Part shown: positions 1 through 64,000 of the stretch, piece after piece
Numbering within the stretch: position 1 is the first letter of the stretch
Layout: every line of letters begins with the position of its first letter
Origin: Tragulus kanchil
Taxonomy: Eukaryota > Chordata > Mammalia > Artiodactyla > Tragulidae
Direction of reading: 5' to 3'
Assembly (NCBI GenBank): GCA_022376925.1
Contig: JAIOJX010000005.1
Location: forward strand, 14,412,501 to 14,476,500
DNA length: 64,000 nucleotides
The notes under the pieces: model-generated
What the model was told of the DNA's origin: nothing
Database searches by the model: none
The model's input: the letters and a program-made list of their open reading frames with translations, nothing else
Translations under genes and position numbers: made by a program

Positions 1-730
1 ATTAACAGGCATGCAAAGTAGCTGGGAAAATATGACCCAGAATGAGAAGAAAATAGCCAAGAGAAACAAACCAAGAAGTAGCAGAGGTACTGGAATTAGC
101 AGACAAGGGCCTTAAAACAGCTTTATGAATCTTATAAATATGGTCCAGAACATTATGAAAAAGATGAACATGATGAGGATAGAAAGACTAAAAAAGAACT
201 AAACAGAACTTCCAGAAATGAAAAACTCTATAATTGAAATGAAAATTATAGCAAATAGGATTAACAGCAGATTGGACAGTGCGGTAAACTTGGAAACATA
301 GCAATTGAAACTCCTAAAATAAAACACATATTTTTAAAAGCTTGGAAAATGTGAACATACCATCAGTGGTCTGTGGGAAAATATTAACAAGTTTGACATA
401 TGTGTAATCAGAGTCCTGGAGGAAAGGTAAGAAAGAAGGAATAGGAGAATATTTGAAGAAATGTTGACTAAATTTTTTCAAAACTTGATGAGAAGTAAAA
501 ACCTATACATTCAGGAAGGTCAATGAACTCAAGCAGAAGAAACATGAAGGAAATGAAGGTAGGGTACCTTATAAGCAGATTGTTTGAAGCCAGTGATAAA
601 GAGAAAAGTCTAAAAGCAGCAAAGAGAAAAAAAAAAAAGGACATAGTACGTGCAGAACAACAAAATAAGCATGAAAACAGATTTCCTGTCAGAAATAAAG
701 TGATTTAGACAATGGTAAAGTAACACCTTT

Positions 731-860
731 CCCTAGAGGAAGAAATGGCAATCTACTCCAGTATTCTTGCCTGAAGAATCCCATGGGCAGAGGAGCCTGG
801 CAGGCTACAGTCCCTGGGGTTGCAAAGAGTCGGTCGTGGCTGAGACTAAGCACACAGAGC
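731..860 (+). mobile_element. Bov-tA SINE fragment inside the L1
   Basis: It contains the diagnostic Bov-tA core (ggaagaaatggcaatctact, then gagcctggcaggctacagtc and gcaaagagtcgg) and ends in a weak A-rich stretch. The tRNA-like 5' half is missing. The nonamer aacaccttt occurs at 722-730 and 861-869, a likely target-site duplication. This supports insertion into the older L1. Confidence 0.85.
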
Positions 861-1857
861 AACACCTTTACAAACCAAACCCAACCCTGTCAACCCAGAA
901 TTCTATACTAAGGATATCTATCAAAATGAAGACAAAGACTTTTCAGACAAATAGAGGCTAAGAGACCTTTTGCTATCTGTACTGCAGTGAAAGACGTTTA
1001 AAAAACTTCTCTAGGTGAAAAGAAATTAATATTGCCTGGAAATTTGGATCTGTACATAAAAATGAAGGAATAAAAAGTGTGAGAAATTAATAATATGTGG
1101 GTAATTATAAAAGACAGTATTTTATTATTTTAAAATACCTTTAAAAGATAAGTGATTGCTTAAAGTGAAATTAATAAAACATATTTTGGAGTTGATAATA
1201 TATAGAAATCAAATGTATGACAATAGTGGTATAAAGAAAGAAAGGTAGAAATGAAAGTATACTACTGCGAGTCTCTAACAGTACATGAATATAGACAAGC
1301 ATAAGTTACAGATGTCTATTATAAACCTTGGTTTCAACAGCAAAAAATAAAACAAACGAGGACAGCAATAATGGAGATGGATTCCCAACTAATGCTTAAT
1401 TAATCCGAAAGAAGGCATGAAAAGGGAATCAGTAACCAAGAACATATGGAATGAATAGAAAATAAATAGCAAGGTAATATATTTAAATCCAATAAAATAA
1501 AACACTACATTAAATTTAAATGGTCAATATATTCCAATTAAAAGGCAGCACTGAATCACAAAGCAAGACCTTACCATACACTACCTATAAGAAACTCATT
1601 TTAAATATGAAGATGCATATAGGTTAAAAGTAAAAGCATAGAACAGACAGACCATACAAATAGTAATTTTAAAAAGTTGCATCAATGGGCCATATTAATA
1701 TCCAACACAGTAGACTTGAGAATAAAGAATACTATGAAAGATAAAGGGAAACATTTCTTAATAACAAAGGGATAATTTTATAGAGGGAGACATAAGAATC
1801 CTAAATGTGTATCCATTTCATAAGAGAGCAAAACATGTAAAATGAAAACTGATAGAA

Positions 1858-2130
1858 ATGCAAGAAAAAATGGGCAAATCCACAATTAATAGTGGAGATT
1901 CCAACACTGCTCTCTCAATAACTGATAGGGCAAATAGGCAGAAAATCCCTAAGAGTTTAGAAGACTTGAACAACACTATTAACCAGTTTGACCCAACTGA
2001 CATGTATAGACTAAGCTATCCTACGACACCAGCAGAAACCACATTCTTTTCAACTGTATATGGGGAATTAATCAAGATTCACCACATCCTGGACCATCAC
2101 ACAAGACTTACTAAATTTTTTAAAAATTGA
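1858..2130 (+). pseudogene. L1 ORF2 endonuclease remnant
   Basis: This 90-codon open frame is a surviving piece of L1 ORF2, the endonuclease/reverse transcriptase protein that nicks target DNA and copies L1 RNA. GDSNTALSITDRANRQKI corresponds to the family's conserved GDFNTPLS..DR..RQK block, with F changed to S. LEDLNNTINQFDPTDMYR and the IHHILDHHT stretch match the end of the endonuclease domain, where the catalytic Asp-His pair normally lies in S/KIDHI. Here that position reads KIHHI, so the Asp is lost. The frame is open only by chance on both sides. It is dead, not a host gene. Confidence 0.75.
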
Positions 2131-2399
2131 GATTATGCAAAATATGTTCTCCAATGACAAAACAGGTTCTCTGGAATTCACTGAAATACAATTTAACCTT
2201 TATACACTGACATATTTTCTACTGTAATGAGAAGTGCTCATTTAGTTGTCAAAAGAATCAGAAACATGATTCAAACTAAGTGAAGCACAAGAGGAATGAA
2301 TGGGCTCATGTAGCTGAAAAGAACATGGAGCTCACAAGGTAAGAGAAATCTATAGAATAGGGACACAAAGATTAACACTTGGGACTCAGTGCCATAGGC

Positions 2400-2640
2400 C
2401 ACAGTGCTGTTCCACCCTGTCTTCTTATTTATACCAGTCTCTGGTTGGAGTCATTCTAAAGACAGTCTCAACGAACGTGGTGGGAAGATTGGTCTGGTCA
2501 CATCTGGCAATTTCAGGGTCTATGTATCAGTCCCAGTGAGGGATTCTGATTAGCCAAGCTTGGTTCACCTGCCCACACCTGTGACTGGAAGGCAGATTCT
2601 GATAAGAGGGTGAGAGAAGACATCTTGTTGGGAATTACAA
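2400..2640. other. Unassigned stretch, possibly old interspersed repeat
   Basis: Sequence around 2545-2610 (a run with attagccaagc and ctgcccacacctgtgac) resembles a mammalian repeat I cannot name with confidence. No open frame or splice pattern supports a gene. The remainder of 2200-2890 looks like unique AT-rich DNA with a T/C run at 2702-2717. Confidence 0.25.
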
Positions 2641-2904
2641 AACCAATAGTTATCACTGTCTACCATAGTTTTCTGAAAAAGAAACAATATTTGATCTGAG
2701 GTGTTTTTTTTTTCTTTAAGGAATTCGTAGTGTGGGAAAGATCATCTCAGTTTGCAAAGCATGTATGCTCAGATGTTGACGAAAATGCCAATAGATTAAC
2801 CACAATGTTTTAACAGATCGTAATCTCCTGCCTTCTTCAAACACAGGGCTCTACTAAGAGTCAGGTATCAAGAAATTATTTTTTCATTAAAAAGAGTAGG
2901 AGAT

Positions 2905-3244
2905 GGGGCTTCCCCTGGTTGTCCAGTGGATAAGGACACCACCTTGCAGTGCAACGGGCGCCGGTTCAAGCCCTGGCCTGGGAAGATCCCACGTGCTGCA
3001 GAGCGGCTGGACCAATGTGCCCAATTACCGAGCCGGAGCTCTGGAGCGCATGTGCCCAGAGCCAGCGCTCTTCGACAACAGACGCCACCGCGATGGGAGG
3101 CCCGCAGGAGCCAAAAGAACAAAGATCGATGAAAACAGAGAAATGAAAGATCAATAGAAGTGGCTCGCCTGCTCTCCTCCCTCCCCAACCCGACCTCCGC
3201 CCAAAATAAATAAATAAATAAATCTTTAAAAAAAAAAAAAAAAA
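2905..3244 (+). mobile_element. Young CHR-like tRNA-derived SINE, full length
   Basis: It begins ggggcttcccctggttgtcc and carries a B-box-like ggttcaagccc at about 2963. The GC-rich body follows (ccgagccggagctctggagc; gccaccgcgatgggaggccc), then gatgaaaacagagaaatgaa, a C-rich stretch and a long A tail at 3229-3247. The direct repeat aaagagtaggagatg flanks it at 2891-2905 and 3245-3259, a perfect target-site duplication. An intact duplication and long A tail mean a recent insertion. Open frames across it are SINE frames, not proteins. Confidence 0.92.
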
Positions 3245-3523
3245 AAAGAGTAGGAGATGAATACAGGACTGGCAGACCATATATGCTCTATAAAGCAGCT
3301 AAAGAGCTGAAGGGTAGAGCCTTGTTTATTCTAGATAGTTAAGCTGGTTAAGACACCATGCATTCTTAACCCTCTTGGTTCTAGAAAAGGAACAAACTCT
3401 ATGGAACCTACTTTGTTTCCCTCTAAACTCAGTGGTTTTGGCATTTCAAGAGACCTACTCTCTATCCTCCTGAATAAACCCTGACCTCACTCCCCGACCC
3501 CATTCCCAAAACCTAATTTTCAT

Positions 3524-3645
3524 TTTTTTTGGCCACACTGCACAGATTATGCGATTTTAGTTTCCCAACCAGGGGTCAAATCCAGGCCCCTCAGCAATGA
3601 GAGCACAGAGTCCTAACCACTGGATTTCCAGGGAATTTCCCAATA
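3524..3645 (-). mobile_element. CHR-type SINE fragment, minus strand
   Basis: Read on the minus strand, the right end gives the tRNA-like start. On plus it appears as cctaaccactggatttccag and aaccaggggtcaaatcca. This is the artiodactyl CHR (tRNA-Glu-like) pattern. It is clearly more diverged than the SINE at 2905. Confidence 0.7.
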
Positions 3646-3783
3646 CCTATTTTAGAAAGAACCATTTGGTAAAGTAGCTTCTTCTCCTTCCTCTATAAAA
3701 TGCAACAAAGAACAGGGCCCTTTTTTTCATACCTATACTGAGCTCATTCTAAAATGATATTCAAGCAGCTACTAGAAAGCTAC

Positions 3784-3933
3784 TAATGCAGGAGACACAG
3801 GAAACTTGGGAAGATCCCCTGGAGAAGGAAATGGCAACCCACTGCAGTATTCTTGCCTAAAAAATCCCATGAACAAAGGAGCCTAAAGGGTCACAAACAG
3901 TCAGACACAGCTGAGTGACTAAGCACGCATGCA
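3784..3933 (+). mobile_element. Bov-tA SINE fragment
   Basis: The motifs gggaagatcccctggagaag, gaaatggcaacccactgcag and gtgactaagcac are Bov-tA. The 5' tRNA-like part is mostly absent and the middle has lost bases (gagcctaaagggtcac), so it is an aged copy. Confidence 0.85.
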
Positions 3934-3947
3934 CATTTATTATATAC

Positions 3948-4240
3948 TAGCTGTATTCGTTTCCCATTGCATTATGAGGAATTATCACAAAAAATTACTT
4001 AAAACACAAACTTACTCTCTTACATTTCTCAAGGACAGAAGTCTGAAATGGGTCTTGAGTTCCATCTTCTTATTCTTTGACCCTCCTGCTTCCTTCTTAG
4101 AAGGACTCTTGTGATTATATCAGGCCCATCCAGATGATCCAGAATGATCTGATCCCAAGAGCAGTTACTAAACCACATCTTGCAAAGTCTGTTTTGCAAA
4201 GTCTCTGAGTTTCATCTTTCTGTGCCATCCCTGGAAAGTT
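3948..4240 (+). mobile_element. Old LTR-like or other interspersed repeat, family uncertain
   Basis: Phrases such as attatcacaaaaaattactt, then gacagaagtctgaaatggg and catccagatgatccagaatg, match the style of a mammalian-wide repeat I have seen in many loci but cannot name reliably. It is highly diverged. Checking a repeat library would settle the family. Confidence 0.4.
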
Positions 4241-4365
4241 TTGGGGGATTGGGAAGAAAATGGGCCCTATTTCTGGATTTTCATGATAAGTTTTATGGAT
4301 CGGCTTTAATTTACTGTTACACTCCATCATTGTCCATAGGGAGATAGTCCCTGCAACCACGTAGA

Positions 4366-4417
4366 AATTAATTTTAGGAACTAAGTGACTGCAATTAATT
4401 TTAGGAACTAAGTGACT
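4366..4417 (+). repeat. 27-bp unit in two tandem copies
   Basis: The 27-base unit starting aattaattttaggaactaag occurs at 4366-4392 and again, essentially unchanged, from 4393. This is a small local tandem duplication, quite different in scale from the 1.1-kb duplications. Confidence 0.9.
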
Positions 4418-4435
4418 ACAGACTGGCCCCATCTA

Positions 4436-5645
4436 GCTATAGCTTGAAAGGATATCTTTCAGAAAGATGAAACTGCTAAGCCTAAGAGATGGAACCAGGA
4501 GTTGATATGCCAGAACTCATGTGACTCTCTTTGAGACTCCTGTGTCTTTGAACCCTTACCCCCAGATCAACTTTCTGAGCACCTGTAACACAAATGGCCA
4601 GTCCCAACTTTATGTCACCTGGAAGCTTAAATGCTCAACTTAGGCTATCCAGTATTTTTGATTTCTGATTCCTAGGAGAGAGCATCTGACTGGCTTAACT
4701 TAGGTCAATAGTTAATCCTGTTTTATTCAGCTGTGACAAGGAGTGGAAGAAGCAAGCCACCGTGTCCACTGCTGCTCAGCTGGGTCCAAATGATCAGACT
4801 TTATTAGGAGGGGTGAATGGTTCTCTATGAAGGAAGTATGAGGGCAGAGAGGAAATGATGGATATTTCCACGATAAGTCTTCTACATCTTGGGAGAAGGA
4901 GTGTCTGGACTTGTCACTCAAAAGAGAAAAAGCACCCATGTGACTGAGTCCCTGTTTGCATTGCTCACTGTACAACAAGTCAATAAATCGAGATAAACAG
5001 CTCTAAAACTATTAAAAGGATGCTTTTTTTCTTTGGAATCAACCAACGGGAATTAAAATGCACTTCAAAAGAAAATTGGTTACTTCTGTGGCACACAATT
5101 TGATTATTAAAATTATGACTGATACCATTTACCAGAATATGCCAGGAATGTATCTATTAATAATATTTACCCATATGATACCATCTAAAAAGTGTTATCA
5201 CCACTTATTTGACAATGCCTCTCATAAGATTTAACATACCAAATAATCCTAGCAGGCTTAATATTCTCCTCTCCGAGATGGAGAGAGACCCAATGATTTG
5301 AGGTGTTCCAGGGACCCTTTGGAAAAACCTCAAAATTATCCAGAGATCAAATGAACTTCATTTAGAATTTGATCTTTGGGAAGTTTGCCAAAATATTCAT
5401 AAAGGTTTAACCAGTGATAATAAAAGATCACAATACAAACACAGATCCTTTAGAAACTCACAATTATGAAAAGCAGTTCAATATTTAAAGCATTTTGTCC
5501 TCTTAGAGAATCAGAGTTTGTACCATTTTAGCTTTAAAATTCATTTTCTTAATTAAGTTCAGTCTTACCTTAGCCAACCCTGGCACAAACCTCTTTCTCT
5601 ACAAACCTTCCATAACTTTCTGTGTTCACATTTGTCCTTCATTTG
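4436..5645. other. Unique intergenic DNA
   Basis: I see no recognisable gene, RNA gene or repeat here. Base composition is ordinary AT-rich intergenic DNA. Open frames on the minus strand (for example 4727-4978) have no recognisable domain and no supporting splice context. Confidence 0.5.
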
Positions 5646-5647
5646 GC

Positions 5648-5822
5648 ACAGTGGTAGAAAATCTAGAATCTAGAGTTGTGGGTTTGCTCCCTGAGTTGGG
5701 AAGATCCCCTGAAGTAGGAAATGGCAACCCACTCCATTCTCGCCAGGAAAATCCCATGGGCAGAGGAGCCTGGCAGGTGACAGTGCACGGGATCACAATC
5801 AGCAGGACACAACTAAGCATAC
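5648..5822 (+). mobile_element. Bov-tA SINE
   Basis: The core motifs ttgggaagatcccctgaagt, gaaatggcaacccactccat, gggcagaggagcctggcagg and aggacacaactaagcatac are Bov-tA. The 5' tRNA-like region is degraded and ggaatg-type positions are mutated, so it is an older copy. Confidence 0.85.
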
Positions 5823-6139
5823 ATTTTCTTTTCCCATCAGAAACAGCAAAATGCATTTTTATTCCTCCTATCTTCTTTCCTGAAAATACACATCCTAAAT
5901 CTTTGCATACTGAAACATGTCTCTTATAATTCTTTACCTTTATCTCTAGTGAAAAGCAAGGGGCACGTCATTCTCAACTGTTTGTCATATCAGCATTTCC
6001 TAATTGAAAAATGTATGCTTTAGTCTTCCTCTTCTAGGAAGGCAAAGGTAATCCTGCCCAGTAATTAATGTTCAAATATTTTATTCTATTTAAAATGACC
6101 CAGTATACTTATCCACCAATGATAGGTTATATGTTTCTT

Positions 6140-6224
6140 GATGAAAATAAATATACTTACAGCTGACTAATGGTGTTGTACAGCAGAAAATAACACAACA
6201 TTGTAATGTAATTACACTCAAATT
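6140..6224 (+). mobile_element. L1 3'-end fragment
   Basis: The run ggtgttgtacagcagaaaat followed by acacaacattgtaatg is the typical artiodactyl L1 3' terminus, which normally continues into an A-rich tail. Here it runs into the target site of the SINE at 6240. The rest of the LINE is absent or unrecognisable upstream. Confidence 0.65.
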
Positions 6225-6239
6225 AAAAAGTAAATGATA

Positions 6240-6530
6240 GGGCTTCCCCTGGTGGTCCGGTGAGTAAGGACACCGCCTTGCAGTGCAAGGGGCACCAGTT
6301 CCATCCCTGGCCTGAGAAGATCCCACGTGCTGCGGAGCGGCTGGACCCATGTGTCCAATTACCGAGCCGGAGCTCTGGCGCGCATGCGCCCAGAGCCAGT
6401 GCTCTGCGACAACAGAGGCCACCGCGATGGGAGGCCCAGAGAAGCCAAAGAACAAAGATGGATGAAAACAGAGAAATGAAAGACCAATAGAAGTGGCCCG
6501 CCTGCTTCCCTCCCTCCCCAACCCACCCCA
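6240..6530 (+). mobile_element. Young CHR-like tRNA-derived SINE, full length
   Basis: Same family as 2905: gggcttcccctggtggtccg start, GC-rich body with gagccggagctctggcgcgc, then gatggatgaaaacagagaaa and a C-rich end. It is flanked by a perfect 15-base target-site duplication, aaaaagtaaatgata, at 6225-6239 and 6531-6545. It carries an intact gcgcatgcgc core at 6380-6389, the NRF1-like palindrome. This is one of the best-preserved copies in the window. Confidence 0.93.
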
Positions 6531-6545
6531 AAAAAGTAAATGATA

Positions 6546-7180
6546 TATACAGAGAAAAAATAAATAAAATGACTCAGATAGTTAATGAATTATCTTCATT
6601 AGACTTAGTTCAAAGTTACAAAAATTTGGAGAGATTATTTTAGATGGACATTCAAGACATGATATTCCTATGGAGTTCATGTAAAACTCTTACACCTCAT
6701 TTATGTCTGTTTTATTTACTTGAAAGCTGTGTCATACTGTTATTTTTCTTGCTGACAAACTTTGTAACAGGAATAACAAGGTCTTATTTTATTTCTAGCA
6801 AACCTAGGTACAATAAAAGCATTATACTTAATCAAACCAACAAGTTTAAGTTAACTTTAATATCTGATATTAAAATTCAATACTGAATCTTAAGACCACA
6901 TGAACCCAAAATTCATTCTCATCTGTTTCTTTTATATTTCACAGAAAGGCTTAATTTCCTTAAAGCCAATTAAATAGAGCTCATTTACAAATTAACTTTG
7001 GTAATGCCACACATATAAAGACAGACACACTGGGACCTCACAGTTTCCATTCCAAAATTTCAGCCAGGAATCAGGTATGACAATGTAAAACCCATCAAAG
7101 GGGTTGGATTTCAACTGGGTTTCTGGCAGATAGGTCACCTGGCTAAATCTTTACTAATATTTATAGAAAAGGTTTTTATG
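6546..7180. other. AT-rich intergenic DNA
   Basis: No element or gene recognised. A purely A/T-rich open frame at 6644-6886 has no domain signal. Confidence 0.45.
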
Positions 7181-7676
7181 TCTATTTATAGCTTTTGGTG
7201 ATTACAGAAACCAAATCAAAACTTTCCCTTCTTCCTGGGAATGTCCCAGTCTTGGATAAGTACAGGCAGGTGTTTTCCCCACTCCTCTCGCCCCTCCCCC
7301 CCCTTCCTTTTCTCCATTTCACATCAGTAGAAGTTTTACAAAACTGATTTGGCTGCCAATGGTGAAACAGTACCAAATAAAATGAAATGAAAACCCCCAA
7401 AAGACAATCAGAAAATCCTAAGTAAATCCTCAGGTTTGGTCTTCTTACCACAAACAGCATAATTAACACAACCATGGTAGCTGGACACGGTGCACAGGCT
7501 CCCAGGATAACCAGCCTCAAGCCCTCGTGGAGAGCCTAACAAGCACTGCGGCCACAGATGGTTTCAATAAAGTATCACCCTTCCCTCACACCTGGGTTCA
7601 GAGCTGTTACCAGATCACTTACCCAAAATGCACCTCAGAGAACCTGCTTTAGGGATAATTAAAAGACTGCCTGAGG

Positions 7677-7880
7677 ACTTCCCAGGTGGTGCGGTGGTAA
7701 ACAATGAGCCTGCCCATGCAAGATGCGGGTTTGATCCCTGGGTCAGGAAGATCCCCTAGAGCAGGAAATGGCAGCCCACTCCAATATTCTTGCCTGGGAA
7801 GTCCCTTGGACAGAGAAGCCTGGGGGAGCTATATTCCATAGGATGGCAAAGAATCAAACATGACTGAGCAACTGAACACA
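7677..7880 (+). mobile_element. Bov-tA SINE (D1 copy A)
   Basis: Full-length Bov-tA. It has gaggacttcccaggtggtgc, a B-box-like ggtttgatccc, tcaggaagatcccctagagc and ggaaatggcagcccactcca, ending gactgagcaactgaacacac. It sits inside the ERV-like leader in the opposite orientation. Confidence 0.93.
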
Positions 7881-8759
7881 CACAAAGTATTTCCCATTTG
7901 TAAAGACAGAAATTCAAGACAAAACACAAATGGCATACACAAACGCTAGCGTCCAAAGAAACAAATGAACAGGTCCGCTGGTTCACAAACCAGGTGGAAG
8001 TCCCAGCAACCGTTTCCTCTTTCCAACAGCGTACTCCACTCAAATACAAAATAAACTGACTCACTCCAGAGAAAAGGCCTCAAATGAAGAGAAAATGCAA
8101 CCATTTCCTCTCTCCAATAAGGTACCCAAACAAATTAGCTTATTCTGGCGAAGAAGTCCCAAATGGAGAGGAAAAAACATTTCCAGTTGCACACACCAGT
8201 GCCACTTACCTGTCTGTACGGTTGTCTCGGGTCTAGTCGCCTCACAAATGTCCCTTCCTTGCTCCAGCTGACAGGCTCTAGGCAGTCAGTGCCGCTTTGA
8301 GGAACTCTGAAGGAAAAGCCCCACAAGTTTTCTCGGCCAGTCTTGGATAAGTACAGGCAGGTGTTTTCCCCACTCCTCTCGCCCCCTTCCTTTTCTCCAT
8401 TTCACATCAGTAGAAGTTTTACAAAACTGATTTGGCTGCCAATGGTGAAACAGTACCAAATAAAATGAAATGAAAACCCCCAAAAGACAATCAGAAAATC
8501 CTAAGTAAATCCTCAGGTTTGGTCTTCTTACCACAAACAGCATAATTAACACAACCATGGTAGCTGGACACGGTGCACAGGCTCCCAGGATAACCAGCCT
8601 CAAGCCCTCGTGGAGAGCCTAACAAGCACTGCGGCCACAGATGGTTTCAATAAAGTATCACCCTTCCCTCACACCTGGGTTCAGAGCTGTTACCAGATCA
8701 CTTACCCAAAATGCACCTCAGAGAACCTGCTTTAGGGATAATTAAAAGACTGCCTGAGG

Positions 8760-8963
8760 ACTTCCCAGGTGGTGCGGTGGTAAACAATGAGCCTGCCCAT
8801 GCAAGATGCGGGTTTGATCCCTGGGTCAGGAAGATCCCCTAGAGCAGGAAATGGCAGCCCACTCCAATATTCTTGCCTGGGAAGTCCCTTGGACAGAGAA
8901 GCCTGGGGGAGCTATATTCCATAGGATGGCAAAGAATCAAACATGACTGAGCAACTGAACACA
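8760..8963 (+). mobile_element. Bov-tA SINE (D1 copy B)
   Basis: Identical duplicate of the Bov-tA at 7677, displaced by 1083 bases. Both the insertion and its flanks are repeated, so this is not an independent retroposition. Confidence 0.93.
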
Positions 8964-9207
8964 CACAAAGTATTTCCCATTTGTAAAGACAGAAATTCAA
9001 GACAAAACACAAATGGCATACACAAACGCTAGCGTCCAAAGAAACAAATGAACAGGTCCGCTGGTTCACAAACCAGGTGGAAGTCCCAGCAACCGTTTCC
9101 TCTTTCCAACAGCGTACTCCACTCAAATACAAAATAAACTGACTCACTCCAGAGAAAAGGCCTCAAATGAAGAGAAAATGCAACCATTTCCTCTCTCCAA
9201 TAAGGTA

Positions 9208-11434
9208 CCCAAACAAATTAGCTTATTCTGGCGAAGAAGTCCCAAATGGAGAGGAAAAAACATTTCCAGTTGCACACACCAGTGCCACTTACCTGTCTGT
9301 ACGGTTGTCTCGGGTCTAGTCGCCTCACAAATGTCCCTTCCTTGCTCCAGCTGACAGGCTCTAGGCAGTCAGTGCCGCTTTGAGGAACTCTGAAGGAAAA
9401 GCCCCACAAGACAAGCAACCGGGCAGCTGCTAGGATCTCAGCTGAAAACTCCCCAACTGGGGCCGCGGGGCACCGGCCGCAAGGTTCTCGGCTGGCTGCG
9501 TGGAAATCAATTACCGAGTGTACACCTGCCTTGTACCGCTCATAGCGAGACAGGCCAACGAATCGAGAGACGAGTTGTTCGGGCAAGAGCGACTTTATGC
9601 AGAAGGCCCCCAGACAGAGAAGACAGTGAACTTGTATCCCAAAGAACCAATCTGACTGAGTTAGAATTCAGGCTTCTTTTACATGAAAAGGGAGGAAGTA
9701 AAGGGAAACATTTCCTCCCACTTTCCTCTGTCTAGTCAGTCTCAGGAGGGGACGAGGAAGTTTTTTCCTCCCACGGCAGACATTCAAAGAGGGCCTGGTC
9801 AGGATGTTTCCTGCAGGCTAAACAAAGGCTTTTCAGCTTTATGTTCATTACCTGGGAAGCAGGTTTCCAGAGATGGGCCGTATGCGTGGCGTACATTTAT
9901 AGGCAACATTCATTCAGTGATTAAAGACTGTAAAGCTTCTTCCCACTGACTGAAGGGATAAGGGCTGAAGATACCTTAACATTTCTGAGTTCCAGATTCA
10001 GCTCCTGCCTCTTCCCTCACTCGAAACCCACAGAAATATTTTCTTTGGGCTTATACACCCTGGGCTCATACTTACAATGGCAGAGTCAGCTCTTTGCTCA
10101 CAGAAAAACCTGTGTCCTTCTTTCCCGGTGTGCAGTGGGCAGTGGGCAGGAACATTGTTGGGCCCAGGAGCAGCCCTGTGGCTGAGCTCTTTGTAATGAA
10201 GTGTGAACTAGAACCTCTCATGGAATACTCTGCATGCTCTTTTCCCGTTAGTTGTTGGTCTCAAGGACTTGGCTTCTGGATGGAAAAGCCACGGTAACGA
10301 AGGTGCCTGGGCCTCTGAATCACCATGGGAGGAAACCCAAACAAATTAGCTTATTCGGAAATCCTTTCCAGTTGCACACAGTGCCACTTACCTGTCTGAC
10401 GTTGTCTCGGGTCTAGTCGCCTCACAAATGTCCCTTCCTTGCTCCAGCTGACAGGCTCTAGGCAGTCAGTGCCGCTTTGAGGAACTCTGAAGGAAAAGCC
10501 CCACAAGACAAGCAACCGGGCAGCTGCTAGGATCTCAGCTGAAAACTCCCCAACTGGGGCCGCGGGGCACCGGCCGCAAGGTTCTCGGCTGGCTGCGTGG
10601 AAATCAATTACCGAGTGTACACCTGCCTTGTACCGCTCATAGCGAGACAGGCCAACGAATCGAGAGACGAGTTGTTCGGGCAAGAGCGACTTTATGCAGA
10701 AGGCCCCCAGACAGAGAAGACAGTGAACTTGTATCCCAAAGAACCAATCTGACTGAGTTAGAATTCAGGCTTCTTTTACATGAAAAGGGAGGAAGTAAAG
10801 GGAAACATTTCCTCCCACTTTCCTCTGTCTAGTCAGTCTCAGGAGGGGACGAGGAAGTTTTTTCCTCCCACGGCAGACATTCAAAGAGGGCCTGGTCAGG
10901 ATGTTTCCTGCAGGCTAAACAAAGGCTTTTCAGCTTTATGTTCATTACCTGGGAAGCAGGTTTCCAGAGATGGGCCGTATGCGTGGCGTACATTTATAGG
11001 CAACATTCATTCAGTGATTAAAGACTGTAAAGCTTCTTCCCACTGACTGAAGGGATAAGGGCTGAAGATACCTTAACATTTCTGAGTTCCAGATTCAGCT
11101 CCTGCCTCTTCCCTCACTCGAAACCCACAGAAATATTTTCTTTGGGCTTATACACCCTGGGCTCATACTTACAATGGCAGAGTCAGCTCTTTGCTCACAG
11201 AAAAACCTGTGTCCTTCTTTCCCGGTGTGCAGTGGGCAGTGGGCAGGAACATTGTTGGGCCCAGGAGCAGCCCTGTGGCTGAGCTCTTTGTAATGAAGTG
11301 TGAACTAGAACCTCTCATGGAATACTCTGCATGCTCTTTTCCCGTTAGTTGTTGGTCTCCAAGGACTTGGCTTCTGGATGGAAAAGCCACGGTAACGAAG
11401 GTGCCTGGGCCTCTGAATCACCATGGGAGGAAAC
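9208..11434. repeat. Tandem 1.1-kb duplication D2
   Basis: Copy A is 9208-10335 and copy B is 10336-11434, with no spacer. Most of the copy is offset by 1097. The first 70 bases of copy B (10336-10405) lack many bases present in A, for example a whole gcgaagaagtcccaaatgg stretch and several single bases, while the rest is identical. The missing bases sit only at the junction, typical of a low-quality contig edge. Confidence 0.95.
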
Positions 11435-11510
11435 CTGTCCACTCATCAGGAAACCATCACTGGACTGTTAGATGACTCATAATTAACTCCAACAGTGGTA
11501 CCAGGGACAT
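9400..11510 (-). mobile_element. LTR-like block of an endogenous retrovirus, minus strand
   Basis: On the minus strand the block has the layout of a retroviral LTR. Its right part is U3-like, with TATA-like motifs (plus tttatagg near 9896 and its D2 duplicate). A cataaag signal lies just before the CpG-rich stretch at about 9450-9600, which resembles R/U5 plus the start of the leader. The left boundary runs into the leader; the right edge may be near 11505 (plus ccagggaca, giving TGTCC on minus). Duplication D2 falls inside, so the real block is about 1 kb. I could not identify a primer-binding site with confidence. No viral protein is encoded here. Confidence 0.5.
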
Positions 11511-11844
11511 TTTGTAATCTACATATGGCTACTAGGACTTGAAAGTAATTTCCAGTCAACAAGGAACAGCACTGGAAAACTGTTAGAATTTTCTGCAGCT
11601 CTCCCTAAGACTGAGCCAACATTCAACTCTGCTGAACTCTACAAGCTGGAGGTGTAGCAAATGATGGTGCATAGGTTGTGAAGCCTGCTGAGGATTAATT
11701 ACTCTGATGCTTTTGCATGAGGAAATACACAGAAATGAAGAAAGAGGTTGCCTCCATTTTCTCCCATAAATAAATAAATGTATTAATTTATTTAAATATG
11801 ACATATTTAAATATATACATATAATTTACAAACATATATTATCT

Positions 11845-12112
11845 GTTCAGTTCAGGCACTCAGTCCTGTCTGACTCTGCGACCCCATGAACTGCAGCACA
11901 CCAGGCTTCCCTGTCCTTCACCATCTCCCGGAGCTTGCTCAAACTCATGTCCATTGACTCAGTGATGCCATCCAACCATCTCATCCTCTGTCATCCCCTC
12001 CTCTTTCTGCCTTCTATTCTTCCCAACATCAGGGTCTTTTCAAATGAGTCGTCTCCTTGCATCAGGCGGCCAAAGTATTGGAGCTTCAGTATCAGTATTT
12101 CCAATGATTATT
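11845..12112 (-). mobile_element. BovB (RTE-type) LINE fragment, minus strand
   Basis: The plus-strand text contains gttcagttcaggcactcagt, accccatgaactgcagcaca, gtgatgccatccaaccatct and ggcggccaaagtattggagc. These are the familiar reverse complement of ruminant BovB LINE coding sequence. It is a 5'-truncated fragment with AT-rich simple DNA on both sides (11765-11840 and 12115-12200). Confidence 0.8.
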
Positions 12113-12114
12113 TC

Positions 12115-12205
12115 TATTTAATATATATTTATAAATAAATAAATGTATTCATATAATTTATAAATATCTATTATATAGAAATATATATATATAATAAATG
12201 CATTA
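12115..12205. repeat. AT-rich low-complexity DNA
   Basis: Runs of taaataaataaat and atatatatata make up this stretch, with a similar patch at 11765-11845. They are simple AT repeats flanking the BovB fragment. Confidence 0.8.
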
Positions 12206-12604
12206 TATCAAGAGTTACCCTACGTTGCAAGGGATAAAGAAAGTCTGAAAGTTTGCTCAAGGGCTTAAATTCTTAGCTTCATCAATGAGTCACCAATTTG
12301 CTGTGATATAATAAATAATCCGAATGAGGGAAGAAAAGATTTCTCTGCGGTGCATAAACTGATAATTCTCCTGTGACTCGGTTTGAGGTTTACAAAATAG
12401 AGGGGATATGTTGTGAATCATATGCTCACATAAGTGAGAATTTGAGAACTGCAAAATTTACTTATATTGGTAAAAGGCAGTTTGCCAGTTTTAGAAAGGA
12501 AAGAATAGCCTACCTCAGAATTTCTGGGTAATTTCATGGATTGCCAGTCAATTTCAAAGGAGAGCAACATACACCTAGTAGGTAGGAAATGCCCTGGAAA
12601 GGCA

Positions 12605-12806
12605 GGCTTCCCTGGTGACTTAGGAGTAAAGAACCCGCTTGCCAAAGCAGGAGACTCGGGTCAGGAAGATCCGCTGGAGAAAGAGATGACCAACCCACTT
12701 CAGTATTCTTGCCTGGAAAATCTCATGGACAGAGGAGCTTGGTGGTCTACAGTCCACGGGGTTGCAAAAGAGCTGGACATAACAGCAACTAAACAACAAA
12801 AACAAG
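12605..12806 (+). mobile_element. Bov-tA SINE
   Basis: It begins ggcttccctggtgacttagg and contains tcaggaagatccgctggaga, ttcttgcctggaaaatctca and gagcttggtggtctacagtc. Imperfect flanks ccctggaaaggca (12592-12604) and gcctggaaagagc (12805-12817) look like a decayed target-site duplication. The 134-codon frame across it is a SINE artefact. Confidence 0.88.
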
Positions 12807-12819
12807 CCTGGAAAGAGCT

Positions 12820-13410
12820 GAGAGGCAGGACTCTTCATAGTAAGGAGAGAGGAGCGCACAGCGTTGCTCTGGGCCACTCAAGCTTCATAGCTCTCAGCTT
12901 ACAAATGAGTTACATTCCAAGGTTCATGGTCATTTATTAATCCTTTCACTGACTTAATAAATGCTCATAGTGCCTTCTGTACTAACACAGTTACTGCTTT
13001 GGAGATAAAATGATAAATAATATAAAGGTCCTGCTATGAGAACAAGTATACTACTCTGGATATTTAAATAAATAATTGTAATACAAGAAAAATCTTATGA
13101 CAAAAGTATAAAAGCCAGTTGTTAGAACAAGAACATGTTGTCTTCAATAAATAATATTATGAAAAATGGCTGGAATATAAAACCAAAAGACCAAAGCCTG
13201 TTTGATCTATAATGTACCTAAGACGCAGTTAAAAAAAAAAAAAGGATTATTTCAGCCACTTCTAATTGCATCTTATCATCTTATTTTCATGAAAGATTAA
13301 GACAGGGTAGACAACCCTGAGTAACCTGTCATTATTTCATTTTTAAATGAAAGAAAATCTTTACACATCAGATGCTTCTTCAGCTCTTCCATATTGGAGA
13401 TTTTTACTGT
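12820..13410. other. AT-rich intergenic DNA
   Basis: No gene or confident repeat seen. An A run lies at 13231-13243. Confidence 0.45.
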
Positions 13411-13713
13411 ATTCAATGAACTATCCAAAGTCGTCTTCTCTAGATAACACAAAGTCTTCACTTGAGTGAGGGAGATGGTCGTTGGCAAACAAACCTAGAT
13501 CGTGGTGACAGTGTCTGGAGGCCAGCAGCTTCGGAGGGGGGTCTTAAGGTACCCCTGAGCTCAGGGGCTCTGAGCTCCTGTGTCCTCCCAGCCAGTATAA
13601 TAAATTAGAAACCAGTTATGAGCAATTTTATTAGTCAGGCTTCTGGAAGAAAAGAGATGCATGCTCAACCAGGATTTTGAGAAGCTTTACTGAAGGGACT
13701 ATTTACAGAGGTA

Positions 13714-13734
13714 GGTGTGTGTGTGTGTGTGTGT
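13714..13734 (+). repeat. (TG)n microsatellite
   Basis: About ten TG units, directly beside a Bov-tA on the minus strand. The duplicate is at 14819-14839. Confidence 0.9.
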
Positions 13735-13878
13735 ATTCAGTTGCTCAGTCGTGTCAGACTCTTTGAGGCCCTATGGACGGCAGCCCAACAGGCTCCTCTG
13801 TCCAGACATCAAACCCATGTCTCCTGAGTCTCCTGCGTTGGCAGGCATATTCTTTACCACTATGCCACCCAGGAAGTG
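13735..13878 (-). mobile_element. Bov-tA SINE, minus strand (D3 copy A)
   Basis: Plus-strand text attcagttgctcagtcgtg, agactctttgaggccctatg and ggctcctctgtccagacatc, ending accactatgccacccaggaa, is the reverse complement of Bov-tA. An internal deletion removes part of the middle. Confidence 0.88.
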
Positions 13879-13918
13879 CCTACAGAGATATGGGCGGGCC
13901 TAAAGGCACTAACACAGG

Positions 13919-14120
13919 ACTGCCCTACTAGCTCAGAGGGTAAAGAGTCTGCCTGCAATGCAGGAGATGAGAGTTCTATCCCTGGGTAGGAAGATCCCCT
14001 GGAGGAGGAAATGGCAGCCCACTCCAGTATTCTTGACTGGGAAATCCCATGGACAGAGGAGCCTGGTGGGCTACAAGTCCATTGGGTCTCAAAGAGTCAG
14101 ACATGACTTAGCAATTAAAC
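13919..14120 (+). mobile_element. Bov-tA SINE, plus strand (D3 copy A)
   Basis: It starts gactgccctactagctcaga and contains ggtaggaagatcccctggag, ttcttgactgggaaatccca and agtcagacatgacttagc. It faces the minus-strand Bov-tA only about 40 bases away, so the two form an inverted pair. Confidence 0.9.
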
Positions 14121-14839
14121 AAGAGCAAAGGTACCAAGAAGCAATGTTGAAGCACCCAGTCTGACAACATTAGGAAGCTGTTACCATCTCTAGACCTGAA
14201 GGGGTCTAGTAGTAGGAGAAAAAATTAGCCAAATAAACAGAACCAAAAGGATATGTGTGTGTGTATGCATTATAAGGAACTGCTTCATGTAGTTACGAAG
14301 GTTAAGCAACTCCATGATTTGCAGTCAGCAAGCTGGAATCCAGGAGAGCTGATCGATCCTAGATTGAATCTGAAGGCCTGAGGAACAAGAGAAGTGACAA
14401 TGTAAGTTCCAGTCTGAGTGTGAGTCCAAAGACAGATAGAGAGAAATCATTTTCATTTACTCAGACTTTCATTCTGGCCATCACCAGACTGGATGAGGTC
14501 CCACTGGGGAGAGCAATTCAATGAACTATCCAAAGTCGTCTTCTCTAGATAACACAAAGTCTTCACTTGAGTGAGGGAGATGGTCGTTGGCAAACAAACC
14601 TAGATCGTGGTGACAGTGTCTGGAGGCCAGCAGCTTCGGAGGGGGGTCTTAAGGTACCCCTGAGCTCAGGGGCTCTGAGCTCCTGTGTCCTCCCAGCCAG
14701 TATAATAAATTAGAAACCAGTTATGAGCAATTTTATTAGTCAGGCTTCTGGAAGAAAAGAGATGCATGCTCAACCAGGATTTTGAGAAGCTTTACTGAAG
14801 GGACTATTTACAGAGGTAGGTGTGTGTGTGTGTGTGTGT

Positions 14840-14983
14840 ATTCAGTTGCTCAGTCGTGTCAGACTCTTTGAGGCCCTATGGACGGCAGCCCAACAGGCTC
14901 CTCTGTCCAGACATCAAACCCATGTCTCCTGAGTCTCCTGCGTTGGCAGGCATATTCTTTACCACTATGCCACCCAGGAAGTG
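14840..14983 (-). mobile_element. Bov-tA SINE, minus strand (D3 copy B)
   Basis: Exact duplicate of the element at 13735, displaced by 1105. Confidence 0.88.
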
Positions 14984-15023
14984 CCTACAGAGATATGGGC
15001 GGGCCTAAAGGCACTAACACAGG

Positions 15024-15225
15024 ACTGCCCTACTAGCTCAGAGGGTAAAGAGTCTGCCTGCAATGCAGGAGATGAGAGTTCTATCCCTGGGTAGGAAGAT
15101 CCCCTGGAGGAGGAAATGGCAGCCCACTCCAGTATTCTTGACTGGGAAATCCCATGGACAGAGGAGCCTGGTGGGCTACAAGTCCATTGGGTCTCAAAGA
15201 GTCAGACATGACTTAGCAATTAAAC
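15024..15225 (+). mobile_element. Bov-tA SINE, plus strand (D3 copy B)
   Basis: Exact duplicate of the element at 13919, displaced by 1105. Confidence 0.9.
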
Positions 15226-16201
15226 AAGAGCAAAGGTACCAAGAAGCAATGTTGAAGCACCCAGTCTGACAACATTAGGAAGCTGTTACCATCTCTAGAC
15301 CTGAAGGGGTCTAGTAGTAGGAGAAAAAATTAGCCAAATAAACAGAACCAAAAGGATATGTGTGTGTGTATGCATTATAAGGAACTGCTTCATGTAGTTA
15401 CGAAGGTTAAGCAACTCCATGATTTGCAGTCAGCAAGCTGGAATCCAGGAGAGCTGATCGATCCTAGATTGAATCTGAAGGCCTGAGGAACAAGAGAAGT
15501 GACAATGTAAGTTCCAGTCTGAGTGTGAGTCCAAAGACAGATAGAGAGAAATCATTTTCATTTACTCAGACTTTCATTCTGGCCATCACCAGACTGGATG
15601 AGGTCCCACTGGGGAGAGCAATCTGTTTTACTCAACCTACTGATTACATGTGGGTCTCATCCAGACACATCCTTATACACACTCAGAAATAACGCTTAAA
15701 CACATATTTGGGCACCCCATCAACCCTGTCCAGTTGACACATGAAATTAACCATGGCAGAGGAAAAGGATGAACAGTGTTCCCAGAGCCTTGCATGAGCT
15801 GGGTGAGTCTGGAGAAAGGATCTGCGGTTGAGAGAGGTGTAGCTGCTGTCAGCTGCAGGCAGAGAAGAAGAGGCATGACTAAATACCCTATTCCTTCTCT
15901 CTGCAGCTCCCTCTTCCACCCGTGTCTTCAGCTGTCCCAGCCCAACCATAAGCCAGTGGACTATGGGACCTGTGTGATACAGTCAGTGGTGTAGGGAGGT
16001 CAGCCTCTTGGGGCTCAGAGAAGGCAGATGGATAGAAGAGGAGTACCGGAGGAGGGACAAAGAGACTACCCAGACGAGAAACTCCAGAGCTTTTCTGGAA
16101 TCTGGAAGTACCTAGTAAGAGAAATCATGGGGAAAAGACTGTCACAACCAGGGAGAGCTTAGAGTCATTTTAGATCTCAACATGAAACAATACGAGGCAG
16201 C

Positions 16202-16335
16202 AACTTCCCTGGTTGTCTAGTGGTTAAGACTCCACGCTCCTAGTGTAGGGGTAACGGGTTCCATTCCTGGTCAGGGATCAAGATCCCACAGACTGAAGCA
16301 AAGATCCTATGTGGTACAACCAAGACCTGGCACAG
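16202..16335 (+). mobile_element. CHR-type SINE fragment
   Basis: The start acttccctggttgtctagtg, gttaagactccacgctccta and the later tcagggatcaagatcccac are an artiodactyl CHR SINE 5' part. It is moderately diverged and lacks a clear tail. Confidence 0.75.
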
Positions 16336-16799
16336 TCAATATTGTTTTAAAAAATGTCTGCATCAACATTAAAATCTAATTAAAATCTAAGTCAAGATGA
16401 AGCATCCAACCAAAGAGAAGCATATTTCATACCACCTATACAAATTAGGGGCACACAACTGCATATAGATGCATTTATCATTTAGAGAGCTGTAATTCTG
16501 AGAACGTGTTTGTGTATATATATATCTTCTTTTTGAGGCTATAAGCTATTGTAAGGAAAAGACTACCTTAAGAGTTTTAGTTTTCCAACAGTGCCTTGAA
16601 CATGGTAGGTTTCCATAAATATTTGCTGAAGAACTGTTTCAACTTACTTTCTTTGAATCCAACAGGAACTGATAAATTCGATAAAAAAAAAAAAAACCAA
16701 GAAAGGTCTCCTAAGTGTCATCTAGAATCAGCCAAGGAGATTTTTAGCACAATAGGTAGTGAGGATGGAACTGTGGCTTTGTCTGAGACTTCTTAGAGC

Positions 16800-16866
16800 T
16801 CATTCATCCCACAAATATTTATGGAGCAGCCATGCTGTGCCAGACACTGTGTTAGGCTCTCAAGAA
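16800..16866 (+). mobile_element. L2/MIR-like fragment
   Basis: The run cattcatcccacaaatattt, then gtgccagacactgtgttagg, is the well-known 3' motif shared by mammalian L2-type repeats. A similar weaker motif (tgaacatggtaggtttccat, then aaatatttgctgaa) lies at 16597-16630. Confidence 0.6.
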
Positions 16867-16869
16867 ACA

Positions 16870-17370
16870 AGGATAATGTTTTGAAGAAAGAAATCTGTTA
16901 ATCACATGAACTGCTCACTTTTCATGGCAGGCAACCAGGCAACTACCACACAGTTGCCTGGAACAGCCTGAGAGAGGTCTGAGTCAGTTAAGCCAATGAA
17001 ATGGGTGGCTGTGACCTTTTTATTTGAGGCATGATAAAAACGGCCTTCCTTTGGCTGCCTACTGCATGTTCATTCCTCGACTGAACGGGAGTAACAAAGA
17101 TACAGTGCTACATAGATCATGACCACACAAGCTTAATAAGGTTATTGCTGGATCACTTCCTCAAAGCTACTCTCAAAACTCAGGCCCAATGATGAAAGGT
17201 TCTCGAAACTGAGGAGTCCAAATAAGAAACACAGTCACAGAACAGTTAGGCTTTCTGTACTGATGTCAAATGCTACCACCTCCCTTGAGAGAGCATCTCT
17301 TATACTGGCAGGCAGAACAATGTCCCCTGTCCACTAATTTCAGGTGCCTTTCCCTTATGGACCCTGAGGC
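16870..17370. other. Unique intergenic DNA
   Basis: No gene, RNA gene or recognised repeat seen. Confidence 0.4.
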
Positions 17371-17539
17371 ATGAAAAGCTGCTGTTTAGAAGCCAACAAT
17401 ACTTGGTGGGGGAAAGGACAAGCTCTTCAATAAATGCTGTTGGGGGAACTAGAGAAATGTTATGTAGAAGAATAAAATTAGATTTTTATTTTACATCATT
17501 CACAAAAATTAACTCAGAATGGATTAAAGACTTTGATAG

Positions 17540-18297
17540 TGTGATTTATTAATAAGAAATGTATATTTGGTCTTTGACCTGTTCCTGGTACCAAAATCAC
17601 TGGATTTCTTAAGTGATGGAAACCATCAAAGTGTCTCTTGTTACATTAATTAGGTGACTTTTCAAGGTAACCTAAGATGGGATTGGCCTCCCAAGGAACC
17701 AACCAAATTGGCTGGAAAGTTGGCAATAGCCAGAACTGAAACTTCGGTCCTACCCCCAGACTTCTAAAAGGGAGAGGGCTGGAGACTGATTTCAATCACT
17801 AATGGCCAATCATGCCTATGTAGTGGAGCCTTCTTAAAAGTCTGAAATGATAGGGTTTGGAGAGCTTCCACATGGAGGTGTTGGGACTATCAGACATTCT
17901 GAGATGGTATGGAAGCTCTGACCCTTCATGTACACTTTGCTCTTTGTATCTCTTCCATTTGGCTGTTCATGATGTATATCCTTCTATAATAAACCAGTAA
18001 TCTATAAGTAAAATGTTTCCCTGAGTTCTGAGAGTGACTCTAGCAAATTAATCAAACCCAATGAGGGTTTTGTTGAAGCCTCTTATGTACAGCCAGTTGG
18101 TCAGAAGCACAGGTGACAAGATGAACCTGCAGCTGGCATCTAAAACGGGAGACGAGCAGGATGGCAGGACTGAGCCCTTATCTTGTGAGATCTCATATCA
18201 TCTACAGGTAGACAGTATCAGCACTGAATTGAGTTGAACTGTAGGACATCTGGCTGGTGTCAGAATATTTTTGGTTGTGTGAGGGAAAACCACACAT
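17540..18297 (+). mobile_element. LTR-like element nested in L1 (D4 copy A)
   Basis: It interrupts the L1 between gattaaagactttgatag and tggaaagatttaaaatg. Text such as atggccaatcatgcctatgt, ggctgttcatgatgtatatc, a tataataaaccagtaatc polyadenylation-like motif, and ttccctgagttctgagagtg followed by ctctagcaaattaatc is a repeat I have seen as an LTR-style mammalian element. The family name is uncertain. The duplicate is 18632-19390. Confidence 0.55.
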
Positions 18298-18631
18298 ACT
18301 GGAAAGATTTAAAATGAGAACTGAAACTGTAAAACTTCTAAAAGAAGGTAGGACAGTACCAGTGTCCTCTTCTAAAACAGGAACTACCTCCTTGATGTTG
18401 GCCTTGGAAATGATTTTTTGGGGGATACGATACCAAAAGTACAAGAAGCAAAAGCAAAATTAATGAAAAGCTGCTGTTTAGAAGCCAACAATACTTGGTG
18501 GGGGAAAGGACAAGCTCTTCAATAAATGCTGTTGGGGGAACTAGAGAAATGTTATGTAGAAGAATAAAATTAGATTTTTATTTTACATCATTCACAAAAA
18601 TTAACTCAGAATGGATTAAAGACTTTGATAG

Positions 18632-19390
18632 TGTGATTTATTAATAAGAAATGTATATTTGGTCTTTGACCTGTTCCTGGTACCAAAATCACTGGATTTC
18701 TTAAGTGATGGAAACCATCAAAGTGTCTCTTGTTACATTAATTAGGTGACTTTTCAAGGTAACCTAAGATGGGATTGGCCTCCCAAGGAACCAACCAAAT
18801 TGGCTGGAAAGTTGGCAATAGCCAGAACTGAAACTTCGGTCCTACCCCCAGACTTCTAAAAGGGGAGAGGGGCTGGAGACTGATTTCAATCACTAATGGC
18901 CAATCATGCCTATGTAGTGGAGCCTTCTTAAAAGTCTGAAATGATAGGGTTTGGAGAGCTTCCACATGGAGGTGTTGGGACTATCAGACATTCTGAGATG
19001 GTATGGAAGCTCTGACCCTTCATGTACACTTTGCTCTTTGTATCTCTTCCATTTGGCTGTTCATGATGTATATCCTTCTATAATAAACCAGTAATCTATA
19101 AGTAAAATGTTTCCCTGAGTTCTGAGAGTGACTCTAGCAAATTAATCAAACCCAATGAGGGTTTTGTTGAAGCCTCTTATGTACAGCCAGTTGGTCAGAA
19201 GCACAGGTGACAAGATGAACCTGCAGCTGGCATCTAAAACGGGAGACGAGCAGGATGGCAGGACTGAGCCCTTATCTTGTGAGATCTCATATCATCTACA
19301 GGTAGACAGTATCAGCACTGAATTGAGTTGAACTGTAGGACATCTGGCTGGTGTCAGAATATTTTTGGTTGTGTGAGGGAAAACCACACA
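18632..19390 (+). mobile_element. LTR-like element nested in L1 (D4 copy B)
   Basis: Near-identical duplicate of 17540-18297. Independent insertion at the same L1 position twice is implausible, so this belongs to the 1.1-kb duplication. Confidence 0.55.
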
Positions 19391-19440
19391 TACTGGAAAG
19401 ATTTAAAATGAGAACTGAAACTGTAAAACTTCTAAAAGAA

Positions 19441-21629
19441 GGTAGGACAGTACCAGTGTCCTCTTCTAAAACAGGACACTGGGAAAAACCTCCTTGATGT
19501 TGGCCTTGGAAATGATTTTTTTGGGGGGGGATACGATACCAAAAGTACAAGAAGCAAAAGCAAAAATTAATAAACAGGACTACATCAAACTAATAAACTT
19601 TTGCACAGCGAAAGAAACAATCAACAAAATGAAATGGCAAAAATGGGAAAAGAATGGGAAGAAAATTCATAAATCATGTATCTGCTAAGGGGATACTATC
19701 CAAGTTATATAAAGAACTCATACAACTCAACAGCAAAAACAAACAAAAAACCAATATGATTTACACTTGGCAGAGGAACTGAACAGATATTTTTCTGGAG
19801 AAAGCATACAGAGGAGTGCCAGAATATACAGAGGTGCTCAACATCACTAAGATTCAGGGAAATGCAAATCAAAACCACACCACCACCTCACATCTATGAG
19901 AATGGCCATCACCTAAAACAGAAGAGGAAAGCGCTGAGGAGGATGTGCAGACATGTGCAGTTTCGGTGGGAATGTAAATTGGTACTACAGAACTAAGTTT
20001 CCTCAAAAAATTTAAAAAAGAGCTACCGTATGATTCAGCAATCTGACTTCTGGGTATATCCAAAGGAAATAAATAGTAGATATGGATAAAACACCTGGGA
20101 TCCCATGCTTACTGCAGCATTACATACAAAATGGAGTATTATTTAGTCATAAGAAGGAAGGAAATTCTGCTCTTTGAGACAAGGATGGGCATTTACACAA
20201 TGAAAAATAAGTCAGAGAAAGGCAAATACTGTATAATATAACTTGTATATGGGATTTAAGAGACAAACTCATAGAACCAGAGGGCAGAATGTTGGCTACA
20301 GGCTCTGGGGGAAGCAGGGAGATGTCAGAGCGTACAGACCTGTCGTTCTAAGGTGAATAATATCTGGAGCTCTTATGTACAGCTAGATGACTACCATTAA
20401 TAATGCTGTGTTATCATATATATGGAATCTAGTAGGATGGTGATGATGGCACATGCAGTGAAGTGACGGAAAGACAGACATGGACAGTGGACATATGGAC
20501 ATTGTGGGGAAGGAACAGTGGGTGAGAGGCGTAAAGGAAACCAAGGTAGGACAGTACCAGTCTTCTAAAACAGGACACTGGGAAACCTCCTTGATGTTGG
20601 CCTTGGAAATGATTTTGGGGATACGATACCAAAAGTACAAGAAGCAAAAGCAAAAATTAATAAACAGGACTACATCAAACTAATAAACTTTTGCACAGCG
20701 AAAGAAACAATCAACAAAATGAAATGGCAAAAATGGGAAAAGAATGGGAAGAAAATTCATAAATCATGTATCTGCTAAGGGGATACTATCCAAGTTATAT
20801 AAAGAACTCATACAACTCAACAGCAAAAACAAACAAAAAACCAATATGATTTACACTTGGCAGAGGAACTGAACAGATATTTTTCTGGAGAAAGCATACA
20901 GAGGAGTGCCAGAATATACAGAGGTGCTCAACATCACTAAGATTCAGGGAAATGCAAATCAAAACCACACCACCACCTCACATCTATGAGAATGGCCATC
21001 ACCTAAAACAGAAGAGGAAAGCGCTGAGGAGGATGTGCAGACATGTGCAGTTTCGGTGGGAATGTAAATTGGTACTACAGAACTAAGTTTCCTCAAAAAA
21101 TTTAAAAAAGAGCTACCGTATGATTCAGCAATCTGACTTCTGGGTATATCCAAAGGAAATAAATAGTAGATATGGATAAAACACCTGGGATCCCATGCTT
21201 ACTGCAGCATTACATACAAAATGGAGTATTATTTAGTCATAAGAAGGAAGGAAATTCTGCTCTTTGAGACAAGGATGGGCATTTACACAATGAAAAATAA
21301 GTCAGAGAAAGGCAAATACTGTATAATATAACTTGTATATGGGATTTAAGAGACAAACTCATAGAACCAGAGGGCAGAATGTTGGCTACAGGCTCTGGGG
21401 GAAGCAGGGAGATGTCAGAGCGTACAGACCTGTCGTTCTAAGGTGAATAATATCTGGAGCTCTTATGTACAGCTAGATGACTACCATTAATAATGCTGTG
21501 TTATCATATATATGGAATCTAGTAGGATGGTGATGATGGCACATGCAGTGAAGTGACGGAAAGACAGACATGGACAGTGGACATATGGACATTGTGGGGA
21601 AGAAACAGTGGGTGAGAGGAGTAAAGGAA
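19441..21629. repeat. Tandem 1.09-kb duplication D5
   Basis: Copy A is 19441-20539 and copy B is 20545-21629. Most of it is offset by exactly 1090. The first 100 bases of B are degraded: agtaccagtcttctaaaac lacks gtcctc, gggaaacctcc lacks two A, and gattttggggatac lacks several T and G. A single change (gaaggaacag in A, gaagaaacag in B) sits near A's end. The continuation gtagcatgaaggcc follows B only. Confidence 0.95.
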
Positions 21630-22044
21630 GTAGCATGAAGGCCTGTACTATCACATGTGAAGAAAATAGCTATAGTCATTGCTCTGTGAGAAGAGCAGAT
21701 CCTTCAGGGGTGCTGTGTGAAAGTCTGGAGGGGTGGGAAGGGGGGGATATACATATGACTAATCTGAGAACATACATATCTGTAAACAACAAAACTCTGT
21801 AAAAGTTAAAAGTAAAATAAAAGTTAAAAAAAAATAATCCTGTGTTATATAGCTGAACGCTGCTAAGAGTATAGAACTTGAAAGTTCTCACCACAAAAAG
21901 GCAATGGTAATTCTGCGACACTGAAGTGTGAGCCGCAGTGGCGATCGTTTTGCAACCTGTATTAAATCAACATGCTATTTGCCTACGAACGGCACAATGT
22001 TACATGCCAATTACATCTCAATAAAGCTGGGGCAGGGGAAAGAA

Positions 22045-23010
22045 AAGATACTGTTTGCCTGAGTAATAAGCCAGCTGGAAAACAGGGCAATGCAGCCCTA
22101 TCTTTCGGCTTCCTTTGCTAGAACCCTGTCTGGCTTCCATACCACTGAGAAAGTGGACTGCAGTCCCCTGCGGTCTGTGCCAAATAGAAGGCCTCTCGTG
22201 CTGCTCCATGATAAATGCTGCTCAGACATTTTGCATCAAAACGGTGAAATATCCCTTCTTGCCTTCCTATTATCCATTGTATTACTAGATTTAAGACTTG
22301 TGAATAATCCCATGTGTGACCTTGGTTAGAGGATTCTTTTTTTAACCAGGACAAAAACCAATTAAGTGATCTCTTCAGGTAGGGTGTGCCAGTAGTTGAA
22401 CATCCTACGTGCTTGTTAAAGAGCTCTATTATTTGATCTCAAAATATTCTGTAGTAGGATGGAATACATTTTCTCCAGAATTTAACTTTATGCTCATTAT
22501 ATCCATCATGGGCTCTGAGACAGGTACGAGAACGACTGAACTGATGTCAATCAACGTTTCACCATGAGTAGTGTCAATCAAAATTGAGAATTTGTCAGCT
22601 TTCTTATTATGATCATTAGTAATATCTTTTAATCAACGTGCTGATAATCTCATTAGTTGCACTGCTGGTTTAGAAATGAGAAAAATACTGATGACATTTC
22701 TTCCTTCTCTATTTTCAGATTTGTTGAGTCAAATTAATGTAGCTTTTATTTCATAGCTATTTGTGTATACGTTTATATATTATAGGCTTTTTGAATGGGG
22801 AGATTTTTTTCATATTTGTTTATACCTCCCAACAAACCATTCCCAAATACAGTAACTTCATATAATAAATACCCAACAAACGTTTGTGGAATTGAATCAA
22901 ACTGCTTTTCTGAAATCAATAACATGAAACAATAGGAATAAAATATTCAATAGAAGATGAAGGGAAATTTGAGAATTTCACTCAGAAAGTATGAAAAAAG
23001 ACATACATAT
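22045..23010. other. Unique intergenic DNA
   Basis: No recognised element. Several chance frames occur at 22018-22354 on both strands with no domain signal. Confidence 0.4.
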
Positions 23011-23174
23011 ATGGAAAATAGAAGAGAAGATAATTAGAGACCCAAATATCAATAGATTAAAACAGTTCTAGTGAGAGAGAAGAATATAAGAGTGAAAGGG
23101 ATATCATCAAATAAAACATTTTATGAAGAGAAAAACATGTACTCACAGATTTAAATGGGTCCACTGAGGGCTAA

Positions 23175-23393
23175 GGGGCTTCCCTGATGGCTCAGTCATT
23201 GGAACCTGCCTGCAGCACAGGATTCACAGGTTTAATCGCTGGTTCAGGGAAGATCCGCTAGAGAATGAAACAGCAACCTGGTCCAGTATTCCTGCCCGGG
23301 AAATCTCATGGACAGAGGAGCCTGGCTGGCTGCAGTCTGCAGGATCACAAAAGAGTCATACACAACTTAGCAACTAAACAACAATAACATCAT
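23175..23393 (+). mobile_element. Bov-tA SINE (D6 copy A)
   Basis: It starts ggggcttccctgatggctca, with ggtttaatcgctggttcagg, gggaagatccgctagagaat and gacagaggagcctggctggc, ending acttagcaactaaacaacaa. It is full length. Confidence 0.93.
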
Positions 23394-23554
23394 GTCAAGG
23401 GGCATTAAAGTTCTCAAGAACCGGCTCTCCACATACTCTTTCTCATGAAGAAACAGAAGGATGTGTTCCGCCTAAGCAAAAGAATAAACCATTAAAGAGA
23501 AAGACAGTAAATCAAGGCAACAAGAGATCAGGATCCCAGGGACTTAATATCAAG

Positions 23555-23965
23555 ACAGACATGTAGATCAATGGGATAGAGAGTCTAGAAATAAATTCAC
23601 ATATAACTGAACTTTGACAAAGGCAGTAAGAATACATAGTGGAAAAAGACAGTCTCTTCAACAAGTGGTGTTGGGAAAACTAAATCCACATGCAAAAGAA
23701 TGAAAGTGAACCCTTATCTTATACTATACACAAAAGCCAACTAAAAATGAATTAAAGAATTAAATATAAGACTGAAAAGTCCCAGAAGAGAACACAGAGA
23801 AAGCTTTTTGACGTCAGTCTTGGTAATTATTTCTTAGATAAAGCACAAAAGTTACAAAGGCAACAAAAACAAAACTCGACAAGTTGGACTACAACAAACT
23901 AAAAAGGATCCACAAAGCAAAGAACCATCAATCTATGAAATGATTTTTCCATTTTTGTAAACCTA
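23555..23965 (+). mobile_element. L1 ORF2 fragment (D6 copy A)
   Basis: The run gtagatcaatgggatagaga, tcttcaacaagtggtgttgg and gccaactaaaaatgaattaa is L1 ORF2 sequence upstream of the 3' end. Frames are broken. Left and right edges fade into AT-rich DNA. Confidence 0.75.
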
Positions 23966-24261
23966 TATCTGATAAAAGGTAATATCATTAGTATATTTTA
24001 TATTAATTTTATATTAGTGATATTTGTGATATATTAGGTTAAATAAAGTAAATTATTAAAGATGATTTGACCTGTTACTTTGTCTTTTTGTTAAAATTTG
24101 GAAAATAGAAGAGAAGATAATTAGAGACCCAAATATCAATAGATTAAAACAGTTCTAGTGAGAGAGAAGAATATAAGAGTGAAAGGGATATCATCAAATA
24201 AAACATTTTATGAAGAGAAAAACATGTACTCACAGATTTAAATGGGTCCACTGAGGGCTAA

Positions 24262-24480
24262 GGGGCTTCCCTGATGGCTCAGTCATTGGAACCTGCCTGC
24301 AGCACAGGATTCACAGGTTTAATCGCTGGTTCAGGGAAGATCCGCTAGAGAATGAAACAGCAACCTGGTCCAGTATTCCTGCCCGGGAAATCTCATGGAC
24401 AGAGGAGCCTGGCTGGCTGCAGTCTGCAGGATCACAAAAGAGTCATACACAACTTAGCAACTAAACAACAATAACATCAT
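24262..24480 (+). mobile_element. Bov-tA SINE (D6 copy B)
   Basis: Exact duplicate of 23175-23393 at offset 1087. Confidence 0.93.
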
Positions 24481-24641
24481 GTCAAGGGGCATTAAAGTTC
24501 TCAAGAACCGGCTCTCCACATACTCTTTCTCATGAAGAAACAGAAGGATGTGTTCCGCCTAAGCAAAAGAATAAACCATTAAAGAGAAAGACAGTAAATC
24601 AAGGCAACAAGAGATCAGGATCCCAGGGACTTAATATCAAG

Positions 24642-25052
24642 ACAGACATGTAGATCAATGGGATAGAGAGTCTAGAAATAAATTCACATATAACTGAACT
24701 TTGACAAAGGCAGTAAGAATACATAGTGGAAAAAGACAGTCTCTTCAACAAGTGGTGTTGGGAAAACTAAATCCACATGCAAAAGAATGAAAGTGAACCC
24801 TTATCTTATACTATACACAAAAGCCAACTAAAAATGAATTAAAGAATTAAATATAAGACTGAAAAGTCCCAGAAGAGAACACAGAGAAAGCTTTTTGACG
24901 TCAGTCTTGGTAATTATTTCTTAGATAAAGCACAAAAGTTACAAAGGCAACAAAAACAAAACTCGACAAGTTGGACTACAACAAACTAAAAAGGATCCAC
25001 AAAGCAAAGAACCATCAATCTATGAAATGATTTTTCCATTTTTGTAAACCTA
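24642..25052 (+). mobile_element. L1 ORF2 fragment (D6 copy B)
   Basis: Exact duplicate of 23555-23965. Confidence 0.75.
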
Positions 25053-25182
25053 TATCTGATAAAAGGTAATATCATTAGTATATTTTATATTAATTTTATA
25101 TTAGTGATATTTGTGATATATTAGGTTAAATAAAGTAAATTATTAAAGATGATTTGACCTGTTACTTTGTCTTTTTGTTAAA

Positions 25183-26221
25183 TGTAGCTAGTAAAAAGCT
25201 TAAAATTATACATGTGGCTTGCATTATATTTTTATTGACTTTGTTCTTTCAATGCATGACTGTATTTTATCCATTTTTAATCTACATTTAGCCTAGCATA
25301 TGCTGGGTGATAAAAATTATTTATTTAATGAGGTAATGAACAAGACAAAGATTTTTAGGACTGCTGTTGATTAAAATTCTCTCACTAAATTTACTATAAA
25401 AACCTCATAATAACAGTGATCAGAATAATTCAGAACTTTATTTCCCACGATAAAAGTAGTTTCAGAGTAGTTTCAGTCTCAGGCAAGTGAGTGCTGTATG
25501 GTGACTCCATTAGTTTGTGAGAGGGGGGTCCCCTATAGCTTTCCACACCCTCATCTTTGTTTTCAAATATGCTCATCAGATACAGAATTGCAAACAATGC
25601 TAAAATAAACTACAAGTAAACTGTATTTACCTCCATTATAGTCCACTTCAGAGAGAAAGAGAACTGTAAGAGACTCAGCGTCCAGAGACATTGTTTTTGA
25701 AATATTTATACTTAAGAGGGAAATGTTTCAACGTAGGTACCTAAAGGAACATGTAGTTAGCATGTCTTAAAGTCTCCCCTTCAAATATCAGATGTTTCAA
25801 GTGAGCTTTTGCCAAGGGCTGGATCAGAGGCAGGACTGAAATCTCCTAGGAGCGCCTGAAGAGCCTATGTTTTGTGTTGATTAAAGAGAAAGCCATATGC
25901 TTTAGATAACAGGTGTGCAGGTGGCAAAGCCAACATTCTGTTGTGTAAATTTAGCACCCTGACTTGTACGCTAGCCCAGATTGGGTGGGGGGGGGGCTAC
26001 CCTATTGGTGTACTCACTTGATAACAGGGTAACTTTACAAAGCCAGACTCTCCTCAAAAAAGAACTCTGAATCAATGCATGCACTTAAACAAGAATTTGG
26101 TTGCAAACCCTTGCCCAAAGAATGGATTAGAGCTTGGGACTGGGAAAGGGCAGGTGGAACAATCTGGCAATTCCAACCATGAAATAACTTAATCATAGTC
26201 TGGGTAGAAGAATTAATTTTA
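25183..26221. other. Unique AT-rich intergenic DNA
   Basis: No gene or confident repeat seen. A G-run (ggtggggggggggc) lies at about 25984-25997. Confidence 0.45.
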
Positions 26222-28399
26222 GAAGGGTGGACTGAACCCTAAAGAGCTGCAAAATACATTCTGAGGTTCTGAGTAAATCAACCTGAGGCTAAGGGCATTA
26301 TCTATTTGAATGGTGGATATTGTCTAATATCCACAGTGATTATTGTTTCTGTTTAGTAAATGTGTGGTAGCCTGACAGCAAATTTTCCTCACGCTATAAT
26401 TTGAGTGTGTGGTATAAATTCAACTCTTTTTGTTTCTTTTTGGATTTTCCTCCAAGGTCCCTTCCATTGTATCATCCTACGTTAAAGTTTCTGGGCTGGT
26501 TGAAAAGGATGGAAGTGGTATCTTCTCTACAATTAGAAGAAATCTCTGAACTAGGTCCTTCAAGCTTGACCAGTGCCACACTATAGGGAAGGATAAAGAA
26601 TTCAGAAAATCTTCTAAGATAGCAGTGTGGGTTGCTTGGTTTATCCTTGGCTGCATGATCCCTCCACATGACAAAAGTTGAATATCACTGTAGTGTTTCT
26701 CTTTGAAATCTATTTGTAATATTTCTCCTCTTCTTTCTTTAGGTAGATGGATTCCTATGGAGACTAGATGAAGGTCATCTATTTGTTGAGGCAAGCAAGG
26801 AGATTGCACTGAATGTTTTAAAAACGTGACCACCCTTTTAGCTAAGCTCTGCCTCTTGGTTCTGGCAGCTTGCTGCTGGCACAAACCTGGCTGGCCAGGA
26901 CAGTGTACGTCTTCTGAGAGCAGAGATCATGCTTATTGTCCCCTACTGTGCACCAAGCTCCTGGGATACTACTTTAAGGACTCAGCAAGCAACCAGTAAA
27001 TATTTTTTGAATGAACAAATAAACTATGAAAAATCTGGAATCTATACTCAAATGGAACAGATTAACCCAGAGATGAGTCATGTTCATCTAAATCCAAGAA
27101 GATTTTTCATTTGTAATGTTAGGAAGAAAGCTGATGTAGACCATTGACGAGATGAATAGTAAACCAATGAGTCTCTAATTTGGGGCAGATGTGGAACATT
27201 CTAGGTTAAATGTGGGGTGGATTTCATTTGGAAAATACCCTGAATGAACTACATCTGAGGAGAAAACTAAGACAAATAATTTGGCAAAATTAGGGCCACC
27301 AATAAAAAATGAAGGGTGGACTGAACCCTAAAGAGCTGCAAAATACATTCTGAGGTTCTGAGTAAATCAACCTGAGGCTAAGGGCATTATCTATTTGAAT
27401 GGTGGATATTGTCTAATATCCACAGTGATTATTGTTTCTGTTTAGTAAATGTGTGGTAGCCTGACAGCAAATTTTCCTCACGCTATAATTTGAGTGTGTG
27501 GTATAAATTCAACTCTTTTTGTTTCTTTTTGGATTTTCCTCCAAGGTCCCTTCCATTGTATCATCCTACGTTAAAGTTTCTGGGCTGGTTGAAAAGGATG
27601 GAAGTGGTATCTTCTCTACAATTAGAAGAAATCTCTGAACTAGGTCCTTCAAGCTTGACCAGTGCCACACTATAGGGAAGGATAAAGAATTCAGAAAATC
27701 TTCTAAGATAGCAGTGTGGGTTGCTTGGTTTATCCTTGGCTGCATGATCCCTCCACATGACAAAAGTTGAATATCACTGTAGTGTTTCTCTTTGAAATCT
27801 ATTTGTAATATTTCTCCTCTTCTTTCTTTAGGTAGATGGATTCCTATGGAGACTAGATGAAGGTCATCTATTTGTTGAGGCAAGCAAGGAGATTGCACTG
27901 AATGTTTTAAAAACGTGACCACCCTTTTAGCTAAGCTCTGCCTCTTGGTTCTGGCAGCTTGCTGCTGGCACAAACCTGGCTGGCCAGGACAGTGTACGTC
28001 TTCTGAGAGCAGAGATCATGCTTATTGTCCCCTACTGTGCACCAAGCTCCTGGGATACTACTTTAAGGACTCAGCAAGCAACCAGTAAATATTTTTTGAA
28101 TGAACAAATAAACTATGAAAAATCTGGAATCTATACTCAAATGGAACAGATTAACCCAGAGATGAGTCATGTTCATCTAAATCCAAGAAGATTTTTCATT
28201 TGTAATGTTAGGAAGAAAGCTGATGTAGACCATTGACGAGATGAATAGTAAACCAATGAGTCTCTAATTTGGGGCAGATGTGGAACATTCTAGGTTAAAT
28301 GTGGGGTGGATTTCATTTGGAAAATACCCTGAATGAACTACATCTGAGGAGAAAACTAAGACAAATAATTTGGCAAAAATTAGGGGCCACCAATAAAAC
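26222..28399. repeat. Tandem 1.09-kb duplication D7
   Basis: Copy A is 26222-27308 and copy B is 27311-28399, offset 1089. The only visible differences are at A's extreme right end: caaaattagggccacc in A against caaaaattaggggccacc in B. Matching predicted frames of 135, 65, 61 and 72 codons therefore occur twice; they are not a gene pair. Confidence 0.96.
26925..27020 (+). mobile_element. L2/MIR-like 3' fragment (first of three copies)
   Basis: The run gcagagatcatgcttattgt, then gtgcaccaagctcctgggat, and gtaaatattttttgaatgaa is typical of the 3' end of an old L2-like repeat. Copies at 28014-28109 and about 29150-29230 arise from duplications D7 and D8. Confidence 0.55.
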
Positions 28400-28600
28400 A
28401 GTATAGGACTTACCACACACACACACTGAATATGATCAGTGAACTGTACTGATGTCAATACCTGGCGTGTGATATTATACTTAGTTTTGCAAAATGTTAC
28501 CATTAGGGGAAACTAGGTCAAGTGTACCATAAGTCTCTATCACTTCTTATACTGTGTGCAAACCTACAATTATCTCAATAAAATTCCAATAAAAGAAAAA
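28395..28600 (+). mobile_element. L1-type 3'-end fragment (D8 copy A)
   Basis: The run tgcaaaatgttaccattagg, gggaaactaggtcaagtgta and ctacaattatctcaataaaa is the 3' terminus of an old L1. The duplicate is 29516-29722. Confidence 0.65.
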
Positions 28601-29515
28601 ACAGAGGGTGAGAGAGATCAATGTGAGAGTACTCAGGGAAACTGTCAAAGACACCAAAATTTGGGGACCATCAAATTAACATGGAACCAAAGCAATTTTT
28701 ACTACATTCTGGGAAGCTTTCTCAGCTTTATATGATGGAACAGATGCTTGAAACAGACATTTTTTCCAGAGTCAAAACTGGGATCCACAAAATGTTAAGA
28801 GATTGTAGAGATTTCAGGTTGAGAGAAAGAATCCATGAAGTTAAGTAAGACTGATTCTCCTGGTAACCTGTTTTGCAGAAATTAGACCAGAGGCAGCTAC
28901 TCTATCTCCATTTACTGTTGGCCCTGACAGTGAAATATAATCCTTTGGAGGTCTATAAAATCCAGTTTTGTAAAAGGATGCTTTTCTTTTTAACCTTGCC
29001 ATTTTTTCCTTTTCCTTATTAAAAGTCTTTATTAAACTAAAATAGACTGCTTATCCAAAGAGGATAGTCAAGATGAGTTCCAGATTATCTATAATTTTTA
29101 GTTAGATTGAAATAGATGTCTTGAAAGCATGCTTTAAAATTGTTCCCCGTCCCTACTGTGCACCAAGCTCCTGGGATACTACTTTAAGGACTCAGCAAGC
29201 AACCAGTAAATATTTTTTGAATGAACAAATAAACTATGAAAAATCTGGAATCTATACTCAAATGGAACAGATTAACCCAGAGATGAGTCATGTTCATCTA
29301 AATCCAAGAAGATTTTTCATTTGTAATGTTAGGAAGAAAGCTGATGTAGACCATTGACGAGATGAATAGTAAACCAATGAGTCTCTAATTTGGGGCAGAT
29401 GTGGAACATTCTAGGTTAAATGTGGGGTGGATTTCATTTGGAAAATACCCTGAATGAACTACATCTGAGGAGAAAACTAAGACAAATAATTTGGCAAAAA
29501 TTAGGGGCCACCAAT

Positions 29516-29722
29516 AAAACAGTATAGGACTTACCACACACACACACACTGAATATGATCAGTGAACTGTACTGATGTCAATACCTGGCGTGTGATATTA
29601 TACTTAGTTTTGCAAAATGTTACCATTAGGGGAAACTAGGTCAAGTGTACCATAAGTCTCTATCACTTCTTATACTGTGTGCAAACCTACAATTATCTCA
29701 ATAAAATTCCAATAAAAGAAAA
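29516..29722 (+). mobile_element. L1-type 3'-end fragment (D8 copy B)
   Basis: Duplicate of 28395-28600, differing only in CA-repeat length. Confidence 0.65.
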
Positions 29723-30261
29723 AACAGAGGGTGAGAGAGATCAATGTGAGAGTACTCAGGGAAACTGTCAAAGACACCAAAATTTGGGGACCATCAAATT
29801 AACATGGAACCAAAGCAATTTTTACTACATTCTGGGAAGCTTTCTCAGCTTTATATGATGGAACAGATGCTTGAAACAGACATTTTTTCCAGAGTCAAAA
29901 CTGGGATCCACAAAATGTTAAGAGATTGTAGAGATTTCAGGTTGAGAGAAAGAATCCATGAAGTTAAGTAAGACTGATTCTCCTGGTAACCTGTTTTGCA
30001 GAAATTAGACCAGAGGCAGCTACTCTATCTCCATTTACTGTTGGCCCTGACAGTGAAATATAATCCTTTGGAGGTCTATAAAATCCAGTTTTGTAAAAGG
30101 ATGCTTTTCTTTTTAACCTTGCCATTTTTTCCTTTTCCTTATTAAAAGTCTTTATTAAACTAAAATAGACTGCTTATCCAAAGAGGATAGTCAAGATGAG
30201 TTCCAGATTATCTATAATTTTTAGTTAGATTGAAATAGATGTCTTGAAAGCATGCTTTAAA

Positions 30262-30587
30262 TCTTTTGGTCATCTCTCGTGATATTATCAGCTATCTTAT
30301 CTCACGATCCTGCATCTCTAGTTTTGTATACTATCAGAGTCATTCGTTTTTAGTGTTGTTCTCTTTCAATAAGAGTGTTAGACATAGCAAAATGAAAAAT
30401 TCCTTCAATTTGATTACATAACAAAATCAATATTTCACTTGTCCTTGTTATTTTTTCAAGCGGTCAATATATATGTTTGCTTTTTAGACATTTACAGCAA
30501 TATTATAAGGTAAAATTATCCATTTTTGTTCCACAGATTCATTCATTCATCTTTTTATTCATTCAACATTCAATTAGCATTTTTTTA
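30262..30587. other. AT-rich intergenic DNA
   Basis: No recognised feature; contains attcattcat-type low-complexity DNA before the next SINE. Confidence 0.45.
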
Positions 30588-30905
30588 TTTAAAATTTTTT
30601 TTTAATCTTTTCGGGGGGTGGGGTGGGGAGGGAGGGGAGCAGGCAGGCCACTTCTATTGGTCTTTCATTTCTCTATTTTAATCCGTCTTTGTTCTTTTGG
30701 CTCTTGTGGGCCTCCCATCACAGTGGCCTCTGTTGTTGCAGAGAACCGGCTCTGGGCGCATGCGCTCCAGAGCTCCAGCTCGGTAATTGGACACATCAGT
30801 TCAGCCACTCCGCAGCACATGGGATCTTCCCAGGCCAGGGATCGAACCGGCGCCCCCTGCACTGCAAGGCAATGTCCTTACCCATTGGACCACCAGGGAA
30901 GCCCC
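30588..30905 (-). mobile_element. Young CHR-like SINE, minus strand
   Basis: Reverse complement of the 2905/6240 family: plus text shows a T run, a G-rich stretch at 30612-30652, ggccacttctattggtcttt and gggcctcccatcacagtggc, ending accaccagggaagcccc. A near-perfect target-site duplication, caattagcattttt and caattagtattttt, flanks it at 30571 and 30908. The NRF1-like core gcgcatgcgc is intact at 30756-30765. Confidence 0.92.
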
Positions 30906-30909
30906 ATCA

Positions 30910-31633
30910 ATTAGTATTTTTAATTATTAATAAGCACGTCACTGTGGTCAGAGTAAATTTAACGGGGAACTAATGTCATTCAACCCAATTTTAAATATCC
31001 ACTTTGAAAACAGAGAAAAACTAAAAAATGGAGATTAAGTGGTCAGTAATATTCGTTCTTGATTAAAAATGTAAGCGCAGTTCATAACAAGCTCACCTAA
31101 TATGGCATCAGTGAGTCATCATGGCACGCATTTAGTCCTTATTGATTCATGCACACAATCCCTGGAGAAATGACCCATGGGGATAAATCTTCACTTTTCT
31201 TATTTTCTGTAGATGAAATTTTAAAGAACCATTGCCAAACTTGTCATTCAATTTTCCAACGAGTGTGCAGTAAGCTAATGTATGCTTAAAACTGTCAGAG
31301 TGATTCCACACATTAAAGGACTCTGTGTGCCCATTAGTAGGTAGGATTGATAGACGATGAGAGACCAAGCTGGTCCCATCAGGAAGCCGGACCAGATTAA
31401 GGAAGTGTACATTTTTGCTATCTGAATAAAATGAATCACATTCGCTTGATATTCCACAAGCTGACCCTTTAATGACAGCAGAAATCAATGTAGCCAGAGT
31501 CTTTGCACCCACTAGTACTCCTCCGTCTTGAAGCTTGAGAAGAATATAAGAAGGAAGAGTCAGATGAGGAAGAATTTTCTGGCACACAGGGTAACCTGTA
31601 AATGGGTGATACTAGCATCTAAAAGATACATTC
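30910..31633. other. Unique intergenic DNA with a chance 146-codon minus frame
   Basis: The minus-strand frame 31147-31587 is among the longest unique frames in the window, but its translation shows no motif I recognise. Codon composition is unremarkable and no splice or promoter context is visible. It could be a very old repeat or pseudogene. Confidence 0.3.
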
Positions 31634-31648
31634 TAAAGTCAGAATGTT

Positions 31649-31955
31649 GGGCTTCCCTGGTGGTCCAGTGGGTAAGGACACCGCCTTGCAGTGCAAGGGG
31701 CGCCAGTTCCATCCCTGGCCTGGGAAGATCCCACGTGCCGCGGAGCAGCTGGACCGATGTGTCCAATTATCCAGCCGGAGCTCTGGGGCACGTGCACCCA
31801 GAGCCGGTTCTCTGCGACAACAGAGGCCACTGCAATGAGAGGCCCACATGGGCCAAAGAGCAATGATGGATGAAAACAGATAAATGAAAGACCAACAGAA
31901 GTGGCCTGCCTGCTCCTCTCCCTCCCTAACCTGCCCCCCCTCACCAAAAAAAGAA
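31649..31955 (+). mobile_element. Young CHR-like SINE
   Basis: It starts gggcttccctggtggtccag, has ggcgccagttccatccctgg, gccggagctctggggcacgt and gatggatgaaaacagataaa, then the C-rich end and an A tail. A perfect target-site duplication, taaagtcagaatgtt, lies at 31634-31648 and 31956-31970. The NRF1-like core is mutated here (gcacgtgcac). Confidence 0.93.
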
Positions 31956-31970
31956 TAAAGTCAGAATGTT

Positions 31971-32675
31971 TGCCTCTACCTTCGCACTTTCAAGGAAAAG
32001 ATGAATTGTCACCAGAAGACACTTCTTGAGACACTGTAGGTGTCAGAAAGAAAGGCTAAATTTCTCTTTAAGGACTTGATCTTAAATGGCTCCATTATTG
32101 CTGACCTGCGGCTGGTGAGGCCCAACTTACCAAGCATGGCAGCAAAAGGAAGAATCTTGCCTATCAGCCATCTTTGGAGAGAAGGTCTTGCAAAGAAGTC
32201 ATGCAGATACAGGGCAAGGTATTGTCCTGGGACTGCCAAGAAAGAGATTGGCTGAGGGTTAGGATTAAGCTTTCCAGGGAGCGATGGGCAGAGATTTGCC
32301 TGAGAGTTTCTACTGATGAAAATGTTATCACACAAGATTCTGCCTCGTGAGGAGAATCTTGGTTCAACCCTTCCCCCTTTTATTCTGTTTGCTTTCAATC
32401 AGCGTAAGATCTTTCTCACTCATCCTCAGGAAGACATATAGAAGATATTAACCTTTTTCACCTGACCTCCTTAACACAATTTCCTCTCTTCGGAGGTGAG
32501 CTAAGCATTATTTGGATGTGTATAGACATGAGTACAGTTTCAGCCCCTGAAGGGCTGTAGATTTCTGTTCAAGATCTTGTTGGGAAAGAAAGTTATAGGT
32601 CTTCTGTAAAGAGGGCTATATCAGTAGGCCTTGTCTATCTCTGTCTTAAAAATGCTGTGGGAGCTAACTGCATTC
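31971..32675. other. Unique intergenic DNA
   Basis: No recognised gene or repeat. The minus frame 32009-32398 (129 codons) shows no domain I recognise. Confidence 0.4.
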
Positions 32676-32685
32676 CTAGGTAGCT

Positions 32686-32968
32686 TCTTTTTTTTTTTGG
32701 TTAGTTTTTTTGGCCTCTTTTATTGGTTTCTTATTTATTTATTTTCATACATCTTTATTCTTTGGCCTGTGTGGGCCTCCCATTGCAATGGCCTTTCTTA
32801 TTGCAGAGCACTGGCTCTGGGTGCATGCACTCCAGAGTGCTGGCTCGTAATTGGACACACTGGTCCAGCTGCTCCACGGCACGTGGGATCTTCCTGGGCC
32901 AGGGATTGAACCAGTGCCCCTTGCACTGCAGGTGGACTCTTTACCCATTGGACCACCAGGGAAGTCCT
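32686..32968 (-). mobile_element. CHR-like SINE, minus strand, older subtype
   Basis: Plus text shows a T run, ggcctcttttattggtttct, ttatttatttattttcatac, gtgggcctcccattgcaatg and ggaccaccagggaagtccta. It is the reverse complement of the same body as 2905. However, it has an (AAAT)n stretch before the 3' end and no C-rich terminus, so it is a second subtype. Confidence 0.85.
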
Positions 32969-32975
32969 AGTTTCT

Positions 32976-33142
32976 TTTTTAAAATATTTATTTATATTCA
33001 TTTGACTGTGCCAGGTCTTAGTTGTGGCATGCAAACTCTTAGTTGTGACATCATGAGATCTAGTTCCCCCACCAAGGATTGAACCCAGGCCCCCTATATT
33101 GAGAGGATGGAGTCCTAGGCACTGGACCACCAGGCAATCCCC
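32976..33142 (-). mobile_element. CHR-type SINE, minus strand, older family
   Basis: The run atttgactgtgccaggtctt, agttgtggcatgcaaactct, accaaggattgaacccaggc and ggcactggaccaccaggcaa is an older artiodactyl CHR element read from the minus strand. It directly abuts the SINE at 32686, giving two head-to-tail minus-strand SINEs. Confidence 0.8.
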
Positions 33143-33954
33143 CATCTAGCTAGCTTCTTAATGCTTTTCTTAATGACAGAAAGGGGTAGAGACACTAGAA
33201 CGCAAGACTTTAGAGGTCTAGGTTTTGGGAGAAGGGATTCAATTTTCCCAGTTCTTGTTTTTAAAGGCTGGGGTTGTTAAAAGTCTTCTAATGGTATCAT
33301 GAACTGTTCTTTATTGGTTCTCTGTGTCTGAGGACCTCAAATTAGTCTCCAAATTTTAATCTGTGGTATGTTCATATTGATGAGCCTTTTCTGGATGCGA
33401 ATTCTCAAATACTTCTTTCTCAGTTCATGACATGAGAGGCATGGACGAGGCCAGGAAAGCATATATAAAGTATTTTGAATGTTAGTGTACACTTTTTTTC
33501 AGGTGAGGGCTGACTGTCTTAAGTGATACAAGATACAGTGTTCCCAGAGCTTATCTGAGTGACTGTTGAAGATGAACTCTATTTTCCATGCAGGATATTT
33601 TTGGCCTGTAATTTTTCTTGCCAGGAACTATGATTTTAGATGTGGAGGCTTAGCCTTACCCAAGGGACTGTCTCTATGATCTGAAAGATCTTTTGGCTCT
33701 GTTATGAGTGACCTGACACTTGGAAGCTGCTACAGCAACCAAGTAAGTCCTATATTCACTAAAACAGCTAAGGGCTAATAGCAAGTGAGCCCAACCACCA
33801 ATGTGAGCAAGTCCTGCTTGATTCAAAGCCAACAAATAAACAGCACTGAAAAGGACTAGTTTAAGCCATAAACTGACATCTTTGGCTGAGGTGCCTGGTG
33901 ATTCAGCTGATAGATTTTATTTAAAACTTAAAACTAGAATATAATAAACCTGCA

Positions 33955-34171
33955 GGGCTTCCCAGGTGGCTCAGTGGGTAAAGAATCCACCTGCAATGGG
34001 GGAGATGCAAGAGCATGGGTTTGATCCTTGCGTCAGGAAAATCCCCTGGAGGAGGGCATGGCAACCCATTCCAGTATTCCTGTCTGGAGAAGCCCACGGA
34101 CAGAGGAGCCTGCCAGGCTCCAGTCCATAGGGTTGAAATGACTGAAGTGACTGAGCACATACACACACACG
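33955..34171 (+). mobile_element. Bov-tA SINE with perfect target-site duplication (D9 copy A)
   Basis: Full-length Bov-tA starting gggcttcccaggtggctcag, with gggtttgatccttgcgtcag and ggaaaatcccctggaggagg, ending in an acacac tail. The 13-base repeat taataaacctgca at 33942-33954 and 34172-34184 is a perfect target-site duplication. Confidence 0.95.
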
Positions 34172-35037
34172 TAATAAACCTGCAAGGGAAGGTAAGTTTC
34201 AGCCTGGAGTGATGTCAGGGCAATCCCCATCTAGCTACTTCTTAATGCTTTTCTTAATGACAGAAAGGGTAGAGACACTAGAACGCAAGACTTTAGAGGT
34301 CTAGGTTTTGGGAGAAGGGATTCAATTTTCCCAGTTCTTGTTTTTAAAGGCTGGGGTTGTTAAAAGTCTTCTAATGGTATCATGAACTGTTCTTTATTGG
34401 TTCTCTGTGTCTGAGGACCTCAAATTAGTCTCCAAATTTTAATCTGTGGTATGTTCATATTGATGAGCCTTTTCTGGATGCGAATTCTCAAATACTTCTT
34501 TCTCAGTTCATGACATGAGAGGCATGGACGAGGCCAGGAAAGCATATATAAAGTATTTTGAATGTTAGTGTACACTTTTTTTCAGGTGAGGGCTGACTGT
34601 CTTAAGTGATACAAGATACAGTGTTCCCAGAGCTTATCTGAGTGACTGTTGAAGATGAACTCTATTTTCCATGCAGGATATTTTTGGCCTGTAATTTTTC
34701 TTGCCAGGAACTATGATTTTAGATGTGGAGGCTTAGCCTTACCCAAGGGACTGTCTCTATGATCTGAAAGATCTTTTGGCTCTGTTATGAGTGACCTGAC
34801 ACTTGGAAGCTGCTACAGCAACCAAGTAAGTCCTATATTCACTAAAACAGCTAAGGGCTAATAGCAAGTGAGCCCAACCACCAATGTGAGCAAGTCCTGC
34901 TTGATTCAAAGCCAACAAATAAACAGCACTGAAAAGGACTAGTTTAAGCCATAAACTGACATCTTTGGCTGAGGTGCCTGGTGATTCAGCTGATAGATTT
35001 TATTTAAAACTTAAAACTAGAATATAATAAACCTGCA

Positions 35038-35254
35038 GGGCTTCCCAGGTGGCTCAGTGGGTAAAGAATCCACCTGCAATGGGGGAGATGCAAGAGCATG
35101 GGTTTGATCCTTGCGTCAGGAAAATCCCCTGGAGGAGGGCATGGCAACCCATTCCAGTATTCCTGTCTGGAGAAGCCCACGGACAGAGGAGCCTGCCAGG
35201 CTCCAGTCCATAGGGTTGAAATGACTGAAGTGACTGAGCACATACACACACACG
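35038..35254 (+). mobile_element. Bov-tA SINE (D9 copy B)
   Basis: Duplicate of 33955-34171, target site included, at offset 1083. Confidence 0.95.
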
Positions 35255-35751
35255 TAATAAACCTGCAAGGGAAGGTAAGTTTCAGCCTGGAGTGATGTCA
35301 GGGCATGGGCAGCTGATTCAGCTCATCTGTCAGGCCAGCTACATTCAAAATCTGGCAAGCCAACAGACGTTTTTTCCCCTTCAGGAAAGATTCCCATTCC
35401 TTTCCCCTCTACTCTGTAAGACCACAGAGTGCTCTGACTTGCTTTATAGACTCAGGTTGCAGAGTTTATTGACCTTACTTCCAACAAAACATCTTTCATT
35501 TTCATTAAACAAAATGTCTAACATCTGTTATGTTGTGAGTAATAAAGGTGTATTTTCCATTTTTACAATAACTTAGGCATGCAGTTAAGAATGAAATCAA
35601 CTTCTCAAGTTCCATTAGAGGTTACATGAATTACCTGAATCAAATTGTAACTCTAATTCAGATATTAAAAAAAAAATTCCTCAGAAGTCTATGCCTAGGA
35701 TTCCCAATTCTTTCTGAGGTTGAAATTGTAATTTTTCATATTCTTTCTGAC

Positions 35752-35797
35752 TATAAGAATATTATTGACAATATAAAGAATATTATTGACAATAATA
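35752..35797 (+). repeat. About 21-bp unit, two tandem copies
   Basis: The motif aagaatattattgacaata occurs twice in tandem. The duplicate pair at 36882-36927 belongs to D10 copy B. Confidence 0.8.
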
Positions 35798-36096
35798 AAA
35801 AATATTGCAAATAATTTCAAATTTTAGGAGAGGATAAAAATGAAAGTAAAACTCAATTTGAATCCATTTACAATAACACCAAAAGGATAAAATACTTATA
35901 AATTTAAGAAAAGAAGCACAAGACTTATGTACTGAAAACTACAAAGCAGTGCTGAAACAAATTTAAAACGATTTAACTGAATGAAAAAAAATCTCATGTT
36001 CCTGGATCAGGGACTTAGTATTATCAAGACAGTAATACTCTCCAAATTGACCTACAGATTTAATGCAATCTGTACCAGAATCCTGATTGCCTTTCA

Positions 36097-36285
36097 TTGG
36101 GCAGAACTGATAAACTGATCCTAAAATTCATATGGAAATTCAAGGAACCCCGAATAATCAAAACAATCCTGAAAAAGAAGAACAAAGTTAGAAAACTCTT
36201 ACTTCCCAATTTCAAACTTTACTACAGAGCTACAATAACCAAGACAGTGAGGTATTGGCATAAAGCTGAACATATAGATCAATGA
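36097..36285 (+). pseudogene. L1 ORF2 C-terminal remnant (copy 1 of 3)
   Basis: A 62-codon frame with [40 protein letters not shown] and [17 protein letters not shown]. These follow the conserved L1 ORF2 segment downstream of the reverse transcriptase domain (KFIWK..RI.K..L, LPDFK.YYKA, WYWHK). It stops right after IDQ. It is a dead LINE piece. Duplicates at 37227-37415 and 38391-38579 come from D10 and D11. Confidence 0.85.
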
Positions 36286-36302
36286 AATAGAATTAAAGAT
36301 AC

Positions 36303-36360
36303 AGGATTAGGGCTTCCTGGTGGTCCAGCGGTAAGGACACCCCCCCTTACTACCCCCGGC
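36303..36360 (+). mobile_element. Truncated, corrupted SINE end at the D10 junction
   Basis: The same SINE that is intact at 37440 begins here after acaggatta. It loses single bases at once (ggcttcctggtggtccagcg) and then becomes an uninterpretable C-rich run. It is the frayed end of D10 copy A, not a separate insertion. Confidence 0.8.
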
Positions 36361-37226
36361 GACCTGAAGTGACAGCACTACAGTAATAAACCTGCAAGGG
36401 AAGGTAAGTTTCAGCCTGGAGTGATGTCAGGGCATGGGCAGCTGATTCAGCTCATCTGTCAGGCCAGCTACATTCAAAATCTGGCAAGCCAACAGACGTT
36501 TTTTCCCCTTCAGGAAAGATTCCCATTCCTTTCCCCTCTACTCTGTAAGACCACAGAGTGCTCTGACTTGCTTTATAGACTCAGGTTGCAGAGTTTATTG
36601 ACCTTACTTCCAACAAAACATCTTTCATTTTCATTAAACAAAATGTCTAACATCTGTTATGTTGTGAGTAATAAAGGTGTATTTTCCATTTTTACAATAA
36701 CTTAGGCATGCAGTTAAGAATGAAATCAACTTCTCAAGTTCCATTAGAGGTTACATGAATTACCTGAATCAAATTGTAACTCTAATTCAGATATTAAAAA
36801 AAAAATTCCTCAGAAGTCTATGCCTAGGATTCCCAATTCTTTCTGAGGTTGAAATTGTAATTTTTCATATTCTTTCTGACTATAAGAATATTATTGACAA
36901 TATAAAGAATATTATTGACAATAATAAAAAATATTGCAAATAATTTCAAATTTTAGGAGAGGATAAAAATGAAAGTAAAACTCAATTTGAATCCATTTAC
37001 AATAACACCAAAAGGATAAAATACTTATAAATTTAAGAAAAGAAGCACAAGACTTATGTACTGAAAACTACAAAGCAGTGCTGAAACAAATTTAAAACGA
37101 TTTAACTGAATGAAAAAAAATCTCATGTTCCTGGATCAGGGGACTTAGTATTATCAAGACAGTAATACTCTCCAAATTGACCTACAGATTTAATGCAATC
37201 TGTACCAGAATCCTGATTGCCTTTCA

Positions 37227-37415
37227 TTGGGCAGAACTGATAAACTGATCCTAAAATTCATATGGAAATTCAAGGAACCCCGAATAATCAAAACAATCCT
37301 GAAAAAGAAGAACAAAGTTAGAAAACTCTTACTTCCCAATTTCAAACTTTACTACAGAGCTACAATAACCAAGACAGTGAGGTATTGGCATAAAGCTGAA
37401 CATATAGATCAATGA
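37227..37415 (+). pseudogene. L1 ORF2 C-terminal remnant (copy 2 of 3)
   Basis: Identical in translation to 36097-36285. It sits in both D10 copy B and D11 copy A. Confidence 0.85.
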
Positions 37416-37439
37416 AATAGAATTAAAGATACAGGATTA

Positions 37440-37742
37440 GGGCTTCCCTGGTGGTCCAGCGGGTAAGGACACCGCCCTGCAGTGCAAGGGGCACCGGTTA
37501 GCTCCCTGGCCTGGGAGGATCCCACGTGCCGCGGAGCGGCTGGACCGATGTGTCCAATTACCAAGCCGGAGCTCTGGAGCGCATGCGCCCAGAGCCAGTG
37601 CTCTGCGACAACAGAGGCCCTGCTATGGGAGGTCCACACGGGCCAAAGAAGAACAGAGATGGATGAAAATGGACAAATGAAAGACCAACAGAAGTAGCCC
37701 GCCCCGCCTCTGCAACCCGCCCCCCCCAAAAAAGTTAAAAAA
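37440..37742 (+). mobile_element. Young CHR-like SINE in L1 (D11 copy A)
   Basis: It starts gggcttccctggtggtccag, has gtgccgcggagcggctggac and an intact NRF1-like gcgcatgcgc at 37579-37588, then gatggatgaaaatggacaaa, a C-rich end and an A tail. A perfect target-site duplication, aaagatacaggatta, occurs at 37425-37439 and 37743-37757. The body lacks the usual accgcga after gaggcc (gaggccctgctatggg). Confidence 0.94.
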
Positions 37743-37761
37743 AAAGATACAGGATTAAAAC

Positions 37762-37893
37762 TGTACATTTATTTATTTGTCTATGTCATGCAACAGGCAT
37801 GAAGGATGTTAATTCCCTGACCAGGGATCAAACCCAAGCCCTCTGCAGTTGAAGTGCGAGTCCTAACCACTGCACCACCAGGGAATTCTCCAA
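37762..37893 (-). mobile_element. CHR-type SINE, minus strand (D11 copy A)
   Basis: The run atttatttatttgtctatgt, ccctgaccagggatcaaacc and cctaaccactgcaccaccag is the reverse complement of an older CHR SINE. It is inserted in the same L1, beside the younger SINE. Confidence 0.8.
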
Positions 37894-38390
37894 ATTCATA
37901 CACTTATGATTAACTTCTTTTTTAACAAGGGTGCCATGACCATTCAATGGGCACAGAGCAGACTTCTCAACAAATGGTGTTTGGACACATAAATATCGAT
38001 GGAAAAGAATCAAATAGGACCCTTTCCACAAATAGCACACAAAATTAACTGAAAACAGATCACTGACCGAAATGTAAAAGCTAAAACTATGATAAAACTC
38101 CTTGAAGAAAATAGACACACAATCTCTGTGGCCTAAGTCAGACAATGGATTCTTAGATATGACACCTAAACCACAAGGATCAAAAGAAAATATAACTGGA
38201 CTTAATGAAATTTAAAACTTCTGTGTGCTCTAAAAGACACTAGCAAGAAAATGAAAGGATAACTCAGAGAATAGGAGAAAGTATTTGCAATCATATATCT
38301 AATAAAAGACTTTATATAAAACATATAAAGAACTCCTAAATTGACCTACAGATTTAATGCAATCTGTACCAGAATCCTGATTGCCTTTCA

Positions 38391-38579
38391 TTGGGCAGAA
38401 CTGATAAACTGATCCTAAAATTCATATGGAAATTCAAGGAACCCCGAATAATCAAAACAATCCTGAAAAAGAAGAACAAAGTTAGAAAACTCTTACTTCC
38501 CAATTTCAAACTTTACTACAGAGCTACAATAACCAAGACAGTGAGGTATTGGCATAAAGCTGAACATATAGATCAATGA
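38391..38579 (+). pseudogene. L1 ORF2 C-terminal remnant (copy 3 of 3)
   Basis: Identical in translation to the two earlier copies; it lies in D11 copy B at offset 1164. Confidence 0.85.
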
Positions 38580-38603
38580 AATAGAATTAAAGATACAGGA
38601 TTA

Positions 38604-38911
38604 GGGCTTCCCTGGTGGTCCAGCGGGTAAGGACACCGCCCTGCAGTGCAAGGGGCACCGGTTAGCTCCCTGGCCTGGGAGGATCCCACGTGCCGCGGAG
38701 CGGCTGGACCGATGTGTCCAATTACCAAGCCGGAGCTCTGGAGCGCATGCGCCCAGAGCCAGTGCTCTGCGACAACAGAGGCCCTGCTATGGGAGGTCCA
38801 CACGGGCCAAAGAAGAACAGAGATGGATGAAAATGGACAAATGAAAGACCAACAGAAGTAGCCCGCCCCGCCTCTGCAACCCGCCCCCCCAAAAAAAGTT
38901 AAAAAAAAAAA
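38604..38911 (+). mobile_element. Young CHR-like SINE in L1 (D11 copy B)
   Basis: Duplicate of 37440-37742 at offset 1164, with one fewer C and a longer A run at the tail. Confidence 0.94.
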
Positions 38912-38929
38912 AAGATACAGGATTAAAAC

Positions 38930-39061
38930 TGTACATTTATTTATTTGTCTATGTCATGCAACAGGCATGAAGGATGTTAATTCCCTGACCAGGGATCAAA
39001 CCCAAGCCCTCTGCAGTTGAAGTGCGAGTCCTAACCACTGCACCACCAGGGAATTCTCCAA
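38930..39061 (-). mobile_element. CHR-type SINE, minus strand (D11 copy B)
   Basis: Duplicate of 37762-37893 at offset 1168. Confidence 0.8.
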
Positions 39062-40726
39062 ATTCATACACTTATGATTAACTTCTTTTTTAACAAGGGT
39101 GCCATGACCATTCAATGGGCACAGAGCAGACTTCTCAACAAATGGTGTTTGGACACATAAATATCGATGGAAAAGAATCAAATAGGACCCTTTCCACAAA
39201 TAGCACACAAAATTAACTGAAAACAGATCACTGACCGAAATGTAAAAGCTAAAACTATGATAAAACTCCTTGAAGAAAATAGACACACAATCTCTGTGGC
39301 CTAAGTCAGACAATGGATTCTTAGATATGACACCTAAACCACAAGGATCAAAAGAAAATATAACTGGACTTAATGAAATTTAAAACTTCTGTGTGCTCTA
39401 AAAGACACTAGCAAGAAAATGAAAGGATAACTCAGAGAATAGGAGAAAGTATTTGCAATCATATATCTAATAAAAGACTTTATATAAAACATATAAAGAA
39501 CTCCTACAACTCAATAAGAAGAAGACAAATACCTCAGTTGTAAAACAGGGAAAAGACGGAATAGACACTTATCCTGCGAAGACACACAAATGCGTAACAA
39601 AAACACGAAAATGTACCTGGAATCCTTAGTTATCTGGGAAACATATAGTAAATCAAAACCACAATAAGATAACCATTTCACATCCATTAGTATGGTTAAA
39701 ATCAAAATGACAGACAGTAACAGATGTTGGCAAAGATGTGGAGAAAATGGAATCCTCATTCACTGTTTCTGGGATTATAAAATGGTGTAGTCACTTTGGG
39801 AGACAGTTTGGTAGTTCCTTAAAGTGTTTAACATAGAGTCGTTATGTAATTCAGCAATTCTACTTCTGGGTAGAGAATCAAGAAAACTGAAAACATATGT
39901 CCACATAAAACTTGAACATAAATATTCATAGCAGAATTATTTATAATAGCCAAAAAGTAGGAATAGCAAAAAATGCCTACCAAATAATGAACAGATAAAT
40001 TAAAAGATGATCTCTCCAGGCAGGGGAATGCTATTCTATAATAAAAGAGGACTGAAAAACTAAAGCATGCTCCAACACAGGTGAACCTTGAAAACATTAT
40101 GTTAAATGAAAGAAGCCAATTACAAAAGGCCATGTATTGTATAATTCTATTTATATGTAATTTGTATAATAGGCAAATCCATAGAGAAGAAAGCAGATTA
40201 GTGACTGCCAGAGGCTGGATGTAGGGGACCACAGGCTAATAACTGCTAATGGGTATAGAGTTTCTTTGGGGGTAATAAAATGTTTTAACATTAGATGTTA
40301 TTGATGGTATACAACTTCGTCAATATGCTAAAACCACTGAATTTTTACTTTAAAGGTGTGAATTTTCTAGCATGTGAATTTTATCTCAGTAAAGTTGTTA
40401 TTAAAATTAAGCCAATGAGTTCATTTTCACTTAAATAAAGGCGGCATTTGCAAAAAAGACATAACTCAATCTGAGACCATATTACATACTCATAGACCTA
40501 ATGTGACTCCCATGTTGGGATACACACGTACACACATTTTCCACGCACACACAGTATCTCCACAAGATTTTGATCAAGCAGTGCATCCTGTGTTTGCTCT
40601 TTTTCAGGCAATAGCACAGCCTTTGCCCCGAGGACACCAAACACTCTCGTAAAGCAGGGTTTCTCCAAAATGTGGGAAGAGACCACTGAGGATACTCAGA
40701 ACAATTTTAGCTGATACTTAAGTGAA

Positions 40727-40838
40727 CTTTTTTTGCCAGAGGGCATGTGAGGTCTTAGTTCCCAGATGAGGGGTTGAATCCACACCCCCTGGACTGGAAG
40801 CATGGAATCTAAATCACTGCACTGACAGGGGAGCCCCC
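40727..40838 (-). mobile_element. CHR-type SINE fragment, minus strand (D12 copy A)
   Basis: The run gaggtcttagttcccagatg, aggggttgaatccacacccc and aatcactgcactgacagggg reads as a CHR SINE on the minus strand, moderately diverged. The duplicate is 41827-41938. Confidence 0.7.
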
Positions 40839-41826
40839 AGACAGTTTGATTTTAACTGTCTATTTACATTACTGTGTACTAAAAAAATGTAACTACTGCA
40901 TCAGACTCATGTCACACATATAACTGCTTAGGGACAGGATAGGTGGGAATATATATTTTAAAAACTGAACAAATTAAAAGAAATACACAAAGTATGTTAC
41001 AGGGCTAAACATAGGGCAAATGCGCTGAAATGACACTGAAACAACTGTGGTTTTAAGTAGGAATAGCAAAAAATGCCTACCAAATAATGAACAGATAAAT
41101 TAAAAGATGATCTCTCCAGGCAGGGGAATGCTATTCTATAATAAAAGAGGACTGAAAAACTAAAGCATGCTCCAACACAGGTGAACCTTGAAAACATTAT
41201 GTTAAATGAAAGAAGCCAATTACAAAAGGCCATGTATTGTATAATTCTATTTATATGTAATTTGTATAATAGGCAAATCCATAGAGAAGAAAGCAGATTA
41301 GTGACTGCCAGAGGCTGGATGTAGGGGACCACAGGCTAATAACTGCTAATGGGTATAGAGTTTCTTTGGGGGTAATAAAATGTTTTAACATTAGATGTTA
41401 TTGATGGTATACAACTTCGTCAATATGCTAAAACCACTGAATTTTTACTTTAAAGGTGTGAATTTTCTAGCATGTGAATTTTATCTCAGTAAAGTTGTTA
41501 TTAAAATTAAGCCAATGAGTTCATTTTCACTTAAATAAAGGCGGCATTTGCAAAAAAGACATAACTCAATCTGAGACCATATTACATACTCATAGACCTA
41601 ATGTGACTCCCATGTTGGGATACACACGTACACACATTTTCCACGCACACACAGTATCTCCACAAGATTTTGATCAAGCAGTGCATCCTGTGTTTGCTCT
41701 TTTTCAGGCAATAGCACAGCCTTTGCCCCGAGGACACCAAACACTCTCGTAAAGCAGGGTTTCTCCAAAATGTGGGAAGAGACCACTGAGGATACTCAGA
41801 ACAATTTTAGCTGATACTTAAGTGAA

Positions 41827-41938
41827 CTTTTTTTGCCAGAGGGCATGTGAGGTCTTAGTTCCCAGATGAGGGGTTGAATCCACACCCCCTGGACTGGAAG
41901 CATGGAATCTAAATCACTGCACTGACAGGGGAGCCCCC
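41827..41938 (-). mobile_element. CHR-type SINE fragment, minus strand (D12 copy B)
   Basis: Exact duplicate of 40727-40838 at offset 1100. Confidence 0.7.
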
Positions 41939-42177
41939 AGACAGTTTGATTTTAACTGTCTATTTACATTACTGTGTACTAAAAAAATGTAACTACTGCA
42001 TCAGACTCATGTCACACATATAACTGCTTAGGGACAGGATAGGTGGGAATATATATTTTAAAAACTGAACAAATTAAAAGAAATACACAAAGTATGTTAC
42101 AGGGCTAAACATAGGGCAAATGCGCTGAAATGACACTGAAACAACTGTGGTTTAATAAAACTCTGCTAAAGTATTAT

Positions 42178-42441
42178 TTTGGGGGGCTACTTCTCTTGGT
42201 CTGTCATTCATTTATTTTCATCCATCTTTGTTCTTTGGCCCGCGTGGGCCTCCCATCACAGTGGCCTCTGTCGCTACAGAGCACGGGCTCTGGGCGCATA
42301 TGCTCCAGAGTTCTGGCTCGGTAGTTGGACACACCGGTCCAGCCACTCTGTGGCACGCAGGATCTCCCCAGGCCGGGGATTGAACCAGTGCCCCTTGCAC
42401 TGCAAGGCGGTATCCTTGCCCACTGAACCACCAGGGAAGCC
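42178..42441 (-). mobile_element. CHR-like SINE, minus strand
   Basis: Plus text shows ggggggctacttctcttggt, tcatttattttcatccatct and gcgtgggcctcccatcacag, ending accaccagggaagccc. The flanking repeat ctaaagtattat (42166) and ctaaaatattat (42442) is a target-site duplication with one change. The C-rich end is reduced to a short run, intermediate between the two subtypes. Confidence 0.9.
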
Positions 42442-42454
42442 CTAAAATATTATA

Positions 42455-43898
42455 TTTAATCCTGTCATAGCATTTGTCACACAGATGGTACAGCACGACT
42501 CAGTCTCTCTCAATCGGCCACAGGAGTTGTTATCCTGGTGAATCTCTCCAGGGCCCAGTTGGTGTCCTCCTTACCACAGCTGGCCTGGGATGACTAAGAG
42601 GAAGAGAAAGTAACCAGTGAACGCCTCTCTAGACATCCTCAAAAGCAGACTCCCTTGGGAAAGGTTTGCTTGTGTTAAGTTCAGAATGTAAATTTACCTG
42701 ATGGATGCACTGGAGTATATTTTAAAGCTACACACTCTCGTGGTAAGGCAGGATGGAAGAGGAGCGGTCAAGTAGTCATGATGGTTGAAATCCTTTCCCT
42801 TCCCCTCGGTTCTCCTTGTTCCCATCCTTGGCCTTCCTTCAGGATGATGAGTCCTGAAATGGTGAGGCGAAAACTCAGGGGTCTTCCCATAAGAGACCTC
42901 TTTCACTGCAGTCACTTCCTTCCAATCCCTCCCCAAGCGACCGGGCTCAGAACAGCCAGCCCACTTTGTGAAACCAGCCCTGGGAAGGACAGAAACGCCT
43001 GATCTGTGTTTAAAAGGCAACACCATAGATTTAGAAAGAACCTGCTTTCGGGAAATTCAGAACAATCTTCTTCAAGTTCTGCCGGAGCTAGCCAGTTTCT
43101 CTTTTAGGGTCACTTGTTTGTATTAATAGAAATCCATCTGCATAAAGTGACAGTCTACGTCCCTGCTCCCCCGCCTGTCACCAGATGGAGCCTTGGTCAA
43201 AGTGGGATGCTGTCTTTCCCACAGATGCCAGCATATATAAAAAGACAAGTTATTGGTGGAAATTATAATAGATGGAGATTAGGACCATTCTAAAACAGAC
43301 TTGGATCTCTGCTTTTGACACAGGAAATGTTGTTTACACCATTTCAGTGGGATTGCCAAAAATACACCAGTTCCACGCTAAAGATAATTACTTACACTAC
43401 TTACTAACAGATAATGCATCCTTCTGAGTAAGTTTAAAAAAATGTAAAAAAGAAACTCTTCCAGTTAGCGCCTATTTATTTATCCCTTTTCACTCACCTT
43501 TCCTTGACTATGGAAATTTTTTTTTTAATTAAGAAAAGAAAACCTAACAGTAGTGAGCAAGTGATGGCGGGCTGTTCTAGGAGCATGGTCACTGGGATGC
43601 AGCTCTTCTCTTCCTCGGTCACTTCTGATGCCAGGCCTTTGGCTCTGCTAAGTCAAACAGCCTCAAGCACCCATGAGCCGCTGCATGCACATGGTGCCTG
43701 AAGCTCTGAGTCCTGGCAGAGAAATGAACGCGACGGTGCAGGGATTTTTGCAAGCACCTGGGAATCAACCCCAAAGGCTGAGAACCAGAAAACAGTGGGT
43801 CCTGGCAAGAGTGTGGAACCTTCTTTCAACCCCTTTTTATACTACAGCTAGAAGTCACCTCACCGTTTGTTACCTGCAGACCACTGATTTTCAGGTGC
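42455..43898. other. Unique intergenic DNA
   Basis: No recognised repeat or gene. Moderately higher GC around 42760-43020 and 43560-43830; minus frame 42694-43026 and plus frames at 43504-43951 have no recognisable domain. A T run occurs at 43517-43526. Confidence 0.4.
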
Positions 43899-44565
43899 AT
43901 CCTGGGCACGTGCCAATGTGCAACCTGCCTTGTGTTTTCCCAGTTCCTTGACTGGCTTCTCTTAAGAGTTTCCTGGTCTATTTTCCAGACTCCCTTAGTC
44001 GACAGGATCAAGCCCACTTGTCCAGAGCTCTTGTGACCCATCCAGAACTGGATAATCCTTTGTTTCCTCTTGCCTGAGCCTCTGCTGAAGGATCCAGAAT
44101 AGGTTAGAATTAGTTACTTTTGACCATAGACACCTGATCACAGCAGCTTAGCCAGACAGAGGCCATTTTTCTTACATGACTGGAACTCCAGAAGGACTCT
44201 CAGGCTACCTCTGAAAGTGCCCTAGGTCCTCATGAATGACCTGACCTACCATCCTCATTGTTTGATTTTCATCTTTCTGATGCAAGGTAACTTTTCCACC
44301 ACAAGAACACCAAATCTATCTATTTCCAATGAAGTTGAAAGATAAAGGTAAAGCATAAGTCACTTGAATCTGTCCTTTTTATCAGGAAAAGAAAATTTTT
44401 CATAAAGTGTCATCCAAAAAAACCTTTCAAGCTATTGGCCAATACTGAGTAACTTGATCTCCTATAATATTAAGAGAATCCGTGGAAGGAATTGTGTTTA
44501 ATTGGGTACTTTGTAACTCCAAAAGAAATTCTGGCTTTGTAATAAGGAAGAAGAGAATAAGTATT

Positions 44566-44775
44566 GGGCTCAGTGGTAAAGAACTACCTGCCAATGCAAG
44601 AGACACAGAGATGTGGGTTTGATCCCTGGATTGGGAAGATCCCCCAGAGAAGGAAATGGCAACCCACTCCAGTACTCTTGCCTGGGAAAGCCCATTTACA
44701 GAGGAGCCTGGCAGACTCAGTCCATGGGTGGCCACGAGGCGGACACAACTGAGTGACTAAGCACAAGCACAACAC
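44566..44775 (+). mobile_element. Bov-tA SINE (D13 copy A)
   Basis: It starts at gggctcagtggtaaagaact, lacking the usual ttccctggtg. It continues with gggtttgatccctggattgg, gaaatggcaacccactccag and ggacacaactgagtgact. Confidence 0.92.
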
Positions 44776-45672
44776 TGCAACCAGTAATGTGCACCACAAA
44801 CTAAGTCCAAGGAAAAAGCTGGATAATTTGGAATGATGATGCTCCACGTGCCTGACTTCCTGTGTCACCTCCATCTGGCAGCTCCTACACCCACTTCAGG
44901 ATTTTCTGGACACTGCCAGTGATTGGACTGTGTCATCCCTCCAGATCCAACTCACTGACTCACTGGCTTCCACCTTCAGCAGTCAACCCTGTAATTAAGT
45001 TCTATGATCCTGGGCACGTGCCAATGTGCAACCTGCCTTGTGTTTTCCCAGTTCCTTGACTGGCTTCTCTTAAGAGTTTCCTGGTCTATTTTCCAGACTC
45101 CTTAGTCGACAGGATCAAGCCCACTTGTCCAGAGCTCTTGTGACCCATCCAGAACTGGATAATCCTTTGTTTCCTCTTGCCTGAGCCTCTGCTGAAGGAT
45201 CCAGAATAGGTTAGAATTAGTTACTTTTGACCATAGACACCTGATCACAGCAGCTTAGCCAGACAGAGGCCATTTTTCTTACATGACTGGAACTCCAGAA
45301 GGACTCTCAGGCTACCTCTGAAAGTGCCCTAGGTCCTCATGAATGACCTGACCTACCATCCTCATTGTTTGATTTTCATCTTTCTGATGCAAGGTAACTT
45401 TTCCACCACAAGAACACCAAATCTATCTATTTCCAATGAAGTTGAAAGATAAAGGTAAAGCATAAGTCACTTGAATCTGTCCTTTTTATCAGGAAAAGAA
45501 AATTTTTCATAAAGTGTCATCCAAAAAAACCTTTCAAGCTATTGGCCAATACTGAGTAACTTGATCTCCTATAATATTAAGAGAATCCGTGGAAGGAATT
45601 GTGTTTAATTGGGTACTTTGTAACTCCAAAAGAAATTCTGGCTTTGTAATAAGGAAGAAGAGAATAAGTATT

Positions 45673-45882
45673 GGGCTCAGTGGTAAAGAACTACCTGCCA
45701 ATGCAAGAGACACAGAGATGTGGGTTTGATCCCTGGATTGGGAAGATCCCCCAGAGAAGGAAATGGCAACCCACTCCAGTACTCTTGCCTGGGAAAGCCC
45801 ATTTACAGAGGAGCCTGGCAGACTCAGTCCATGGGTGGCCACGAGGCGGACACAACTGAGTGACTAAGCACAAGCACAACAC
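45673..45882 (+). mobile_element. Bov-tA SINE (D13 copy B)
   Basis: Duplicate of 44566-44775 at offset 1107. Confidence 0.92.
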
Positions 45883-46499
45883 TGCAACCAGTAATGTGCA
45901 CCACAAACTAAGTCCAAGGAAAAAGCTGGATAATTTGGAATGATGATGCTCCACGTGCCTGACTTCCTGTGTCACCTCCATCTGGCAGCTCCTACACCCA
46001 CTTCAGGATTTTCTGGACACTGCCAGTGATTGGACTGTGTCATCCCTCCAGATCCAACTCACTGACTCACTGGCTTCCACCTTCAGCAGTCAACCCTGTA
46101 ATTAAGTTCTATGATCTCTACCTTCTTTACTTTTCCAACAAGCTTCATGCAAACTCATATCTTGTGGCCAGTACTATATGAGTTATGACGATAAAGGGTC
46201 TCAAACATGACGGAAAGCAAAGAGAACTGGAGGAATCGGGAAGAGTTTAATCCATAGAAGTTGACATAGAGATACTGGGAGTGAAGAAATAGGAGTAAAA
46301 ATCAAAAGTCTCCATTTATCTCTAACCCTTCATCCCAACCACAGAGGCAATTTTGGAGCTTGTTTCTGATATGCCCTGCCAAATTTTCCAACCTTTTACA
46401 AATATCTGTAGGTGAAATTTTCACAGTGGGACACAGAAGGGAGCAAGACTATACATCTGTTCTAGAATGACCAACAATGCACCTTGAATATTTTTCCAG

Positions 46500-46770
46500 A
46501 CCAGTACATAAAGGTCAACCTGATTCTGCTTGGTGTTATATGGATGTATGGAAATTTCTTAAACCCTTCTCCCGCTGAAGAGCATTTCACTTCTTTCCAG
46601 TTGTTTACCACTTATCCACAAGGATGCAGTGAACAGCTCTCTACAATGGACTTTAATCACTGGTGTGAATACATGTGTTGGACAATTTCCTGCAAGTGTA
46701 ATAAAAATTCACATTTACTGAAAAGAATGAAACTGGGATTGTCCCAGCAATCTTGGTTGCATAGGCAGAA
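46500..46770 (-). mobile_element. Possible L1 fragment, minus strand
   Basis: The run tggtgttatatggatgtatg, aagagcatttcacttctttc and acaaggatgcagtgaacagc resembles the reverse complement of an old L1 segment (compare the common gggcatttgggttgtttcc block). Divergence is high and the assignment tentative. Confidence 0.4.
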
Positions 46771-46914
46771 TAATTAAAATTATTTTCTGCTCACAAACAG
46801 CCATGTAGCTCCAAGTGAAAAGTGATTCTCCTATTCACTATCAGCTACCATTTAAAACTCAAGAGGAAAACTCCCCTCTCATTTGGTTTCTCCTTAGGGA
46901 AAAGTTAAATGATA

Positions 46915-49176
46915 TTCCTATGCCCAGAAAAGTCTGCAAGTTAATAAAAAATCATAAGATTTCTTAGTATTATGCTTTTCAAAGTGCAGGGCATGATAGG
47001 GTATGGAGATCTGAATAATTCAGAAAAGAAAACAAACCAAAACACTTGGCCTGAAAATAGCTAGAAGATTTGAATCAAAAGCTTTGTGGGCTTTCTTTTT
47101 GTTATACTGTACTGATGGAAGCCATTCAGCTAGGAAACTTTTAAGGAAAATCTTAATTTAACATTAAAATAAATTTATATATATCATGATGTACAAGTTT
47201 AAATTAACAGCTTTTTGATAAACAGGAGATCTTGAAGAGATGTTATTCTGGCTATAGGTTAGTCTGCCATCCTGGTATCTTATACATTTATCTCCACTCA
47301 GGGGTATATTTATGTGAAGGTTTCACTGGACAAACCCATTGTTTTCTTTCCATTTCTCATTTTGTAAGAAAATGTGCCTCCGTGTGTGTGCGTATCAATT
47401 TAAAAGAGCCCTACAAAGGCAATTATTTTTGAGAACCAAATGGAGAGCTTGTGGATTCAGCAGTGTTAACTACTGTTAGAGTAATACATGGTCCTATGTT
47501 GAAGTTAAGAAATATTAAGGCCAAAGGTAGCAAAATTAAATATAAACTTATATAAAGCTATGGATTGTTCAACCCTGAGTGATCTAAAAAGTTTCAAAAG
47601 AAAGAACTAAACTCAATATTTTGTAGTACCTATCCGGGGAAAGAATCTGAAAATAAAAGTGTATATCCAAATCACTGTGTTGAACACCCAAGACTAACAC
47701 AACATTGTAAATCAACTATACTTCATTTTTTAAACAGAAAAAAGATTCCCAAAAAAGAATTTAAAAGAAATATTCTGTCCATATCAAAAGGCCTATCCTG
47801 ATGTCTCCAAGCATTTATTGAAACCAGAAGTATAGCATTTCATAGCAGATTTCCTAAAGCTTTATATTTCTCTGTCATGCTCAAGGCCCGCGGAATTATA
47901 GCTATTTCTTTCACCTGTCCTGGCATTATGTAAAAGCAAATGTTTTACCTTATCCTTCTTTGTTCAGTGTCTCCCTTTATAAAGATGAATGATGACCTTG
48001 TGACTTCTGAACACCAGCGATAGGTTATTTCAGGACTTTTTTCCTCAACAGAGCAGCCTCTCTCGAATTCCTATGCCCAGAAAAGTCTAAGTTATAAATC
48101 ATAAATTTAGAAAATAGGGCAATTTATCATATTAGAAAAGAAAACAAACCAAAACACTTGGCCTGAAAATAGCTAGAAGATTTGAATCAAAAGCTTTGTG
48201 GGCTTTCTTTTTGTTATACTGTACTGATGGAAGCCATTCAGCTAGGAAACTTTTAAGGAAAATCTTAATTTAACATTAAAATAAATTTATATATATCATG
48301 ATGTACAAGTTTAAATTAACAGCTTTTTGATAAACAGGAGATCTTGAAGAGATGTTATTCTGGCTATAGGTTAGTCTGCCATCCTGGTATCTTATACATT
48401 TATCTCCACTCAGGGGTATATTTATGTGAAGGTTTCACTGGACAAACCCATTGTTTTCTTTCCATTTCTCATTTTGTAAGAAAATGTGCCTCCGTGTGTG
48501 TGCGTATCAATTTAAAAGAGCCCTACAAAGGCAATTATTTTTGAGAACCAAATGGAGAGCTTGTGGATTCAGCAGTGTTAACTACTGTTAGAGTAATACA
48601 TGGTCCTATGTTGAAGTTAAGAAATATTAAGGCCAAAGGTAGCAAAATTAAATATAAACTTATATAAAGCTATGGATTGTTCAACCCTGAGTGATCTAAA
48701 AAGTTTCAAAAGAAAGAACTAAACTCAATATTTTGTAGTACCTATCCGGGGAAAGAATCTGAAAATAAAAGTGTATATCCAAATCACTGTGTTGAACACC
48801 CAAGACTAACACAACATTGTAAATCAGCTATACTTCATTTTTTAAACAGAAAAAAGATTCCCAAAAAAGAATTTAAAAGAAATATTCTGTCCATATCAAA
48901 AGGCCTATCCTGATGTCTCCAAGCATTTATTGAAACCAGAAGTATAGCATTTCATAGCAGATTTCCTAAAGCTTTATATTTCTCTGTCATGCTCAAGGCC
49001 CGCGGAATTATAGCTATTTCTTTCACCTGTCCTGGCATTATGTAAAAGCAAATGTTTTACCTTATCCTTCTTTGTTCAGTGTCTCCCTTTATAAAGATGA
49101 ATGATGACCTTGTGACTTCTGAACACCAGCGATAGGTTATTTCAGGACTTTTTTCCTCAACAGAGCAGCCTCTCTC
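46915..49176. repeat. Tandem 1.11-kb duplication D14 with heavily degraded copy-B start
   Basis: Copy A is 46915-48064 and copy B is 48068-49176. From about 47025 the offset is a constant 1112 with a single change (atcaactata in A, atcagctata in B). In the first 110 bases of A the matching B text (48072-48145) has lost about 40 bases, in pieces scattered through the run rather than one deletion. The continuation tttttgaaaaaatc follows B only. Confidence 0.93.
47665..47735 (+). mobile_element. L1 3'-end fragment (D14 copy A)
   Basis: The run caagactaacacaacattgt followed by aaatcaactatacttc is an artiodactyl L1 terminus; the duplicate is at 48777-48847. The rest of 46916-48064 is AT-rich DNA with no recognised feature. 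Confidence 0.65.
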
Positions 49177-49789
49177 TTTTTGAAAAAATCTTGTGTCTAT
49201 TTTGGAGTTAAGCATTGGCAGTATTACCCTGGCCTCTTACTTGTGCAATGACTAAGAAAAAAAATCAGCTTCTTAAAAGGATTATCTTTTTAGTTTTTTT
49301 TTTTTTCTGTTATCCTTAAAACTCTTCGTACTTCCCCAGCTTTTTTGTTTCTATTTGCATCTGAAATCTGTTTTACTTCGTGGTCGGCTGATATGCATTC
49401 CATTTCTGTTTCCAGAGTTACTAGCATCTCGATCAGTCTTTCACAAGCAGAAACACTGAGGCACCAAAAGGCAGAGGGTTTGGCAGCTTCCGCAACTCGG
49501 GTTTTGAAGGCACTGACATCATGAGATGCTGAGATTTTCGTTCCAACCATGCTTTCCCTTTTGGTTCATAACTGACTCCTTCTGAACTCTCGGTACTTCA
49601 AGGGACGGGGTTATAAACAGTGAGCAGCTGGTGAGGCAGAAGTGGCTGTTGTATCCAGCCTCAGACACTTTGGAAGGCGTACGTTTAGCCCAGCATTCGG
49701 ATACCCTTTGTAAGAGCTGCTTAATCTTGCGAGAGGAAATCAACCCTTTCTTTGGTCTTCTTTTCTTTCAGGAGGATTATATCTTGCAC

Positions 49790-50145
49790 CGCTCCAGTAT
49801 TCTTTTTTATTTTTTAATTTTGGCCTCTATTATTGATTTTTTATTTATTTATTTTTCATCCATCTTTGTTCTCTGGCCTGTGTGGACCTCCCATTGCAGT
49901 GGTCTCTCTCATTGCAGAGCACCAGCTCTGGGCACATGCAGTCCATAATTGGGCACACCGGTCCAGCTGCTCCACAGCACATGTGATCTTCCAGGGCGGG
50001 GGATTGAACTGGTGCCCCTTGCACTGCAAGGTGGTCTCTCTACCCACTGGACCACCAGGGAAGCCCCCAGTATTCCTGCTTGGAGAATTCCACAGATAGA
50101 CCATGGGGTCGCAAAGAGTGGGACACAACTCCTTGCATCACTGAA
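49790..50145 (+). mobile_element. Bov-tA fragment split by a younger SINE
   Basis: The short left piece (gctccagtattc, 49792-49803) and right piece from 50068 (ccagtattcctgcttggaga, then ggggtcgcaaagagtgggac) are the two sides of one Bov-tA. The shared ccagtattc is the target-site duplication of the SINE at 49804-50067. The right piece is shortened and lacks the 3' tail. Confidence 0.8.
49804..50067 (-). mobile_element. CHR-like SINE, minus strand, nested in Bov-tA
   Basis: Plus text shows ttttggcctctattattgat, ttatttatttatttttcatc, ctgtgtggacctcccattgc and actggaccaccagggaagcc. It belongs to the older (AAAT)n subtype. Its body has lost a piece near catgcagtccataattgggc. Confidence 0.88.
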
Positions 50146-50149
50146 TTGG

Positions 50150-50497
50150 AGGAAGCAGGAACCCCAGATGGAGAGCTGAAAACACCTCTGTTCTAGTCTG
50201 GTTCAATGACTGTGGGACTGGAGTAGACTTTTACCCTCTCAATACTCCATTCTGTAAAATGAGTTTGGTCTTTTGGTTTTAAGCTTTTCTTCCAGTCCTA
50301 TCTACATGCTATGATTCTTCTGAGGATGAGTAAAGGCCAAAGATTTGTGAGAAATAATTCTAAGAAGTATCAGTATTCTTTCTGTCGTCTAACTTTTGTA
50401 TCATTGCTAACTGAAGACTATTGCTCTGTTAAGCAATCTTTAAAAACTGAAAACAATTCATACTACTCTTAATGACTGGTAGTATTTTCATTGGTTT
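50150..50497. other. Unique intergenic DNA
   Basis: No recognised gene or repeat. Confidence 0.4.
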
Positions 50498-52755
50498 GGG
50501 AGGGAAAAAAGTATCCTCTCATGTTGTTCATGAAAAGTATTAAACAATGAGTACGTTTAAGTGACTGTAACTGACACTGGTGGTAACATGAAGATGAGTG
50601 ACAAGTAACAGACAACCTCTGACCTCAAGTATCAGTAATACAGATGCCTGTGGCTAACTGTAATGGAGAGTATAAAGTGAGTGCAACGAATTAGTAGGAA
50701 AATTGAGAGGAGGGGCAGCTGCTCTCCGTGGGAAGATGTGGGGAAGTCTTGATGGAGAAGTTCACTTCCTGGTACACAGTAAACATTCTGCAGAATGAAG
50801 AAGGTTGCATATGAATTAGACCACTGAGATAGGTAGGAAATTAGTCATACTGACTTGAGAAAGTAAGAGATCCAGGCAGAGGCCATGGTGTGAACAAAGG
50901 TGTGGTATTTTGCACATATATGAGAAAGAGTTAATGTCCAGCCAGGTCTTCCTCCTCTCCTGTTGTTGTGGCTATCTGACCTCTAGCCCCAGCTTACTAA
51001 AGATCTCTTGGCCACTGGGTGCCCACAAGCACTTGTGTATGTGAATCTGATATTCAGTTGCCAATCAAGTCTTGACTGCCTCGTTTCTGAGCCCCACCCA
51101 CATACTAACCTCTAGATTCCTGTCCCATTTCCTGGATCTAAACCCGTATTTAATCATCAGCCTGCATGCTACAGACACTCTCATACATAAGCACTGCCTC
51201 ATCTCTTGTTCTTTCAGCAATTTAAAGATGATCCACATTCTTCTGACCTCTGTGTTCTTCAAATCACTGTGCCCCTGTGCGCAATGTGCCATTTTTTCCC
51301 TAACAAATTTCAAGTTTTTAATCTTTGATTTTCAGTAGTTTGATTGTAATGTGTCAAGTGCATTTGATTTTGAGTTTAACGCACTCGGAGTTCACTGAGC
51401 TGCTTTAATCTCTAAGTTTATGTCTCTCATCAAGTTTGGAAGTTTTCAGCACATATTTTCTGTCTCTTTCTAGAATTCCATGACATATATGTTGGAGCTT
51501 TTGATACGGCTCTATAGGTCCCTTCTGAAACTCTCTTTTTCTCTCCATTCTTCCACTTGCATATATATCTTTTTGATCTGACTTCAGGTTCACTGACTCC
51601 TTTTCTCCTGTCATTTCTATTCTGCGGGAGGGAAAAAAGTATCCTCTCATGTTGTTCATGAAAAGTATTAAACAATGAGTACGTTTAAGTGACTGTAACT
51701 GACACTGGTGGTAACATGAAGATGAGTGACAAGTAACAGACAACCTCTGACCTCAAGTATCAGTAATACAGATGCCTGTGGCTAACTGTAATGGAGAGTA
51801 TAAAGTGAGTGCAACGAATTAGTAGGAAAATTGAGAGGAGGGGCAGCTGCTCTCCGTGGGAAGATGTGGGGAAGTCTTGATGGAGAAGTTCACTTCCTGG
51901 TACACAGTAAACATTCTGCAGAATGAAGAAGGTTGCATATGAATTAGACCACTGAGATAGGTAGGAAATTAGTCATACTGACTTGAGAAAGTAAGAGATC
52001 CAGGCAGAGGCCATGGTGTGAACAAAGGTGTGGTATTTTGCACATATATGAGAAAGAGTTAATGTCCAGCCAGGTCTTCCTCCTCTCCTGTTGTTGTGGC
52101 TATCTGACCTCTAGCCCCAGCTTACTAAAGATCTCTTGGCCACTGGGTGCCCACAAGCACTTGTGTATGTGAATCTGATATTCAGTTGCCAATCAAGTCT
52201 TGACTGCCTCGTTTCTGAGCCCCACCCACATACTAACCTCTAGATTCCTGTCCCATTTCCTGGATCTAAACCCGTATTTAATCATCAGCCTGCATGCTAC
52301 AGACACTCTCATACATAAGCACTGCCTCATCTCTTGTTCTTTCAGCAATTTAAAGATGATCCACATTCTTCTGACCTCTGTGTTCTTCAAATCACTGTGC
52401 CCCTGTGCGCAATGTGCCATTTTTTCCCTAACAAATTTCAAGTTTTTAATCTTTGATTTTCAGTAGTTTGATTGTAATGTGTCAAGTGCATTTGATTTTG
52501 AGTTTAACGCACTCGGAGTTCACTGAGCTGCTTTAATCTCTAAGTTTATGTCTCTCATCAAGTTTGGAAGTTTTCAGCACATATTTTCTGTCTCTTTCTA
52601 GAATTCCATGACATATATGTTGGAGCTTTTGATACGGCTCTATAGGTCCCTTCTGAAACTCTCTTTTTTTCTGTCCATTCTTCCACTTGCATATATATTT
52701 TTTTGATCTGTCTTCAGGTTCACTGACTCCTTTTCTCCTGTCATTTCTATTCTGC
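50498..52755. repeat. Tandem 1.13-kb duplication D15
   Basis: Copy A is 50498-51625 and copy B is 51626-52755, constant offset 1128 with no spacer. Differences are confined to the last 90 bases of A: ctctttttctctccattc against ctctttttttctgtccattc, tatatctttttg against tatatttttttg, and gatctgactt against gatctgtctt. Such end-loaded errors point to poor consensus at a contig edge. Confidence 0.96.
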
Positions 52756-53780
52756 TGTTGAGCATATTCAGTACAATTTTTAAATTTGCAAATATTTTCT
52801 TTTTCAATTCTATACTTTCTAATTACTTTCCTTTTATAGTTTCTCTTTCTCTGCTAAGAACTTCTTTCTGTTCCTTACAAGCACTTTCAGATTTATTTTG
52901 TGGCTCATTGTTACAAAAGCTGCTTTAAAATGTCTTCCTGAAAATGTTAACATCTGGATCTTCTCGGGGTGGCCTATACTGCTTCTCTCTTCCACTGAGG
53001 ATTGGGTACATTTTTCCGGTTCTATGTAAGTCTGAGAAACTTTGACTTGTCTTCTGGCCATCATGAATATTATGTCATGTTGGTTCTTGTTTTCATTCTC
53101 TGGAAAGTATTGATTTTTACAATGTGCTTGATTCATCAGGCAATCCACCATGTTCAATTCAGACTGAGAGTTCTGTTTTGCCTTTTGTGGGCGGTGGTTC
53201 TAATCTCAGTTCAGCTTTTAAAGCCTTTTGTATACTGCTTTGAGTATGTCCCTTGTGTGTGCCATTTAGGGATTAATGAGAGCTGGGCTGTGGTTTACAT
53301 ATCAGTTCAGTTCACAAAGCCCTAGCTATGTTGGTTTGGGTCTGATCCACACATGCCCTTGTGTCGGTTCAAAAACAGAATTATGGATCTCCTTGTGTAG
53401 TTCTCTTCTCTCCACACTCTGGCCTCGTTTCCATGCCTTCAGTCCAGAAAGCTGTTATAGCAGTTTAGTTTCAGGCACCTGCAATGCTGACTTCTTTCCA
53501 GTTCTGTGCTAGGGGTCGCCCTCAGGGCAAATGCAAGGGAAAAGCAGTGGGGGAAAAGACCTGAGAAATTAATTCACTTTCAGGTCACTTCTCACGTTTC
53601 AACTTTCTTCTCCAACCTGCCTGTTTAGGCTTTAGGTTCGCAGGTAGCTTACTTTTTGTACTTTGTCCAGAGTTTCTAGTTACAGTTTGTCAGACAGGTA
53701 GGCTGTTGTGGGCTTGTCCTGCTCTGCCAGAGGAGGAGTCTATCAGTTCATGTGGGAAAGAACAGTTTCAGGGAGCATGG
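51305..53780 (-). mobile_element. Old L1 5' region, minus strand
   Basis: Plus-strand text aagtttttaatctttgattt, gagttcactgagctgcttta, catcaagtttggaagttttc and gatacggctctataggtccc, then tgtcttctggccatcatgaa and gcttgtcctgctctgccaga, reads as the reverse complement of an old L1M-type 5' region. Duplication D15 repeats its first 320 bases (51305-51625 and 52433-52755). A second weaker block reaches about 53780. No intact frame remains. Confidence 0.65.
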
Positions 53781-54285
53781 AGAGAAGAAAAAGGACAGAG
53801 CAGGAAGGAACTTCTGTAGGGAGGCAGGGTGGAGAGAAGGGTGCTTTAGAGAAGAAGGACTTGCTTAAAAGCCACAAGAAAAGGCAGAGATCCATGGGAG
53901 AAAGAAAATAAGAAAAATGACCTGCCTCAACAATAAAATGTTGCTAAAAGACACTAAAAGGACTCTGAAAATTAGGCCCATACATGTAGATCATAAGGTT
54001 GAAAGCCAGAGAAATCATCTGCAAGGGAATGAATTCCCCAGATTTATTTTTCACCCCTCTTTTCCCCTTTCACAGGCACTGACCCCTGGTTTATCTTAAA
54101 CACAGAGAAAGAAGGAAAGTTCTGAGGCAAAGGTTGCTCTTTTTTTTCTGATCTGAAAAGCTGGGTGAAGGGGTACTCGTGAGCCAGAAAGTAGAGAGGA
54201 GCAAGTCATGTGAGGAGGTCCATATTCTATTTATGAACCTACACAATGAATGCATGGTCAGACTGGGGAGTAAAGAGGAGGAGAC
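53781..54285. other. Purine-rich unique DNA
   Basis: The run 53754-53912 is strongly purine-rich on the plus strand (gagaagaaaaaggacagagc; ggaggcagggtggagagaag). Otherwise nothing recognised; small plus frames at 53708-54099 have low-complexity K/E/R-rich translations. Confidence 0.45.
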
Positions 54286-54288
54286 AGG

Positions 54289-54572
54289 GGCTTCCCTGAT
54301 GATCTAGTGGTTAAGAATCGTCCTGCCAATGCAGGGGTGACAGGTTCGATCCCTGGTCCAAGAAGTTCCCCTATGCTGTGGGGCCACTGGGCCATGCACC
54401 ACAGTTACTGAGCCCATGTGCCTACAGCCTGTGCTCCACGACAGGAGGTGCCACTGCAGCGAGACGCCCGGGCACCACAACGAAGAGCAGTCCCCGTTCT
54501 CTGAAACTAGAGAAGGCCTGCAAGCAGCAACGAAGACCCAGGGTAGCCATAAATAAATAAATAAATACTTTT
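54289..54572 (+). mobile_element. CHR-type SINE, near full length
   Basis: It starts ggggcttccctgatgatcta, with ggttcgatccctggtccaag, actgagcccatgtgcctaca, caacgaagagcagtccccgt and gcaacgaagacccagggtag, ending in ataaataaataaataa. This is the classical artiodactyl CHR-2-like SINE, clearly different in its 3' half from the 2905 family. Confidence 0.88.
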
Positions 54573-54689
54573 AAAAAGGAAGGGGGGCGATGGGATGCAG
54601 GGCATACATGGTGGGTGTGGCTTGGAGGAGAGGAAGGATGCTTTAAAGAAAACATTCAGTTCCTTATATGGCTGACTGTCTCACGTCTT

Positions 54690-54870
54690 GTCATGGCACA
54701 TAGGACTGTGGAGTCATATAGGATCTTTTCATCGCAATGCAGACTCTAGATTCTCTGGTGCAGGGACTCCAGAGCACACAGGCTCAGCAGTTGCGGCTTG
54801 TGGGCTCAGCTGCTCTGCGTCCCCGACATGGCAAAGCCAATTCTTAACCTCTGGACCACCAGGGAAGCCC
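54690..54870 (-). mobile_element. CHR-type SINE fragment, minus strand
   Basis: Plus text shows actccagagcacacaggctc, agcagttgcggcttgtgggc and cttaacctctggaccaccag, then ggaagcccc. It is the reverse complement of a CHR-type element. It faces the SINE at 54289 across about 120 bases. Confidence 0.8.
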
Positions 54871-54879
54871 CAGGGATGC

Positions 54880-55956
54880 TCTGTCCTCTGAGATGGATGA
54901 AGGGAGGTGAGAATGAGTGATGATCCCCAGAATGGTGGGGGTGACGGGAAAGGAAGCTGAGTCGGTGGATACCTGAGATCCCCTGCCGGGAAGGAGCGGG
55001 GTTGGGCCAACAAAGCCTTTAGCTAGTCAGACCCGTGTGAGGGGGCTTGAACTTCGTGGCTGTGCAAGCTCCTTTTCATCTCAGGCTGTAAACCACCACA
55101 GCTCCCCTAGGAGCTAAAGGCTGGGGCAGACCTTGTCAGGGCACAACTCAGTCTAAACTTGGGCAACATGTGCACTGCATATTCTCTCCATTTCTAGAGT
55201 TGAAAATGGCTTTGCGGAAAAAAAAATCATACAATTATAATATGTGGACCACAGAAGAAAGAAAAGTTAGCAATGTTCTGGGAACCCTGCCCAGCTCTTT
55301 TATGATTCTGAGTAGTAAAGTTACAACATGCCACATACAGACTTGTTTGGCAGAGCATGTGCTGAAGTGTGTGTGCTTAGTCAAGGCCTCTCACTCATCT
55401 ATTTCATTTCTTGCCAGCATTCCCCATTATTAATAAAGAGCGACTGAGCCTTGTGGCAGGTTTGAGTTAGTTCTGATGTAATTGTCCATTATCTCTCTTG
55501 TAATTGCTTTCAGGCAGTTCGGATGCCTCCTTTCTATTTCCCAAGATCTGATTCTCTGCACTCTGGTTTTTGGTGAACCAAAATGCCAAGTCATTTCAGA
55601 TCAAGTTTCTTCTGCGTTTCTCCTGACTACAGAAGTGCGGACCCCTTCCACATGCAGAGAAAATCACTTAGAGATTTAACATTGATTTCATGTCTATTAA
55701 TCATGGAACAGTATCAACATTTTCCTCCAGGCAAAGGTACAAATGACACATTTTTTCCATGTGTGGTTGGTACGTGTGTATGTGCTCTAAGATTGTTTTT
55801 ATTAAAACAAAGCAAGATCTGCTTCCTGTGAGACTCAGTGTTTTTGCTATCAACTGATGGGGCTTTGTGTTTTCTATGTTACAGTCTGCCAAGTGGGTAG
55901 GAATTGGCAGGGTGGGTCCTGACTAGACTCACCTCAGCGTGTCACAGTGGTTTCAG
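54880..55956. other. Unique intergenic DNA
   Basis: No recognised repeat or gene. Small plus frames at 55170-55831 lack domain signals. Confidence 0.4.
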
Positions 55957-56243
55957 ATGAACCCAAGGACAAGGGAAGAAGAATGCTTTAGAGGATGGAA
56001 AATGACAGGGGACTGCGCTATCAACCGCAAACTGCCAAGATGATTAGTTTTAAATTACTAATATGCTGAGTGATGATCTCCCCTTGACTTTGATAGGGAT
56101 TTAATGTGCTTTAATCAACCAGGTAATCTTGATTTTTTTCAAGTGAATTCCGATGTCAAACTAAATAGGACACAAGTCTCATGAATGAGTCTTTGTCTCA
56201 GTTAGCTAGAAGCCAGCGGGTGGGTGTACGAGCTCTGCCGCCA

Positions 56244-56412
56244 CGGCAGAGTCCCTTCTGTCCTGTCCGACTCTGTGTGACCCCATGGACGGTAGCCCCC
56301 CAGGCGCCTCTGTCCATGGGATTCTCCAGGCTAGAATCCTGGAGTGGGTTGCCATGCCCTCCTCCAGGGGATCTTCCCAAACCCAGAGGTCGAACCTGCA
56401 TCTCTCATGTGT
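56244..56412 (-). mobile_element. Bov-tA SINE, minus strand (D16 copy A)
   Basis: Plus text ctgtcctgtccgactctgtg, atggacggtagccccccagg, gagtgggttgccatgccctc and gatcttcccaaacccagagg is the reverse complement of Bov-tA. The tRNA-like 5' end is truncated on the right. Confidence 0.9.
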
Positions 56413-56487
56413 CCTAGAAAGAAACTAAGCTGTAGAAGCCTAGATATTCAGAGCTAAAAAAATCTTTTGAAATCATCTTTATTTTAT

Positions 56488-56572
56488 AACCAGAAATGGA
56501 AACATAAGAAAAGTTATGCAACTGGCTAAAGGTCACACCGCTAATTACCGATAGAGTCAACACTCAGACACA
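56488..56572 (+). mobile_element. MIR SINE core (D16 copy A)
   Basis: The run aaatggaaacataagaaaag, ttatgcaactggctaaaggt and cacaccgctaattaccgata follows the MIR core (gaaactgaggc, taacttgcccaaggtcacac, agctagtaag). It is ancient and diverged. The duplicate is at 57602-57686. Confidence 0.7.
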
Positions 56573-57357
56573 TTTTGTATTTACTCCCTACTGCTTTCCA
56601 TTGTACCCTGAAGATTCGTGCTTGTCTTGCAGCGGTCGCTTCGTCTCTTTCCGTCGAGAAGTCGAGTAGTGGAGCGTGGGAGGAAGGGGAAGAGTTTACG
56701 GAAAGAAAGTCCTCAGAAGAGGACTCGGTTTCTCAGAAAGAGGTGGCTCAAATATGCTGATACAAATTTATTATCAGATTTTCACTCACTGAGGAGAAAG
56801 CCTGTGATTCTCACAATAAGAGGAGGTTACGGACTTAGAGACTTCTAAGACCCTCCAACATTTAGCACTGATGTCAGACCAGCGGCTTCCTTGAGCTCAA
56901 ACCACTAACCGCTACTGGTGCCTTCTGTCTGTCTTCTCCGCACCCCCTGCCCCCTCACGAGCCAACACCCACAGCTCATCATCTGATTATAACGGGTATG
57001 TTGCAAACAGAATTAAGATTTTCTGGGTGCCCTGAGATTCTGTTAGCATAAGACTTTTGTTCAAAACTTGATGGAACCCAAGGACAAGGGAAGAAGAATG
57101 CTTTAGAGGATGGAAAATGACAGGGACTGCGCTATCAACCGCAAACTGCCAAGATGATTAGTTTTAAATTACTAATATGCTGAGTGATGATCTCCCCTTG
57201 ACTTTGATAGGGATTTAATGTGCTTTAATCAACCAGGTAATCTTGATTTTTTTCAAGTGAATTCCGATGTCAAACTAAATAGGACACAAGTCTCATGAAT
57301 GAGTCTTTGTCTCAGTTAGCTAGAAGCCAGCGGGTGGGTGTACGAGCTCTGCCGCCA

Positions 57358-57526
57358 CGGCAGAGTCCCTTCTGTCCTGTCCGACTCTGTGTGACCCCAT
57401 GGACGGTAGCCCCCCAGGCGCCTCTGTCCATGGGATTCTCCAGGCTAGAATCCTGGAGTGGGTTGCCATGCCCTCCTCCAGGGGATCTTCCCAAACCCAG
57501 AGGTCGAACCTGCATCTCTCATGTGT
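57358..57526 (-). mobile_element. Bov-tA SINE, minus strand (D16 copy B)
   Basis: Duplicate of 56244-56412 at offset 1114. Confidence 0.9.
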
Positions 57527-57601
57527 CCTAGAAAGAAACTAAGCTGTAGAAGCCTAGATATTCAGAGCTAAAAAAATCTTTTGAAATCATCTTTATTTTA
57601 T

Positions 57602-57686
57602 AACCAGAAATGGAAACATAAGAAAAGTTATGCAACTGGCTAAAGGTCACACCGCTAATTACCGATAGAGTCAACACTCAGACACA
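57602..57686 (+). mobile_element. MIR SINE core (D16 copy B)
   Basis: Duplicate of 56488-56572 at offset 1114. Confidence 0.7.
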
Positions 57687-58172
57687 TTTTGTATTTACTC
57701 CCTACTGCTTTCCATTGTACCCTGAAGATTCGTGCTTGTCTTGCAGCGGTCGCTTCGTCTCTTTCCGTCGAGAAGTCGAGTAGTGGAGCGTGGGAGGAAG
57801 GGGAAGAGTTTGGAAAGAAAGTCCTCAGAAGAGGACTCGGTTTCTCAGAAAGAGGTGGCTCAAATATGCTGATACAAATTTATTATCAGATTTTCACTCA
57901 CTGAGGAGAAAGCCTGTGATTCTCACAATAAGAGGAGGTTACGGACTTAGAGACTTCTAAGACCCTCCAACATTTAGCACTGATGTCAGACCAGCGGCTT
58001 CCTTGAGCTCAAACCACTAACCGCTACTGGTGCCTTCTGTCTGTCTTCTCCGCACCCCCTGCCCCCTCACGAGCCAACACCCACAGCTCATCATCTGATT
58101 ATAACGGGTATGTTGCAAACAGAATTAAGATTTTCTGGGTGCCCTGAGATTCTGTTAGCATAAGACTTTTGC

Positions 58173-59183
58173 CTTGAAAAGTCTCCAGAGGAATGCTTCA
58201 GGAAAAATGCTGGTGACTTCCAAGCAACTTAGAAACTGCAGATTTTGCTTGCATTTTCAATGACCATGCTCTCTTCTATGTACACACTCATTCTCACGCA
58301 CACGGGCCAGTCTGAAGAAGATAAAACCAGGTAAGAATAGTTTATAAGGTGTTATTTAGGAAGTAGCCTTGGTCAGTGTGTGAAACCAGGGCAGGGAGTC
58401 AAACAGTTCCCAAATCAAAGGTAGGGAACACACATGGTCCAGATGTCCTTAGAAATTCAGCCTCAGGAACCAGCACCACGGACTTGAGCTAGCCTGTCCC
58501 TAGACACCCATAGGCAGGCTGCTGGAAGGAGGCAAAGAGCCTGATTCGGGCTGCAGGTGCTCAGAGCATTCATGATGCTTGAGCGCTATGCCTCACTGGT
58601 CCCCCAATCCTCTTCTTTCTCTTTATTGCAAGAATCAGACTTAAGCCACCTGGGCAGTGATTCAGAGAAAGAAGGTAGTTCAGCTATGCACCTGAGACCC
58701 AAGGTTCATTCATATAAAGGCTGTAAGCTTAGACCTTGATCTCAGACAGAGATGTTCTTCCTCTCATAAACAAACTCTCTCTTAAACTTGTTAAACAAAG
58801 TTGACATATTAACCTGTGCGAAGAACAGGAGGTTTAAAATGAGAAGTTCCAAGATCCAGATCCAATGGGAACAAAACCATAACTGGCGAGAGAACTACAG
58901 GAAGGATGTTTTTAACCTCTTTATATCTATGGGTCCAGGCCTCCAACATAATCTCTACCACAAAATTTTTTTATCTGGCCATTTCCAGACAAAACAATTC
59001 TATGTTTACAGCCCTGTCAAGGTCACACAATGCAATCATTGTAACTTCTCTGCCTGGACCTGAACACCGCTTCTATGTGGCACCACTTGCATCGTCTCCC
59101 CGCTCAAGGAATGTTCCATGGGCCAGTCAGTGGAAGCTTGTAAGAGATACCCATCTCAGAGCTTGCCCCAGACTTACTAAATC
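58173..59183. other. Unique intergenic DNA
   Basis: No recognised element. The long plus frame 58906-59421 starts here in unique DNA and then runs through the SINE at 59196; its C-terminal third is SINE translation. Confidence 0.45.
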
Positions 59184-59195
59184 AGAATCTACAGT

Positions 59196-59502
59196 CAGGG
59201 CTTTCCTGGTGATCAAGTGGGTAAAGAGTCCGCCTTGCAGTGCAGGGGGCAACGGTTCGATCCCTGGCCCAGGAAGATCCCTCGTGCCAAGGAATGGCTG
59301 GGCCGGTGTGTCCAATTACAAGCCAGTGCTCTGGAACACATGCACTCAGAGCCGGTGCTCTGCGACAACAGAGGCCTCTGTGATGGGAGGCCCACACAGG
59401 CCAAAGAATAAAGATGGATGACAATAAATAAATAAATAAAACACAATAAAAGAGGCCAAAATTTTAAAAAGAGAGACAGAGAAATAATTTAAAAAAAAAA
59501 AA
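59196..59502 (+). mobile_element. CHR-like SINE, (AAAT)n subtype
   Basis: It has agggctttcctggtgatcaa, an intact B-box-like ggttcgatccctggcccagg, ctctgcgacaacagaggcct and gatggatgacaataaataaa, then aaagaggccaaaattttaaa and an A run. The target-site duplication agaatctacagt at 59184-59195 and 59503-59514 is perfect, so it inserted relatively recently although its body has several changes. Confidence 0.92.
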
Positions 59503-59640
59503 AGAATCTACAGTTAAACAAGATCTCTCTGTAATTTGTTTTTAGAAGCATTGTACTACTAGGGTCTCAGAAAAACAGCCATGAGACTGACAGATTTCAT
59601 CACTCTTGTTCTGTTTTGGAGGTCTCTATTGAGTAAAAGC

Positions 59641-59830
59641 AGGGTTTCCCGGTGGCTCGAATGGTAAAGAATCTGCCTGCCATGCAGAAGACCTGGGTTC
59701 AATCTCCGGACCGGGAAGATCCCCTGGAGAAGGGAATGGCCACCTACTCCAGTATTCCTGCCTGGAGAATTCCACGAACAGGGGAGCCTGGGGTCGCAAA
59801 GAGTCAGACATGACTGAGCAACTAATGCCT
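59641..59830 (+). mobile_element. Bov-tA SINE
   Basis: It starts agggtttcccggtggctcga, with gggttcaatctccggaccgg, gaagatcccctggagaaggg and ggcctggggtcgcaaagagt-like 3' text (gggtcgcaaagagtcagaca), ending gactgagcaactaatgcc. A short segment of the 3' half is deleted. Confidence 0.92.
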
Positions 59831-60024
59831 TCAGAACTTTCACATGGATAAAAACAAACTAAAAAATCTGTTTGTTGTTTGGTACATACAGATAAAGCGC
59901 TTATGTGAGTCTGTTTGCTACACTTCACATATTTGGATATGTATATACATACACTGCATTTTTGTACAGAAATACATGCTCTTAGCAAGGCACTGAACAA
60001 GACTAGTTCTGCATCAAATTCTTG

Positions 60025-62187
60025 TATCACCGAGTAACTGGTCTAGAGCATCCCACTCACAAGACCGTGCCAGGCACCAGTCACACAGGATGAACAAAGC
60101 AGATGTGGTGTCTGTCCTCCCGGGATTTGCAGTCCAGTAAGAAGCTCTCATGAGAAGCTCTAGTCCCTAGAGGCCAGAGACCAAGTCTCTTACACCTCTT
60201 TGCCTTCCCCAGGGCCTTGAACTAAAACAATACAGTGAATGTTCAGTGAGCTTTGCTCCAATGCAAATCACAGCGGACTGCCTGAAAATTACCTGAATAA
60301 TATTTTGCAATTTTTCAAGCTGTTTGGACAAAACCCATCAGGAAGTGGAGAAAAAATGTAGTTTACCTTTTAATTTATTCCATTTCTCCTCCTATTATCA
60401 AACTTGAAATAGTTTATCAGGTTTTGTTTGTAACATATAACTTCCTAAATGCAGTAGAACCATGTTTCTCATCACTCATAAGTAATATTTGGTTAAATAT
60501 TACCTAAGCTGTTTCTCCATGACAGGGGGAAAAAAAGACTTCAGCAGAAAATAAAGCAATATGTTTGGTTGGAACTTGTTCTACTTTTGTTTTTTCCATA
60601 TTGGTTTCCACCTTTGTTTCAAAATGTTTGTGTTTGAGGGGAGATTTCCAGACCACAGCCTTTGGACTGAATGACAATGACTCAGTTCCCTGCCCTGTCT
60701 TATCTTTAACACTCTCCTTGCAAATTAAACAATAGAAAGATGGAAAGATATTTTGGCTCCATCAGTACAGAATGATTTGAAAACACCAGCCTGAGGGGAG
60801 AAAGTCACTGGAAATCAACGCTTAGGGAAATTATCACAGAGTTGGAAGAAAACTTGGATGAAGTCTGACCATGTGGGGAAGTGGGGGGCAGGGGCGGTGA
60901 GTGGGGACAGCACTTTGTAGAGGGGGAAAAGGAGGTCCAGAAGGAAGAAAGGTCTTGCCTAAGGTTCATCATATTTTAGGGAAACGAAAGGAAATTCTTT
61001 TAGACAGGGTTTTTGTAGAAGGTTCCCTAGTGAAAGCAATATATGGATATTCACTTTTATAACCATGTATGTATGCAAAACAAACTGGGAAGTAGGTGAT
61101 ATTTTTTATCACCGAGTAACTGGTCTAGAGCATCCCACTCACAAGCCCGTGCCAGGCACCAGTCACACAGGATGAACAAAGCAGATGTGGTGTCTGTCCT
61201 CCCGGGATTTGCAGTCCAGTAAGAAGCTCTCATGAGAAGCTCTAGTCCCTAGAGGCCAGAGACCAAGTCTCTTACACCTCTTTGCCTTCCCCAGGGCCTT
61301 GAACTAAAACAATACAGTGAATGTTCAGTGAGCTTTGCTCCAATGCAAATCACAGCGGACTGCCTGAAAATTACCTGAATAATATTTTGCAATTTTTCAA
61401 GCTGTTTGGACAAAACCCATCAGGAAGTGGAGAAAAAATGTAGTTTACCTTTTAATTTATTCCATTTCTCCTCCTATTATCAAACTTGAAATAGTTTATC
61501 AGGTTTTGTTTGTAACATATAACTTCCTAAATGCAGTAGAACCATGTTTCTCATCACTCATAAGTAATATTTGGTTAAATATTACCTAAGCTGTTTCTCC
61601 ATGACAGGGGGAAAAAAAGACTTCAGCAGAAAATAAAGCAATATGTTTGGTTGGAACTTGTTCTACTTTTGTTTTTTCCATATTGGTTTCCACCTTTGTT
61701 TCAAAATGTTTGTGTTTGAGGGGAGATTTCCAGACCACAGCCTTTGGACTGAATGACAATGACTCAGTTCCCTGCCCTGTCTTATCTTTAACACTCTCCT
61801 TGCAAATTAAACAATAGAAAGATGGAAAGATATTTTGGCTCCATCAGTACAGAATGATTTGAAAACACCAGCCTGAGGGGAGAAAGTCACTGGAAATCAA
61901 CGCTTAGGGAAATTATCACAGAGTTGGAAGAAAACTTGGATGAAGTCTGACCATGTGGGGAAGTGGGGGGCAGGGGCGGTGAGTGGGGACAGCACTTTGT
62001 AGAGGGGGAAAAGGAGGTCCAGAAGGAAGAAAGGTCTTGCCTAAGGTTCATCATATTTTAGGGAAACGAAAGGAAATTCTTTTAGACAGGGTTTTTGTAG
62101 AAGGTTCCCTAGTGAAAGCAATATATGGATATTCACTTTTATAACCATGTATGTATGCAAAACAAACTGGGAAGTAGGTGATATTTG
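60025..62187. repeat. Tandem 1.08-kb duplication D17
   Basis: Copy A is 60025-61105 and copy B is 61107-62187, constant offset 1082 with one change visible near the start (acaagaccgtg in A, acaagcccgtg in B). A ends aggtgatatttttt, where B reads aggtgatatttgtttcc and continues. No spacer. Confidence 0.96.
60270..60780. other. Unique AT-rich intergenic DNA
   Basis: Nothing recognised. Repeated at 61352-61862 by D17. Confidence 0.4.
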
Positions 62188-62199
62188 TTTCCAAGAGTC

Positions 62200-62640
62200 C
62201 AAACACCTTTCTTCTTTCATTACTTATTTTTATGTTACTCTGTTGACTTTTTTCCAACTTCCCTTGCTGATTTTTTTGGTTTGTCTACTTGTTTTATCAA
62301 TTACTGAGAGATATGTTGACGTCTCCAACCATGCCTGTGGATGTGTCTATTGTTCCTTTCAGTTCTGCCAGGTTTTGCTTCATGGGTTGTGAAGGCTGCT
62401 GTAAGGTGCATTCACATTCAGGACTACTAAGTCTTCTCCGTGACTTGATAGTTCTATCATGATGTAAAGTTCCATTTTATCCTTAATGGTTTTCTTTTCT
62501 CCAAATCTGCTCTGTCTGCTTATTAATACAGTGACACCGTTTTCTTTTGATGAGAGTGTGCATTACGTATTCATTCTCATCATTTACTTTTAACCCACCT
62601 TTATCACTGTACTCAAAGAGAGTCTCTGGTAGACAGAATA
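62200..62640 (-). mobile_element. L1 ORF2 5' part, minus strand (D18 copy A)
   Basis: Plus text gtctacttgttttatcaatt, actgagagatatgttgacgt, tgtctattgttcctttcagt and ctctggtagacagaatatag is the reverse complement of L1 ORF2. Frames are broken. The duplicate is 63284-63724. Confidence 0.8.
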
Positions 62641-62669
62641 TAGATGGGTCATGTTTTTGTTTTGTTTTT

Positions 62670-62934
62670 CAACTTTGACCTCTTTTACTCATTTTTTATT
62701 TATTTATTTATTTTCATCCATCTTTATTCTTTGGCCTCTGTGGGCCTCCCATGGCAGTGGCCTCTCTCATTGCAGAGCATCAGCTCCAGGCACATGAGCT
62801 CCAGAGTGCTGGCTCGTAGTTGGACATACCGGTCCAGCCGCTCTGTGGCACGTGAGATCTTCCCGGGTCAGGGATTGGACTGGTGCCCCCTGCACTGCAA
62901 GGCAGACTCTTTACCCATTTGGGCCCCAGGGAGA
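62670..62934 (-). mobile_element. CHR-like SINE, minus strand, (AAAT)n subtype (D18 copy A)
   Basis: Plus text gacctcttttactcattttt, tatttatttattttcatcca, tgtgggcctcccatggcagt and gactggtgccccctgcactg is the reverse complement of the 2905 body. The 5' end is altered (tttgggccccagggagacc for the usual accaccagggaagcc), and it abuts the D18 junction. Confidence 0.88.
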
Positions 62935-63283
62935 CCATGTTTTTGAAAACACCAGCCTGGGGGGAAAAAGTCACGGGAAATCAACGCTTAGGGAAATTAT
63001 CACAGAGTTGGAAGAAAACTTGGATGAAGTCTGACCATGTGGGGAAGGGGGGGGCAGGGGCGGGGAGGGGGGACAGCACTTTGTAGAGGGGGAAAAGGAG
63101 GTCCAGAAGGAAGAAAGGTCTTGCCTAAGGTTCATCATATTTTAGGGAAACGAAAGGAAATTCTTTTAGACAGGGTTTTTGTAGAAGGTTCCCTAGTGAA
63201 AGCAATATATGGATATTCACTTTTATAACCATGTATGTATGCAAAACAAACTGGGAAGTAGGTGATATTTGTTTCCAAGAGTC

Positions 63284-63724
63284 CAAACACCTTTCTTCTT
63301 TCATTACTTATTTTTATGTTACTCTGTTGATTTTTTTCCAACTTCCCTTGCTGATTTTTTTGGTTTGTCTACTTGTTTTATCAATTACTGAGAGATATGT
63401 TGACGTCTCCAACCATGCCTGTGGATGTGTCTATTGTTCCTTTCAGTTCTGCCAGGTTTTGCTTCATGGGTTGTGAAGGCTGCTGTAAGGTGCATTCACA
63501 TTCAGGACTACTAAGTCTTCTCCGTGACTTGATAGTTCTATCATGATGTAAAGTTCCATTTTATCCTTAATGGTTTTCTTTTCTCCAAATCTGCTCTGTC
63601 TGCTTATTAATACAGTGACACCGTTTTCTTTTGATGAGAGTGTGCATTACGTATTCATTCTCATCATTTACTTTTAACCCACCTTTATCACTGTACTCAA
63701 AGAGAGTCTCTGGTAGACAGAATA
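63284..63724 (-). mobile_element. L1 ORF2 5' part, minus strand (D18 copy B)
   Basis: Duplicate of 62200-62640 at offset 1084. Confidence 0.8.
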
Positions 63725-63753
63725 TAGATGGGTCATGTTTTTGTTTTGTTTTT

Positions 63754-64000
63754 CAACTTTGACCTCTTTTACTCATTTTTTATTTATTTATTTATTTTCA
63801 TCCATCTTTATTCTTTGGCCTCTGTGGGCCTCCCATGGCAGTGGCCTCTCTCATTGCAGAGCATCAGCTCCAGGCACATGAGCTCCAGAGTGCTGGCTCG
63901 TAGTTGGACATACCGGTCCAGCCGCTCTGTGGCACGTGAGATCTTCCCGGGTCAGGGATTGGACTGGTGCCCCCTGCACTGCAAGGCAGACTCTTTACCC
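63754..64000 (-). mobile_element. CHR-like SINE, minus strand, truncated by window end (D18 copy B)
   Basis: Duplicate of 62670-62934 at offset 1084; the window stops at ctttaccc, inside the SINE's tRNA-like start. Confidence 0.88.

Follow-up and report, generated by a model that had tools for sequence, protein, structure and literature searches.

Several kinds of false duplication have been described in genome assemblies, and the 1.1-kb tandem pairs reported here resemble three of them. In the portion of the VGP paper available to us (PMC8081667), homotype duplications appear as "overlapping sequences at contig boundaries", and our pairs are like them in that one locus seems to be written twice at a join with no haplotype signal; the VGP unit often has the length of a corrected read, and a gap stands between the copies after scaffolding. 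The duplicated overlapping contigs (DOCs) of Kelley and Salzberg (2010; PMC2864568) are similar in that neighbours share end sequence that needs merging. In the available sections of that paper, DOCs are ascribed to haplotype divergence and sought on separate contigs, and duplications within a contig are, in the authors' view, rarely false. The false gene gains from duplication errors treated in the available text of a third report (PMC9516828) are also comparable, as false copies of exons and genes there mimic the expansion of a family.

The window analysed here is the whole stretch of 64,000 nucleotides, which corresponds to positions 14412501-14476500 of contig C6 in an assembly of 3,167,203,957 bases in 32 contigs. 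The first-pass annotation had claimed 18 near-identical tandem pairs in it, each restarting after 1082-1168 bases, with none in 1-7245. Self-comparison of the window found exactly 18 head-to-tail pairs, all of them in 7246-64000, and no pair in 1-7245. Local alignment (n = 18) placed the offsets at 1083-1163 bases, in agreement with the earlier figure, and the identity at 97.1-100%, with three of the 18 pairs identical over their whole aligned length. The offsets add up to about 19.9 kb of surplus sequence, 31% of the window, as had been estimated. A distance of 0-12 bases between the copies had also been given, and it holds roughly for 15 of the 18 pairs, where the spacing is -11 to +9 bases, whereas it fails for the other three, with 18, 25 and 66 bases. 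The pairs, as located by self-comparison and local alignment, are listed below with the first and the second copy of each.

Pair 1, 7246-9410, no strand: copies 7246-8327 and 8337-9410.
Pair 2, 9207-11435, no strand: copies 9207-10337 and 10335-11435; overlaps pair 1, the common stretch being present three times.
Pair 3, 13411-15622, no strand: copies 13411-14517 and 14516-15622; identical, with a SINE motif copied along.
Pair 4, 17371-19574, no strand: copies 17371-18468 and 18463-19574.
Pair 5, 19439-21629, no strand: copies 19439-20539 and 20543-21629; overlaps pair 4.
Pair 6, 23012-25182, no strand: copies 23012-24095 and 24099-25182; identical.
Pair 7, 26222-28398, no strand: copies 26222-27307 and 27311-28398.
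Pair 8, 28017-30261, no strand: copies 28017-29138 and 29128-30261; overlaps pair 7.
Pair 9, 33133-35305, no strand: copies 33133-34222 and 34219-35305.
Pair 10, 35225-37477, no strand: copies 35225-36345 and 36364-37477; overlaps pair 9.
Pair 11, 37170-39506, no strand: copies 37170-38338 and 38333-39506; overlaps pair 10, with a tRNA-like call copied along.
Pair 12, 39955-42153, no strand: copies 39955-41053 and 41055-42153; identical.
Pair 13, 43899-46116, no strand: copies 43899-45009 and 45007-46116; SINE motif copied along.
Pair 14, 47018-49176, no strand: copies 47018-48064 and 48131-49176; 66 unmatched bases between the copies.
Pair 15, 50498-52755, no strand: copies 50498-51625 and 51626-52755.
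Pair 16, 55956-58180, no strand: copies 55956-57066 and 57070-58180.
Pair 17, 60018-62190, no strand: copies 60018-61107 and 61101-62190.
Pair 18, 61858-64000, no strand: copies 61858-62916 and 62942-64000; overlaps pair 17 and runs to the window end.

By their coordinates, successive units overlap six times within the window, and each overlapped stretch is present in three copies, for example 8124-8327, 9207-9410 and the shorter 10335-10507. Almost no 24-base words are common to different units. The pair-free 1-7245 is part of the longest step between units in our sample, 8428 bases, and pairs are already present in the 10 kb directly upstream of the window. With at most 2 mismatches allowed, the SINE motif occurs 7 times in the window, compared to 0.11 expected, at 5 places when each doubled one is counted a single time. 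Its copying in two pairs (3 and 13) bears out the earlier statement that SINEs are hit. The motif follows the sequence of Bov-tA elements, which fits a ruminant. ARAGORN called a selenocysteine tRNA twice, at 37812-37885 and 38980-39053, the second call falling within the artefactual repeat of the first. With Rfam's gathering scores there was no match at either position, and both calls are probably derived from repeats.

To determine whether such pairs are confined to the window, we examined further sequence of the assembly. Like pairs were found in all of 20 further 10-kb stretches on 13 contigs, C6 included. Of two further 5-kb stretches, the one on C10 contained a single pair and the one on C7 (stretch L021) contained none; C7, C8 and C32 have pairs among their Hsp70 matches, so that pairs occur on all 17 contigs, out of 32, that were examined by sequence or by Hsp70 matches. 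In addition, a repeat search found six same-strand pairs outside the window, 1074-1145 bases apart, among the 43 matches listed (40 of 5320 candidates scored). The pair finder accepted lags of 300-8000 bases with at least 150 shared 16-base words; lags of 1000-1300 defined the pair class, and doubled lags of 2050-2450 were set aside. In 274 kb, made up of 21 stretches, 77 pairs were found at 1063-1229 bases (median 1107), with at least one pair in 20 of the 21. These pairs are not chance matches, since all 77 of the class 1000-1300 fall within this narrow range. The remaining output of the finder in the 274 kb, outside both lag classes, consisted of three rows from two loci, at 717, 1756 and 2883 bases. 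These results support the conclusion that the duplication concerns the assembly as a whole, beyond the window, which refines the first-pass annotation.

The surplus in the 274 kb amounts to 29.9% (25.2-32.7% by bootstrap over stretches). This interval is rough: the window and its two flanking stretches (L006 and L007) were counted as one block, so 84 of the 274 kb belong to a single place, and round numbers were picked by hand for the other positions, mostly on contigs from the initial repeat search. The stretch L023 was excluded from the surplus estimate because it had been chosen for its Hsp70 hits, and the 717- and 1756-base units were excluded from the 77 pairs; an earlier, looser estimate that included these two units gave 31.6% with 78 pairs. 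Extrapolated from the 274 kb, removal of the surplus would reduce the assembly from 3.167 Gb to about 2.22 Gb (2.13-2.37 Gb). Ruminant assemblies usually have about 2.6-2.7 Gb. As 2.22 Gb lies below this, our sample may give too high a surplus, or repeats may be missing from the assembly. Of the contigs, at least 16 are longer than 60 Mb (the sizes of C8 and C32 are lower bounds), and at most about 120 Mb is left for the 15 others besides C10, which suggests that the contig set corresponds to about 16 chromosomes. A karyotype of 2n=32 occurs in chevrotains and some antelopes.

One reading of the pairs is that they are true tandem duplications, formed by a mechanism that favours units of about 1.1 kb. 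The copies in the window are contiguous, lie in one orientation and have no gap letters between them, as such a mechanism would leave them. Nevertheless, one unit size on 17 contigs, on unrelated sequence, is not expected from true duplication. A natural-looking repeat in our sample also differs from the pairs: at 3882-5558 of stretch L001, a tandem repeat with a period of 717 bases has about 2.3 copies, 95.2% identity and 42 substitutions, and is probably a real local repeat. The distribution of differences between the copies, which are gathered at the junction ends rather than spread throughout, and the Hsp70 genes, whose conserved exons and one intronless member would on this reading be doubled and partly broken, also speak against it, and we consider true duplication vanishingly unlikely.

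The differences were located in 67 aligned pairs; pairs near stretch ends or incomplete were left aside, and one interrupted pair with 698 bases between its matched parts was kept. The first 5% of the alignment contained 27.5 events/kb and the last 5% contained 21.7, and the 14 middle bins of 20 contained 0.3-5.4. Taken together, the outer 30% of columns had 248 events in 22,265 columns, compared to 109 in 51,956 for the inner 70%. The two ends of the alignment correspond to the two sides of the junction: in its first columns lies the 5' end of the second copy, and in its last columns the 3' end of the first. This gathering of differences at the junction ends, rather than over the unit, argues against old duplications.

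The same profile bears on heterotype false duplication, in which the two haplotypes of a heterozygous stretch are both retained next to each other, and which was the chief origin of false duplication in the assemblies examined in the available text of PMC9516828. Haplotype retention predicts variable length and substitutions throughout the unit, whereas the unit here is constant and the differences are mostly terminal. The inner 70% holds only 73 substitutions, with 36 indel events, in its 51,956 columns, and 8 of the 67 pairs are identical. We therefore regard haplotype retention as extremely improbable. In the inner 70% of the 67 pairs the copies look like one locus without haplotype-specific variants, and the concentration of differences in the outermost 5% points to lowered consensus quality at what would be piece boundaries, as in homotype duplication.

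Stretches present in three copies allowed a vote on which copy is at fault. In 18 of the 23 triples (the other five were left out), 50 events were counted; the odd copy was the third in 32, the first in 9 and the middle one in 9, and two triples yielded 21 of the 50 events. In the half adjoining the junction lay 29 of the 32 third-copy events and 6 of the 9 first-copy events. As the middle copy is odd as often as the first, the vote speaks mainly for a faulty head of the later piece. An earlier count (first 106, middle 10, third 57) was inflated because it included pairs truncated at stretch ends, and is not used.

As a referee we looked for conserved domains in 10 of the 41 open frames listed in the window; none of these 10 gave a Pfam match at E 0.001, and the Hsp70 family elsewhere in the genome was therefore taken. 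The search found at least 76 genome matches (73 of 142 candidates scored), 48 of which lie in same-strand pairs whose members, 0.95-1.3 kb apart, encode the same part of the protein. These form 27 pairs, 1064-1211 bases apart, on 11 contigs; 10 other Hsp70 pairs within 6 kb were listed, at 609-2924 bases. An Hsp70 gene cluster with several doubled units lies on the window's own contig at C6:29548573-29579379. In an intronless Hsp70 gene on C2 (stretch L023), the N-terminal end is present in three copies and the C-terminal end in two. One C-terminal copy follows heat shock 70 kDa protein 1A (7kw7_C) to the last residue, 641, and the other, at its end touching the junction, departs from Hsp70 shortly before the C-terminus, by a frame change as far as the letters show. 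Here it is the protein, and not the twin copy, that tells which junction end is faulty.

The first-pass annotation had read the pairs as unmerged overlaps of neighbouring contigs or graph edges. This reading is supported by the fixed size on unrelated DNA, the spread through the genome, the differences at junction ends and the doubled conserved exons. Judged from the letters, the 1.1-kb blocks very probably arose by false duplication during assembly and not in the organism. Our confidence rests on size, spread, end profile and the Hsp70 genes; the weaker three-copy vote leaves it unchanged. The three alternatives, namely true duplication in tandem, retention of haplotypes and the filling of gaps, were rejected on the grounds given for each.

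The observed size, spacing, spread through the genome sample, error profile and doubled exons are best explained as follows. The assembler would lay the genome out as consecutive consensus pieces, each of which would span a whole fixed-length graph node, about 1.1 kb in finished sequence, common to it and its neighbour. In many cases these two pieces would be joined end to end with the node unmerged, so that it would be written twice, as the tail of one piece and then as the head of the next; where nodes overlap, their common part would be written three times. We infer that the unit is a graph node, because a fixed unit on unrelated sequence argues for a node of fixed length and not for read overlaps, which vary in length. 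We also analysed the steps from one complete unit to the next. Only 1 of 48 was below 600 bases, compared to about 13 expected for an exponential distribution with the same mean, and the start of this lone step, of 248 bases, is incomplete. The counted steps omit units cut by stretch ends or incomplete, as well as a 348-base step to the 1756-base unit, set aside for the size of that unit. The constant unit, together with the smallest counted spacing of about 0.66 kb, points to shared fixed-length nodes over variable contig overlaps.

A gap filler or patcher that inserted long-read pieces with untrimmed anchors of about 1 kb would likewise produce joins with a unit of fixed size and ends of low quality. 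Under this reading, duplicates should come in twos for every gap filled, whereas the observed joins follow every 0.7-8 kb or so and form chains of overlapping units. It also predicts one copy that is worse throughout, whereas the inner 70% differs little (the three-copy vote bears on the third copy only). On these grounds gap filling is very unlikely.

As for the software behind the doubled nodes, we lean slightly towards a wtdbg/wtdbg2-type assembler, in which graph points consist of read segments of 1024 bases. In the available text of the respective papers, wtdbg2 takes 1024-bp points from reads and links them into a graph (PMC7506008) and bins reads by 256 bp (PMC9902641). All 77 units lie somewhat above 1024 bases (1063-1229), and one further unit has 1756; a slight excess over 1024 would be expected if bases are missing from raw reads or if the pieces reach slightly beyond the node. 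The overlap of neighbouring wtdbg nodes is presumably limited by default to 256 read bases. Overlaps between neighbouring units run as high as 438 bases, above this value, and a 256-like period in the unit steps, sought at 230-310 bases, was not found (jitter control, p 0.67). The unit of about 1756 bases, at 6382-9873 of stretch L004, has its head inside the second copy of the preceding pair, 348 bases after the preceding unit; no other near-identical unit in the sample lies far from 1.1 kb in size, and this one possibly represents two overlapping nodes doubled together. The 438-base overlaps, the lack of a 256-like period and the 1756-base unit count against the node as the unit and against naming wtdbg. 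The available portions of the literature on false duplication and on assemblers, wtdbg2's own paper aside, contain no account of doubled wtdbg2 nodes.

If the pairs are an artefact, nothing described here is a property of the animal, and the result matters as a warning about data quality. Should the sample be representative, nearly one third of the assembly would be superfluous and exons and small genes would be present twice; its genome size, and any tally of repeats, gene families or segmental duplications based on it, would be wrong. Coding frames can break at the junction ends. The fault is visible without reads in a histogram of tandem self-match distances (a lag plot). It is a fair possibility, though somewhat less likely than not, that a fault specific to an assembler or version doubles shared nodes assembly-wide, adding about 0.8-1.0 Gb, and that other assemblies from the same software step carry the same hidden signature of constant 1.1-kb tandem pairs with junction errors.

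Compared with the known kinds, the pairs apparently belong with the homotype false duplications at piece boundaries. From the homotype duplications in the VGP text available to us (PMC8081667) they differ in a unit of about 1.1 kb throughout, in the lack of gap letters in the window and in their recurrence every few kb. From DOCs, as presented in the available sections of PMC2864568, they differ in lying inside continuous sequence with no haplotype signal. In the earlier assemblies covered by the available text of PMC9516828, false duplications made up 4-16% of the sequence and were mostly heterotype, compared to about 30% of our sample here, apparently homotype. Thus, fixed size, lack of gap letters, density and extent set the present duplication apart from the known kinds.
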